A stretch of DNA of 41,279 bases, taken from a virus. The translations under genes were made by a program, and so were the position numbers. The stretch spans positions 1 to 41,279 of IMG/VR virus record IMGVR_UViG_3300032282_003031, one strand, 5' to 3'. A model generated the notes under the pieces. The model ran no database searches and was not told the DNA's origin. It saw only the letters and a program-made list of their open reading frames with translations. Within the stretch, counting starts at the first letter, position 1. Every line of letters begins with the position of its first letter. Below, in pieces: positions 1-41,279 of the stretch.

Positions 1-122
1 AGGGAGATATCCGTCACCGTGCAATAGGTGTCGTTAAAAAAATGTTGCAAATTTACATGCCGCTCCAATGCGCATGGCTGCTTAAAGCAGTGGGGATTGG
101 TCATCCCGCATCTGAATTGACC
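1..122. other. Window edge, no supported gene
   Basis: Two forward frames meet stops early. The third stays open from base 3 but runs straight through the terminator hairpin and U-tract that follow, so it is not a convincing gene end. The stretch may be the 3' untranslated end of a gene outside the window. I see no RNA gene or promoter in it. Confidence 0.3.
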
Positions 123-148
123 CCCACCAGCAATGGTGGGTTTTTTTT
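123..148 (+). terminator. Rho-independent terminator
   Basis: A perfect 7-bp stem (CCCACCA/TGGTGGG) with a GCAA tetraloop is followed by eight T residues. It closes whatever is transcribed from the left edge and separates it from the late promoter a few bases downstream. Confidence 0.9.
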
Positions 149-150
149 AT

Positions 151-158
151 TATAAATA
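151..158 (+). promoter_or_regulatory. T4-type late promoter (TATAAATA)
   Basis: An exact match to the T4 late -10 element recognised by gp55-type sigma. It sits directly after the terminator and about 65 nt upstream of the first gene, leaving a leader of roughly 60 nt with a good Shine-Dalgarno (AAGGAG). It probably drives the four-gene run up to 1896. Confidence 0.7.
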
Positions 159-223
159 TAGGGTATTCGCAGTACATGAAGTGAATTATTAACTATTGTG
201 GTTCCGTCAGTTAAGGAGCAACA

Positions 224-559
224 ATGGAAAAGGAAAAACCGTGTGACTGTTTAGAATATCAAAAACAATTATCTGAATGTAAAGAAAGAAAAAACAAGGA
301 TTGTGAGGAAAAGACAAAAGAACAATCCTCAAGGATTTCTATTCTTGAAAAGAAAATCATGACTTTGACAATAGTTGGAGCAGTGGCTGTAACTGTAATT
401 GGCAAAGAAATGGTCGATAAAATCATAAACAAATTTAATGATGTTCAACAAGTGCAGGATAAGTTGACTGGTAGTATATCAAAGAAGGAAAATAATACAG
501 ATGACAAAGTTACAGACAGCAGCAGCAATGGCGGTGACCCTTTTCGCAGCACAAACTAA
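224..559 (+). CDS. Small single-TM protein with charged coiled-coil-like N-terminus
   Basis: 111 residues, not recognised. Residues about 1-45 are very rich in Lys, Glu and Cys (three Cys in the first 20 residues plus a fourth near 27) and look helical. A hydrophobic segment around 46-62 could be one membrane span, followed by a polar Ser/Asn/Asp-rich tail. The start has AAGGAG at good spacing. Its 3' end overlaps the next gene by about 59 nt in another frame, an unusually long overlap that suggests translational coupling. The position after a late promoter and before an exported protein and a holin-like protein suggests an envelope role late in infection, but no function can be assigned. Confidence 0.7.
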   Translation: MEKEKPCDCLEYQKQLSECKERKNKDCEEKTKEQSSRISILEKKIMTLTIVGAVAVTVIGKEMVDKIINKFNDVQQVQDKLTGSISKKENNTDDKVTDSSSNGGDPFRSTN

Positions 560-1142
560 TGCAGATTTGGTTGACGGAAGTTTTGAGAGTGCCGATCCAT
601 TTGGATATGCATTCTTTCAGGGTGGAATAGACACTCCTTGGCAAACAACCGCCCCAGACAATCTAATTGAGATTTGGAATGGAAATAACATGGGCGTTGT
701 TCCTTACGATGGAACAAATTTTGCAGAATTGAACGCAAATTACGCCTCAGCTTTATATCAAGATATTAATGGTTTGGGTGATTTTAATGCAATAAATTGG
801 CATTTTGCCCATAGAGGTAGAGATGGATATGATGTTATGCAATTGACCATCACCGATCTAGGAGCAAATCAATCTTATGATGGTGGTCTTGTAGATGATA
901 CCATACTATTTCAACAGCAATTCGGTGCTGATAATCTTGCATGGCAATTTCATTTCGGCACTATTACTTCCATTGGTAATCTAACCAGATTCTCATTTGA
1001 AGCAATAAGTGCAGTTGGTGGAAATACCCAAGGAAATTTCATAGATTATGCTGGATTTGGACAAAATGCCATTCCAGGCCCAGGTGCATTTAGTTTATTT
1101 TTGCTCGGTGTAGGTGTTTTGAAAACAAGAAGAAGAATATAA
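501..1142 (+). CDS. Secreted protein with PEP-CTERM-like sorting tail
   Basis: 213 residues. The first ~22 form a Sec signal peptide (short basic start, Ala/Leu core, probable cleavage after TNA). The mature part is a beta-rich polar domain that looks like the jelly-roll or lectin-like ectodomains common on PEP-CTERM proteins. The last ~23 residues give the tripartite sorting signal: IPGPGA (a PGP variant of PEP), a hydrophobic helix, and a terminal RRR cluster. In bacteria such tails are processed by exosortase or archaeosortase systems; no sortase is seen here, so host machinery would be used (inference). An alternative start at 528 would lose the basic n-region, so 501 is preferred although the Shine-Dalgarno (AAGGA) is about 12 nt away. 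A PEP-CTERM protein is very unusual in a phage and hints at the host group. Confidence 0.75.
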   Translation: MTKLQTAAAMAVTLFAAQTNADLVDGSFESADPFGYAFFQGGIDTPWQTTAPDNLIEIWNGNNMGVVPYDGTNFAELNANYASALYQDINGLGDFNAINWHFAHRGRDGYDVMQLTITDLGANQSYDGGLVDDTILFQQQFGADNLAWQFHFGTITSIGNLTRFSFEAISAVGGNTQGNFIDYAGFGQNAIPGPGAFSLFLLGVGVLKTRRRI

Positions 1143-1192
1143 ATAATTGCTCATATTCATTATGCTGATTTTGTCTCAAGAAAAGGAGCATG

Positions 1193-1558
1193 ATGCAAAC
1201 TACACCACAGAATGATTTAAATGGTTTTGAGGCATTTTTAATTCGGTATGGAATAGATATTGGATTTCTGGTATCGGGATTCTTCGGAGCCTTATTGTTG
1301 GTTTCGAAGAATTCCGCCCAGAGAATAAGCACGACAATAGCTTCTATTCTTGCTGGTACTGCGTGTGCAAATTATCTTACACCTGTAGTAATGTCATTTT
1401 TACCAGAAGCAGTCAAGAATGGTGGAAAATATGCTGTGGCATTTGTAATGGGTTTCATGGGCCTTAAAGGTTTGGAATTGGTTTTGGAGAAGATGTTTCC
1501 AAGAGAAAAATCACCAAAAAAATCAATTAAATCTAGAAAAAAATCTAAGAGGAAATGA
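1193..1558 (+). CDS. Three-TM holin-like membrane protein
   Basis: 121 residues with three hydrophobic segments (about 17-37, 45-68 and 80-100) and a very basic Lys/Ser-rich C-terminal tail, the usual build of class I holins and of phage 3-TM holin-like families. Two ATG codons are in tandem. The second, used here, lies 4 nt after AGGAG, whereas the first (1190) is only 1 nt from it. The stop overlaps the neighbourhood of the next start, so the two membrane proteins are probably co-translated. A holin role is inferred from topology only. A second candidate lies near 16.3 kb, and I cannot tell which, if either, is the true holin. Confidence 0.6.
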   Translation: MQTTPQNDLNGFEAFLIRYGIDIGFLVSGFFGALLLVSKNSAQRISTTIASILAGTACANYLTPVVMSFLPEAVKNGGKYAVAFVMGFMGLKGLELVLEKMFPREKSPKKSIKSRKKSKRK

Positions 1559-1560
1559 TA

Positions 1561-1896
1561 ATGGACGATTATAAAATGCCTTTAAATTTCATGGCAAATT
1601 TAATTTTGAGTTTTAGTTTTACAGCATTTATAATATTTTTGTTTGGAAGAACAAATTCCAGGATATATAAACTGCCATGGTACAAAACTCTTCTTGTGAA
1701 AATCGGACTTTGTCTTTGTACGGTTGGGTCATTGCTGAATGTATTTACATTCAGCGATCCACCTTGGACTGAAGTTATATTAAACAGTGGACTTTCTCTT
1801 TTATTTTTGTGGGCTGCTTGGTTTCATTATAGAACATTTGTAATTCCATATAAGATTAAGCATTGTAAAAAATCAAAACAAAATAAAAAAAGATAA
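1561..1896 (+). CDS. Three-TM small membrane protein
   Basis: 111 residues with hydrophobic segments around 10-28, 43-60 and 74-92 and a strongly basic C-terminus (Lys-rich last 15 residues). An ATG six bases upstream overlaps the previous stop (ATGA), but the GAGGA Shine-Dalgarno is correctly spaced only for the start chosen here. It pairs with the preceding holin-like gene. Similar three-helix proteins occur in T4-like phages beside lysis genes, but I do not recognise a named family. It could be an accessory to lysis or a membrane-modifying protein. Confidence 0.6.
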   Translation: MDDYKMPLNFMANLILSFSFTAFIIFLFGRTNSRIYKLPWYKTLLVKIGLCLCTVGSLLNVFTFSDPPWTEVILNSGLSLLFLWAAWFHYRTFVIPYKIKHCKKSKQNKKR

Positions 1897-1901
1897 TCTG
1901 A

Positions 1902-1930
1902 TTTACAATGACCGCGCTTCATGGTATAAT
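1902..1930 (+). promoter_or_regulatory. Consensus sigma70 promoter for the replication block
   Basis: TTTACA, 17-bp spacer, TATAAT, with an extended -10 (TGG before the hexamer). Transcription should start near 1937, giving a ~42-nt leader before the polymerase fragment. A T4-late-like CATAAATA at 1956-1963 lies in that leader and might give late expression as well. The -10 box lies inside the loop of the upstream operon's terminator hairpin. Confidence 0.8.
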
Positions 1931-1955
1931 TTTTACTGTAAGCGCGGTTTTCTTT
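1912..1955 (+). terminator. Terminator hairpin with promoter -10 in its loop
   Basis: An 8-bp stem (CCGCGCTT/AAGCGCGG) with a 20-nt loop is followed by TTTTCTTT. The loop carries the TATAAT of the next promoter. Read-through RNA from upstream can fold the hairpin and stop. RNA begun at the internal promoter lacks the whole 5' arm and cannot. Confidence 0.7.
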
Positions 1956-1978
1956 CATAAATACATTGAGTTTATATC

Positions 1979-3094
1979 ATGGACGATTATTCAAAATTAA
2001 GTGACGAAGAACTTCTTTCATTGAAGAAGAAGACAGAGTTTGATATTTCCAAGTATCATAATTTTCAATTGGTTCGAAAGATTCAATTGAACTCCGCATA
2101 TGGTGCGATTGGCAATGAATATTTTAGATTTTACAGTACTGAACTAGCCGAAGCAGTTACGCTTACTGGCCAATTGATCATTCAGTATATTGCACAACAG
2201 ATCAATACATTCCTTAATGATGCTGCTGGAACGCAAAATATCGATTATGTAGTTGCATCCGATACCGATTCGGTTTATCTGAATATGGAATGTATTGTCA
2301 ATAAGTTTGGCAAGAACAAGACAACCAATGAGGTTGTTGATTATATCGATAATGTCTGCAATAAGATCATGAATCCATTCATCGAAAAGCAATTTGATAA
2401 ATTTGCAAAGACCATGAATGCATATGAGAACAGAATTTCCATGGACCGAGAAGTAATTGCCGATAAGGGAATCTTTACGGCCAAGAAGAGATATATGTTG
2501 AATGTGTGGGATTCCGAAGGTATTCGATACAAGGAACCCAAGCAAAAGATCATGGGTATTGAGACAAGTCGTTCTTCGACACCAGAAGTTGTTCGAAAGA
2601 AGTTAAAGGAATCCATTTCAATTATTCTCAATAAGGATGAACCTCAATTGATTCAGTTTGTTGCTGATTTCAAGAGGGAATTCTTTGCTTTGTCAGCAGA
2701 ACAAATTGCATTTCCGCGAAGTGTAAATGGAATGTCCAAGTACAAGGATAAGGATCAGATCTATAAAAAGGGAACACCTATTGCAGTCAAGGGTGCTTTG
2801 CTGTATAATCACTACTTGGACAAGATGAAGATTTCCAAGAAGTACAACAAGATCTTTGAAGGTGAAAAGATCAAGTTCATCTACTTGAAGAAGCCAAATC
2901 CACTTGCAGGATATAAAGGTGATGATTGTGTCATTGCCTTTCCAAATAAACTTCCAAAGGAATTTGGAATCGATGGTTACATCGACTATAACTTGCAGTT
3001 TGAGAAAGCATTCCTTGATCCCCTTTCAATCATCCTTGAGGTGATTAATTGGGATTACGAGGAGAAGAGTACTCTGGAATCATTGTTCATTTGA
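1979..3094 (+). CDS. 43: DNA polymerase gp43-type, C-terminal part only (split gene)
   Basis: 371 residues matching the fingers, palm and thumb end of family B T4-like polymerase. Motif B (KIQLNSAYGAIGN, about 34-46) and motif C with the catalytic pair (SDTDS, about 94-98) are present. The C-terminus ends like T4 gp43 (YEEKSTLESLF). The exonuclease domain and palm motif A are absent: T4 gp43 is about 900 residues, and this begins just before motif B. The gene has its own promoter and start, so this looks like a real split (43A/43B type, known in Aeromonas T4-like phages) rather than decay. The N-terminal subunit must lie outside this window. It would act in the replisome with the helicase and primase downstream. 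Confidence 0.9.
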   Translation: MDDYSKLSDEELLSLKKKTEFDISKYHNFQLVRKIQLNSAYGAIGNEYFRFYSTELAEAVTLTGQLIIQYIAQQINTFLNDAAGTQNIDYVVASDTDSVYLNMECIVNKFGKNKTTNEVVDYIDNVCNKIMNPFIEKQFDKFAKTMNAYENRISMDREVIADKGIFTAKKRYMLNVWDSEGIRYKEPKQKIMGIETSRSSTPEVVRKKLKESISIILNKDEPQLIQFVADFKREFFALSAEQIAFPRSVNGMSKYKDKDQIYKKGTPIAVKGALLYNHYLDKMKISKKYNKIFEGEKIKFIYLKKPNPLAGYKGDDCVIAFPNKLPKEFGIDGYIDYNLQFEKAFLDPLSIILEVINWDYEEKSTLESLFI

Positions 3095-3102
3095 GGTAAA
3101 CT

Positions 3103-4131
3103 ATGTCTGACTTTCTAAATCAACTAATCAAGCAATCAGGAAACAAGTTCGCATCAATCGTTGATGACGGTCTGGATGGAAGCGATGTCACTGGATTCAC
3201 CGATACAGGCAGCATGATGTTCAATGCGCTCCTATCGGGTTCTCTCTATGGAGGCATGGCAAACAACAAGATCATTGCATTGGCGGGTGAAGCGGCCACT
3301 GGCAAGACCTATTTTACAATTGGTATTCTTGCACAGTTCCTGCGTGATAATCCAGATGGTGTTGTTCTGTATTTTGATACGGAACAGGCGGTGACTTCAG
3401 ATATGTTCAAGTCCCGTGGAGTCGATCCCAAGCGTGTTGGTGTTTTCCCTGTCGCCACCATTGAGGAATTCCGCCATCAGGCAATCACGATGGTTGACAA
3501 GTATCTTGAGAAGGATGAAGCTGATCGCAATCCAATGATGATCGTGCTTGATTCTCTTGGTATGTTGTCAACTTCAAAGGAAATGAATGATACAGCAGAG
3601 GGCAAGGAAGTTCGTGACATGACCCGAGCACAGGTCGTGAAGTCAACTTTCCGAGTACTTACATTGAAGCTTGGTAAGGCCAAGATTCCAATGATCATGA
3701 CCAATCATACCTATCAGGTTGTAGGTGCTTATGTTCCGACATCTGAAATGGGTGGAGGTACTGGACTCAAGTATGCTGCATCTACAATCGTATATCTGTC
3801 GAAGAAGAAGGATAAGGACAGTGAAGGAGATGTTGTAGGAAACATCATCAACTGCAAGTTGTACAAGTCTCGATTCACCAAGGAAAATCAATCAGTTTCT
3901 GTCAAGTTGAATTATGAGACTGGGCTTGATCGCTACTATGGCCTTGTGGATCTTGCATTGTCATCTGGGGTCTTTACAAAGACCAGTACTCGTATTACAC
4001 TACCCGATGGATCATCTGCTTTTGAAAAGAACATCTATGAGAATCCTGAGAAGTATTTCACCAAGGAAGTTCTAGAAAAGCTTGAGAAGGCAGCACAGAA
4101 GGAATTTAAGTACGGCTCCAATGAACATTGA
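3103..4131 (+). CDS. uvsX: UvsX-like RecA family recombinase
   Basis: 342 residues. Walker A is GEAATGKT (62-69) and Walker B is MMIVLD (about 145-150). A RecA-type core follows, with a typical MTNHTYQ segment and a GGGTGLKYA loop 2 region as in T4 UvsX. It polymerises on ssDNA and drives strand invasion for recombination-dependent replication. It follows the polymerase fragment after 8 nt (GAGGTAAACT before the ATG) and overlaps the start of the helicase gene by 11 nt, so the module is one transcription unit. Length is close to T4 UvsX (~390), slightly shorter at the C-terminus. Assignment is secure by motif order and context. Confidence 0.92.
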   Translation: MSDFLNQLIKQSGNKFASIVDDGLDGSDVTGFTDTGSMMFNALLSGSLYGGMANNKIIALAGEAATGKTYFTIGILAQFLRDNPDGVVLYFDTEQAVTSDMFKSRGVDPKRVGVFPVATIEEFRHQAITMVDKYLEKDEADRNPMMIVLDSLGMLSTSKEMNDTAEGKEVRDMTRAQVVKSTFRVLTLKLGKAKIPMIMTNHTYQVVGAYVPTSEMGGGTGLKYAASTIVYLSKKKDKDSEGDVVGNIINCKLYKSRFTKENQSVSVKLNYETGLDRYYGLVDLALSSGVFTKTSTRITLPDGSSAFEKNIYENPEKYFTKEVLEKLEKAAQKEFKYGSNEH

Positions 4132-5506
4132 AAAAGTCATTCTACAGAACCTTGTAAAGAACGATGTCTTTGCAAGGAAAGTTGTTCCATTCCTCAAGTC
4201 TGAATACTTTCATGACAAGAATGAACAACTTGTATTTTCCACTATTCAGGATTTCATCCTTGAGTACAATGCACTTCCATCCAAGGATGCATTGATGATT
4301 TCGCTTGAAAAGCGCAAATCAATGACCCAGGATGAATATAGCAAGTCTAGTTCCATCATTGATTCAATCTATGAAAGTGATGTAGAGAATACACTTGAGT
4401 GGTTGTATGATGAGACTGAAAACTTCTGCAAGGAGAAGGCAGTTTACAATGCAATCATGAATTCCATCAATATCATCGATGGAAAGGATGCAACTCCTAC
4501 AACGGCTATTCCAGACATACTTTCAAAGGCTCTTGCAGTATCATTTGATTCACATATCGGACATGATTATGTCGAGGATTATATTCAACGATATGATTTT
4601 TATCACAAGGTAGAACAAAGAATCCCATTCGATATCGATGCATTCAATGAAATTACTCGCGGTGGAATGCCATCAAAGACCTTGTCCGTAGTCATGGCAG
4701 GAACTGGTGTTGGAAAGTCTCTTTATCTTTGTCATCATGCAGCGGCATGTTTGAAGCAACATAAGAATGTTCTTTACATCACTTGTGAGATGTCTGAGGA
4801 AAAGATTGCAGAGAGAATAGATGCCAATATTCTTGATGTCACTATGGATGATCTCAAGGAACTTCCAATGGCTGTATATGAGAAGAAGATCCACAATATG
4901 TGCGGTGGATTCCAAGGCAAGTTGATCATCAAGGAATATCCAACGGCAACTGCGAATGCAAATCATTTCCGTTTTCTATTGGATGAACTATGGCTAAAGA
5001 AGAAGTTCAAACCAGATGTCATCTTCGTTGATTACTTGAATATCTGTGCATCTTCACGAATGAAGCATGGTGCCAATACCAGTTCATACAATTATGTAAA
5101 GGCTATTGCAGAGGAATTGCGTGGTCTGGCTGTTGAATACAATGTACCATTGTTTACAGCAACCCAAACCAATCGTGCAGGATTCTCATCCACGGATGTT
5201 GATATGGATGATACTTCAGAATCGTTTGGTCTTCCCATGACGGCTGATTTTATGTTTGCACTAATCAGCACTGATGAATTGGAACAATCCAATCACATTA
5301 TGGTAAAGCAACTCAAGAACAGGTATAATAGCAAGAACATGAATCACAAATTCCTAGTTGGAATCAATCGTTCCAAGATGAAGCTTGGAAATCCAACTGC
5401 ATCGGACAGCATTATGCCAGAGCCGAGTAAGGGAAAGAAAGCACAACCAGATGACTTCTTCAAGCGCAAGAAGCCAGCGGGTAGTTTCAGTGATTGGAAG
5501 ATGTAA
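4121..5506 (+). CDS. 41: Replicative DNA helicase, gp41/DnaB type
   Basis: 461 residues. The N-terminal helical domain (about 1-160) is followed by a RecA-fold core with Walker A AGTGVGKS (193-200), a segment like CEMSEEKIAERID, a Walker B-type VIFVDYLN, and TATQTNR downstream, as in T4 gp41 and DnaB. It is a hexameric 5'-3' helicase acting with the primase encoded next. The chosen ATG overlaps the end of uvsX; an in-frame upstream extension would run deep into uvsX. Its stop shares a base with the primase start (TAATG), a sign of tight translational coupling. The C-terminal tail is Lys/Pro-rich and may bind partners. Confidence 0.92.
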   Translation: MNIEKVILQNLVKNDVFARKVVPFLKSEYFHDKNEQLVFSTIQDFILEYNALPSKDALMISLEKRKSMTQDEYSKSSSIIDSIYESDVENTLEWLYDETENFCKEKAVYNAIMNSINIIDGKDATPTTAIPDILSKALAVSFDSHIGHDYVEDYIQRYDFYHKVEQRIPFDIDAFNEITRGGMPSKTLSVVMAGTGVGKSLYLCHHAAACLKQHKNVLYITCEMSEEKIAERIDANILDVTMDDLKELPMAVYEKKIHNMCGGFQGKLIIKEYPTATANANHFRFLLDELWLKKKFKPDVIFVDYLNICASSRMKHGANTSSYNYVKAIAEELRGLAVEYNVPLFTATQTNRAGFSSTDVDMDDTSESFGLPMTADFMFALISTDELEQSNHIMVKQLKNRYNSKNMNHKFLVGINRSKMKLGNPTASDSIMPEPSKGKKAQPDDFFKRKKPAGSFSDWKM

Positions 5507-6519
5507 TGTCACTCTATATCGATAAGAAATACATCAATCTAGTTTCATCCATGCTTCCCAAGTTCAAGTGGAAGAAGGAGAATCTTGCTAATTGCCGCTG
5601 TGTTATTTGTGGCGATTCAACCAAGAGTAAGGGCAAGGCCCGAGGATATTTCTTTGCGAAGAACAATAATTTCTTTTACAAATGTCATAATTGCAGTGCA
5701 GGACTCAGCATCTACAATTTTCTACAACATGTCGCTCCATCTATGTGTAAAGACTATGCATTGGAGAGATTCTGTGCTGGGGAAAATAGGGGAAATTTCA
5801 AGAAGCCAACACTTGGAGATGTTTATCCAGTTCCCGCTTCTAAGCCTAGAGCTTATAGCTTTAGTTACATCGGAGATTTATCAGAAGACCATAAGGCAGT
5901 TAAGTATGTCAAGGCTAGGCAGATTCCACAGGAAAAGTGGAAAGATATTGGATACACGGAAGATGTTGGAAAGTTAGCAGAGGATTTCGATGAATCATAC
6001 AAAGATAGGTTTTCTAAGGAAGATAGGCTTGTGGTTGTCATTCGTGGCACTAATGGCATATGTGGCTTTCAATGCAGAACTTTTCAATCAAAAATCAAAA
6101 GAGGATTGAAATACTTTACATTGAAGCATGACGGTGATGTTTGTTATTATGGTCTTGATTCAGTGGATACTTCAAGAAAATACTATGTGCTTGAAGGACC
6201 GATCAATTCAATGTTTATTCCAAATTCAATTGCAACACTTGGATCAAGTAACTTTCTGAATGTTTCCGATAAGATATCAGATGATAATGCCATCTATATC
6301 CTAGACAATGAACCATACAAGGTAGAGACATTGCAGATCATGGAAAAACTAATCGATGCCAATAAAAATATCTGTATTTTTCCAGAGAATGTAAAGCAAA
6401 AAGACATCAACGACATGGTAATGAGTGGACTTGATGTAAAAAAGATAATTGACGAAAACACATACAACGGCTTGAAAGCCAGATTGGTATTCAACAAATG
6501 GAAGAAAATGACGATATAA
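5506..6519 (+). CDS. 61: DNA primase, gp61/DnaG type
   Basis: 337 residues. A zinc-binding domain near the N-terminus has CVIC and CHNC pairs (about 31-65). It is followed by a TOPRIM core with an EGPINS motif and an LDNEP motif, the acidic metal-binding residues of DnaG-like primases. It makes RNA primers for lagging-strand synthesis in complex with the gp41-type helicase. The start is the ATG sharing its A with the helicase stop. The 3' end overlaps the next small gene by 22 nt. Organisation polymerase, uvsX, 41, 61 is typical of T4-like genomes. Confidence 0.9.
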   Translation: MSLYIDKKYINLVSSMLPKFKWKKENLANCRCVICGDSTKSKGKARGYFFAKNNNFFYKCHNCSAGLSIYNFLQHVAPSMCKDYALERFCAGENRGNFKKPTLGDVYPVPASKPRAYSFSYIGDLSEDHKAVKYVKARQIPQEKWKDIGYTEDVGKLAEDFDESYKDRFSKEDRLVVVIRGTNGICGFQCRTFQSKIKRGLKYFTLKHDGDVCYYGLDSVDTSRKYYVLEGPINSMFIPNSIATLGSSNFLNVSDKISDDNAIYILDNEPYKVETLQIMEKLIDANKNICIFPENVKQKDINDMVMSGLDVKKIIDENTYNGLKARLVFNKWKKMTI

Positions 6520-6734
6520 GCGATAATGATCTATATGTTTTACAGAAACTAATGGATACCATGTTGGTATTCAATTCGCATTTTGCACATTACATTCGTG
6601 AATATGACAAGGATCTGTTCAAGAGAGCCGTTGATTATGCAAAAACCTTTACAGAAGAAGATGTTTCTGGTATAATATTGAGTTACAGTGAAGAAGAAGA
6701 GGAAGATGATGGAAGAAAAGATACAGGTACTTGA
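6498..6734 (+). CDS. Small acidic protein
   Basis: 78 residues, not recognised. It is strongly acidic, with a run of Glu/Asp near the C-terminus (EEEEEDD). It overlaps the primase by 22 nt upstream and thyX by 26 nt downstream, so it is compressed between them. The middle (about 12-58) is predicted helical and hydrophobic-patterned. Its coding sequence also contains a near-consensus promoter for thyX. It may be a small replisome-associated or DNA-mimic-like protein, but that is a guess from charge and position only. Confidence 0.6.
   Translation: MEENDDISDNDLYVLQKLMDTMLVFNSHFAHYIREYDKDLFKRAVDYAKTFTEEDVSGIILSYSEEEEEDDGRKDTGT
6648..6676 (+). promoter_or_regulatory. Internal sigma70 promoter for thyX
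   Basis: TTTACA, 17 bp, TATAAT with TGG extension, lying inside the small acidic gene. The predicted start near 6683 gives a ~26-nt leader containing a purine-rich Shine-Dalgarno before thyX. This would allow nucleotide genes to be expressed apart from the replication operon. Confidence 0.65.
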
Positions 6735-7416
6735 TAAAGGATTTGTAAGATATCTCAATCACATGGGAGACGATTTGATGGTTGTGAACGCAGCCAGAGT
6801 CTCCTTCAATAAGGAGAGTGAATGGGATATAGAAAGAGATTGGCGTTCCGAGATTTTAAGCAAAGATCTTTCTGAGCGTGATCGAAAACTTATCACATAT
6901 CTTGCCACTCATAAGCATTGGACTCCTTTTGCACATCCACAGATTTGTCTTCACATAAAGGCTCCAATCAGCATTCGAACCCAGTTGTTCAAGCATAAAG
7001 TGGGATTTGTTGAAAATGAGATTTCCCGTAGATATGTCAAGGATAAGCCTGAAGTTTATGTTCCGCATTGGAGATCCGCACCAACAAATGGAGCAAAGCA
7101 GGGAAGTTCTGATTTCATCTATGGAAATTCTGTAATTGAAGAACACTATTCAAGATCAGTCGATGATGCAGTGGATAATTACCATGAGCTTTTAGATTGG
7201 GGAGTAGCCCCCGAGCAGGCTAGATTTGTCCTTCCCCAAGGAACATATACGGAATGGTGGTGGACTGGTTCCCTGGCCGCATATGCAAGAGTGGTTAACC
7301 AGAGATCAGATCCCCATGCACAATGGGAAGTCAGAGAATATGCATCGGCAATATCACAAATAATAAAACCACTATTCCCGATTTCATGGAATGTGCTGGT
7401 TGAGGAAGCTAAATAA
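6709..7416 (+). CDS. thyX: FAD-dependent thymidylate synthase ThyX
   Basis: 235 residues. It makes dTMP from dUMP with methylene-THF, FAD and NADPH. Recognisable parts are the phage-type signature (HKVGFVENEISRRYV), the segment EQARFVLPQGTYTEWWW, and AQWEVREYA near the C-terminus, all in ThyX order. The canonical RHR of the signature reads KHK here. Two tandem ATG codons occur; the second is chosen for better spacing from the GAGGA-type Shine-Dalgarno. The gene precedes a ribonucleotide reductase, making a deoxynucleotide supply unit, as in many large phages. Confidence 0.9.
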   Translation: MEEKIQVLDKGFVRYLNHMGDDLMVVNAARVSFNKESEWDIERDWRSEILSKDLSERDRKLITYLATHKHWTPFAHPQICLHIKAPISIRTQLFKHKVGFVENEISRRYVKDKPEVYVPHWRSAPTNGAKQGSSDFIYGNSVIEEHYSRSVDDAVDNYHELLDWGVAPEQARFVLPQGTYTEWWWTGSLAAYARVVNQRSDPHAQWEVREYASAISQIIKPLFPISWNVLVEEAK

Positions 7417-7436
7417 GAAGCACTTTAAGGAGTTAT

Positions 7437-9350
7437 ATGAAAAATTTACCTACGCAGTATCAGGAATTTATTTACAAGAGCCGCTATTCTAGATGGATTG
7501 AGGCTGAAAATCGTCGTGAATCATGGGATGAGACAGTCAAGCGTTATTTTGATTTTTTTGAGGAACATCTAGCTGAAAATCAAAATTATAAGCTGGAACC
7601 AGAGCTTCGTTCTGAGCTTGAGAATGCTGTTCTCAATCTAGAGATCATGCCTTCTATGCGCGCTCTAATGACAGCAGGAGAAGCCTTGCGTCGAGATAAT
7701 ACAGCAGGATATAATTGCTCGTATGTTGCTATTAACAATATCCGTGCCTTTGATGAGGTTCTTTATATTCTAATGTGTGGAACTGGAGTTGGATTCTCCG
7801 TGGAGAGACAATATGTGGAGAAACTTCCTACAATCGCTGAACAATTCACTAATTCGGAAACCGTTATTATTGTACAGGACAGCAAAACTGGTTGGGCTAA
7901 AGCATATAGGGAACTCGTATCCCTACTTGTTGGAGGTCAGATCCCAAAATGGGATGTGTCAAAGGTACGCGCTGCTGGTGCAAGACTCAAAACATTTGGT
8001 GGTAGGGCTTCAGGGCCAAGACCTCTCGTTGATCTCTTTCAATTCACCGTGGATACATTTAAGAGAGCGGCAGGAAGAAAACTTACTTCCATCGAATGTC
8101 ACGATGTTGTTTGTAAGATCGCAGAGATTGTCGTTGTCGGAGGCGTTAGACGCTCTGCGCTTATTTCTTTGTCCAATCTCACAGATGAAAGAATGCGAGA
8201 TGCTAAGAGCGGAGCTTGGTGGGAACAAAATCCTCAACGAGCCTTGGCAAATAATTCAGTTGCCTACAAAGAGAAGCCAGAAATTGGTACTTTCATGGAA
8301 GAATGGATCTCTCTATATAAGTCCAAAAGCGGTGAACGCGGGATCTTCAACAGGGATGCTTGCAAGAAGACTGTTGCGAAACTAGGTGATCGTCGTGATA
8401 ACTCATATGATTTTGGAACCAATCCATGTTCAGAGATCATTCTTCGTGATCGTGAATTCTGCAATCTAACTGAAGTTGTAATTCGTTCCGATGATACTAT
8501 TGAATCGATCAAGCGCAAGGTTCGTCTTGCATCTATTCTAGGTACATTCCAGGCAAGTCTTACAAACTTTCCATATCTTTCATCTGGATGGAAGAAGAAT
8601 TGTGAAGAGGAAGCCTTGCTTGGAGTTTCAATGACAGGTATTCTAGATAATGCATTTACTAGAAAACCAGATCCAAAGATCCTTGAGGAATTCAAGCAAA
8701 TTGCAATTGATACAAACAAAGCATTGGCTGCTGAAATCGGAATCAATCCTGCGGCTGCAATCACATGTGTAAAGCCATCAGGAACAGTATCTCAATTGAC
8801 AGACGCAGCCTCTGGAATTCATCCTCGACACAGCGAATATTATATTCGTACAGTTCGTGCGGATCAAAAGGATCCTCTGTGCAAGATGATGGTGGATATG
8901 GGATTCCCACACGAACCATGTGTCATGAAGCCAGACCATACTATGGTATTCTCATTTCCAATGAAGGCAGAGGGTTCGATCACTCGCAATGATCTTACCG
9001 CAATAGAGCATCTTGAATTGTGGTTGACATATCAGCGTCACTGGTGTGAGCATAAACCATCAATTACAGTTACAGTCAAGGAGCATGAATGGATGGAAGT
9101 TGGTGCTTGGGTCTACAATCATTTTGATGAGATCTCTGGTATTTCATTCCTACCACACTCAGACCATACATATAGACAGGCACCATATCAGGAATGCACA
9201 AAGGCTGAATGTGTAGCACTTGATGAACAAATGCCAAAGAATGTTGATTGGTCTAAGCTTTCAGAATATGAGAAGGAAGATAAGACCGCAGGATCGCAAT
9301 CCTATGCTTGCAGCGCAAATGGTTGCGAACTGGTGGATCTTACAACATAA
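7437..9350 (+). CDS. nrdJ: Class II (adenosylcobalamin-dependent) ribonucleotide reductase
   Basis: 637 residues, monomeric class II type resembling Lactobacillus ribonucleoside-triphosphate reductase but shorter (that enzyme is about 740). Active-site features are NPCSE (Asn329, Cys331 for the thiyl radical, Glu333), the redox cysteine pair at about Cys94 and Cys342 (YNCSY and FCNL), and a C-terminal Cys-x3-Cys (CSANGC) that would re-reduce the site. It makes deoxynucleotides without oxygen but needs coenzyme B12. AAGGAG precedes the ATG, and the gene follows thyX by 20 nt. It is followed by two hairpins that close the early unit. Confidence 0.9.
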   Translation: MKNLPTQYQEFIYKSRYSRWIEAENRRESWDETVKRYFDFFEEHLAENQNYKLEPELRSELENAVLNLEIMPSMRALMTAGEALRRDNTAGYNCSYVAINNIRAFDEVLYILMCGTGVGFSVERQYVEKLPTIAEQFTNSETVIIVQDSKTGWAKAYRELVSLLVGGQIPKWDVSKVRAAGARLKTFGGRASGPRPLVDLFQFTVDTFKRAAGRKLTSIECHDVVCKIAEIVVVGGVRRSALISLSNLTDERMRDAKSGAWWEQNPQRALANNSVAYKEKPEIGTFMEEWISLYKSKSGERGIFNRDACKKTVAKLGDRRDNSYDFGTNPCSEIILRDREFCNLTEVVIRSDDTIESIKRKVRLASILGTFQASLTNFPYLSSGWKKNCEEEALLGVSMTGILDNAFTRKPDPKILEEFKQIAIDTNKALAAEIGINPAAAITCVKPSGTVSQLTDAASGIHPRHSEYYIRTVRADQKDPLCKMMVDMGFPHEPCVMKPDHTMVFSFPMKAEGSITRNDLTAIEHLELWLTYQRHWCEHKPSITVTVKEHEWMEVGAWVYNHFDEISGISFLPHSDHTYRQAPYQECTKAECVALDEQMPKNVDWSKLSEYEKEDKTAGSQSYACSANGCELVDLTT

Positions 9351-9360
9351 CAACCCCACT

Positions 9361-9375
9361 TGAGATAGCATCTCA
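9361..9375 (+). other. Perfect hairpin after nrdJ
   Basis: TGAGAT-AGC-ATCTCA, a 6-bp stem with a 3-nt loop, lies between the nrdJ stop and the main terminator. It has no U-tract and may protect the mRNA end or assist termination. Confidence 0.4.
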
Positions 9376-9382
9376 GGTCCGA

Positions 9383-9412
9383 CGACCCATCGAAAGGTGG
9401 GTCGTTTCTTTA
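9383..9412 (+). terminator. Rho-independent terminator after nrdJ
   Basis: A 7-bp stem (CGACCCA/TGGGTCG) is followed by TTTCTTT. Its U-tract touches the late promoter of the next operon, so early and late units are separated by a few bases only. Confidence 0.8.
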
Positions 9413-9418
9413 TAAATA
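9411..9418 (+). promoter_or_regulatory. T4-type late promoter
   Basis: Exact TATAAATA, 15 nt before the ATG of the cohesin-like gene, with GAAGGAG between. It should drive the four genes up to the terminator near 12.65 kb. Confidence 0.8.
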
Positions 9419-9433
9419 CCGAAGGAGAAATTC

Positions 9434-10633
9434 ATGGCAATAATTGTAAATAACCCAGATGGTACAATTTCAATACAGGGATCCACAGTTACCTATGTTG
9501 TGGATGTAAATCAAAAATTTTGTTTAATGACTGCTTGTACTAATAGTAATGCAAGCTACACTGGAACTAAACAAAATGGAACTACAGTCTATAAAGGAAG
9601 TATAGTGGAAGTACAAATGAGTACAAAACCACTTCCAAGTTCCATAACCCCAGTGCCATCACGGGGTATTTTTCAAATATGGAGAAGTGCTGATATAGTA
9701 TTTACTTGGGACTCGACAAAACTTGAATTGATCGATGGTGTTGCCGATTCATTTTTAACAGATAAAACTGTAATGGATATAACCAAGATTTCAGCCGTAC
9801 AAAAGAAAAATGGTGTTGGTCTATTTCATTCAGAAGTCCTTCCAGCACCAGAATTAAGAACACCAAAACTTGCAGAACAACCATTCCAGTGGAATCTTGG
9901 TGGATATGTGTGGACCAATGTCAGTAGAAATCTAGGAAAAATAAGATTCAGAGTAATCTCTGATTTTTACTATCCATCTGATCTTCCGACAGATATCAAG
10001 ATTCACAAGGAATTTACAGTAGATGGAGAAACATTCAAGAGCAAGATAGATGGTTCTGCCACCCCAGGATCAGACATACTTGGGGATATTCAAAATAATG
10101 CAAATCAAATTAAATCTGGACCATCCCCAGATTATAAGGTAAATCTTGCTTTATCTGGACCAACCACTCCAGTTTCGGTTGGAAACACAATAGATGTAAA
10201 GATTCTTGTAACTCCAGCAACTTTACCACAGGTAATATGGTCTGTAGTTACCATGTTTGCATGGGATAATACCAAATTGGAACTGATGGGTGTCGATAAG
10301 ACTGGAGCCAAAGCATCCATGTCATCTGATTTTTATAGACCATGTCCAACATGCATAAATGAAGCCACAATTCCAAAAAGAGGAGTTGCCAGCCATTGTT
10401 TCCTTACTTTGCTAGGTGATAAGAAACCAATAGATAAGGAAACTCTTATAGCCACTTTGAAGTTCAAGGTATTATCTGACTTCACAGATACAAAAATTGA
10501 AATAATCAACAAGCAAGATCCACGGGTGACTGGAATGCAAATTCTTGATGATATGGGTGTTGGTGGATCTTGTGTTGCTGGATCATCGGTTACTGGAACA
10601 TTGACCCATTCTGTAATTAAAGGTTCATTATAA
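9434..10633 (+). CDS. Two-domain cohesin-like structural or adhesion protein
   Basis: 399 residues without a signal peptide. Two tandem beta-rich domains (about 50-190 and 236-390) each show the cohesin/CBM-like pattern: an opening such as VGNTIDVKILV, then a strand of the type FTWDSTKLELIDG or FAWDNTKLELMG, and a later KIRFRV or LKFKVLSDF strand. In bacteria cohesin-type modules bind dockerins or other surface partners. In this late operon beside a large virion-like protein the likely role is a fibre or decoration element for host attachment (inference). Several Cys pairs in the second domain (CPTC) could form disulfides or bind metal. It could instead be a generic Ig-like virion protein; cohesin resemblance is by eye. 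Confidence 0.6.
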   Translation: MAIIVNNPDGTISIQGSTVTYVVDVNQKFCLMTACTNSNASYTGTKQNGTTVYKGSIVEVQMSTKPLPSSITPVPSRGIFQIWRSADIVFTWDSTKLELIDGVADSFLTDKTVMDITKISAVQKKNGVGLFHSEVLPAPELRTPKLAEQPFQWNLGGYVWTNVSRNLGKIRFRVISDFYYPSDLPTDIKIHKEFTVDGETFKSKIDGSATPGSDILGDIQNNANQIKSGPSPDYKVNLALSGPTTPVSVGNTIDVKILVTPATLPQVIWSVVTMFAWDNTKLELMGVDKTGAKASMSSDFYRPCPTCINEATIPKRGVASHCFLTLLGDKKPIDKETLIATLKFKVLSDFTDTKIEIINKQDPRVTGMQILDDMGVGGSCVAGSSVTGTLTHSVIKGSL

Positions 10634-10643
10634 GGAAAATATC

Positions 10644-12050
10644 ATGACATTGGATACAAGACAATTATTCAACGAAAGATTTAGAGTCAGATATAATTTT
10701 GATGGAAGTGTGAGCACAGATCAAAATGGTCCTAATGAAAAAAGAAGGGCTGTTGGATATGGTGGAGATAAAAGTACATTTTCATGGAAAAGATTTATTT
10801 CTCTTGAAGGTGAATATAATCCATCACCAAATGAATTAAATCCATGGAGCTTGAAGAAATGGTATAAATGGGGATGCAGAAAATTTCATCTTCATAATCC
10901 ATTTGGAAAAGTTGCAATGGGAAATACACAACAATTGGTCTATGAAGTGGATCAATTCCTAAATGCAAAAAATGGTCTTACAATAAATGGAGTGGTTCAA
11001 AATACTCCAATGCCTTGGTTGGTTGATGATTTTGTCGCTGTATTTAAAGCATTGACAACAGGTCAACAAGGAACTTTGGATCAAGCAACATGGAATTCAT
11101 GGATCAGTGGCCCAGATGCATGGTTCAATCCAGCCGAACCAATTGATGTAATAGTTTATATCGGAGCAATGGCGGATCCAGGTGGAGATACTGCATATAA
11201 AGCATATGTTGATCGCTGGAATTCATTGTTTGCATCGTCTGCTGCAACAGCCGCAAAGAGATTAAAGGATTCTGTTGCTCCATTGATTGATGCAAATTGT
11301 AGAATTGGATTTGATGCAGCGGTCGTAAGTCCTGGTGCCATAGCTGGTCGTGATATTCCATTCACGGTACAAACATCGGCTTTACAAAAGGGATGGTGGA
11401 CTTTCTTCACAGGAGTTGTCAAGGCCATAGGAAAATCAAGAGTATATGTTGAATCGCATCCATTCAAGAAAAACAATATGACTAACTCATATCTTGGTTA
11501 CAATGTAATAGCAGATGATGACTGGTCGTATTCACCAATGGTATCACCTGGTCCAGATGGACCACATTTAACCAGTGAAATGGGAGATGTTGAATTCTGG
11601 AGAGCCATATGGCAAAATTCATCTACATCGACACCTCTGATATCTCGTATGGAAAATGGATTATTGGTGAAGGAAAGATATTGGTTCTTGAATAATTGCA
11701 GATACGCTGTGATGAACACACATACACAGGAAAAGAGATTGACCCCAGCTGATTGCTGCAATCCAAATCACAATTATTACTACTCTGACATATATGGATC
11801 AATAATTGCATATCATCTCTTGGAGAAGCAGAATATTCGCGGGGAAACCGACGAGAGAAAGAATATAACAAAGGCTGGTATTTTGGTTCCAAATTCATTA
11901 CTACAAGTTCTACCAGAAGCATTTTCTGGTGATCCTCAGTGGGCAAATCAATTTGGATATAAATTTAAATCTGCAAATGATTTTATAAATTATCTCAATA
12001 CAATAATCGATAGAAAAAAGAACAGTGAATTGGATGTCTACAATTCATAA
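10644..12050 (+). CDS. Large late protein, possibly TIM-barrel glycosidase-like virion protein
   Basis: 468 residues, not firmly recognised. Rich in Trp, Tyr and Asn, with strand-like stretches spaced as in alpha/beta barrels (KFHLHNPFG, PIDVIVYIG, CRIGFDAAV, SRVYVESHP). It has no signal peptide and no membrane span. It follows the cohesin-like gene by 10 nt with AAGGA before the ATG, so the pair is co-expressed late. A role as tail-fibre-associated carbohydrate-binding or carbohydrate-cleaving protein is plausible. An acidic pair for catalysis cannot be assigned from sequence alone, and a purely structural role is equally possible. Confidence 0.5.
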   Translation: MTLDTRQLFNERFRVRYNFDGSVSTDQNGPNEKRRAVGYGGDKSTFSWKRFISLEGEYNPSPNELNPWSLKKWYKWGCRKFHLHNPFGKVAMGNTQQLVYEVDQFLNAKNGLTINGVVQNTPMPWLVDDFVAVFKALTTGQQGTLDQATWNSWISGPDAWFNPAEPIDVIVYIGAMADPGGDTAYKAYVDRWNSLFASSAATAAKRLKDSVAPLIDANCRIGFDAAVVSPGAIAGRDIPFTVQTSALQKGWWTFFTGVVKAIGKSRVYVESHPFKKNNMTNSYLGYNVIADDDWSYSPMVSPGPDGPHLTSEMGDVEFWRAIWQNSSTSTPLISRMENGLLVKERYWFLNNCRYAVMNTHTQEKRLTPADCCNPNHNYYYSDIYGSIIAYHLLEKQNIRGETDERKNITKAGILVPNSLLQVLPEAFSGDPQWANQFGYKFKSANDFINYLNTIIDRKKNSELDVYNS

Positions 12051-12067
12051 AATTAAGAAAGGTAAAA

Positions 12068-12466
12068 ATGTACGAATATTTAATTTCAGAAGTCGTAAAG
12101 GTAATTGATGGAGATACACTTGATGTTGTTATAGATGTGGGATTCAATATGATGAGAAGGGAAAGGGTAAGAATCAATAGAATTGATACACCAGAAAGCA
12201 AGACCACCGATGAATATGAAAAGAAACTAGGTCTTGATGCAAAGCAATATGTTTCTGATTGGATTAAAAAGCAAAAAGAAATACGAATAAAAACAGTAAA
12301 AGACGACAAATATGGTCGTATTTTAGGTGAAATCTATGGGGATCATGATGAATGTTTGAATAATCTATTGATTGAAAATGGCTATGCTTGGGAATATGAT
12401 GGAACTACAAAAGTTAAGAATTTTGAAGTTCTTGTCGAGAAACGCAAAGCCAAGGGACTTATATAA
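12068..12466 (+). CDS. Thermonuclease (SNase-fold) protein
   Basis: 132 residues with the staphylococcal nuclease motif series: VKVIDGDTLDV near the N-terminus, VRINRIDTPES (Arg and Asp-Thr-Pro-Glu of the active site), and KYGRILGEIY carrying the second catalytic Arg. Calcium-dependent hydrolysis of DNA or RNA is expected from the family. No signal peptide is present, so it acts in the cytoplasm or is packaged. Late expression after two virion-type genes is odd for a housekeeping nuclease and suggests a role at the end of infection or on entry. Its TAA stop lies inside the next late promoter. Confidence 0.85.
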   Translation: MYEYLISEVVKVIDGDTLDVVIDVGFNMMRRERVRINRIDTPESKTTDEYEKKLGLDAKQYVSDWIKKQKEIRIKTVKDDKYGRILGEIYGDHDECLNNLLIENGYAWEYDGTTKVKNFEVLVEKRKAKGLI

Positions 12467-12469
12467 ATA
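12462..12469 (+). promoter_or_regulatory. T4-type late promoter containing a stop codon
   Basis: TATAAATA formed across the end of the thermonuclease gene: the TAA stop is the middle of the element. A strong Shine-Dalgarno (AAAGGAG) follows before the next ATG. Confidence 0.7.
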
Positions 12470-12485
12470 AAAGAAAGGAGAAATC

Positions 12486-12608
12486 ATGGAATTTCTATCA
12501 AGCGCAGCTGGAACAGTATTTTACACAGTGGTCGTTTTCGTAGCTGGAGCACTTCTTGGTGTTCCTCTATGGAATTGGGTATCCAAGAAACTACCTTGGA
12601 ATAAATGA
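12486..12608 (+). CDS. 40-residue single-TM peptide
   Basis: A short gene with strong signals: private late promoter, AAAGGAG at good spacing, and a terminator right after. The product is one hydrophobic helix (about 6-31, Val/Ala/Gly/Leu-rich) with a short C-terminal WVSKKLPWNK tail. Such peptides can be lysis, superinfection-exclusion or membrane-remodelling factors in phages. No family recognised. Confidence 0.65.
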   Translation: MEFLSSAAGTVFYTVVVFVAGALLGVPLWNWVSKKLPWNK

Positions 12609-12621
12609 ATCACAAGTGAAT

Positions 12622-12656
12622 AAAAAAAGGGAGCCTTTCGGCTCCCTTTTCTTTTT
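12622..12656. terminator. Bidirectional terminator between convergent operons
   Basis: GGGAGCC-TTTC-GGCTCCC flanked by an A-run on one side and a T-run on the other, so it works for the + strand operon ending at 12608 and for the - strand gene ending at 12671. Confidence 0.92.
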
Positions 12657-12670
12657 ATATCTAATAATTT

Positions 12671-14776
12671 TTATTTAAATCCTAAGCGATTGAAAATTGT
12701 ACCAATATTTTTTCTTAATTCATATCCAGCACCACGAATATTATCATCGCTAACTCTTTTTCTTTGTGCTTCTCTATCTTCTGGTCTTGGATAATCTGGA
12801 GATTTTGGATAATCTTCTGGTTTTAATCCTCTAGAGGCAGCAGCATCTCTGATTGCTTTTCTTCTTAATTGGGTTCTAGTATTTCTTGTTCTTATATCTT
12901 CAGCTGCTCTTGCAATCATTTCTTGTGAAGTTGCTGGAGTTGGATAATCTGGGGATTTTGGATAATCGTCTGGTTTTAATCCTCTTGCAGCAGCACCTCG
13001 TCTCAATCTTGCATTTCTTTCTTCAGTTGTTTCTGGAGTTGGATAATCTGGAGATTTTGGAAATTTAGATGTATTTGGTCCTGGTTGTTGATCAACTCTC
13101 CATTCTGGCTGATCTATTGTTGGTGGGTTTGGTGATAATAACTCAGGAACACCAAGAATAGGTTTATCTTGCGGTTTTGATGTTGGTGGTTTTGGCTTTA
13201 TTGGAGTTATTGATTTTTTAACTTCAAGACCGCGCAAAAATCCTTTAACATCTTGATCTATTTCATTTCTTTTTGATTCTAGTTCCTGTGCAGTTTTTTC
13301 TTTTTGTCTTTTTAGCATTTCTGCTTTGATTTGATCTCTGGACATTCCTACTGTTGAAAATCCAACTTCTTTATCAAATGCTTGTTGACCAGCAGCTTTT
13401 TGTTCTGCTTCAAGATCCATAGGAAGTCGGTTTCCTTGATATTGGCCAAATGATGCAGGCAATTTTCCAGATTGAACATCAGCCATTACTCTTGCTTCTG
13501 GGCTATTTGGATTTTTATATGATCCACCAGTTATTATTGGCTTACCACCAAAACCACGACCAACACTGAATCCGCCGCGTGTTCTTTCAACTGGTTGAAG
13601 ATTCATTGGACCTTGTTCGAGTGAATTTGCAATTGCTATTTGATCGGACCACGAACCAACTTTTGTATTTAAACGAGCGTTTTCGGCCTCTTCAGCTGCT
13701 TTTTTCGCGTCTTCTTCTTCTTTTTTTGCTTTTTCTTCTGCTTTTCTCTTTTCTTCTGCCTCTTTATTAATTTCATCAACTCTAGGTTTTCCTTCAGCTG
13801 CTCCAGGAACTTGACCTATTCCACCACCTGTATCTTGCTCTTTAAGAATATTGTAATAATTTTTGAAGCTTTCAGTCCAAGCCTCTCGTTCACCTTTTTT
13901 ATGTTCTTCCCGTTCTTTTCTTCTTTCTTCTTCTTTATCCCATTCTTCATAATCTTCTGGGGAATCAAGATCACTGGTTTCTGGAGTTCTAGGTGGGTTA
14001 CCAGAATTAGATGGTGTTCCAGCATTTGCTGCTGCATTTGATGGTCTTTTTCCTTCTAAATCACCAACAGTATATTCTTGGCCTAAAGCATCTTTACGAG
14101 CCTGTTGCATCTTTTCGTATGCAGCTTTGGCTTTATCAGACATTCTTTTACCTTTTATTGTAAATGAAGTGCCATCTGGTCTTGTTCCAGAAAGATCTTT
14201 GCTTGCATCATCGATATCTGGATCAGCTTTTCTTGCAGCCTCATATTCTGCTTTTGCCTTTAAATATGCAGCACCCTTTTCATTTTTACCAGAAAGTGCA
14301 AAAGCTTTCATTTGTGCAGCTCTATTTTTTGCCATGTTAGATGCCAAAGCTCTGGTTCTTATTATAGAGCCAGTTCTTGCATTTCCAGACATATCTGAAT
14401 TTTGCAAATCAGCCAAATAATCATAATAATCTTCTTTATCACCAGATGCCAATGATCTTGCAACATTAGCATCTACATTTCTTCTATTGTTAAAATTTCT
14501 ATTTGATCCACCTTGGCCTGATACTGGTTGAACCGCACCAAGTAATCCTTTTAAAAGGTCTGCTCCATAATATGCACCAGCACCAGCAGCAGCATAAGGT
14601 AAAAGTGGTGATAAAGCATCAATTGCACTTCCAGCCAACCCTATACCAGTTCCAGCGGCTCTGCCTGCTCCTCTAATAAATCTACCCCCCACTCTTCGCG
14701 CTCCAGAAAGAAATCCCCCAAAAGAAGCTTCATTGAGTATTTCATAATAGTGTTCAGTTAATTGTTTTTGGTGCAT
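12671..14776 (-). CDS. Large late protein with capsid-targeting-like N-terminus and YPKSPDYP repeats
   Basis: 701 residues, not recognised as a family. The first 16 residues end in EILNE followed by ASFGG, a possible prohead-protease site (hydrophobic-x-Glu). Residues about 17-90 are Gly/Ala-rich with a possible hydrophobic helix pair. The middle (about 100-390) is a highly charged Lys/Glu/Ala region, probably helical. The C-terminal ~150 residues contain three copies of a YPKSPDYP-type repeat alternating with Arg-rich helices (RGLKPDDYPKSPDYPTP type). A late promoter with a TAGGA Shine-Dalgarno precedes it. Best guess: an internal head or core protein, or one ejected with DNA. Confidence 0.6.
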   Translation of the reverse strand: MHQKQLTEHYYEILNEASFGGFLSGARRVGGRFIRGAGRAAGTGIGLAGSAIDALSPLLPYAAAGAGAYYGADLLKGLLGAVQPVSGQGGSNRNFNNRRNVDANVARSLASGDKEDYYDYLADLQNSDMSGNARTGSIIRTRALASNMAKNRAAQMKAFALSGKNEKGAAYLKAKAEYEAARKADPDIDDASKDLSGTRPDGTSFTIKGKRMSDKAKAAYEKMQQARKDALGQEYTVGDLEGKRPSNAAANAGTPSNSGNPPRTPETSDLDSPEDYEEWDKEEERRKEREEHKKGEREAWTESFKNYYNILKEQDTGGGIGQVPGAAEGKPRVDEINKEAEEKRKAEEKAKKEEEDAKKAAEEAENARLNTKVGSWSDQIAIANSLEQGPMNLQPVERTRGGFSVGRGFGGKPIITGGSYKNPNSPEARVMADVQSGKLPASFGQYQGNRLPMDLEAEQKAAGQQAFDKEVGFSTVGMSRDQIKAEMLKRQKEKTAQELESKRNEIDQDVKGFLRGLEVKKSITPIKPKPPTSKPQDKPILGVPELLSPNPPTIDQPEWRVDQQPGPNTSKFPKSPDYPTPETTEERNARLRRGAAARGLKPDDYPKSPDYPTPATSQEMIARAAEDIRTRNTRTQLRRKAIRDAAASRGLKPEDYPKSPDYPRPEDREAQRKRVSDDNIRGAGYELRKNIGTIFNRLGFK

Positions 14777-14796
14777 ATATTAATCCTAGTAATATA

Positions 14797-14804
14797 TATT
14801 TATA
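14797..14804 (-). promoter_or_regulatory. T4-type late promoter (minus strand)
   Basis: TATAAATA on the minus strand, 20 nt before the ATG of the large late protein. It overlaps the first base of the start codon of the divergent RuvC-like gene, so the two genes share this short control region. Confidence 0.75.
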
Positions 14805-15355
14805 TGCTTATCGCTGGAATTGATTATAGTCTGAATGGACCAGCCGTCTGTGTATTTGAAGGATTAAATAATTTTGTCTTTGAAAAATGTCAATTTTATT
14901 TTCTAACAGATACCAAGAAATATGCTAGTACATTTTTTAGTAATATTCATGGTAAATTATTTGAAGAATATGAGGAAGAATGTGAAAGATATGATACCAT
15001 ATCCGATTGGGTAATGAAAATAGTCACAGGCTGCGATCAAGTGGCTCTGGAAGGCTATGCTTATAGCGCACAGGGGAGAGTATTTCATATAGCCGAGAAT
15101 ACTGGAATTCTCAAGTATAAATTATACGAAGCTTCTGTTCCTGTAGAAATAATAACCCCATCAGCAGTCAAGAAATTGGGCTGTGGAAAAGGAAATGCCG
15201 ATAAAAATATGATGTATGAGGCTTTTTTTAATGAGACTGGTATTCCACTACAAAAATTAATAAGTCCCAATAAAAAAGATATCGGAAATCCAGTTTCCGA
15301 TATCATTGATTCTTTTTATATCTGTAAAAGTCTTTATTTACAGCTCAAGAGCTAG
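14804..15355 (+). CDS. RuvC-like Holliday junction resolvase
   Basis: 183 residues with the RNase H/RuvC-fold acidic set in order: Asp7 in AGIDYSL, Glu83 in ALEGYAY, and Asp166/Asp169 in SDIIDSF. A Lys-rich segment (AVKKLGCGKGNADK) before the last pair matches RuvC. It would cut branched DNA before packaging or during recombination, replacing T4 endonuclease VII (gp49), which is not seen here. A longer reading from 14762 would add a hydrophobic stretch before the conserved first strand, so the start at 14804 is chosen. It is the only + strand gene in a long - strand region, and its last 11 bases overlap the convergent spanin candidate. Confidence 0.8.
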   Translation: MLIAGIDYSLNGPAVCVFEGLNNFVFEKCQFYFLTDTKKYASTFFSNIHGKLFEEYEEECERYDTISDWVMKIVTGCDQVALEGYAYSAQGRVFHIAENTGILKYKLYEASVPVEIITPSAVKKLGCGKGNADKNMMYEAFFNETGIPLQKLISPNKKDIGNPVSDIIDSFYICKSLYLQLKS

Positions 15356-15914
15356 GTGTTTGATCCTGTGTTTTCGGTGGATTCTGTTGTTGTGGTTGAT
15401 CCACGGGACCATTTCCACTTGATCGCTCTTGCAAATAATACCAGGCAACAAAGAACACAACTAGACAATAAAATAGAATCGCGTACCAATTTATTTTCGC
15501 CATCGTGATTTCCGTCCCTACTGGTAATATCACCTTTGTCGATGGTTCCAACTGGACTTTCGCTGCCTCTGTCAACTGTAGGTAGGTATTCTCTGGTAGA
15601 ATCACATTCGTATTCTTGGGCAATAATACTTGTTGATTCTCCAGAGTTTGTGCTTTTGGGTCGGGGGTTTCCTTCGACTTTAAAGTCACATAAACATCCT
15701 CTTCTAAAGATACAGTAGTTTTTTCTTCTGGGTCAGTTTTTACCCATGTACCTCTTGGCAACTCAGCCGTAGTAGGTTTTGTCAGTACAGTCTCCGTTGG
15801 TTGATTGAGCGTATCTGGTGCTCTTTCCATTATAGGAGGAGCACTTATCAATGACTGACATGATGTCAGGCATAGAAATAAACATATTATAATAAAAATC
15901 AAATATTTCCTCAT
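15345..15914 (-). CDS. Lipoprotein with C-terminal TM: u-spanin candidate
   Basis: 189 residues. An N-terminal lipoprotein signal ends in a lipobox (LTSC, Cys19), and a single transmembrane helix lies near the C-terminus (about 143-162). Between them is a beta-strand-rich repeat-like domain with alternating polar and hydrophobic residues (VILPENTYLQL type). An outer-membrane lipid anchor plus an inner-membrane helix in one chain is the hallmark of unimolecular spanins such as T1 gp11, which fuse inner and outer membranes at the end of lysis. This also implies a diderm host. A Pro/Gln-rich tail follows the helix. The ATG overlaps the stop of the upstream gene (ATGA). Confidence 0.6.
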   Translation of the reverse strand: MRKYLIFIIICLFLCLTSCQSLISAPPIMERAPDTLNQPTETVLTKPTTAELPRGTWVKTDPEEKTTVSLEEDVYVTLKSKETPDPKAQTLENQQVLLPKNTNVILPENTYLQLTEAAKVQLEPSTKVILPVGTEITMAKINWYAILFYCLVVFFVAWYYLQERSSGNGPVDQPQQQNPPKTQDQTPSS

Positions 15915-16081
15915 TGCTTTCCTTTCTTGAATATTTTATTTAATTTCTTGATTGCTTTAATTGTTGTCTTTTCACCATCTTTATGCTGACTTGGATGTAA
16001 AGACGGATCATCTATATTTCCAGCTATTTTTTTATCAAATTCTACCCACATCTCAGCCATGTATTCCTTGAATTTTTTCAT
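15911..16081 (-). CDS. 56-residue basic protein with capsid-targeting-like start
   Basis: Its start MKKFKEYMAE closely resembles the T4 internal-protein targeting peptide MKTYQEFIAE, including the Glu after which gp21 protease cuts. The rest is Lys-rich and polar. ATGA overlaps on both sides link it to the membrane protein upstream and the spanin candidate downstream. It would be a small internal head protein if the signal is real. Confidence 0.6.
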   Translation of the reverse strand: MKKFKEYMAEMWVEFDKKIAGNIDDPSLHPSQHKDGEKTTIKAIKKLNKIFKKGKQ

Positions 16082-16515
16082 GATTTGTTTCCTGCTGCTG
16101 CTGATCCAAAGTAGAAGCCTACTATGCTGATTAGAATTTGTCTATTTTCTTGTGTGAACAGATATCCATTGATTGTTTGAAAGATTGTTTCCTTTCTTTC
16201 TGGAATCAAACCAAAGAAAAATTCTGGGTGGGTTGTATTGACTTCAACTATCGTTGGAATGCCAAAAAAAGGAAGAACAAAAGGAGCAGCAATGGTTCCA
16301 AATAATACCATGAGAACAATGATTTGTCTAACAGCTTTACCAGCATCGACAGAAACTCTTTGGACTGCTTCATTTTGATTCTTATTAGTTCTTTCATTTG
16401 CTTCAAGTAATCTCTTGAAGTTTTCTTGTTCGGCTTGGCGTTTTTCAGCCATATGTCTGAAGATGAATCCAGTTGCCGATCCACCTATCAGGGATAGCAG
16501 TTCAGTTGGTGGCAT
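16078..16515 (-). CDS. Membrane protein with three hydrophobic segments (holin-like or stator-like)
   Basis: 145 residues. Hydrophobic segments lie at about 5-20, 63-88 and 126-141, with an amphipathic charged helix (about 22-60, rich in Glu, Gln, Asn and Lys) between the first two. AAAGGAG lies upstream of the ATG. Its stop overlaps the start of the small basic gene. Location two genes before the u-spanin candidate suggests a lysis cassette, with this as holin, but the soluble loop is longer than in most holins. A second candidate lies at the left end of the window. Confidence 0.5.
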   Translation of the reverse strand: MPPTELLSLIGGSATGFIFRHMAEKRQAEQENFKRLLEANERTNKNQNEAVQRVSVDAGKAVRQIIVLMVLFGTIAAPFVLPFFGIPTIVEVNTTHPEFFFGLIPERKETIFQTINGYLFTQENRQILISIVGFYFGSAAAGNKS

Positions 16516-16536
16516 GACGAAAACTCCTTTGTTTTA

Positions 16537-16821
16537 TCAATATCCATCTCTGCCGACATTACGACCAACATCTCTTTTTGGTGGAGTGGTTGATCCATCA
16601 AGTGATATGTACATTTTTCTTGGTGTCTTTGGTTTATTTTTATCTTCTTCCTTCATTCGCTTCAAGTGAGCAGCCTGATGGACGATGGTTTCATCTGGAT
16701 TTCCCCTGACACCATAAATGCCACCACCAGATACGGAGTTGGCGGGAGTACCAGATGCAGCTGGGGCAGCTCCACCGTTATCCTCTAATATAGTGTTCAA
16801 TAGTTCTTTGAAAGTCTTCAT
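16537..16821 (-). CDS. Small protein with capsid-targeting-like N-terminus
   Basis: 94 residues. The N-terminus MKTFKELLNTILE is followed by a low-complexity Gly/Ala/Ser stretch, very like the T4 internal-protein signal. The rest is polar and basic. It overlaps the gene upstream by 44 nt in another frame. Function unknown; a packaged internal protein is the best hypothesis. Confidence 0.6.
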   Translation of the reverse strand: MKTFKELLNTILEDNGGAAPAASGTPANSVSGGGIYGVRGNPDETIVHQAAHLKRMKEEDKNKPKTPRKMYISLDGSTTPPKRDVGRNVGRDGY

Positions 16822-17215
16822 TTGATTCTCCTAGTAGTTGAGTCAGACCATCATCAATATTTATTCCATTCTCAAGTAAAATATCCGATATTTCATTGAA
16901 TACGATATCTGGATCTGCCCCATCTTTTTCTGCTTGTTCAACAAACAATACGAGAGCAGTGGTGAGGTACTTTAGATCGGCTTTTATACTTGGATCTGGT
17001 ATCTTTAACAAAAGTTTCTTTATGTTTATTATAAGCCGATCATAGATGTTTATTTTCTTTGGATCACCAATGAAATTTCCATCTTTATCAATCATCTTAT
17101 CTTTGAAAGCCTTGAGCTGATCGAATGGCGTTGTGATATCCTTGACGAACTTGTATATTGTGAAAGATGTAACAACCTTATTCAGTTCTCTTGTGGTTGT
17201 TTGTCTTCTTTTCAT
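16778..17215 (-). CDS. Conserved-looking T4-like phage protein of unknown function
   Basis: 145 residues, mainly helical, basic N-terminus, acidic C-terminal third. The segment FDQLKAFKDKMIDKDGNFI and the following DRLIINIKKLL remind me of small structural-module proteins in marine T4-like phages, from memory only. It overlaps both neighbours by a few bases, so it belongs to the same late operon. Confidence 0.6.
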   Translation of the reverse strand: MKRRQTTTRELNKVVTSFTIYKFVKDITTPFDQLKAFKDKMIDKDGNFIGDPKKINIYDRLIINIKKLLLKIPDPSIKADLKYLTTALVLFVEQAEKDGADPDIVFNEISDILLENGINIDDGLTQLLGESNEDFQRTIEHYIRG

Positions 17216-17589
17216 TTTATTTCTCTCAGGTTGTTAAGAATATATGGGTCAGATTCTATTAAACTTAAATTTACTTCTGGAATATTATGTGGAAGATAAT
17301 CCAGATACTCGAAGAAGGATTTGAGGAATGGGTGCAAATCCTTTGGAGTTTTGAAAAAAAGAATCCTAACACAAGCCTCTGCTCCAAATATATTCTGCAT
17401 CACGATTACATGGTTCAATATGAGTCTTGTTTTTAGGATTCCAGTTTTCTTGAATTTTAACAAAAGTCTTTTGATATATTTTATTCTTGATATATCTTCT
17501 TGAAACTCCTCTATACCAGTGCATAAAGGATTGCTATACATCTTCATAGCATAAATTAAAAAATTATTGTTGGTTAGACAATCTTTCAC
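17212..17589 (-). CDS. Small helical phage protein (marine T4-like family)
   Basis: 125 residues, helical. The pattern NFLIYAMKMYSNP, FQEDISRIKYIKRLL, LILNHVIVMQNIFGAEACVRILFFK is typical of a small conserved family in T4-like cyanophages, which I recall as uncharacterised. No catalytic motif seen. Its stop and the next start overlap (ATGA). Confidence 0.7.
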   Translation of the reverse strand: MKDCLTNNNFLIYAMKMYSNPLCTGIEEFQEDISRIKYIKRLLLKFKKTGILKTRLILNHVIVMQNIFGAEACVRILFFKTPKDLHPFLKSFFEYLDYLPHNIPEVNLSLIESDPYILNNLREIK

Positions 17590-17602
17590 GAAATGATTTT
17601 TT

Positions 17603-18574
17603 TTATCCCTTGCGCTTCATCTTCTTGCGAAGTTTATCCATTCTCATCTGTATTTTTGCCTTTTCACCTTCATCTTCGGCTAGGCGGTGATTTCTCTTGA
17701 GTTTGTTGTAAAGATCAATCATTCTGCTTTGATCTGCTTCTGGCTTATCATGTTCATCTGCTTCAAAAAGAGTTTTGAACATTCCATCTACAAGTATCTT
17801 GGTTTGTGATTCATTGATATCAACATCAAGTCTCTTTGCTGCTCTTTCAATAACAAATTCAAGCTTAGTCTTTACATCGTCTTGATCGAATTCATCTGCC
17901 TCAATCTTTTCAACGATGTTGATGAGAACTGGATTGAATACTTTGCTGCTGAATTCTTCATCTTGTGATACGAATGCATAGAAGCTTTCAGCTGCCATTA
18001 ACTTGTGTGTTGGTTTTTCTGGTGGTGTTGCCATTACTGTTTTTCCTGCTGGATGTAGTGCGATATTGTCAAAATAATAACGCATGGATGCATCTTTTCC
18101 TAAAGTAAATGAAAGATCAATATCGGTATAATCTTCGCCAGTATCAAATCCATTTCTCAATAGATCGGTAGTTGGAGTTGTTCCAAATTTCTTTCCATAC
18201 TTGAGTAGTCTGAAAGCAGTTGGACCTTCAACCAATGGAATTGTATTGTTGAATTCAAAATCAAGACCGATGTGATTCAAACGAACCTTCAATCCATAAA
18301 GAGCATGGCGGGGATCGCTGTGAAGTCCACCGAGATATGTGTAAATCATGGCTCCGATGGCATCTAATTGAGTGCCTGCCTCTGATTTATTTGGTGTGAA
18401 TGAAGCTGAATTTGAGTACTTTGTACCAAATCCACCCATATTTGTACGAGGATCAAAAATACCTTGTCCAGTATTGATACTCATCATTTCGGCATCTGAG
18501 ATATCTCCAAGATAACCGCCTGTACCAACACCTGGTCCTATGCCCTCTAATAATTGTTTTGCGCTGAGTTTCAT
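17603..18574 (-). CDS. Late protein with capsid-targeting-like N-terminus
   Basis: 323 residues, not recognised. It starts MKLSAKQLLE followed by GIGPG, an L-x-E site like those cut by T4 prohead protease. The body (about 30-220) is mixed alpha/beta with a regular hydrophobic pattern. The C-terminal ~70 residues are highly charged and helical, ending in a Lys/Arg cluster. A variant late element (AATAAATA at 18589-18596) and AGGAG precede the ATG. Its size suggests a core or internal head protein. Confidence 0.6.
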   Translation of the reverse strand: MKLSAKQLLEGIGPGVGTGGYLGDISDAEMMSINTGQGIFDPRTNMGGFGTKYSNSASFTPNKSEAGTQLDAIGAMIYTYLGGLHSDPRHALYGLKVRLNHIGLDFEFNNTIPLVEGPTAFRLLKYGKKFGTTPTTDLLRNGFDTGEDYTDIDLSFTLGKDASMRYYFDNIALHPAGKTVMATPPEKPTHKLMAAESFYAFVSQDEEFSSKVFNPVLINIVEKIEADEFDQDDVKTKLEFVIERAAKRLDVDINESQTKILVDGMFKTLFEADEHDKPEADQSRMIDLYNKLKRNHRLAEDEGEKAKIQMRMDKLRKKMKRKG

Positions 18575-18588
18575 TTGTTCTCCTACTT

Positions 18589-18596
18589 TATTTATT
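18589..18596 (-). promoter_or_regulatory. Variant late promoter (AATAAATA)
   Basis: Minus-strand AATAAATA 14 nt before the ATG, overlapping the TAA stop of the upstream gene. It differs at the first base from the T4 element; the same variant stands before two other genes in this region. Confidence 0.45.
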
Positions 18597-19299
18597 GTTT
18601 GGATTTTCTGTTCTTGGAGCGTTGTGCTTCTATCTTTTTCATTGCTTTTCGGATAGATGCCTTCTTTTCATCTGCGGAAAGTTTTTTCTTTCCACCTTTT
18701 TTCTTGCCACCTTTTTTATTTCCACCAGATTTTGCTTTCTTACCCAAGGCTGCTCTAGTGGCTCCTGCCCAAATCACTTCTTCCATAGTCATGGCTGGAT
18801 TATTTGGTGCTTTTGCATTTAAGTTTCCACCATCTTTTTTGAATTTAGCTATACGGGCATCACCAATTCTTTTTCTCTTTGCCTTTTGTTCGGCAGTCAT
18901 AAATGTACGACCTGGATGCTTTCTTGGAATCAGAGCGTCTGTATCCTTATGACGGAACCACGGAGAACCACGCTTCTTTTTCTTTTTCTTTTCAGTTGCT
19001 TCTGTTATTGGCTCTTGATTGCAACCACAATCTTCTGTTGATTCAAGCTCCTTTTTTTTCTTCACTGAAATATGTCTTTCAAAAAGATTGAATAATCTAT
19101 TCATTTCTTTATTTTCCTTTATATCTTTACCGTAGTAGCATTGCACTACTTGAGCTGATGCATAAGCAGAAGGCCACACCTTGACTTTAGACTTTACTTT
19201 TGCCTTGCATCTGGAATGCTTTTCTTTATTGGCAGGATTCCATTTTTCAAGAATGACTTCATTTAATATATTCTTTATATTTAGCATCGGCATCCCCAT
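18592..19299 (-). CDS. Very basic late protein with capsid-targeting-like start
   Basis: 235 residues, about a third Lys/Arg. Three in-frame ATG codons open the gene (19299, 19293, 19287). From the third it reads MLNIKNILNE, a hydrophobic-x-Glu ending like T4 targeting peptides. A short conserved-looking unit CKAKVKSKVKVWPSAYASAQVVQC resembles repeats I have seen in small basic proteins of large phages and giant viruses. Lys-rich stretches in the C-terminal half suggest nucleic-acid binding, for example DNA condensation in the head. Confidence 0.6.
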   Translation of the reverse strand: MGMPMLNIKNILNEVILEKWNPANKEKHSRCKAKVKSKVKVWPSAYASAQVVQCYYGKDIKENKEMNRLFNLFERHISVKKKKELESTEDCGCNQEPITEATEKKKKKKRGSPWFRHKDTDALIPRKHPGRTFMTAEQKAKRKRIGDARIAKFKKDGGNLNAKAPNNPAMTMEEVIWAGATRAALGKKAKSGGNKKGGKKKGGKKKLSADEKKASIRKAMKKIEAQRSKNRKSKQ

Positions 19300-19934
19300 A
19301 CTCTTAATGCAGCATTGATCTTGGACTTTGGATCACGGGCTGTTTTTGAGCTTGTTCTTCTTCTTTTCATTCCACACATTCTAGCGCAAAATGATTTTCT
19401 TCTCTTTTGGGTTTTCTTGGAAAGTTTGCCGAAGCCACCTTTGCGCTTTGCTTCATCCTTAGTTTCAATACCAGCATGAATTCCTTGGCGACGAGCTTCT
19501 GCTCGACTCAAACCACCTTCTGGATGGTTTTTACCTTTTTTGAATCCCTTATATGGCTTCTTATCTTTCTTTTCAGTCAATAGTTTTTCTTTGAATCTTT
19601 CGTAGAAAAAATCAATTGTTTCTTTCATATATTTACCCTTTTTTGCATTCCATTTTTTTCCAGTTCTATGTGAACTGAATTGTTTTCCTTCTCGGTGGGC
19701 CTTTTGCTTTTGTCTAACTGCTTTTTTCTTTTCTTCTGGTGACATCTCACTCCATGTTCTGGGTGTCTTTGATGTTACTTTTTTGGATGGTCTGCATTTA
19801 ACCTTACCCTTGCCTTTATATTCACCACATTTTGAACCATCTTGTGCAGTCCATTTTTCCCTGAACCATCTACCAAGACCAGTATCTGAGCTTGGTTTCT
19901 TTCCTCTTATTTTTCGTTTTTCAAAGAGATCCAT
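19281..19934 (-). CDS. Cys- and Lys-rich DNA-binding-like protein (DUF5872-like segment)
   Basis: 217 residues, extremely basic. The N-terminal part (GLGRWFREKWTAQDG, then KCRPSKKV and SKTPRTW) resembles the DUF5872-type segment found in phages and giant viruses. The C-terminal part has HPEGGLSRAEARRQG, RKGGFGKL and a cysteine-bearing KSFCARMCGMK, as in another family of small basic phage proteins. Family names are from memory. Function unknown. The start abuts the stop of the 687-residue gene upstream. It overlaps the next gene by 19 nt. Confidence 0.6.
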   Translation of the reverse strand: MDLFEKRKIRGKKPSSDTGLGRWFREKWTAQDGSKCGEYKGKGKVKCRPSKKVTSKTPRTWSEMSPEEKKKAVRQKQKAHREGKQFSSHRTGKKWNAKKGKYMKETIDFFYERFKEKLLTEKKDKKPYKGFKKGKNHPEGGLSRAEARRQGIHAGIETKDEAKRKGGFGKLSKKTQKRRKSFCARMCGMKRRRTSSKTARDPKSKINAALRVWGCRC

Positions 19935-21998
19935 TCAATGATCTCCTCTATTCTTGTGCTTGCTTCTAACTCTTAGATTATTCATGGAATTGTTCTGGGG
20001 ATCTCCATCCTTGTGATCGACATCCTTACCATCACCTTTGCTAACTTTTCCAGCCTTCATCATTTTTCTTCTGGCAAGAACCCTTTTACTTCTATTGGCT
20101 CTTTGTTCGGCACTACCATGATATTCATCATATTCCTTGCGATAATTTCTTTTCTTTCTTTTTTCAACCAACATTTTTATCATTGGTGTTGATTCCAAAA
20201 TTGATTCTGCATCATCTGGAACAACAGTTGGAATTTGAACTGGAATCTCAAATCTCTTTCCATTGACCTTTACAATGTTTCTTTCAGATGAATAATCAAT
20301 TGCAGTTATTGCATAGAAATCAACTGGTTGTATTGTTATTTGACTTGGTTGAATGGCAAAGATGTTCATCAGATCCTGTATTCCATTAGCAGATTCTATC
20401 ATCTGTAGGAAACTTGAATTTGCTTGATCTGCATCAACTTGTTCAAAAAGCACACTGAGTGGTGAATAGGAGAATCTTTCTTCCTTCATCAGAAGCTTCA
20501 TGTAGTTACGAACACCGTATTTCTGTGGATTGACAAGTTTTGGACATTTGCCACCAAAACGAATCTTGCAGGCTTCAAGTTCTGCTTTCTCATCTGGAGT
20601 TTCTTGAATCTGATTCTTGAAATGGATTGACATATCAATATCAGAATCCATGATCTTTCTTGTAAAGTCCATATCAAGCATCTCAACAGTTAATCTGTAT
20701 TCATCTGGAATAATTGCTACGATTCCCTGTGCATAACCAGGAGATCCTTTTCCGAACTTAGAATATCCAGTAAGAGCTTCATTTAGGAATATTGTGAAGT
20801 AAAGAATGTTTGAGTTTATTACTCTTTCTATCTTTTCCTTCATTGTCTCTGACAGCTTCTGGATTTCACTTAGAGTATCTTCTAGTGATGGCTGGTAGCT
20901 GACATTCTTGATGATCTTGTCATTTACAGTTTCAAGTGCAATCTTTTTCAAGAAATCCAAATCAGATTTGAGTTTTTCAAGATCATGTTTTTCCTTTTGA
21001 TTCAAGGACATCATTAGATCTATAGGAGCATTTCCAGACAACAACATATCAACAATGTTTATAGTTGCAAATAAATTTGTATTGGCATCATTAAGTAGCT
21101 TGCCATTTGTAAGAGATGATGGTCCATATTTAATTGTGAATGTTATCATCTGCTCACTTGGAACTATTCCAGCTTCTGAGCATCCACACATTGTTTTCTG
21201 ACATTCCTTGTCTTTCATTGATTCAACTACACACTTATGTCTGAATGCAATGTTAGTCTTTGGACCAGAATCATATCCGCCCATTGATTTCCAGAAATTG
21301 GTAGTTTGAAACATCTGACCTTCGGTTATCATTGGAGTATATTCCAGGATATCACGGCCGATCAATTCCTTGAAATAGAATGCTATTTGCTGGGCAATCT
21401 GATTAGAAATCTGCTGTATTTCCTGTGATGAATTGTATTCATCCAATTGTTCTGGAGTAATTCCAATCTTCTGCATATCCTTTGCCTGCATACCACTCAT
21501 CATTCCGAGAGCAATCATAGGACCAGAAGTTACATTTGCCTTTGTAAACGGTATTTCTCTGACAGGAGCTGGTGGGGCTGGGGCAACTGAAGGAGCTTCA
21601 CTTTCACCACCCGAACCACTTGATGTTTCTGATGCTGTTTTCACCGATTTTCCTTCTCCACCGCTGGAATCTTCTTGCTTTACATCACCAAAAAGTCTTT
21701 TTGATGTTTCTGTTTGTACGAATTTTGGATCTTTGATTATCGCTCTTACTGATGTCTGATCCATTTGGTCTGGAGAAATCAATATTTCGTGATATTTTGG
21801 AGTGTAAGATTCACGATCAATTATAAGAATTTCACCATTCATTTTATTTCTTACTACTAGAATATTTGCAAATGGATTGACTTGTGATTCTGCATCATCT
21901 CTTTGTCGTTGTCTGCGTTTGCGTAGTCTAGCATCCAATCTTTCAGATTGTTTGTCTTTTTGTTCGACTAGTCGATAAAGTGGGCTTTTATACTTCAT
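19935..21998 (-). CDS. Large late protein with targeting-like N-terminus and HNH-like C-terminus
   Basis: 687 residues. The start MKYKSPLYRLVE (L-V-E) is followed by a basic Arg-rich helix. The central part (about 50-600) is unrecognised, with a Ser/Gly/Glu linker near 110-140 and a run of Cys (CQKTMCGC) near 260. The last ~60 residues (YHGSAEQRANRSKRVLARR, then DVDHKDGDPQNNSMNNLRV) form the DH-x-N core of a shortened HNH-like module, a C-terminal arrangement I have seen in T4-like marine phages. A late promoter stands 12 nt upstream. Structural protein with a DNA-touching tail is the best guess; nuclease activity is uncertain. Confidence 0.6.
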   Translation of the reverse strand: MKYKSPLYRLVEQKDKQSERLDARLRKRRQRQRDDAESQVNPFANILVVRNKMNGEILIIDRESYTPKYHEILISPDQMDQTSVRAIIKDPKFVQTETSKRLFGDVKQEDSSGGEGKSVKTASETSSGSGGESEAPSVAPAPPAPVREIPFTKANVTSGPMIALGMMSGMQAKDMQKIGITPEQLDEYNSSQEIQQISNQIAQQIAFYFKELIGRDILEYTPMITEGQMFQTTNFWKSMGGYDSGPKTNIAFRHKCVVESMKDKECQKTMCGCSEAGIVPSEQMITFTIKYGPSSLTNGKLLNDANTNLFATINIVDMLLSGNAPIDLMMSLNQKEKHDLEKLKSDLDFLKKIALETVNDKIIKNVSYQPSLEDTLSEIQKLSETMKEKIERVINSNILYFTIFLNEALTGYSKFGKGSPGYAQGIVAIIPDEYRLTVEMLDMDFTRKIMDSDIDMSIHFKNQIQETPDEKAELEACKIRFGGKCPKLVNPQKYGVRNYMKLLMKEERFSYSPLSVLFEQVDADQANSSFLQMIESANGIQDLMNIFAIQPSQITIQPVDFYAITAIDYSSERNIVKVNGKRFEIPVQIPTVVPDDAESILESTPMIKMLVEKRKKRNYRKEYDEYHGSAEQRANRSKRVLARRKMMKAGKVSKGDGKDVDHKDGDPQNNSMNNLRVRSKHKNRGDH

Positions 21999-22010
21999 AA
22001 TAGATATTTT

Positions 22011-22018
22011 TATTTATA
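22011..22018 (-). promoter_or_regulatory. T4-type late promoter (minus strand)
   Basis: TATAAATA, 12 nt before the ATG of the 687-residue protein and immediately after the terminator of the upstream gene. Confidence 0.75.
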
Positions 22019-22050
22019 AAAAAATACCCCCCTTTAAAAAGGAGGGTATT
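22015..22050 (-). terminator. Rho-independent terminator (minus strand)
   Basis: On the minus strand an AATACCC/GGGTATT stem extended by two further C-G pairs is followed by a run of seven T. Its U-tract merges into the next late promoter. Confidence 0.8.
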
Positions 22051-22053
22051 TAT

Positions 22054-22455
22054 TCATTTTTTATCCGATTTTATCTTCTGGATCCTCTGATTTTCTTTCT
22101 TTTTGGCAGAGGTTATTAATTTTTTAGCCATTTTCTTTATGGCAGGAGTTCTCTTTTTCAGGGTTTTATCTATTCTTTCTCTGGTGGAATAGGCTAACGA
22201 TTTCCAGTTCTTTCCACCCACTCTTTTTCTGAGGTTATTTTTTATTTGTTCGTATGTTCTTTTTTTCAGTGTAGATGATTTTGCTGGTTTTTTTCTATGA
22301 AGTTTACTTGAAACAGCTCGTCGTTTTGCAGTTCTTCTTGCAGCTCTGGCCAGCTTAACCCTGGTTTCAGCACTCACAACTTCTGTTAGATATCCTTTTT
22401 TGGATAGCTCCAAATATTCATTCAATTCTTCTTGGTCAAACCATCTATTTTCCAT
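22054..22455 (-). CDS. Basic helical late protein
   Basis: 133 residues, rich in Lys and Arg. The pattern of an N-terminal TEVVSAE, then an Arg/Ala-rich helix, then LRKRVGGKNWKSLAYSTRERIDKTL and a final IKKMAKKLITSAKKKE matches a small basic protein common in marine T4-like phages (uncharacterised, from memory). Probably binds DNA or lies in the head. The late promoter ends only 5 nt from the ATG, so its message should begin at the start codon. Confidence 0.65.
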   Translation of the reverse strand: MENRWFDQEELNEYLELSKKGYLTEVVSAETRVKLARAARRTAKRRAVSSKLHRKKPAKSSTLKKRTYEQIKNNLRKRVGGKNWKSLAYSTRERIDKTLKKRTPAIKKMAKKLITSAKKKENQRIQKIKSDKK

Positions 22456-22460
22456 AAAAA

Positions 22461-22468
22461 TATTTATA
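22461..22468 (-). promoter_or_regulatory. Late promoter giving a leaderless message
   Basis: TATAAATA, then five T, then ATG. T4 late transcripts start about 6 nt after the element, which here is the A of the start codon. No Shine-Dalgarno is possible. Confidence 0.75.
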
Positions 22469-22814
22469 CTTGCCAGGGAATTTCGCCAACGAACTTATAC
22501 TTCTTGTATTGTTTTCTCTTGCCAGCAATCATTTCATACATTGGTGCTCTATTGAGATCACGCTTCTTGCAGAAATCATACATGTTTTCTACAAAATGAA
22601 TACGACCTTCTGGGTCTTCAAAAATAAACTTACGGCGAGTTATGGTTGGTTTAGGAATTTCACGCCATTTATATTCCATTTTTTCTTTTATGAATTCACC
22701 ACCGAATTGCTCAAGAAATTTTTCTCTGAATCTTTTACTTTGTGCATCATCATTACATTTAACCCAAGTCTGGCTATATCTTTTGTTTACATCTTCAAGT
22801 TTCAATATTATCAT
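22464..22814 (-). CDS. Small HTH (NUMOD1-like) DNA-binding protein
   Basis: 116 residues. The C-terminal half (EDPEGRIHFVENMYDFCKKRDLNRAPMYEMIAGKRKQYKKYKF) reads as a NUMOD1-type helix-turn-helix, where a short beta piece precedes a helix pair ending GKRKQYKK. The N-terminal half (KWREIPKPTITRRKFIFE) may be a second nucleic-acid-binding part. Such modules often accompany homing endonucleases, but no nuclease domain is attached here. It overlaps the nuclease gene upstream by 20 nt. Confidence 0.6.
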   Translation of the reverse strand: MIILKLEDVNKRYSQTWVKCNDDAQSKRFREKFLEQFGGEFIKEKMEYKWREIPKPTITRRKFIFEDPEGRIHFVENMYDFCKKRDLNRAPMYEMIAGKRKQYKKYKFVGEIPWQV

Positions 22815-23469
22815 GTGTTACCTCTTTAAATTTATCAATGCTTTTCTTCAAATCACCTACAAAATTCTTGGTTTTCTCTGAAAAAACCTGTAGAATTCCC
22901 TCTTCTGATGCAAGAAATATTGAAAAGTCATTTATCTTTTCTCCAGTTCTTTCTTGCCACATAAGACAATATGCAGTTGCCTGTAGAAAATAATTTTGAA
23001 TATCTCTTGCGTCTTTTGGTCTAGTGCTTCCTTTGAAGTCTATTACTTTGATTTTTCCTTCGTGAACACCAATACAATCAACTCTGCCAGCTAGACCGAG
23101 TTTTTTACTCCATAGCGGAGTTTCAAGAGCATAGATTTCATCCAATTCATCCACCTTTGGTTTGATTAGATGAAATAGATCTTGTGTTTTATAATCAAGA
23201 TGATCTAATTTAACCTCTTTTCCAAGAATGTAATTTTCCACAAGAGAATGAAGATTCGTACCGCGTGTGCATACGCGATTCGATTCTTCTTTGTTTTTGA
23301 TTCTCCAGGCTTCGAAAAATAATCTTTTTTCCCATCCAACAACAGTTGTTACCGATGGGAATATTCCGTCTGGTGTGGAATATAATCTTATATCTTTATC
23401 TTCTGCACTTTTTATAGAAGGATCATTTTTTAAAACTAATTTTATATTAAATTTTTTTCTTTCGGTCAC
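22795..23469 (-). CDS. PD-(D/E)XK (RecB/Cas4-like) nuclease
   Basis: 224 residues with the RecB-nuclease motif series: His74 in RGTNLHSLVE, Glu115 in ALETPLW, Asp131 in GRVDCIG, Asp144-x-Lys146 in VIDFKGS, and Gln163-x3-Tyr167 in QATAY. The Cys cluster of Cas4 is absent. It likely acts as a phage exonuclease in recombination, DNA processing or host DNA breakdown. It sits inside the late operon between unrelated small genes and overlaps both neighbours by about 20 nt. Confidence 0.85.
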   Translation of the reverse strand: MTERKKFNIKLVLKNDPSIKSAEDKDIRLYSTPDGIFPSVTTVVGWEKRLFFEAWRIKNKEESNRVCTRGTNLHSLVENYILGKEVKLDHLDYKTQDLFHLIKPKVDELDEIYALETPLWSKKLGLAGRVDCIGVHEGKIKVIDFKGSTRPKDARDIQNYFLQATAYCLMWQERTGEKINDFSIFLASEEGILQVFSEKTKNFVGDLKKSIDKFKEVTHDNIET

Positions 23470-23779
23470 TCATTTTACCTTTAATAATATCATTCACCGC
23501 AGTTTGTAATGCTCTACCATCAGGTGTACTCATATATTTATTGATTTGCTTTTTCATTAGTTTTGAAACAACAGACTCTTTAATCATTTTGGTCACATCA
23601 TTTTCGTAAGATGAAACAACTATTTCATAACCAGGTTTATAATGAAGAGGATTGAATTTTGTTTTTCTTTTCTGTCCTCCTATAAATCTGCCTATTTTTT
23701 TGTAATAGCTGTCATCCATTATAGCAGAAGCTGCATTGTTTATACTTCCTACTTTTTGAGGAGTTATTTCTTTAGGCAT
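23447..23779 (-). CDS. Small basic protein, unknown
   Basis: 110 residues, basic, probably helical, with a Lys/Asp-rich C-terminus. No motif recognised. Its 3' end overlaps the nuclease gene by 23 nt and its start is 2 nt after the stop of the Pro-rich protein, so it is part of the same late operon. Confidence 0.55.
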   Translation of the reverse strand: MPKEITPQKVGSINNAASAIMDDSYYKKIGRFIGGQKRKTKFNPLHYKPGYEIVVSSYENDVTKMIKESVVSKLMKKQINKYMSTPDGRALQTAVNDIIKGKMSDRKKKI

Positions 23780-23781
23780 AC

Positions 23782-25550
<1,769 letters not shown>

Positions 25551-25554
<4 letters not shown>

Positions 25555-25850
25555 TGCTGCCATCTCCTGAGATTTCTATTTGTTGCTCTATCTAGATTTG
25601 CGTGTGTGTGTTTTGGCAATCCTGGTTTTATTTTTGACATCAATTCATTCCATGCCCCACCAGTTTTTTTATTTGGAGTTACCATCGCGTCAGCCATCAA
25701 TGCAGATGTTTGATTTTCATAATTTCTATGAATATTATTAACTCCACATTTCTCACAACATTCTGTCAATGGTTTTTCCCTATCTGAGATTGAAAGAAAA
25801 CGATCAAACTTATTGTTGCAATTTTCACAAACAAATCCATAAACTGGCAT
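25551..25850 (-). CDS. FmdB-like zinc-ribbon protein
   Basis: 99 residues. The first ~42 form a zinc ribbon of the FmdB regulatory family: [13 protein letters not shown] gives the first Cys-x2-Cys and LTECCEKCG the second. The rest is polar and basic (RRWQQ end). Role in phages unknown; FmdB members are suspected regulators or small nucleic-acid binders. The start lies 1 nt after the stop of the preceding small gene, and the stop overlaps the next start (ATGA). A longer in-frame reading without ATG exists upstream but would overlap the neighbour. Confidence 0.7.
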
Positions 25851-25851
25851 A

Positions 25852-25995
25852 TTATTTTTCCTTTTTCTTCTTTGAAAAACCAATCGGGTACTTATCTTTC
25901 AACCCCTTTGATATAGTAGCATGGGTTGGAGATTTTCTTCTTTTATCCTCTTGTAAACGATCCACGAACCGTTCTTTTGGTGTATTTTTTGCCAT
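25852..25995 (-). CDS. 47-residue basic protein
   Basis: A short Lys/Arg-rich protein (MAKNTPKERFVDRLQEDKRR start, KKKKEK end). First gene behind a late promoter 7 nt upstream of its ATG, and directly coupled to the zinc-ribbon gene. No family recognised. Confidence 0.55.
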   Translation of the reverse strand: MAKNTPKERFVDRLQEDKRRKSPTHATISKGLKDKYPIGFSKKKKEK

Positions 25996-26002
25996 AATAA
26001 GG

Positions 26003-26010
26003 TATTTATA
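26003..26010 (-). promoter_or_regulatory. T4-type late promoter, near-leaderless
   Basis: Minus-strand TATAAATA ending 7 nt from the ATG of the 47-residue gene. The expected start leaves at most 1-2 untranslated bases. Confidence 0.7.
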
Positions 26011-26466
26011 TTATCCCATAGGACCAAATCTAAGGGGTCTTGGAGTGGATAATAAATTCATTTTGGCTTCACTTGGTGTTTTATTTCCCTTTTTTCTATT
26101 GCATTTCAAGCAACAGGAAACGACATTTTCCCAACGATGTTTTCCACCTCTAGATCTGGGCATTACATGATCTATGGTTGCATCGGTTCCGTGCAATTTA
26201 CATGAACAATATTGGCAAGTATGATTATCCCGTCTGAATATGTTCTTTCGGGTTGGGCTAAATTCTTTGAAAGGAATGTAAACAAACTTCTTCAGCACAA
26301 TGTGCTTAGGAAGCTTGAATATTCCACTTGTTGTAGGGATGTCGATGTATTCATCCGTAGTCGCAGATGAAACTTTGTCATTGACAAGAAGAACGACTGC
26401 CTTCTTCCAGTCTATTTCGTATATTTTCTCGTAACTTACATTATATAAAGATACTACTTCTGTCAT
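26011..26466 (-). CDS. HNH endonuclease
   Basis: 151 residues. The C-terminal half has a zinc-bound HNH core: CQYCSCKL, then ATIDHVMPRSRGGKHRWENVVSCCLKCNRKKG, with DH, N and two Cys pairs in the usual places. The N-terminal ~80 residues match the alpha/beta extension common in this HNH group. Typical roles are DNA nicking in packaging or homing. No group I intron or disrupted neighbour gene is visible, so mobility is not implied. The ATG lies 7 nt after a variant late element. Confidence 0.85.
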   Translation of the reverse strand: MTEVVSLYNVSYEKIYEIDWKKAVVLLVNDKVSSATTDEYIDIPTTSGIFKLPKHIVLKKFVYIPFKEFSPTRKNIFRRDNHTCQYCSCKLHGTDATIDHVMPRSRGGKHRWENVVSCCLKCNRKKGNKTPSEAKMNLLSTPRPLRFGPMG

Positions 26467-26473
26467 ACATCAT

Positions 26474-26481
26474 TATTTATT
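26474..26481 (-). promoter_or_regulatory. Variant late promoter (AATAAATA), near-leaderless
   Basis: 7 nt before the HNH gene ATG. It contains the TAA stop of the lysozyme gene, the same overlap seen at other late promoters here. Confidence 0.5.
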
Positions 26482-27244
26482 GCTGATTTTCAGCCTGTTC
26501 TTTTTCTTTTTTAGCTTTCTCTTCTGCCACTTTTTTGCCATAATCACGAACTGCTTGTGCATCTCTGTTCATTCTTGTAACAACTCCAGGGAGTGGTTTG
26601 TATATCACATTTCCTTTTTTATCTCGTTTTTCTTTCAGTTCGCCTCTGTCTAGTAATTCGTTTGCAGCCCCTTCATAATCACCAGAATCTAGTAATTTTC
26701 TAAAATTAGGCGAGTCTGTGACATGACCTCTGAATGTTCCACTGACCAATACAGATTGCAACTCTGGTGAATATTCCTGTAATTTTGGAATCATTGATGT
26801 CGCTCTATTTTTATGTTCTTGATAATCAACTTCAAATAATTTTTCAATTTGATCATTAGACATTTTCTCTCCAGACATCACGGATTTACGAATTGCCGCG
26901 CCATCTTTTCCAAAGGCTTTTGTAAATGCAGAAACAGAAGCTTTTTCATTCTTTAAGTTATGACCAACACCGACAGTCATAATTCCTTTTCCATCATCAT
27001 ACATCTTTGATTTTACACCTTCATCTTGTCTGATTAGATTTTTTATATCATCATCATAAAAAGTTCCAGATGGTTTTGCTTGAATCTGTTGTGTGGATTG
27101 CTTTACATTTTGTGGTGGTTTTGTTGCAGAAGCATTACCACTTACAACTCCCATAGCAGCAGCCGCCAGACCAGCCATTACTTGAGATCCAATTCCTTCA
27201 TTCAAATTATATTTTTCAAGTAAAAATTTCTTTTTGATTTTCAT
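26477..27244 (-). CDS. T4-type lysozyme with targeting-like N-terminus and hydrophobic segment
   Basis: 255 residues. The lysozyme domain begins near residue 65: Glu75 in RQDEGVKSK, Asp84 and Thr90 fit T4 lysozyme Glu11, Asp20 and Thr26 with identical spacing, and VGVGHN follows. It would cut peptidoglycan. The N-terminus MKIKKKFLLE followed by KYNLNE carries two L-x-E-type sites. Residues 22-40 are a hydrophobic Ala/Gly-rich helix ending in NASA, which could be a signal-anchor or a signal peptide. A packaged enzyme used at DNA entry and a SAR-type endolysin are both possible. The C-terminal 25 residues are Lys/Glu-rich. AAGGA precedes the ATG, which overlaps the upstream stop. Confidence 0.85.
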   Translation of the reverse strand: MKIKKKFLLEKYNLNEGIGSQVMAGLAAAAMGVVSGNASATKPPQNVKQSTQQIQAKPSGTFYDDDIKNLIRQDEGVKSKMYDDGKGIMTVGVGHNLKNEKASVSAFTKAFGKDGAAIRKSVMSGEKMSNDQIEKLFEVDYQEHKNRATSMIPKLQEYSPELQSVLVSGTFRGHVTDSPNFRKLLDSGDYEGAANELLDRGELKEKRDKKGNVIYKPLPGVVTRMNRDAQAVRDYGKKVAEEKAKKEKEQAENQQ

Positions 27245-27405
27245 TCTATTTCCTTTAACTTTCTAAATTCAATGCATTTCCATTCATTGCATCTAGAATG
27301 AATGGGATCTCCTTTTCGGGAAATCCCATTTCTTTTTAGTTTCTTAAATTTTTGACGATTGTTTAATCTGTTACGACGAATAGATTTTTCGTTGAAGTTT
27401 TCCAT
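27241..27405 (-). CDS. 54-residue very basic protein
   Basis: Arg/Lys/Asn-rich (MENFNEKSIRRNRLNNRQKF start). The motif NGISRKGDPIHSRCNEWKC carries two Cys, possibly half of a metal site. A variant late element ends 7 nt before the ATG. Its stop overlaps the lysozyme start (ATGA). Function unknown. Confidence 0.55.
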   Translation of the reverse strand: MENFNEKSIRRNRLNNRQKFKKLKRNGISRKGDPIHSRCNEWKCIEFRKLKEIE

Positions 27406-27412
27406 CAAGAAG

Positions 27413-27420
27413 TATTTATT
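27413..27420 (-). promoter_or_regulatory. Variant late promoter (AATAAATA), near-leaderless
   Basis: 7 nt before the ATG of the 54-residue gene, overlapping the stop of the gene upstream. Confidence 0.5.
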
Positions 27421-27922
27421 ACTTCTTTTTATTCTTGGCAGCGAGTCTGATGGCTTCTCCTCTAGTTTCAGTACTACCACCGTAGTCGCTTACATCATAA
27501 TTTGTACCTAGAGCTGTAGTTGTCTTTCTGACTGCTCCAGTCACGGCATCAAATACTTTACCCATTAACTTTCTAAATCTTTGTTTTGGTTCCTTGGCAA
27601 GAGTCATAAATGGTTTTTCTCCTGTCGTCACGGCTAAACGCCAAGGAAGTTCTCTAATTGGAACATCCTTCATCTTGCTTGGGTCACGACCAGCAGCAAC
27701 CATCTTCTGTCGCAATTCTTCTACTTTTGAGGCTCTTTTAGCCTTGTCACGGCTCAGAATGGCATCGCCAGCAGCCATTCTTTCGGCTCTTTTCTTCATG
27801 GCCCATTCGCCGTACTCGGGAGTTCCTTCTACGGGAATTTCAGGAACTGCTGGCTTACTGGATTTCTTGGACTTTTTAGGTTCCGATGCTTCCGATACGA
27901 TTTTTTTCTTATTTATTTCCAT
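27419..27922 (-). CDS. Basic late protein with targeting-like N-terminus
   Basis: 167 residues, Lys/Ala/Arg-rich. It begins MEINKKKIVSE followed by ASEPKK, a hydrophobic-x-Glu site before a Lys/Ser/Pro linker. The middle is helical and charged. It is the first gene of the long - strand late region, behind a full late promoter and an AAGGAT Shine-Dalgarno. Likely an internal head protein by signal and composition. Confidence 0.6.
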   Translation of the reverse strand: MEINKKKIVSEASEPKKSKKSSKPAVPEIPVEGTPEYGEWAMKKRAERMAAGDAILSRDKAKRASKVEELRQKMVAAGRDPSKMKDVPIRELPWRLAVTTGEKPFMTLAKEPKQRFRKLMGKVFDAVTGAVRKTTTALGTNYDVSDYGGSTETRGEAIRLAAKNKKK

Positions 27923-27942
27923 AAAATGATCCTTGTATCTTT

Positions 27943-27950
27943 TATTTATA
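27943..27950 (-). promoter_or_regulatory. T4-type late promoter (minus strand)
   Basis: TATAAATA 20 nt before the ATG of the first gene in the - strand late block. Confidence 0.75.
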
Positions 27951-27962
27951 AGACACAGGAAT

Positions 27963-27974
27963 CACTATCAACAT
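27963..27974 (+). repeat. CACTATCAACAT motif, copy 1
   Basis: First of two copies 25 bp apart in the short gap between the late promoter of the structural block and the terminator of the VWA operon. Confidence 0.6.
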
Positions 27975-27987
27975 CGGGTACATCAAA

Positions 27988-27999
27988 CACTATCAACAA
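27988..27999 (+). repeat. CACTATCAACAA motif, copy 2
   Basis: Differs from copy 1 in the last base. It lies a few bases beyond the U-tract of the minus-strand terminator. Confidence 0.55.
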
Positions 28000-28008
28000 T
28001 CGTCCGAT

Positions 28009-28038
28009 AAAAAAAGCAGGGGGAGCCGAAGCCCCCCC
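28009..28038 (-). terminator. Strong terminator of the VWA operon
   Basis: Minus-strand GGGGGC-TTCG-GCTCCCCC-type hairpin with a UUCG-class tetraloop, followed by TGC and seven T. Confidence 0.92.
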
Positions 28039-28055
28039 GTGGTTAATTTCCCGCC

Positions 28056-28451
28056 TTAGATTGTCACAGGCTTCTCATGCTTCAAAACCCAATCAATCCA
28101 GTTTTCCTTCCAGTCACGGCGGGTCGTGCGACGAAAAGGGTAGCGATTCTTGCCAATGCACATGAATGTATCATCAATGTCATGCATATGGCAATAATAA
28201 TATGGCTGGTAGGACTTTGGATCTCCTGCCATTCGTGCCTGACTCTCGCCAGTCGAGGCAATTTCCTTAACCTTGGTTGGCTTGATATTCCCAGGAAGTG
28301 ACTTGATATTAAAGTAATACTTGATAATATCAGTCTCCGTAAGGGATTCCCACCAAGAAATAAATTCTTGTTCGGTCATGTTCGGAGTCCAAACCCAAGT
28401 CTTGTATCCGTACTCCTCATTGACAAAAATTTCAATCGTGTCTTTATTCAT
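28056..28451 (-). CDS. Trp- and Tyr-rich small protein, unknown
   Basis: 131 residues, last gene of the VWA operon. It has clustered aromatics (YGYKTWVWTPNM, QEFISWWESL, DWKENWIDWVLKHEK). No motif recognised. The chosen ATG overlaps the end of the upstream gene by 8 nt; an in-frame TTG lies three codons earlier. A terminator follows closely. Could be a partner of the VWA/AAA+ pair, by operon position only. Confidence 0.6.
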   Translation of the reverse strand: MNKDTIEIFVNEEYGYKTWVWTPNMTEQEFISWWESLTETDIIKYYFNIKSLPGNIKPTKVKEIASTGESQARMAGDPKSYQPYYYCHMHDIDDTFMCIGKNRYPFRRTTRRDWKENWIDWVLKHEKPVTI

Positions 28452-28662
28452 TTGTTTCAAACTCGTTTATCACTGCGGTTAGAAATTCAATTTCAGCGTC
28501 TAGAAACATTGCGGATTCGTAGGTTTCTATTAAATCTAGAGCATTTGCGTATGCCTCAATTACAAGATCATCAGACTCGTCATAGCGACCTTCGGCTGCG
28601 AGTCTTTTAGCAGCCTCTCTATCTTTCTCTATGTTTCTAATCCTTTTGGATATTTGAAACAT
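28444..28662 (-). CDS. Small helical protein, unknown
   Basis: 72 residues, highly charged (Glu/Arg/Ala-rich), with long predicted helices (REAAKRLAAEGRYDESDDLV, YANALDLIETYESAMFLDAE). No clear Shine-Dalgarno. Internal member of the VWA operon. Confidence 0.55.
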   Translation of the reverse strand: MFQISKRIRNIEKDREAAKRLAAEGRYDESDDLVIEAYANALDLIETYESAMFLDAEIEFLTAVINEFETNE

Positions 28663-28703
28663 CTAAGTATCTCTTTGTTGGACGAGTTGTTTTTGTAAAG
28701 AGG

Positions 28704-28832
28704 CTAGTCCTCGATTTCATCGTCGCTGCAAGGAAGATCCTCGAATTGTGGTTCGGGATAGATCTTTTCCAACTGTTCATTATAGCGGCTCTTGATTTCA
28801 TTGTCAATCACTTTCTTCTTGTCGGGATTCAT
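28704..28832 (-). CDS. 42-residue acidic protein
   Basis: A short Asp/Glu/Lys-rich protein whose ATG overlaps the previous stop (ATGA), with AAGGA at a suitable distance. The gap of 41 bp to the next gene holds nothing I recognise. Confidence 0.5.
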   Translation of the reverse strand: MNPDKKKVIDNEIKSRYNEQLEKIYPEPQFEDLPCSDDEIED

Positions 28833-29146
28833 CTCTTGTTCCTTTTCTTGTAGAGATCCTTATACAGTCTGAATGTATTTATACTCAGACCTCTGTGTTC
28901 AAGAAATACGGAAAAGTCACAGAATTTTGCATCTTTTGCAAATTCACCAAGAGCCTTCATGGTCTTTTCACTTGGAAAGTAATAGAAGCGACCAGTTGAA
29001 TCGACATAGATTTCTAGAATTCCATCTAGAATCATGTCCTCCAGTTCATCTTCGGCATCCAAGTATCTTGAATAATCTTTGGCAATGTCTTGGTTGTATT
29101 TGAACGAATTGCCGTCCATTGGAAAGTAGAAATAGTCTTCGCCCAT
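28829..29146 (-). CDS. Small acidic protein downstream of the VWA gene
   Basis: 105 residues, rich in Asp, Tyr and Phe, not recognised. It begins 3 nt after the VWA stop with AAGGAG (part of the VWA end) as Shine-Dalgarno. First genes of these operons are leaderless, but this internal gene uses a normal ribosome-binding site. Likely a partner of the VWA protein. Confidence 0.6.
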   Translation of the reverse strand: MGEDYFYFPMDGNSFKYNQDIAKDYSRYLDAEDELEDMILDGILEIYVDSTGRFYYFPSEKTMKALGEFAKDAKFCDFSVFLEHRGLSINTFRLYKDLYKKRNKR

Positions 29147-29149
29147 AGG

Positions 29150-31294
29150 TCACTCCTTTGCGATCAGTTCGATGAAGCGGTTCAACATAACACGGGAAAC
29201 AAGATTCTTGTTCATTGCCTTGATGAATCCATTACGAATTCCAACATTCGATGTCTTGGTCGAAAGGATATCATCAAGGTCGTTGTTCTCCACCGAATTA
29301 TTCGCACGAATGATGAACTTCTCGTTGTAGAGATGGTTCTTCGGATTCGCAACAGTCCAACCTTCCTTGATGTACTGCTTGTTCTTCATATCGTAGACTT
29401 CATCGGAATAATTATTATCCATTCCGCTTTCACTTGCCATGTAGTAAGGAACCGAAGTCTTCTGATCGCAGAGGAAGAAGCAGATAGCCTTTGCTCCCGT
29501 CACTTCGCGGAAGATGTTGATGATGTTGGATTCGATGCTGTACTTGTGATTGATCTTGAAGTTGATGTTGTTCTTGATGCAATACGAATTGTTTTCAACG
29601 CGAACACCAGTTGCCTCGCCATCAGTGAGGAAGATGCTATGCACAATGTCAAGATTGTTTTCCTGCTTGAACTTGGGAACCATGTCCATTGCAGCCACGA
29701 TGGATTCGATCAGTGGCGTGGAAGACAAGTGCATCATTGAGGGAATGGTGAAGGCGTACTGGGATCGTCCCCTGTAATAACTTGAAACCGCAAACAAGTT
29801 GCGAATGGAAAGTTTGAACTCATTGTTGTTCATCTTCGATGAAATCAAGTTGACGAGGCTGAAAGCACAAACTGGATCGGAAGACTCAACACCCTCAATG
29901 CCATTAAAAATCTTTGCGTTGTTGTCTCGCTCCCAACTCTTGTTGAACCAAGTCTCGTACATATCAGAATGGTCATCAATGTCAAGACCACTGGGGCAAC
30001 GGGTTGTGAATCCGTAGACCTCAAACGGGATGTTGACACGCTTGCAGAAAAGTGCAAGTTGAATCAATTGCTTGAAAGTATCTTCAAGCACTGGCGACAT
30101 TGATCCCGAAAGATCGGTGTAGAAGACAAGACCGTGCGACTTGCCCTTCTTGACAACCTTCATACGAAGGAAGATATCGTCACTGACCTTGTAATTCATC
30201 ATGCGAACCGTATCAATCATACCAGTACGGTGAACGGTGTTGCGGTGATGATCCTGCGCTGCCTTCTTTGCCATGAACTCCTGTGCAAGAATGTTGACGA
30301 CACGATTGGATTCTTCAATGAACTTCTTGCTCTCATTAGAGAACTCGTCGTACTTTGAAGTACAACCGCTTGCGCAATGGTCGAAATCGCTGAGAAGGGT
30401 CTTGTAATCGTAGATGCTGTTGTTGTTGAACTTCGGGAGATGATGGTAATAAATATCGTTGGAATATTCATTACGAAGAGAATCAAAGTTCTTGTCAAAG
30501 TTCTGCTGAGTCAAGCACTCTTGCGGCATGACGGCGCGGGAAGACCAGTCACGATTGTTGTTCTTCTTGTCGGTGGAACCATTCTCCGACGAATCGGAAT
30601 TGTTTTCCGAATCTTCACCGTTGGAGTTGGAGACAATGTTGACCAACAGGTCATCCTGCTGAGTGTCGCTGTTATTCTTGTCCTTGCAGTAATTCCAAAT
30701 CTTCTTGGTCACTTCGACAACTTCATCGAAGGTGCGAGTGTTCTCGACCATGTTGACAAACTCCATCTCCTCGTCGGAGAAAGAAATCTGAACATGAGAA
30801 CCAATCTTGAAGTAAAGATTGATTCGGTCAATGAATGGCATCTCACTGATGTTCTTCTTGGCAATGCCGAAGAAATCCTTGTCATTCAACTCCTTGTATC
30901 CGACGAAGAAGTCACGACGAATACCCGCGAACTTCTCCTTGATGAGTCGTTCGATACGAGCATCCTCCACGACATTCATGTAGCCGTGCGCCCGACGAGC
31001 CATGTTCTTGTCGCCGTCCGCGATCTCTAGGGCAGAAGAAAGGAATCCATCGTTCTTGATGGACTCAAGATCCTTCTTGGTGAATGGAGTGTACAGCGCG
31101 TGAGCAACTTCATGCCCGACAAGCATATCGTACAACTCCTCACTCATTGCCTTGAAGACAGGCAGACGCAGGACGCGATTCATGATATCGAAAGAAGCAG
31201 TGGTTGCTTGCTTGTCGTGAATCACGAAGATGTTCTCAGTAGCCAACAGGCGACTGAGGAGCGACTTGGAATTCTTGTTGACTTGGTTTTCCAT
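29150..31294 (-). CDS. HExxH metallopeptidase-like plus VWA domain protein (CobT/DUF2201-like)
   Basis: 714 residues. Residues 61-65 read HEVAH inside LVGHEVAHALYTP, a zinc-peptidase motif. NVVEDARIE (about 107-115) supplies a likely third ligand, as in CobT-like and DUF2201-type proteins. An Asn/Ser/Asp-rich linker (about 215-250) separates this from a VWA domain whose MIDAS is DLSGS (about 394-398). The partner ATPase is encoded divergently, as in MoxR-VWA, RavA-ViaA and CobS-CobT pairs, which remodel or load metal into client proteins. The start is fixed by a promoter 6 nt before this ATG; an open frame continuing upstream runs antisense through the ATPase gene and is not coding. Similar pairs exist in other large phages without known role. 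Confidence 0.8.
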   Translation of the reverse strand: MENQVNKNSKSLLSRLLATENIFVIHDKQATTASFDIMNRVLRLPVFKAMSEELYDMLVGHEVAHALYTPFTKKDLESIKNDGFLSSALEIADGDKNMARRAHGYMNVVEDARIERLIKEKFAGIRRDFFVGYKELNDKDFFGIAKKNISEMPFIDRINLYFKIGSHVQISFSDEEMEFVNMVENTRTFDEVVEVTKKIWNYCKDKNNSDTQQDDLLVNIVSNSNGEDSENNSDSSENGSTDKKNNNRDWSSRAVMPQECLTQQNFDKNFDSLRNEYSNDIYYHHLPKFNNNSIYDYKTLLSDFDHCASGCTSKYDEFSNESKKFIEESNRVVNILAQEFMAKKAAQDHHRNTVHRTGMIDTVRMMNYKVSDDIFLRMKVVKKGKSHGLVFYTDLSGSMSPVLEDTFKQLIQLALFCKRVNIPFEVYGFTTRCPSGLDIDDHSDMYETWFNKSWERDNNAKIFNGIEGVESSDPVCAFSLVNLISSKMNNNEFKLSIRNLFAVSSYYRGRSQYAFTIPSMMHLSSTPLIESIVAAMDMVPKFKQENNLDIVHSIFLTDGEATGVRVENNSYCIKNNINFKINHKYSIESNIINIFREVTGAKAICFFLCDQKTSVPYYMASESGMDNNYSDEVYDMKNKQYIKEGWTVANPKNHLYNEKFIIRANNSVENNDLDDILSTKTSNVGIRNGFIKAMNKNLVSRVMLNRFIELIAKE

Positions 31295-31300
31295 GCCGCC

Positions 31301-31329
31301 ATTGTACCATGTACCCAATCCAAAATCAA
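31301..31329 (-). promoter_or_regulatory. Leaderless promoter of the VWA gene
   Basis: TTGATT, 17 bp, TACAAT with TGG extension, then 6 nt to the ATG. Divergent to the ATPase promoter; the two -35 boxes are 44 bp apart. Confidence 0.8.
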
Positions 31330-31373
31330 TGCATTGGTGGAAATTCTTTTTTTCGATTTGGTCTTCAATGGTA

Positions 31374-31402
31374 TTGACTCGCCAACGAATATCCTCTAAA
31401 AT
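31374..31402 (+). promoter_or_regulatory. Leaderless promoter of the AAA+ gene
   Basis: TTGACT, 17 bp, TAAAAT, 6 nt, ATG. The identical geometry on both strands supports both chosen starts. Confidence 0.8.
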
Positions 31403-31408
31403 GACGGC

Positions 31409-32620
31409 ATGAACTGCACAATCACCAACACGCAGCGTAAGTTCCTTATCGCACTGAAGAACAGTCGAGCCGCCAACAGCCGATCCAATGCAATCGTCAG
31501 CCGCGACGAACTTCTCGTTGCCTGCAAGATGCTTGATATGGTGGCTCCTCCGAATTGGATCGTGATGGATCATAGCCGCCGCATCGGGCGTGGGCTTTAT
31601 CGAATTGACGAGATTAATGATCTTGAGATCATTGACAGCAAGCAGGAAAATGATTATAATGAGCAAGCCATGAACAACACTGTACTCGAAGCAAAGACGA
31701 ATGTACTCGCAATGACCAACGGTGATCGTGATACGATCATTCCCACCATCTCGCAGGAGTATGTCCCTTGGGGACATTTCAGCGACATTGAATCTCTTCT
31801 GAAGTCGAAGAACTTCACGACCATCTACATCACTGGTCTGTCGGGCAACGGCAAGACCACGATGGTCGAGCAGATTTGCGCAAAGTTGAAGCGCGAGTGC
31901 TTCCGCGTGAACATCGTCGGTTCGACTGACGAGGACGATCTGTTTGGTGGTCTTCGCCTTGTGAACGGTGATACCGTTTGGCAGGATGGAGCCGTGATTC
32001 AAGCCATGCGCCGTGGAGCGGTGCTGCTGCTTGACGAGGTCGATCTTGGTTCGGAGAAACTTATGTGCCTTCAGCCCGTGCTTGAGGGCAAGGGCGTGTA
32101 CATCAAGAAGAAGAACGAGTGGATCGTTCCCGCCGATGGTTTCTGCGTTGTTGCAACTGCAAACACCAAGGGCAAGGGTTCGGAGGATGGTCGCTTCGTC
32201 GGAACGAACATCATGAACGAGGCATTCCTTGATCGCTTCGACTTCACCTACGAGCAGGATTACGCTCCCAAGACTACGGAGAAGAAGATTCTGACCAAGG
32301 CTATGAAGAAGTACGGTGTTGAGGATGACAACTTTGTCGAGCATCTTATCAACTGGGCAGAGATGATTCGCAAGTCCTACAAGGAGGGTGCGGTCAACGA
32401 GATCATCAGCACCCGCCGCCTCATCAACATCTGCAAGGCATATTCTGTGTTCAAGAACAAGGTCAAGGCAGTGAACATCAGCCTTGCGCGGTTTGACCGC
32501 GAGACGCAGGATGCCTTCATGAGCCTGTACAAGAAGATCGACGGCGATCTCCAAGCCGCCGTCGATGGTGCTGCGGCTTCCACCGAAGCCAAGCCCGCTG
32601 ATGAGGATGTTCCATTCTAA
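31409..32620 (+). CDS. MoxR/CobS-like AAA+ ATPase with N-terminal winged-helix-like part
   Basis: 403 residues. The first ~75 look like a small helix-turn-helix-type domain (RDELLVACKMLDMV, then GRGLYRIDE). The AAA+ core has Walker A GLSGNGKTT (about 143-151), Walker B LLLDEVD (about 206-212), sensor 1 region VVATANT, and the long KNEWIVPADGF hairpin of the MoxR/CobS group. The C-terminal 25 residues are Ala/Glu-rich. It most likely works with the divergent VWA protein as a chaperone-type or chelatase-type motor. CobS in cobaltochelatase is the nearest well-known analogue, but the other chelatase subunit (CobN) is not in this window. Confidence 0.85.
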   Translation: MNCTITNTQRKFLIALKNSRAANSRSNAIVSRDELLVACKMLDMVAPPNWIVMDHSRRIGRGLYRIDEINDLEIIDSKQENDYNEQAMNNTVLEAKTNVLAMTNGDRDTIIPTISQEYVPWGHFSDIESLLKSKNFTTIYITGLSGNGKTTMVEQICAKLKRECFRVNIVGSTDEDDLFGGLRLVNGDTVWQDGAVIQAMRRGAVLLLDEVDLGSEKLMCLQPVLEGKGVYIKKKNEWIVPADGFCVVATANTKGKGSEDGRFVGTNIMNEAFLDRFDFTYEQDYAPKTTEKKILTKAMKKYGVEDDNFVEHLINWAEMIRKSYKEGAVNEIISTRRLINICKAYSVFKNKVKAVNISLARFDRETQDAFMSLYKKIDGDLQAAVDGAAASTEAKPADEDVPF

Positions 32621-32642
32621 TGGAATAACCCAAGAAAAGATA

Positions 32643-32670
32643 TTGCTTTCACCAAATTTTTTGGTAGAAT
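32643..32670 (+). promoter_or_regulatory. Leaderless promoter (16-bp spacer)
   Basis: TTGCTT, 16 bp, TAGAAT with TGG extension, 6 nt, ATG. Weaker -35 than the rest of the series. Confidence 0.65.
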
Positions 32671-32676
32671 AAAGCC

Positions 32677-32934
32677 ATGAACAACAACGACACAACTACC
32701 GTTCCTTCCAATCCCGCACCTAGCAGCAAGGAGACTCTGATGAACTCTACTCTTCAGATTGAACTCTGCGATCTCGTTGAGGCTCGACTCAACAATGGTG
32801 AGCGTGTTACGATTCTCGCTCTCTCCAAGGAGAAGAACATTTCTCCCACCGAGATCCGCAATGCGCTTGTCGAGGTTTTCGGCAACCGCGTTCAATTCAA
32901 GCGTGGACGCACGGGTGGAATCACCCTCGTCTGA
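32677..32934 (+). CDS. Winged-helix-like small protein with two possible starts
   Basis: 85 residues. The C-terminal ~60 (VTILALSKEKNISPTEIRNALVEVFG, then FKRGRTGGITLV) read as a winged helix: helix, recognition helix, beta wing. The first 21 residues are a disordered Asn/Thr/Ser/Pro extension. The ATG used here is 6 nt from the -10 box (leaderless). An in-frame ATG at 32740 lies 6 nt after AGGAG and would give a 64-residue form by normal initiation. A transcription factor for this region is a reasonable guess. Confidence 0.65.
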   Translation: MNNNDTTTVPSNPAPSSKETLMNSTLQIELCDLVEARLNNGERVTILALSKEKNISPTEIRNALVEVFGNRVQFKRGRTGGITLV

Positions 32935-32964
32935 ACATGGTGGACTTTGTCTCCACAATATGAT

Positions 32965-32995
32965 CTTCTTGGAAGAAATTTCAAGAAGATTTTTG
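32965..32995 (+). terminator. Probable terminator
   Basis: CTTCTTG/CAAGAAG, a 7-bp stem with a 10-nt loop, followed by ATTTTTG. Moderate strength. Confidence 0.6.
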
Positions 32996-33018
32996 CTGAA
33001 CTCAAAGAAAGATTTTGG

Positions 33019-33024
33019 TACAAT
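33019..33024 (+). promoter_or_regulatory. Isolated TGG-TACAAT box
   Basis: Matches the -10 of the array, but the -35 position reads CTGAAC and only 2 nt separate it from the nearest ATG. Transcription would start inside the second codon, so either the real start codon is 33069 (AAGG lies upstream) or the promoter is non-standard. Confidence 0.45.
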
Positions 33025-33026
33025 AC

Positions 33027-33344
33027 ATGAACGACGATATCTCCAACAATGCGTACAAGGTTGCTTCGATGATTCACGACAACAGCCTGACAACGGATGA
33101 AGTTTTCTGTCCAACTCTCATTCTCAAGTTGTTCTCTGTTGTTGAGATGGCGCGTGGATTTGATGAAAACTTCATGTGCGATCTCTATGACACCTTGCGT
33201 GATTTTGCGCAAGCAGACCAAGAGTTTGAGGATGCGCTTGTCAAGTCCGAAGTCATGTGTTCGGATGAGATTTGGGGATTGCCCGAAACGGATGAAGAAG
33301 CCATCAATCAGGCAATCAATTGTCTCAAGCGTGGAGATTACTGA
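33027..33344 (+). CDS. Small acidic protein, start uncertain
   Basis: 105 residues (91 if initiation is at the second Met codon, 33069), acidic and helical, not recognised. The open frame is followed closely by a strong terminator. The exceptional spacing to the -10 box is discussed at that feature. Base composition is like the neighbouring small genes. Confidence 0.6.
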   Translation: MNDDISNNAYKVASMIHDNSLTTDEVFCPTLILKLFSVVEMARGFDENFMCDLYDTLRDFAQADQEFEDALVKSEVMCSDEIWGLPETDEEAINQAINCLKRGDY

Positions 33345-33365
33345 AAACAAATAAAAATAAATTTC

Positions 33366-33392
33366 AAGGACGGGTTATCCCGTCCTTTGTTA
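33366..33392 (+). terminator. Strong terminator
   Basis: AAGGACGGG-TTAT-CCCGTCCTT, a perfect 9-bp stem, followed by TGTTATTT. Confidence 0.85.
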
Positions 33393-33403
33393 TTTGGGCG
33401 CAA

Positions 33404-33415
33404 CACTATCAACAT
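33404..33415 (+). repeat. CACTATCAACAT motif, copy 3
   Basis: 17 nt after the terminator stem and just before the structured non-coding block. Followed by TT as in copies 4 and 5. Confidence 0.65.
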
Positions 33416-33423
33416 TTCGCAAA

Positions 33424-33693
33424 AGAAAACCTCCGCTATTTCCAATCCCGTTGCAACAGGAAAGGTCATGCGGAGGCTTCTGCCTCCAACTCATGGGCAT
33501 TTAATTACGATTCACGACCAACGGCTCAAGTTGGATTATATGGAGCCGTTGACCGCTAGAGGGCAGAAGTGGTATACCAGTGACTTCCGTTTTACGAGTG
33601 CGATTGTCCGCCGACATTCGCCGCCGCCTCTAGAGTATAGGAGGGTATCCCCTCCCCCGCACTAGGCTAAAACTCTGTTTATACTCACCTAGT
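33424..33693. ncRNA. Non-coding block with nested and mutually exclusive hairpins
   Basis: No credible reading frame. Stems seen: CCTCCGC/GCGGAGG (33430-33436 with 33470-33476) enclosing TTTCC/GGAAA; GGAGGC-TTCT-GCCTCC, which competes for the same GGAGG; CAACGGCTC/GAGCCGTTG (33519-33527 with 33543-33551); the palindrome TGGTATACCA; GGAGGG-TATC-CCCTCC (33640-33655); ACTAGG/CCTAGT (33661-33693). The competing pairs resemble a regulatory switch. No clear consensus promoter points into it, so strand and ends are unknown. The last hairpin may terminate the - strand genes to its right. Confidence 0.45.
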
Positions 33694-33697
33694 CGAG

Positions 33698-33916
33698 TCA
33701 AGGATAGACATCAATGATGTACCAATCCTCGCATGAATTCTTTTCAGAGAATTCCTCCTTCAACATTTCAGGAGTCATCTCACCCGCATAGAAGAAGATG
33801 TCATCATCATCTTCTATGTTCGGAACTTCTTCTGACAGAGCAATCGTAACGAAGTATTGGTTGTCAGGCTCGTCACGCCATGTGATCTCACAGGCAACAG
33901 TATTTGGGATGGTCAT
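33698..33916 (-). CDS. Small acidic protein, leaderless
   Basis: 72 residues, acidic (IEDDDDIFF), not recognised. TACAAT lies 6 nt before the ATG; the -35 is poor (TCGACA at 15 bp). Last gene of the - strand group. Confidence 0.6.
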   Translation of the reverse strand: MTIPNTVACEITWRDEPDNQYFVTIALSEEVPNIEDDDDIFFYAGEMTPEMLKEEFSEKNSCEDWYIIDVYP

Positions 33917-33922
33917 GTGCGT

Positions 33923-33949
33923 ATTGTATTAGTTAGTCGCTGCTGTCGA
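33923..33949 (-). promoter_or_regulatory. Leaderless promoter, weak -35
   Basis: TACAAT 6 nt before the ATG; TCGACA at 15-bp spacing is the best -35 candidate. The upstream gene's TAA stop lies just before the -10. Confidence 0.5.
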
Positions 33950-34208
33950 TGGTATGAACAAACCGCAGAACGGTGTTGTTGTTATCATCAACGGTGAATC
34001 CCTCGTAATGATTCATCTGACCACGCTGATTCTTCTCAATGTATTCGTTGCCAAACTCATTGATCGTATCAACAGGATGGACTCCCTCAACAATTACCGT
34101 GTAAGTCTCTTCGTTGTAGCAACGACCAAGATTCTTACAGGTATAGGTTTCAGAGAGAATGTTCAACTTACTTCTGTAAACGATCTTGGGGATTGGAATG
34201 TAGGTCAT
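33933..34208 (-). CDS. Small protein, leaderless
   Basis: 91 residues with mixed strands; YTCKNLGRCYNEETYTVIVEGV suggests a compact beta fold with two Cys. No family recognised. Its start is set by the promoter 6 nt upstream. Confidence 0.6.
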   Translation of the reverse strand: MTYIPIPKIVYRSKLNILSETYTCKNLGRCYNEETYTVIVEGVHPVDTINEFGNEYIEKNQRGQMNHYEGFTVDDNNNTVLRFVHTIDSSD

Positions 34209-34214
34209 GTCCGT

Positions 34215-34243
34215 ATTGTATCAGTTGGTTGCTGCGGATTCAA
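34215..34243 (-). promoter_or_regulatory. Leaderless promoter
   Basis: TTGAAT, 17 bp, TACAAT, 6 nt, ATG. The upstream gene's TGA directly precedes the -10. Confidence 0.75.
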
Positions 34244-34463
34244 CAGACTTCTTGCTGAAATCCGAAATCTTCGTCACGCTCAAAAATCCCGCACCGTTGC
34301 CTTCAGGATCGGCAAGACCAACAAGTTCGTAGGTCTTCTTGCCAACTTCAATGACCAAGCCCATGTAGACATCCCCATACGGGGAGGGATCTACGATGAT
34401 GTGCTTGACCTTGCCGCCAATCAGCGGCTTGAGAACCTTGATGTATGCTTCGTTGTTGTTCAT
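34221..34463 (-). CDS. Small beta-rich protein, unknown
   Basis: 80 residues (KVLKPLIGGKVKHIIVDPSPY start region, then YMGLVIEVGKKTYELVGLADPEG), looking like a small SH3-type or barrel fold. Third gene of a coupled set: its ATG overlaps the stop of the 32-residue gene (ATGA) and it has no promoter of its own. Confidence 0.6.
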   Translation of the reverse strand: MNNNEAYIKVLKPLIGGKVKHIIVDPSPYGDVYMGLVIEVGKKTYELVGLADPEGNGAGFLSVTKISDFSKKSVESAATN

Positions 34464-34558
34464 TCGTTGTTTCCAAAAAACTCACGATAAATGAAGATCA
34501 TTGCAAGAATTGCAAGGATCAAACTAACTCCGATTGAGATGATGATGTTGTAGTTCAT
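34460..34558 (-). CDS. 32-residue single-TM peptide
   Basis: Almost entirely one Ile/Leu-rich helix (MNYNIIISIGVSLILAILAM) with a short polar tail. Coupled by overlapping stop and start codons on both sides, which supports it being real. Role unknown. Confidence 0.6.
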   Translation of the reverse strand: MNYNIIISIGVSLILAILAMIFIYREFFGNNE

Positions 34559-34920
34559 CACTTGCCCTTGCGCTTCGGCTTCGGCTTCGGCTTGGACTTG
34601 TTGGTAAAGGCATTCTTGGTTTGTTCAAGAATGTCCTTGACCGTCACCTCAATATCCCGATGGTAGAAATACCAATCGTTGTTCTTGTTGGAGTCCTTGT
34701 TCCAATCCGACAAATCTTCAAACGAGATATCAGATTCTTCGATCATTCCATTGTCACGAATGTTCATGTAAGAATCTTCAAATTCACTGCAAATGTCATC
34801 AAACGAGGAAGTCTTCCAGACTGGAAAGGTGAAAGTCACCTTGACCATCTTGAGATCATCCACAGTGTATGTCTTGTTGATTTCGGACTGTTGAGGCTTT
34901 GGCATCTTCTTGAAATTCAT
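34558..34920 (-). CDS. Small acidic protein with Lys/Pro tail, SD-led
   Basis: 120 residues. The acidic middle (SFDDICSEFEDSYMNI, then ESDISFEDLSDWNKD) and a basic Pro-Lys repeat at the end (KPKPKPKRKGK) stand out. Unlike its neighbours it has a short leader of about 13 nt containing AAAGGA, so it is initiated normally. It heads a three-gene coupled unit. Confidence 0.6.
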   Translation of the reverse strand: MNFKKMPKPQQSEINKTYTVDDLKMVKVTFTFPVWKTSSFDDICSEFEDSYMNIRDNGMIEESDISFEDLSDWNKDSNKNNDWYFYHRDIEVTVKDILEQTKNAFTNKSKPKPKPKRKGK

Positions 34921-34939
34921 TGTGTTCCTTTGCTTGTGT

Positions 34940-34968
34940 ATCTTACCAAATCCCCCCATCCCCGTCAA
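34940..34968 (-). promoter_or_regulatory. Promoter with -35 in a hairpin loop
   Basis: TTGACG, 17 bp, TAAGAT with TGG extension. The TTGACG is exactly the loop of the CCATCCC/GGGATGG hairpin (34956-34975) at the end of the ncRNA candidate. Confidence 0.65.
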
Positions 34969-34975
34969 GGGATGG
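34956..34975 (-). terminator. Terminator-like hairpin of the ncRNA unit
   Basis: A 7-bp G+C-rich stem with a 6-nt loop and no U-tract; a candidate 3' end for the - strand ncRNA. Its loop doubles as a promoter -35. Confidence 0.5.
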
Positions 34976-35204
34976 AGAGATCACCGCGACAATACCCGTT
35001 GTGTGCAGAACCGCGCGGTTTCCCTACGGGACTACCAGTTCTGCATACGCACTACCTCATTACGGGATATCTTACATCAGGACAAGTAGTATCCTGATGA
35101 TGCAGAGGGTTCTAATACTCTAGTCACCCACAACCTAATGCGTTATGTACAGAAATCGCAACCCTCTGTTCACATTCATGGTATGTGAAAGACCATTTCG
35201 TGCG
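34976..35204 (-). ncRNA. Structured ncRNA candidate (minus strand, about 230 nt)
   Basis: A consensus promoter with no start codon at the array position leads into DNA with no credible gene and three long inverted repeats in series: AACCCTCTG/CAGAGGGTT (9 bp, 35160-35168 with 35103-35111), CATCAGGA/TCCTGATG (8 bp, 9-nt loop, 35075-35099), and an 11-bp stem with one G-U pair between 35001-35011 and 35038-35048. The last encloses TCCC-TAC-GGGA and overlaps the palindrome AACCGCGCGGTT. It ends at a terminator-like hairpin. It is not a tRNA: no T-arm, no CCA end, no cloverleaf. No known RNA family recognised. Confidence 0.6.
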
Positions 35205-35210
35205 TGTCTT

Positions 35211-35239
35211 ATTGTAGACGCACCCCTACATAAAGTCAA
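35211..35239 (-). promoter_or_regulatory. Promoter of the minus-strand ncRNA candidate
   Basis: TTGACT, 17 bp, TACAAT. The TGA stop of the upstream gene is inside the -35. The predicted start is near 35204, and no ATG follows within the usual 6 nt. Confidence 0.75.
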
Positions 35240-35553
35240 GTCCTTTCCTTCACCAGTTCTTCGGCACAATCTTCAAACATATCCATGTAGATGCTGCGAA
35301 GATCGTTTGGAACATCCTCATCATCCTCGTAGATCGGCTCACCACTCTCATCGGTGACTGAAAGTACGAGAGTTACGCACTCGACCTCAATCGAATCCTC
35401 GTAGCGAGTTCCTGCGGACGCAAGGGGATAATCCCAAGAATCCCTAGTAACCGAATAGTCAATGATGACAGGGCAAGCGAATCCGTACACAGTCTTCCCA
35501 TTGTATTCAATGGGCTTGAACTCGTAGTAGTCGATTTCCAATTCCTTGTTCAT
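35236..35553 (-). CDS. Acidic small protein, leaderless
   Basis: 105 residues, beta-rich (YYEFKPIEYNGKTVYGFA, then SIEVECVTLVLSVTD) and acidic at the end. The start is set by the promoter; the frame is open further upstream but that part lies in the control region. No family recognised. Confidence 0.65.
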   Translation of the reverse strand: MNKELEIDYYEFKPIEYNGKTVYGFACPVIIDYSVTRDSWDYPLASAGTRYEDSIEVECVTLVLSVTDESGEPIYEDDEDVPNDLRSIYMDMFEDCAEELVKERT

Positions 35554-35560
35554 GTTCACC

Positions 35561-35589
35561 AGTTTATCAAGATTGCCGCGACGAGTCAA
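35561..35589 (-). promoter_or_regulatory. Leaderless promoter
   Basis: TTGACT, 17 bp, TAAACT, 7 nt, ATG. Divergent to the promoter that follows. Confidence 0.75.
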
Positions 35590-35624
35590 TGGGGTTGATG
35601 GAAAAAAATCCTTGGACAATCCTC

Positions 35625-35653
35625 TTGACAGGTTTTCAGCACTTCGATATAAT
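35625..35653 (+). promoter_or_regulatory. Perfect consensus sigma70 promoter
   Basis: TTGACA, 17 bp, TATAAT. Unlike the array promoters it leaves a leader of about 33 nt before the next ATG and lacks the TGG extension. Confidence 0.8.
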
Positions 35654-35692
35654 TTCTTTGTGGTATAAGAAGAAATAGGTTTCACAGAGAAC

Positions 35693-35932
35693 ATGGACGG
35701 TAATATGGATACGCCCAACAAATTCAACCTTCAAGGCTCAAAGTACCCACACGCATACGGTTACGGCTATCTCACAGCACTCATTGACTTCGTGGAGTAC
35801 AACGCTAGGATGGCTAAAGAGTTTCCTGACAGCGCGGACTTCTACCTTGATGAGATCATCAAAGCCAAGGAAGTGATGCTTGAACTCAAGAAAGCGGTGG
35901 ACTCCGCATCGGGGAATCTCAATGCACAGTGA
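35693..35932 (+). CDS. Small helical protein, unknown
   Basis: 79 residues, Tyr- and Lys-rich, helical C-terminal half (DFYLDEIIKAKEVMLELKKA). First gene of the + strand array. A second in-frame ATG at 35705 is an alternative start. It overlaps the next gene by 11 nt. Confidence 0.6.
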   Translation: MDGNMDTPNKFNLQGSKYPHAYGYGYLTALIDFVEYNARMAKEFPDSADFYLDEIIKAKEVMLELKKAVDSASGNLNAQ

Positions 35933-36092
35933 TTCCATCATGGCTGCTCTCAAGCAGATGCTTGAGGAACTGAATCCCAACGAGTTGATGATGGTCGAGG
36001 ATTTCATCGTCAACTTCTGTGAAGACTCTTATGTGGACGAGAACGGCAATCCGCCGAACATCTTCCGCATGATTATAACGGACAACCGTTGA
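35922..36092 (+). CDS. Small acidic helical protein
   Basis: 56 residues (MHSDSIMAALKQMLEEL start). GGGGA lies 6 nt before the ATG. Its stop is part of the next promoter's -35. An ATG 18 bases further on is possible. Unknown function. Confidence 0.6.
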   Translation: MHSDSIMAALKQMLEELNPNELMMVEDFIVNFCEDSYVDENGNPPNIFRMIITDNR

Positions 36093-36117
36093 CTCACACG
36101 AACCAAATTGGTACAAT
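36089..36117 (+). promoter_or_regulatory. Leaderless array promoter 1
   Basis: TTGACT, 17 bp, TACAAT (TGG extension), 6 nt, ATG. The preceding TGA stop is inside the -35. Confidence 0.85.
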
Positions 36118-36123
36118 TCCACA

Positions 36124-36336
36124 ATGATTGAACTGCTACAACTCATCGGAGTATGGACTCTTGTTGCGGGTGTTGTGTTTCTGCTCATCATCCCGATGAT
36201 CCTCTGCTCTGCCTACCATGCACTGGACTTCTACTTCTTCATTTGGAAGGAGATGAGTCATTCGTATGCAAAGCACAAGTATAGGCGGGTGGTCAAGGTC
36301 GAGGAGCCTGTTCAGGTGAATTCTTTGGATGCTTGA
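36124..36336 (+). CDS. 70-residue membrane protein
   Basis: One or two hydrophobic helices at about 4-33 (LIGVWTLVAGVVFLLIIPMI) with a basic cytoplasmic-type tail (YAKHKYRRVVKV). No family recognised. Leaderless start. Confidence 0.65.
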   Translation: MIELLQLIGVWTLVAGVVFLLIIPMILCSAYHALDFYFFIWKEMSHSYAKHKYRRVVKVEEPVQVNSLDA

Positions 36337-36361
36337 CATTCAAGAAGATGTTTGGTAACAT
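36333..36361 (+). promoter_or_regulatory. Leaderless array promoter 2
   Basis: TTGACA, 17 bp, TAACAT (TGG extension), 6 nt, ATG. Stop TGA inside the -35. Confidence 0.8.
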
Positions 36362-36367
36362 AGACAC

Positions 36368-36694
36368 ATGACTGATTACCAGTTCAAATCCTACACGCTT
36401 GCCAAGGAAACGATGGAAATGGCTGATGCGCCATTCAGCACGATAAATTCTTTCGTGTTCGTTACCGATACAAAGGAGCCAAATGTGGTGAGTATTTGGC
36501 GTTATCATAACCACAGCGAATTGAAGGCATCTTGCATAGTCAAGAGCAAAGTCAATGGCATGGAGATTGAATATCTTATCACACATGGTGATAAGTGCGA
36601 TATCTCCGTTGCTCGCTCCATTTGGAGGGGGTTGATGTCTCAAGGATTTGAAAGAGTGAAATACGGAGTTGACAACATGGTTCCGCTCCCGTAA
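36368..36694 (+). CDS. Small mixed alpha/beta protein, unknown
   Basis: 108 residues (FVFVTDTKEPNVVSIWRYHN, then SVARSIWRGLMSQGFERVKYG). No motif recognised. Its 3' end encodes the -35 of the next promoter, and its TAA stop is the first half of the next -10. Confidence 0.65.
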   Translation: MTDYQFKSYTLAKETMEMADAPFSTINSFVFVTDTKEPNVVSIWRYHNHSELKASCIVKSKVNGMEIEYLITHGDKCDISVARSIWRGLMSQGFERVKYGVDNMVPLP

Positions 36695-36697
36695 AAT
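36669..36697 (+). promoter_or_regulatory. Leaderless array promoter 3, inside the gene end
   Basis: TTGACA within codons, 17 bp, TAAAAT starting with the stop codon TAA, 6 nt, ATG. Confidence 0.85.
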
Positions 36698-36703
36698 ACC
36701 CTC

Positions 36704-37051
36704 ATGCAGAAAGTCATGGTCTACCGTAACCTCACCAAGAAGTGTTGGTCTGTCAAGGATCTGCGAACCAACAGGGTCATCATGCACTGCGACAATGTCT
36801 ATCTGACGCATTGCTTGTTCAAGGTTTCGCAGAAGGGCAGGGAGCGCGTTCTGCGTGAGAGGAAGAAGTATGTCCATGCGGGTGTTCGTGGCTATCTGTA
36901 CGATCCGATCAATGCATCGGAGTTTGTGCAAGTGCGCTACAATCCGTACCACAACGAATCGTTCGTTGATGTCGATGGCAAGCCAGTATACACGGCAGAC
37001 TGCGTTGCCCTGTTGGATACTGGCAAGGTTTACGCACAAAATGTGGCTTGA
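36704..37051 (+). CDS. Conserved-looking basic small protein
   Basis: 115 residues. The layout KVMVYRNLTKKCWSVKDL, RVIMHCDNVYL, KVSQKGRERVLRERKKYVHAGVRG resembles an uncharacterised protein seen in many phages and bacteria (from memory, unnamed). Basic, mixed alpha/beta, three Cys. The leaderless start is set by the promoter. Confidence 0.7.
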   Translation: MQKVMVYRNLTKKCWSVKDLRTNRVIMHCDNVYLTHCLFKVSQKGRERVLRERKKYVHAGVRGYLYDPINASEFVQVRYNPYHNESFVDVDGKPVYTADCVALLDTGKVYAQNVA

Positions 37052-37076
37052 CAGCCTCAAACCGAATTGGTAGAAT
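37048..37076 (+). promoter_or_regulatory. Leaderless array promoter 4
   Basis: TTGACA, 17 bp, TAGAAT (TGG extension), 6 nt, ATG. Stop inside the -35. Confidence 0.85.
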
Positions 37077-37082
37077 ACGCAC

Positions 37083-37298
37083 ATGACAACCACAGTCTAC
37101 ATTGACCCACCGTCAGGTTGGAAGTACGGCTTCCCGAAGAAGGCTCCCGACAACTTGAGGGAGATGAATGGAACCCATGTCAACGACTGGCTCGTTGACA
37201 ACGGATACCCCCGCGAGGAAGTGGAGTATTGGATGAACTCCCCCAAGTTTGGATTTGTTCCATGTCGTTTTGTTGAAATGAACGACACAGAGAATTGA
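37083..37298 (+). CDS. Small protein, unknown
   Basis: 71 residues, Pro-, Asn- and Trp-rich (YIDPPSGWKYGFPKKAPDNL). No motif recognised. Leaderless start. Confidence 0.6.
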   Translation: MTTTVYIDPPSGWKYGFPKKAPDNLREMNGTHVNDWLVDNGYPREEVEYWMNSPKFGFVPCRFVEMNDTEN

Positions 37299-37323
37299 CA
37301 CCCGCGAACCATTTTGGTACAAT
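37295..37323 (+). promoter_or_regulatory. Leaderless array promoter 5
   Basis: TTGACA, 17 bp ending CGAACCATTTTGG, TACAAT, 6 nt, ATG. Stop inside the -35. Confidence 0.9.
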
Positions 37324-37329
37324 CATACC

Positions 37330-37605
37330 ATGAATCACGGCAACAACTTCAACAATTACTCCGATACGGGAAGCACTGGATTCACTCTCGCTTTTGCCAA
37401 CGGAATCACCGTTTCGATTCGTTGGGGAGAGTACAACTACTGCGATCAGGGTAAGACCACAGCCGAATGTGCTGCATGGTGGTCTGATGGCTCTTGGGTT
37501 CACATCGACGGCTTTGACTACGGTGCAGACGATGTTCTCCCCCACCTGACCGCTGACGATGTCGCCAAGTTCATCTACAACGCATCCAAGCAGCGGATGT
37601 ATTGA
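37330..37605 (+). CDS. Small acidic protein with aromatic clusters
   Basis: 91 residues, Asn/Tyr-rich start, then VSIRWGEYNYCDQGKTTAEC and WWSDGSWVHIDGFDYGADDV, a pattern typical of small beta-sandwich proteins. No family recognised. Leaderless. Confidence 0.6.
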   Translation: MNHGNNFNNYSDTGSTGFTLAFANGITVSIRWGEYNYCDQGKTTAECAAWWSDGSWVHIDGFDYGADDVLPHLTADDVAKFIYNASKQRMY

Positions 37606-37630
37606 CATTCCCGAACCCTTTTGGTACAAT
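37602..37630 (+). promoter_or_regulatory. Leaderless array promoter 6
   Basis: TTGACA, 17 bp ending CGAACCCTTTTGG, TACAAT, 6 nt, ATG. Stop inside the -35. Confidence 0.9.
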
Positions 37631-37636
37631 CATACC

Positions 37637-37918
37637 ATGACGAACGACGAACTCATCAAGGACAGGCAACTCGAAATCTTGACAGAGGCTTTGGAGAAGC
37701 GTGATGCTGAACTTGAGCGGTGTGGTCAACTGATCTTCGATCAGAAGAAGACGATTGGGCGATTGGTCGAGGAGAGGGATTCCGCACGACGAGACTACTG
37801 CTACTATGTGGCAGCAGATCGTTCGGGTAGCCCCAACAACGAACCATACTGCGACAAGACCTCTGCGGTCAAAGTTGCCGTTGAAATGGGATGGGATTGT
37901 TTCCCTGAACTGTGGTGA
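37637..37918 (+). CDS. Coiled-coil small protein
   Basis: 93 residues. The first ~60 are a charged helix with heptad-like pattern (RQLEILTEALEKRDAELERC, then IGRLVEERDSARRDY). The last 30 (YYVAADRSG, then CFPELW) resemble the end of the next gene's product, so the two may be paralogues. The frame is open upstream, but the promoter fixes this start. Confidence 0.65.
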   Translation: MTNDELIKDRQLEILTEALEKRDAELERCGQLIFDQKKTIGRLVEERDSARRDYCYYVAADRSGSPNNEPYCDKTSAVKVAVEMGWDCFPELW

Positions 37919-37921
37919 GTA

Positions 37922-37950
37922 TTGACAGCCTCCAACAGAACTGGTAGAAT
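37922..37950 (+). promoter_or_regulatory. Leaderless array promoter 7
   Basis: TTGACA, 17 bp, TAGAAT (TGG extension), 6 nt, ATG. Here the preceding stop lies 3 nt upstream of the -35 rather than inside it. Confidence 0.85.
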
Positions 37951-37956
37951 ACCAAC

Positions 37957-38322
37957 ATGAACAACGAGAACAACATTCCGATGACCGCTTCGCATATGCT
38001 GTTCCATGAACTCGTTGCCAACAACGGGGCGAAACAGGACAACATGAATCTTGCAGAGGCAATGGAAGAGATCAAGAGGCTCCGTTCTCTCAATGCCAAG
38101 ATGAACGACCAACTGCGGGAACTGCATAGCGAGATCGAACACATCGAAGGGCAGTATGGCTATGCCATGTTTCAGCGGGATCAGATTAGGTATGACTACT
38201 GCATCCTCCGCTCAAAGCAGGAATTTGAGAATGAGGAGGATGTTCTGAACAACGCAAAGGATCTTGCGGCATCCTACGGATGGGACTGTTTCACATGGAA
38301 GGAAACTCCCAAGAAGGATTGA
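37957..38322 (+). CDS. Coiled-coil small protein, probable paralogue of its neighbour
   Basis: 121 residues, helical coiled-coil (AEAMEEIKRLRSLNAKMNDQ, then REL..EIEHIEG). It ends with RDQIRYDYCILRSKQ followed by AASYGWDCFTW, matching in layout the SARRDYCYY and EMGWDCFPELW end of the gene before. Suggests tandem duplication and divergence. Unknown role. Confidence 0.65.
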   Translation: MNNENNIPMTASHMLFHELVANNGAKQDNMNLAEAMEEIKRLRSLNAKMNDQLRELHSEIEHIEGQYGYAMFQRDQIRYDYCILRSKQEFENEEDVLNNAKDLAASYGWDCFTWKETPKKD

Positions 38323-38347
38323 CACCCCCGTACCCTTTTGGTACAAT
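38319..38347 (+). promoter_or_regulatory. Array promoter 8 (10-nt gap)
   Basis: TTGACA, 17 bp ending CCTTTTGG, TACAAT, then 10 nt to the ATG, leaving a leader of about 3 nt. Stop inside the -35. Confidence 0.85.
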
Positions 38348-38357
38348 AGGAACACAC

Positions 38358-38867
38358 ATGGGCTACTACATCAACACTCGTTTTACCTCGTTCGCCATTC
38401 TCACCAAGAATCTTCCCCGTTTCTTTGACCTCGTTGACAATCTGATGAGCGACAAGAACATCAAGAAGCATGGAAACGGAGGATCGTGGCAAGGAAATAC
38501 TCAAATGAAGTCTTGGTTCTCTTGGGTGAACACCGATGCTGTCCGCAAGGCATCTGCCAACAAGGACATCGTTGCGGTGTTCGATGAGTGGGGCTATGAA
38601 CTCACCCTTCTCACCGACGAGTGTGGAGTTTCAGCCTACAGCCTCAACATTCGCAACGGGAATGCCAAGATTGGTGACGAAGAGAAGTTCTTTGCCGCAA
38701 TCGCTCCTGTGGTTGAGGATGGCTCGTTCATTGATGTTGTTGGCGAGGACGATCAAGAATGGCGTTGGATGTGGGAGAACGGCAAGTTCTTCTCGCAGAA
38801 CATCATCGAAAAGAACATTGTCTTCGGTGAGCCGAACGAAATCAAGTTCAGCGGCATCGGTAAGTGA
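38358..38867 (+). CDS. Small alpha/beta protein, unknown
   Basis: 169 residues. The opening MGYYINTRFTSFAILTKNL and the sequence of strands and helices with acidic, Trp-rich end (DDQEWRWMWENGKFF) suggest a ferredoxin-like or YubB-type small-protein fold seen in mobile elements, by impression only. The frame is open upstream; the promoter sets this start. Largest protein of the array. Confidence 0.65.
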   Translation: MGYYINTRFTSFAILTKNLPRFFDLVDNLMSDKNIKKHGNGGSWQGNTQMKSWFSWVNTDAVRKASANKDIVAVFDEWGYELTLLTDECGVSAYSLNIRNGNAKIGDEEKFFAAIAPVVEDGSFIDVVGEDDQEWRWMWENGKFFSQNIIEKNIVFGEPNEIKFSGIGK

Positions 38868-38896
38868 TTGACAGCCCCGAACCCTTTTGGTACAAT
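38868..38896 (+). promoter_or_regulatory. Leaderless array promoter 9
   Basis: TTGACA, 17 bp ending CGAACCCTTTTGG, TACAAT, 6 nt, ATG. The preceding TGA abuts the -35. Confidence 0.9.
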
Positions 38897-38902
38897 ACCA
38901 TC

Positions 38903-39193
38903 ATGGCAAACACTATGGACATCCACAAACTTCTACCCTTCAAGGTAAACGGCGAGTTTGATTCTCCATACTCGTTTCGTGCCATGATCCATCAGGATTT
39001 CGTCTATCCCGATGGAACAGAGACAATCCTGCAAACCCTGTTCCCTCCATACCAACTTCATAGTGTGGATCATAAGGCAGACTTCAATCGTCTGCTGAAT
39101 GCCCAACTTACTGAACTTCGGGAAGGTGGAGTTACAGTCCGCAAGGTGATTGTGTTGCAGGGTGGAAAGCCCATCTACGACTTTGTTCCTTGA
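38903..39193 (+). CDS. Small protein, unknown
   Basis: 96 residues, Phe/Leu/Pro-rich N-terminal half, strand-rich C-terminus (VTVRKVIVLQGGKPIYDFVP). No family recognised. Leaderless. Confidence 0.6.
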   Translation: MANTMDIHKLLPFKVNGEFDSPYSFRAMIHQDFVYPDGTETILQTLFPPYQLHSVDHKADFNRLLNAQLTELREGGVTVRKVIVLQGGKPIYDFVP

Positions 39194-39218
39194 CAGCCAC
39201 GAACCCTTTTGGTACAAT
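39190..39218 (+). promoter_or_regulatory. Leaderless array promoter 10
   Basis: TTGACA, 17 bp ending CGAACCCTTTTGG, TACAAT, 6 nt, ATG. Stop inside the -35. Confidence 0.9.
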
Positions 39219-39224
39219 ACCGCC

Positions 39225-39689
39225 ATGCAGCACACCACCTACGCAGTTTCGCTCTCTGCCATTCCACACAAGAAGGGTGATTTCGGAATGCCCTACCACA
39301 CTTTCGAGGACTTCGATATGCCGAAGGTGTACGCCTTGATTACTCCGATCAACCAGTACGGTATGAAGCGGGCAAGGGTGTACACACCGAACCCGTGGTA
39401 TCCCGACAACATTGGTTTCTACGACTGGATTTGGTCGAAGGACGATGGCATTTGGCGCAGGACGCAGGGTGGGACTTTCAAGACCATCCAAGAAGCCCGT
39501 GCCGATTGGAAGAGGTGGAAGGTTGAAGGATGCTGCACTCCGCAGGATGTGATTGCGAACCCTCTCAACGGAGAGCCTAGCGAACCGTGGGATGAGTTTG
39601 CGAACCACTTCTGCCCTGCGGGAACCTATGGGTTTCACGAACTCATTCGCACCTACGGGAACGATTACCCGCGCAAGAAAGTGGGTTGA
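39225..39689 (+). CDS. Trp/Tyr-rich small protein, unknown
   Basis: 154 residues, rich in aromatics and Pro (ARVYTPNPWYPDNIGFYDWI, then DWKRWKVEGCCTPQDV). No motif recognised. Its stop is part of the strong promoter that leads into the large ncRNA candidate. Confidence 0.65.
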   Translation: MQHTTYAVSLSAIPHKKGDFGMPYHTFEDFDMPKVYALITPINQYGMKRARVYTPNPWYPDNIGFYDWIWSKDDGIWRRTQGGTFKTIQEARADWKRWKVEGCCTPQDVIANPLNGEPSEPWDEFANHFCPAGTYGFHELIRTYGNDYPRKKVG

Positions 39690-39714
39690 CAGAAACCAAG
39701 GGGCATGGTATAAT
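39686..39714 (+). promoter_or_regulatory. Perfect consensus promoter without a gene start
   Basis: TTGACA, 17 bp, TATAAT with TGG extension: the strongest of the series. No ATG at +1; predicted start near 39721. The upstream TGA stop is inside the -35. Confidence 0.9.
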
Positions 39715-39720
39715 AGCCCC

Positions 39721-40200
39721 AACGACAGGTCTTTGACAATCGAATAGCCAAACCCTCTTCTTTGAGGAATTCCATGAGGCATCGACCTCATACGCTGACT
39801 GGGAGACAGGAAAAGCACAAGGGACGCACTCAAAGTAAGAACTTTCTTTCCAATTTTGAATAGTTCAAACCCTTCAGAGCAAGGTAAATAGGACAGTATT
39901 CAATAGTTGGAAACATTTCAATTTCTTGAGGAATCTAATATTCCATATAAAGGCTGTATGTTTCTAATGGAGTATTTGTTATTCGTGGAATAACTAGACG
40001 CACTCAATGGGATTGAATAGACTTGATGTAGAGGGGAGAGAGAAAGAAACTAGAAGAAGTAAATGAAGGTAAAGACTCACTGAAAGTAGTAACTTCTTTC
40101 AGAGAACCCTTCAGACCGCACTCTAGTCCTCTTCTCTCTCCCCCTCCATCGGTCACTAGGAAATGGAAATAAAGTTATGAAACCGTAAAAGTTTCATAGA
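39721..40200 (+). ncRNA. Large structured ncRNA candidate (about 480 nt)
   Basis: No credible reading frame but many stems in order: ATGAGG/CCTCAT (39774-39791); AAAGT/ACTTT (39832-39845); TTTGAA-TAG-TTCAAA (39855-39869); AATATTCCAT with ATGGAGTATT, one G-U (39937-39976); GTTATTC-GTG-GAATAAC (39978-39994). Then a long nested arm: GAGGGGAGAGAGAA (40031-40044) with 40132-40146 (one bulge), ACTAGA/TCTAGT, TGAAGG/CCTTCA and CTGAAAG/CTTTCAG inside it; finally TATGAAAC/GTTTCATA (40176-40198). The nested arm alone is over 30 bp. A GACGCACTCAA unit occurs twice, and two copies of a hairpin-bearing segment (CACT-x-AAAGTA) recur. The 3' end is not defined by a U-tract. The build resembles the ornate large RNAs of phages in style, but I cannot assign GOLLD, ROOL or another family. 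Confidence 0.65.
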
Positions 40201-40283
40201 GGTGGACAAAATGGCAGTTGAGTGGTCAAATATGCCAAAATGGCAGTCAATGTGGTGTTGGGGTCACGGTTTTAGTGCCGTCA
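40201..40283. other. Short intergenic region with repeated AAAATGGCAGT
   Basis: AAAATGGCAGT occurs twice about 30 bp apart, the second forming a small TGCCA-AAA-TGGCA hairpin. It could be an operator or the 3' end region of the ncRNA or of the convergent gene. Nothing else seen. Confidence 0.35.
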
Positions 40284-40574
40284 CTATAATTCACCAAGCG
40301 GCTTTATCGACCGTATAAAGCCCTTTGGGATCTTCTCCACACTTGAAAGACCCCCCGAATGCCATGACCGTATAAGCGAGATATGGCTGTCTGATTCAAA
40401 GACAACATACCCTACTGAACGGACAACTGGGCAATCTCTTCCTGCTTCATTGATGACATCATCAGGGTCATTCCAACCCAAATCACCCGCTTCTTCAGCG
40501 TCGATCCAAATGACTTCCACAATGGAATACTTCGGGTTCGATTGAGTCAAGGTAACTCCCGTCTGCTGCGTCAT
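40284..40574 (-). CDS. Small acidic phage protein, unknown
   Basis: 96 residues. The run VEVIWIDAEEAGDLGWNDPDDV followed by VRSVGYVVFESDSHISLIRS matches a small uncharacterised protein type met in many phages (from memory). Convergent with the ncRNA. The late promoter ends 35 nt from this ATG. Confidence 0.65.
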   Translation of the reverse strand: MTQQTGVTLTQSNPKYSIVEVIWIDAEEAGDLGWNDPDDVINEAGRDCPVVRSVGYVVFESDSHISLIRSWHSGGLSSVEKIPKGFIRSIKPLGEL

Positions 40575-40609
40575 ATGCGGATATCAGTCCGTCTATGGTC
40601 ATGCCCTCC

Positions 40610-40617
40610 TATTTATA
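40610..40617 (-). promoter_or_regulatory. T4-type late promoter (minus strand)
   Basis: TATAAATA followed after 7 nt by another ATG (40602) that opens a 35-residue frame overlapping the 96-residue gene in a different frame. The first frame may be a leader peptide, or simply chance. Confidence 0.65.
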
Positions 40618-40656
40618 GGGTCATTCTACCATAAATCGGAAAGTTTCTCAAGTGGG

Positions 40657-40685
40657 CTAATGTAAGACGCGACCCATGAGATAAT
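40657..40685 (+). promoter_or_regulatory. Variant leaderless promoter with CTAATG block
   Basis: CTAATG, 17 bp, GATAAT, 6 nt, ATG. The 18-bp block CTAATGTAAGACGCGACC is repeated exactly at the same place before the last gene, replacing the TTGACA-type -35. Confidence 0.7.
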
Positions 40686-40691
40686 AGACGC

Positions 40692-40841
40692 ATGAACACC
40701 GATCCCGATTCATTCTCCTTCCGCCTTCGCCACACCATCGACCTCCTTGAGTACGAGACGCAGCAGGGCATCGAAGACTGGACTCCCACCATCACCCGTC
40801 TGCGGGAGGTGCTTGCGGAGGAGGTTGCTGCGGGGCGATAA
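40692..40841 (+). CDS. 49-residue leaderless protein
   Basis: A charged helical protein (HTIDLLEYETQQGIEDW, then ITRLREVLAEEVAAGR). The -10 box 6 nt before the ATG and a hairpin over its stop support it. Codon use is rich in G and C at third positions, like the last gene. Confidence 0.65.
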   Translation: MNTDPDSFSFRLRHTIDLLEYETQQGIEDWTPTITRLREVLAEEVAAGR

Positions 40842-40846
40842 GCCCC
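40832..40846 (+). terminator. Hairpin overlapping the stop codon
   Basis: GGGGC-GATAA-GCCCC; the TAA stop is in the loop. No U-tract, so a weak terminator or RNA end stabiliser. Confidence 0.45.
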
Positions 40847-40856
40847 CCCTCCCCTG

Positions 40857-40868
40857 CACTATCAACAT
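40857..40868 (+). repeat. CACTATCAACAT motif, copy 4
   Basis: 10 nt after the hairpin over the stop codon and 29 bp before the next CTAATG block. Followed by TT. Confidence 0.65.
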
Positions 40869-40896
40869 TTGGCTTCGGAAATCTTTCGCTTTCCCC

Positions 40897-40925
40897 CTAA
40901 TGTAAGACGCGACCTGTGGTACAAT
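40897..40925 (+). promoter_or_regulatory. Variant leaderless promoter with CTAATG block, copy 2
   Basis: CTAATG, 17 bp, TACAAT (TGG extension), 6 nt, ATG. Confidence 0.75.
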
Positions 40926-40931
40926 ACACCC

Positions 40932-41195
40932 ATGACCAAGACGCATTACACCGCTTGCTACACCATCGAAGGTCACATCGACACCACCCTGCTTCAAGAG
41001 GAGTGCAAGATCCTCACGGGTTCGTGGGCGGGGAACATTGAGAAGCACGGCAACCCCGACATCACCAACTTCACCATCAGCGACACCGTGGAGGAGGGCA
41101 TCGACCCCGATGGGTACTTCGACCAGATCGGACGCGATCTGTCGCGCTACATCAAGTCGCCTGTCATTCTGGCAGAAATCTTCGTGGACGATTGA
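40932..41195 (+). CDS. Small acidic protein, leaderless
   Basis: 87 residues, beta/alpha mixed (THYTACYTIEGHIDTTLLQEE, then DEE-rich end), not recognised. The frame is open upstream to 40869 but the promoter fixes the start. High G+C at third positions. Confidence 0.65.
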   Translation: MTKTHYTACYTIEGHIDTTLLQEECKILTGSWAGNIEKHGNPDITNFTISDTVEEGIDPDGYFDQIGRDLSRYIKSPVILAEIFVDD

Positions 41196-41197
41196 CA
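41192..41197 (+). promoter_or_regulatory. Orphan TTGACA containing the stop codon
   Basis: The array-style -35 with embedded TGA is present, but 17 bp downstream the sequence is CAGCCC, not a -10. A terminator-like hairpin stands there instead. Possible remnant of a lost array gene. Confidence 0.5.
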
Positions 41198-41213
41198 TCC
41201 TGCAAAAACCATG

Positions 41214-41237
41214 CCAGCCCCCCCTGCGGGGGGTTGG
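41214..41237 (+). terminator. G+C-rich terminator-like hairpin
   Basis: CCA-x-CCCCCC-TGC-GGGGGG-x-TGG type stem-loop without a strong U-tract. Confidence 0.6.
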
Positions 41238-41253
41238 TCATTTGGACTCTATG

Positions 41254-41265
41254 CACTATCAACAT
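41254..41265 (+). repeat. CACTATCAACAT motif, copy 5
   Basis: 16 nt after the last hairpin, followed by TT, near the window edge. Confidence 0.65.
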
Positions 41266-41279
41266 TTTGAAATCGACAA

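Follow-up and report, generated by a model that had tools for sequence, protein, structure and literature searches.

The right arm of this viral genome fragment (31.3–41.2 kb) appears to carry early genes arrayed as self-contained leaderless units that are separated by promoter/start linkers of about 35 nt and form a dedicated expression programme, a reading to which we assign a probability of roughly 0.8. The window, by which we mean the whole 41,279-nt stretch that was analyzed, coincides with a 41-kb IMG/VR record that is itself a fragment, and its replication module identifies it as a relative of the T4 superfamily (Straboviridae/Kyanoviridae kin). T4-type replication and nucleotide genes lie at 1979..9350 on the plus strand, where a gp43-like polymerase, UvsX, primase, Thy1, and a class II RNR are encoded behind ordinary leaders; the earlier note on this DNA had ascribed normal Shine-Dalgarno sites to the replication genes. 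The window proteins and a UvsX tree agree on this placement (T4-type gp43 polymerase, UvsX, and primase-helicase module), while no T4-type head, terminase, or tail genes were identified among the window proteins searched. Of 11 T4-type TATAAATA late promoters in the window, 10 are located left of 29 kb; early timing of the arm is suggested by its host-type promoters, given that the late-type promoters lie elsewhere. The arm opens with divergent cobT-like (phrog_459) and cobS-like (phrog_249) genes, both predicted to be leaderless, and GC content within the window rises from 0.36 to 0.48 toward the array. A chimeric join as the origin of the array was rejected because three independent contigs (G001, G002, and G009) carry T4-type core genes together with similar arrays. 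A tRNA search of the window returned none, and the only Rfam matches in the arm were to a Pistol ribozyme and, spuriously, to mir-14.

The most regular property of the arm is the distance between promoter and start codon. At 16 genes on both strands, a sigma70-type -10 box ends exactly 6 nt before the ATG: at 31294, 33916, and 34208 on the minus strand, and at 31409, 32677, 36124, 36368, 36704, 37083, 37330, 37637, 37957, 38903, 39225, 40692, and 40932 on the plus strand. The remaining two units have distances of 7 nt (35553, minus) and 10 nt (38358, plus). When we read the region and extracted all starts, the unit coordinates, the 6-nt spacing on both strands, and the two odd spacings reported in the earlier note were all confirmed. 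The strict pattern TTGACA-N15-19-TANNNT-N3-12-ATG had 10 matches versus 0.57 expected, a count that none of 100 shuffles reached; TNGTANNAT-N5-CATG also had 10 (0.11 expected from shuffles), every one of them an array gene start, and TANNNT-N6-ATG had 15 matches in 31.2–41.3 kb, 15/15 being gene starts. Chance is excluded as the source of this pattern in the window. Two other elements of the original description held in part: TTGACA, said to precede nearly every gene, is exact in no more than half of the 18 units (nine), with TTGACT at three and a weak or absent -35 at six (31294, 32677, 33916, 34208, 40692, and 40932), and the 17-bp spacer ending in TGG has this TGG before the -10 box at approximately 12 of the 18 units and not at the others.

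On the left side of the arm, the cobT-like/peptidase family gene (29150..31294, minus) is a predicted leaderless unit behind TTGATT-N17-TACAAT-GGCGGC-ATG, with its promoter at 31295-31329, and its 6-nt start is retained in many orthologues. Divergent from it, the cobS-like AAA ATPase gene (31409..32620, plus) would be leaderless from a promoter at 31374-31408. A putative leaderless unit of 85 aa follows (32677..32934, plus; TGG, -10 TAGAAT, weak -35), and TTGACA..TAGAAT likewise precedes its orthologue in G002. On the minus strand are predicted leaderless units of 72 aa (33698..33916; TACAAT-ACGCAC-ATG) and 91 aa (33933..34208; TTGAAT-N17-TACAAT-ACGGAC-ATG), as well as the 105-aa unit at 7 nt (35236..35553; TTGACT-N17-TAAACT-GGTGAAC-ATG). 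Exceptions also occur within the arm: gene 33027 breaks the rule with a -10 box only 2 nt from its ATG, gene 34919 has a 19-nt leader with AAGGA, and gene 35693 has a leader of about 45 nt. Normal Shine-Dalgarno (SD) sites, which had been ascribed to internal genes of these operons, were present for some of them and not for others.

The plus-strand run at 36.1–39.7 kb is tandem throughout. It consists of candidate leaderless units at 36124..36336 (TTGACT-N17-TACAAT-TCCACA-ATG), 36368..36694 (TTGACA-N17-TAACAT-AGACAC-ATG), 36704..37051 (TTGACA-N17-TAAAAT-ACCCTC-ATG; a homologue of mycobacteriophage L5 gp82, PF25735), 37083..37298 (TTGACA-N17-TAGAAT-ACGCAC-ATG), 37330..37605 (TTGACA-N17-TACAAT-CATACC-ATG), 37637..37918 (linker 83% like that of 37330), 37957..38322 (-10 box at 6 nt), 38903..39193 (linker 87% like that of 39225), and 39225..39689, together with the unit at 10 nt, 38358..38867 (TACAAT-AGGAACACAC-ATG), whose 169-aa product has Arthrobacter phage homologues. 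In this run, the preceding gene ends with the TGA contained in the -35 box at 8 of 11 junctions, as read by eye, including those upstream of 36124, 36368, 37083, 37330, 37637, 38358, and 39225; where this overlap coincides with the 6-nt spacing, the gap from stop to ATG is 31 nt, which is also the modal gap. No terminator-like hairpin was found on the plus strand of 36.1–39.7 kb. A consensus promoter (TTGACA-N17-TATAAT; 39686..39714, plus) closes the tandem array and is not a leaderless unit, with approximately 570 nt lacking an evident plus-strand gene downstream. Beyond it are two further predicted leaderless units on the plus strand, one of 49 aa with a GATAAT -10 box (40692..40841) and one behind TGG-TACAAT-ACACCC-ATG with a weak -35 (40932..41195), which have CTAATGTAAGACGCGACC in common.

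In general, the linker between neighbouring genes comprises TTGACA, a C-rich spacer of 17 nt with the extended -10 element TG(G) at its end, TACAAT or TATAAT, six A/C-rich bases of which the last is C, and ATG, and both the extended -10 TGn and the C-rich spacer are visible in the sequence logo of the units. The median unit product is 91 aa. Across arrays overall, 23/95 promoter TGAs close a frame of at least 60 codons, compared to 11% of other TGAs, and GC content is 0.40–0.55 in the listed array pieces versus 0.32–0.42 in the remainder of G001.

Several features point to the ATG at 6 nt as a leaderless start. The published signature of leaderless genes is a TANNNT box whose first T precedes the start codon by about 12 bp (Zheng et al., 2011, PMC3160421); the window units, with a 6-nt box and a 6-nt distance, therefore match this signature, which is present at 16/18 units, one of these being GATAAT. 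Among 98 units from the array contigs, none had an upstream SD sequence. The base before the ATG was C in 86/98 units, versus 26/123 SD genes of those phages and 25% of all array ATGs, so that CA(+1)TG forms a natural initiator. The A+C fraction of nucleotides 4–21 was 0.77 in units and 0.59 in SD genes (p 1e-14), G in these positions was halved relative to SD genes, AAC and ACC were foremost as second codons, and 5′ folding was weaker than in SD genes. CA repeats after the AUG enhance leaderless translation (PMC9031893). The predicted transcription start is the A of the ATG and may lie 1–3 nt off. Together, the fixed spacing, CA(+1)TG, lack of SD sites, and recurrence in other phages argue for the central proposal of the earlier note, a leaderless single-gene programme in a T4-like phage, at the level of sequence.

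It is conceivable that the promoters are real but produce short leaders, with translation beginning at a later in-frame codon that has its own SD and the 6-nt ATG being false. Gene 33027 must begin downstream if its promoter is real, and an in-frame ATG or GTG with an SD-like sequence does occur within 30 codons downstream in 11/98 units, but this is no more than in an internal control (15/81), and it is the 6-nt ATG itself that shows the preceding C and the A/C-rich bias. Moreover, orthologues in array-less phages begin at the matching ATG behind an SD site, and we consider the later start highly improbable. Specifically, orthologues of 37330 and 37957 in G020/L045 have the matching ATG behind a AAGGAAACACACA or AAGGAGAAACACACA SD linker, that of 37957 with an identical N terminus and an AAGGAG linker, and the 37330 orthologue in G014/L059 has it behind a GAGGAAACTCACA SD linker. 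The start codons of 37330 and 37957 are therefore supported by homology; 37637 had a weaker match in G020/L045, with an SD-like start.

Returning to leaderless starts, the promoter-start linker, with its 6-nt distance, precedes the G002 orthologues of 37330, 37637, 39225, and 40692. The type of linker, promoter-start or SD, has thus been exchanged between orthologues. Among cobT orthologues (26–63% identity, 51 distinct starts), the promoter-start form was seen at 34/51, with the 6-nt distance in 29 of these, and an SD only at 12/51. Given that cobS in marine relatives often combines a 5′-terminal AUG with an SD-led start, cobS counts in those relatives are ambiguous, and some leaderless calls with 3/6 matches to the -35 box are probably due to chance. 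Tentatively, and with the odds slightly against it, these exchanges could reflect a separate early programme of interchangeable linkers, in which genes with a promoter-plus-start cassette are autonomous leaderless units, and their orthologues in a sister phage, equipped with an SD cassette (stop-AAGGAAACACACA-ATG), belong to an operon.

Similar arrays recur in related phages, as revealed by pattern scans. In a collection of 2.9 million virus contigs, the window linker with its 6-nt distance matched at least 119 stretches, while substituting 9 nt gave 47 stretches in total and no arrays. Arrays of 5–19 units each were found in at least ten other contigs, either of the T4 superfamily or fragments (G001, 146 kb; G002; G003; G004; G005; G006; G009, 117 kb; G047, 137 kb; G048; G054), with about 18 units in G001 and 14 each in G009 and G047; controls with the pattern reversed gave 0 or 1. 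Array records were obtained via the window linker pattern or a second linker pattern, except for G016 (154 kb), which was found through its RNR and has an array too. The pattern used to retrieve most array relatives fixes the 6-nt distance, and each contig retrieved in this way therefore contains one or more selected units; most records are fragments. Arrays adjoin cobS/cobT-like genes in the contigs where those genes were seen. UvsX identity to the window was 65–85% in the array records with a UvsX match (G001, G002, G005, G009, G016, and G047), and in the UvsX tree the array phages fell in one weakly supported group of 14 rows, which also contained the array-less G014 and was separate from isolates of pelagiphages, methylophages, and cyanophages.

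Free variation of the spacing in relatives, which according to the earlier note would speak against its proposal, was not seen in array-bearing phages. In about eight to nine array contigs including the window, 94 promoter-like sites before ORFs were at 6 nt and 15 at 7 nt, whereas other distances up to 40 nt had a mean of 2.2 sites each. The T4-like isolates HTVC008M and Melnitz, which infect SAR11 and OM43, had one site each at 6 nt and no peak. Such a fixed distance could in principle result from recent copying, if the repeated element were mainly a regulatory or recombination site (an operator, an activator site, or a mobile cassette) that was copied together with the start codon. Linkers of unrelated neighbouring genes are indeed alike within a genome (permutation p<0.001), including near-copies, with 11 linker pairs at least 75% identical within contigs and four between contigs. 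Between genomes, by contrast, spacer and discriminator are only about 37% identical and yet the -35 box, the -10 box, and the 6-nt distance are retained, and it is therefore selection rather than recent copying that holds the spacing. The 6-nt form also occurs on both strands and in cobT/cobS orthologues, and we regard copying as very unlikely to be the main explanation. Cassette copying and leaderless starts are mutually compatible.

The host suggested by these data is a member of the Actinomycetota, because homologues of array genes were mostly found in actinobacteriophages, although the collection searched is rich in such phages. Homologues of 38358 were from Arthrobacter phages in 9/10 records, those of DUF7178, a G009 array gene, were from Mycobacterium, Gordonia, and Rhodococcus phages in 79/80 records, and those of 36704 were chiefly from mycobacteriophages. 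The actinobacterial marker gene whiB was absent from 22 records, which neither supports nor excludes such a host, and no direct host link was found. A search via RNR in bacterial genomes gave no host assignment: matches were mostly Patescibacteria RNRs and short MAG contigs, and no T4-like contig, as judged by UvsX, was among the best six RNR genome matches.

Leaderless genes average 19% in Actinobacteria and about 39% in Deinococcus-Thermus (PMC3160421), and together with the actinobacteriophage affinity of the accessory genes this allows for ordinary compactness, whereby the host uses leaderless genes this often everywhere and the phage simply resembles it. We consider this unlikely. Replication and late genes of the array-bearing genomes use SD sites and TATAAATA promoters, mostly with leaders, and the leaderless mode is therefore confined to one arm. 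In addition, the Arthrobacter phages Tank and Beagle and the Mycobacterium phages Kimona and Rebeuca, which carry array-gene homologues, had no peak at 6 nt in their homologous regions. A dedicated programme thus remains our preferred reading; a host, probably an actinobacterium, that routinely translates leaderless mRNA would be a simpler account of it than the earlier suggestion of 70S ribosomes acting when host initiation is altered, and no sign of altered host initiation was seen in the sequence.

The component parts of this arrangement, namely leaderless genes, TANNNT at -12, T4 early promoters, and start-associated repeats, are known. T4-type phages reportedly have early promoters and mobile promoter cassettes (PeSL), which Arbiol et al. 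are said to have described in 2010, and in which a promoter is paired with a stem-loop and a leader with SD is left. The window resembles these phages in that strong sigma70 early promoters are numerous among its small accessory genes and that unrelated genes have cassettes in common. However, no terminator-like stem-loop was found on the plus strand between 36.1 and 39.7 kb, and the linker is a promoter only, ending at the start codon. Leaderless genes of Actinobacteria and Deinococcus-Thermus share with the window units the TANNNT at about 12 nt, the lack of SD, and a 5′ end, here a predicted one, that coincides with the start codon or lies close to it (PMC3160421). In contrast to these cellular genes, the window promoters have a good -35 box and an extended -10 element, and they adjoin one another in a viral array instead of making up a scattered genome fraction. 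Mycobacterial leaderless transcriptomes have also been described (Cortes 2013; Shell 2015; as cited in PMC11855218). The SAS/ESAS of cluster K mycobacteriophages (GGGATAGGAGCCC), with an SD-like AGGAG inside and located 3–7 bp from the start (Pope et al., 2011, PMC3203893), are likewise repeated elements at a short, near-fixed distance before starts of small non-structural genes, but the window element is a promoter, while SAS carry AGGAG, and GGGATAGGAGCCC had no matches in the window at up to two mismatches. Single leaderless phage genes, for example in lambda (cited in PMC3160421), similarly have an mRNA that begins at the start codon, but as one gene rather than arrays of about 5–19. No description of leaderless early-unit arrays in phages was found in the open-access literature searched. 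If true, and as far as that literature shows, no phage programme with an entire set of leaderless early genes has been described before.

From sequence, we infer the transcription start, the early timing, leaderless translation, and a permissive host. Each mRNA would be initiated by host RNA polymerase and its main sigma factor at the A of the ATG (CA+1TG), and ribosomes would use the 5′-terminal AUG without an SD, aided by an unstructured, A/C-rich start (ATG-AAC/ACC...). On any read-through transcript, inner genes would lack a ribosome site, and each gene would therefore depend on its own promoter, with expression set gene by gene. A unit could then be inserted, lost, or inverted as a plug-in cassette without retuning its neighbours. 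Orthologous genes that are predicted to be leaderless in one phage and SD-led in a sister phage provide a clean comparison of the two modes, which is usually confounded by gene identity. Such genes may be overlooked or given wrong starts by phage gene callers that rely on SD sites, and in hosts with a preference for leaderless mRNA the linker could serve directly as a minimal promoter-start part. Finally, under the tentative reading of interchangeable linkers, early takeover genes would be translated by a route unlike the SD route that serves replication and late genes, and might be controlled independently of that route.

On the minus strand at window positions 33633-33698, Rfam matched a Pistol ribozyme (RF02679) with a score of 42.3 bits (cut-off 34.5). 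It lies immediately 3' of two leaderless genes on that strand, 34208 and 33916, and may trim the 3' end of the 34208/33916 mRNA. A stretch of about 570 nt at 39715-40283, in which no plus-strand gene is evident, is preceded by a consensus promoter (39686-39714) and possibly represents a phage non-coding RNA. A long inverted repeat lies within it at 40031-40145; an Rfam match to mir-14 over the stretch was judged spurious. Another stretch, at 35000-35240, is non-coding and flanked on either side by minus-strand genes; it includes a promoter-like site, TTGACT-N17-TACAAT, at 35239-35211 on the minus strand, and had zero Rfam matches.

Units 40692 and 40932 share CTAATGTAAGACGCGACC, which replaces the -35 box and is perhaps an activator site. 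Elsewhere in the window, a late-type box, TATAAATA, at 22455 on the minus strand lies just 5 nt upstream of an ATG that opens an ORF of 133 aa; this may be a late gene expressed without a leader.

Phage tRNA genes, including Lys-TTT, Leu-CAA/TAA, Arg-TCT and Ile-TAT among others, were found in stretches of five array contigs (L215 of G001, L208 and L219 of G009, L209 of G005, L218 of G006, and L115 of G004), a set that fits the AT-richer late genes, the early arrays being GC-richer. In the array-less relatives G014 (L387) and G020 (L044), many small genes are preceded by a standardised Shine-Dalgarno linker, AAGGA(A/G)..ACACA-ATG, a counterpart to the leaderless linker of the array phages. In most of the marine contigs L014-L057 (GC about 30-36%), cobT starts in the form GGTACAYTTTTT-TATAAT-N6-ATG. 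In these contigs cobS often has a 5'-terminal AUG followed 11-13 codons later by a Shine-Dalgarno-led start, so that a single marine cobS mRNA could carry two starts.
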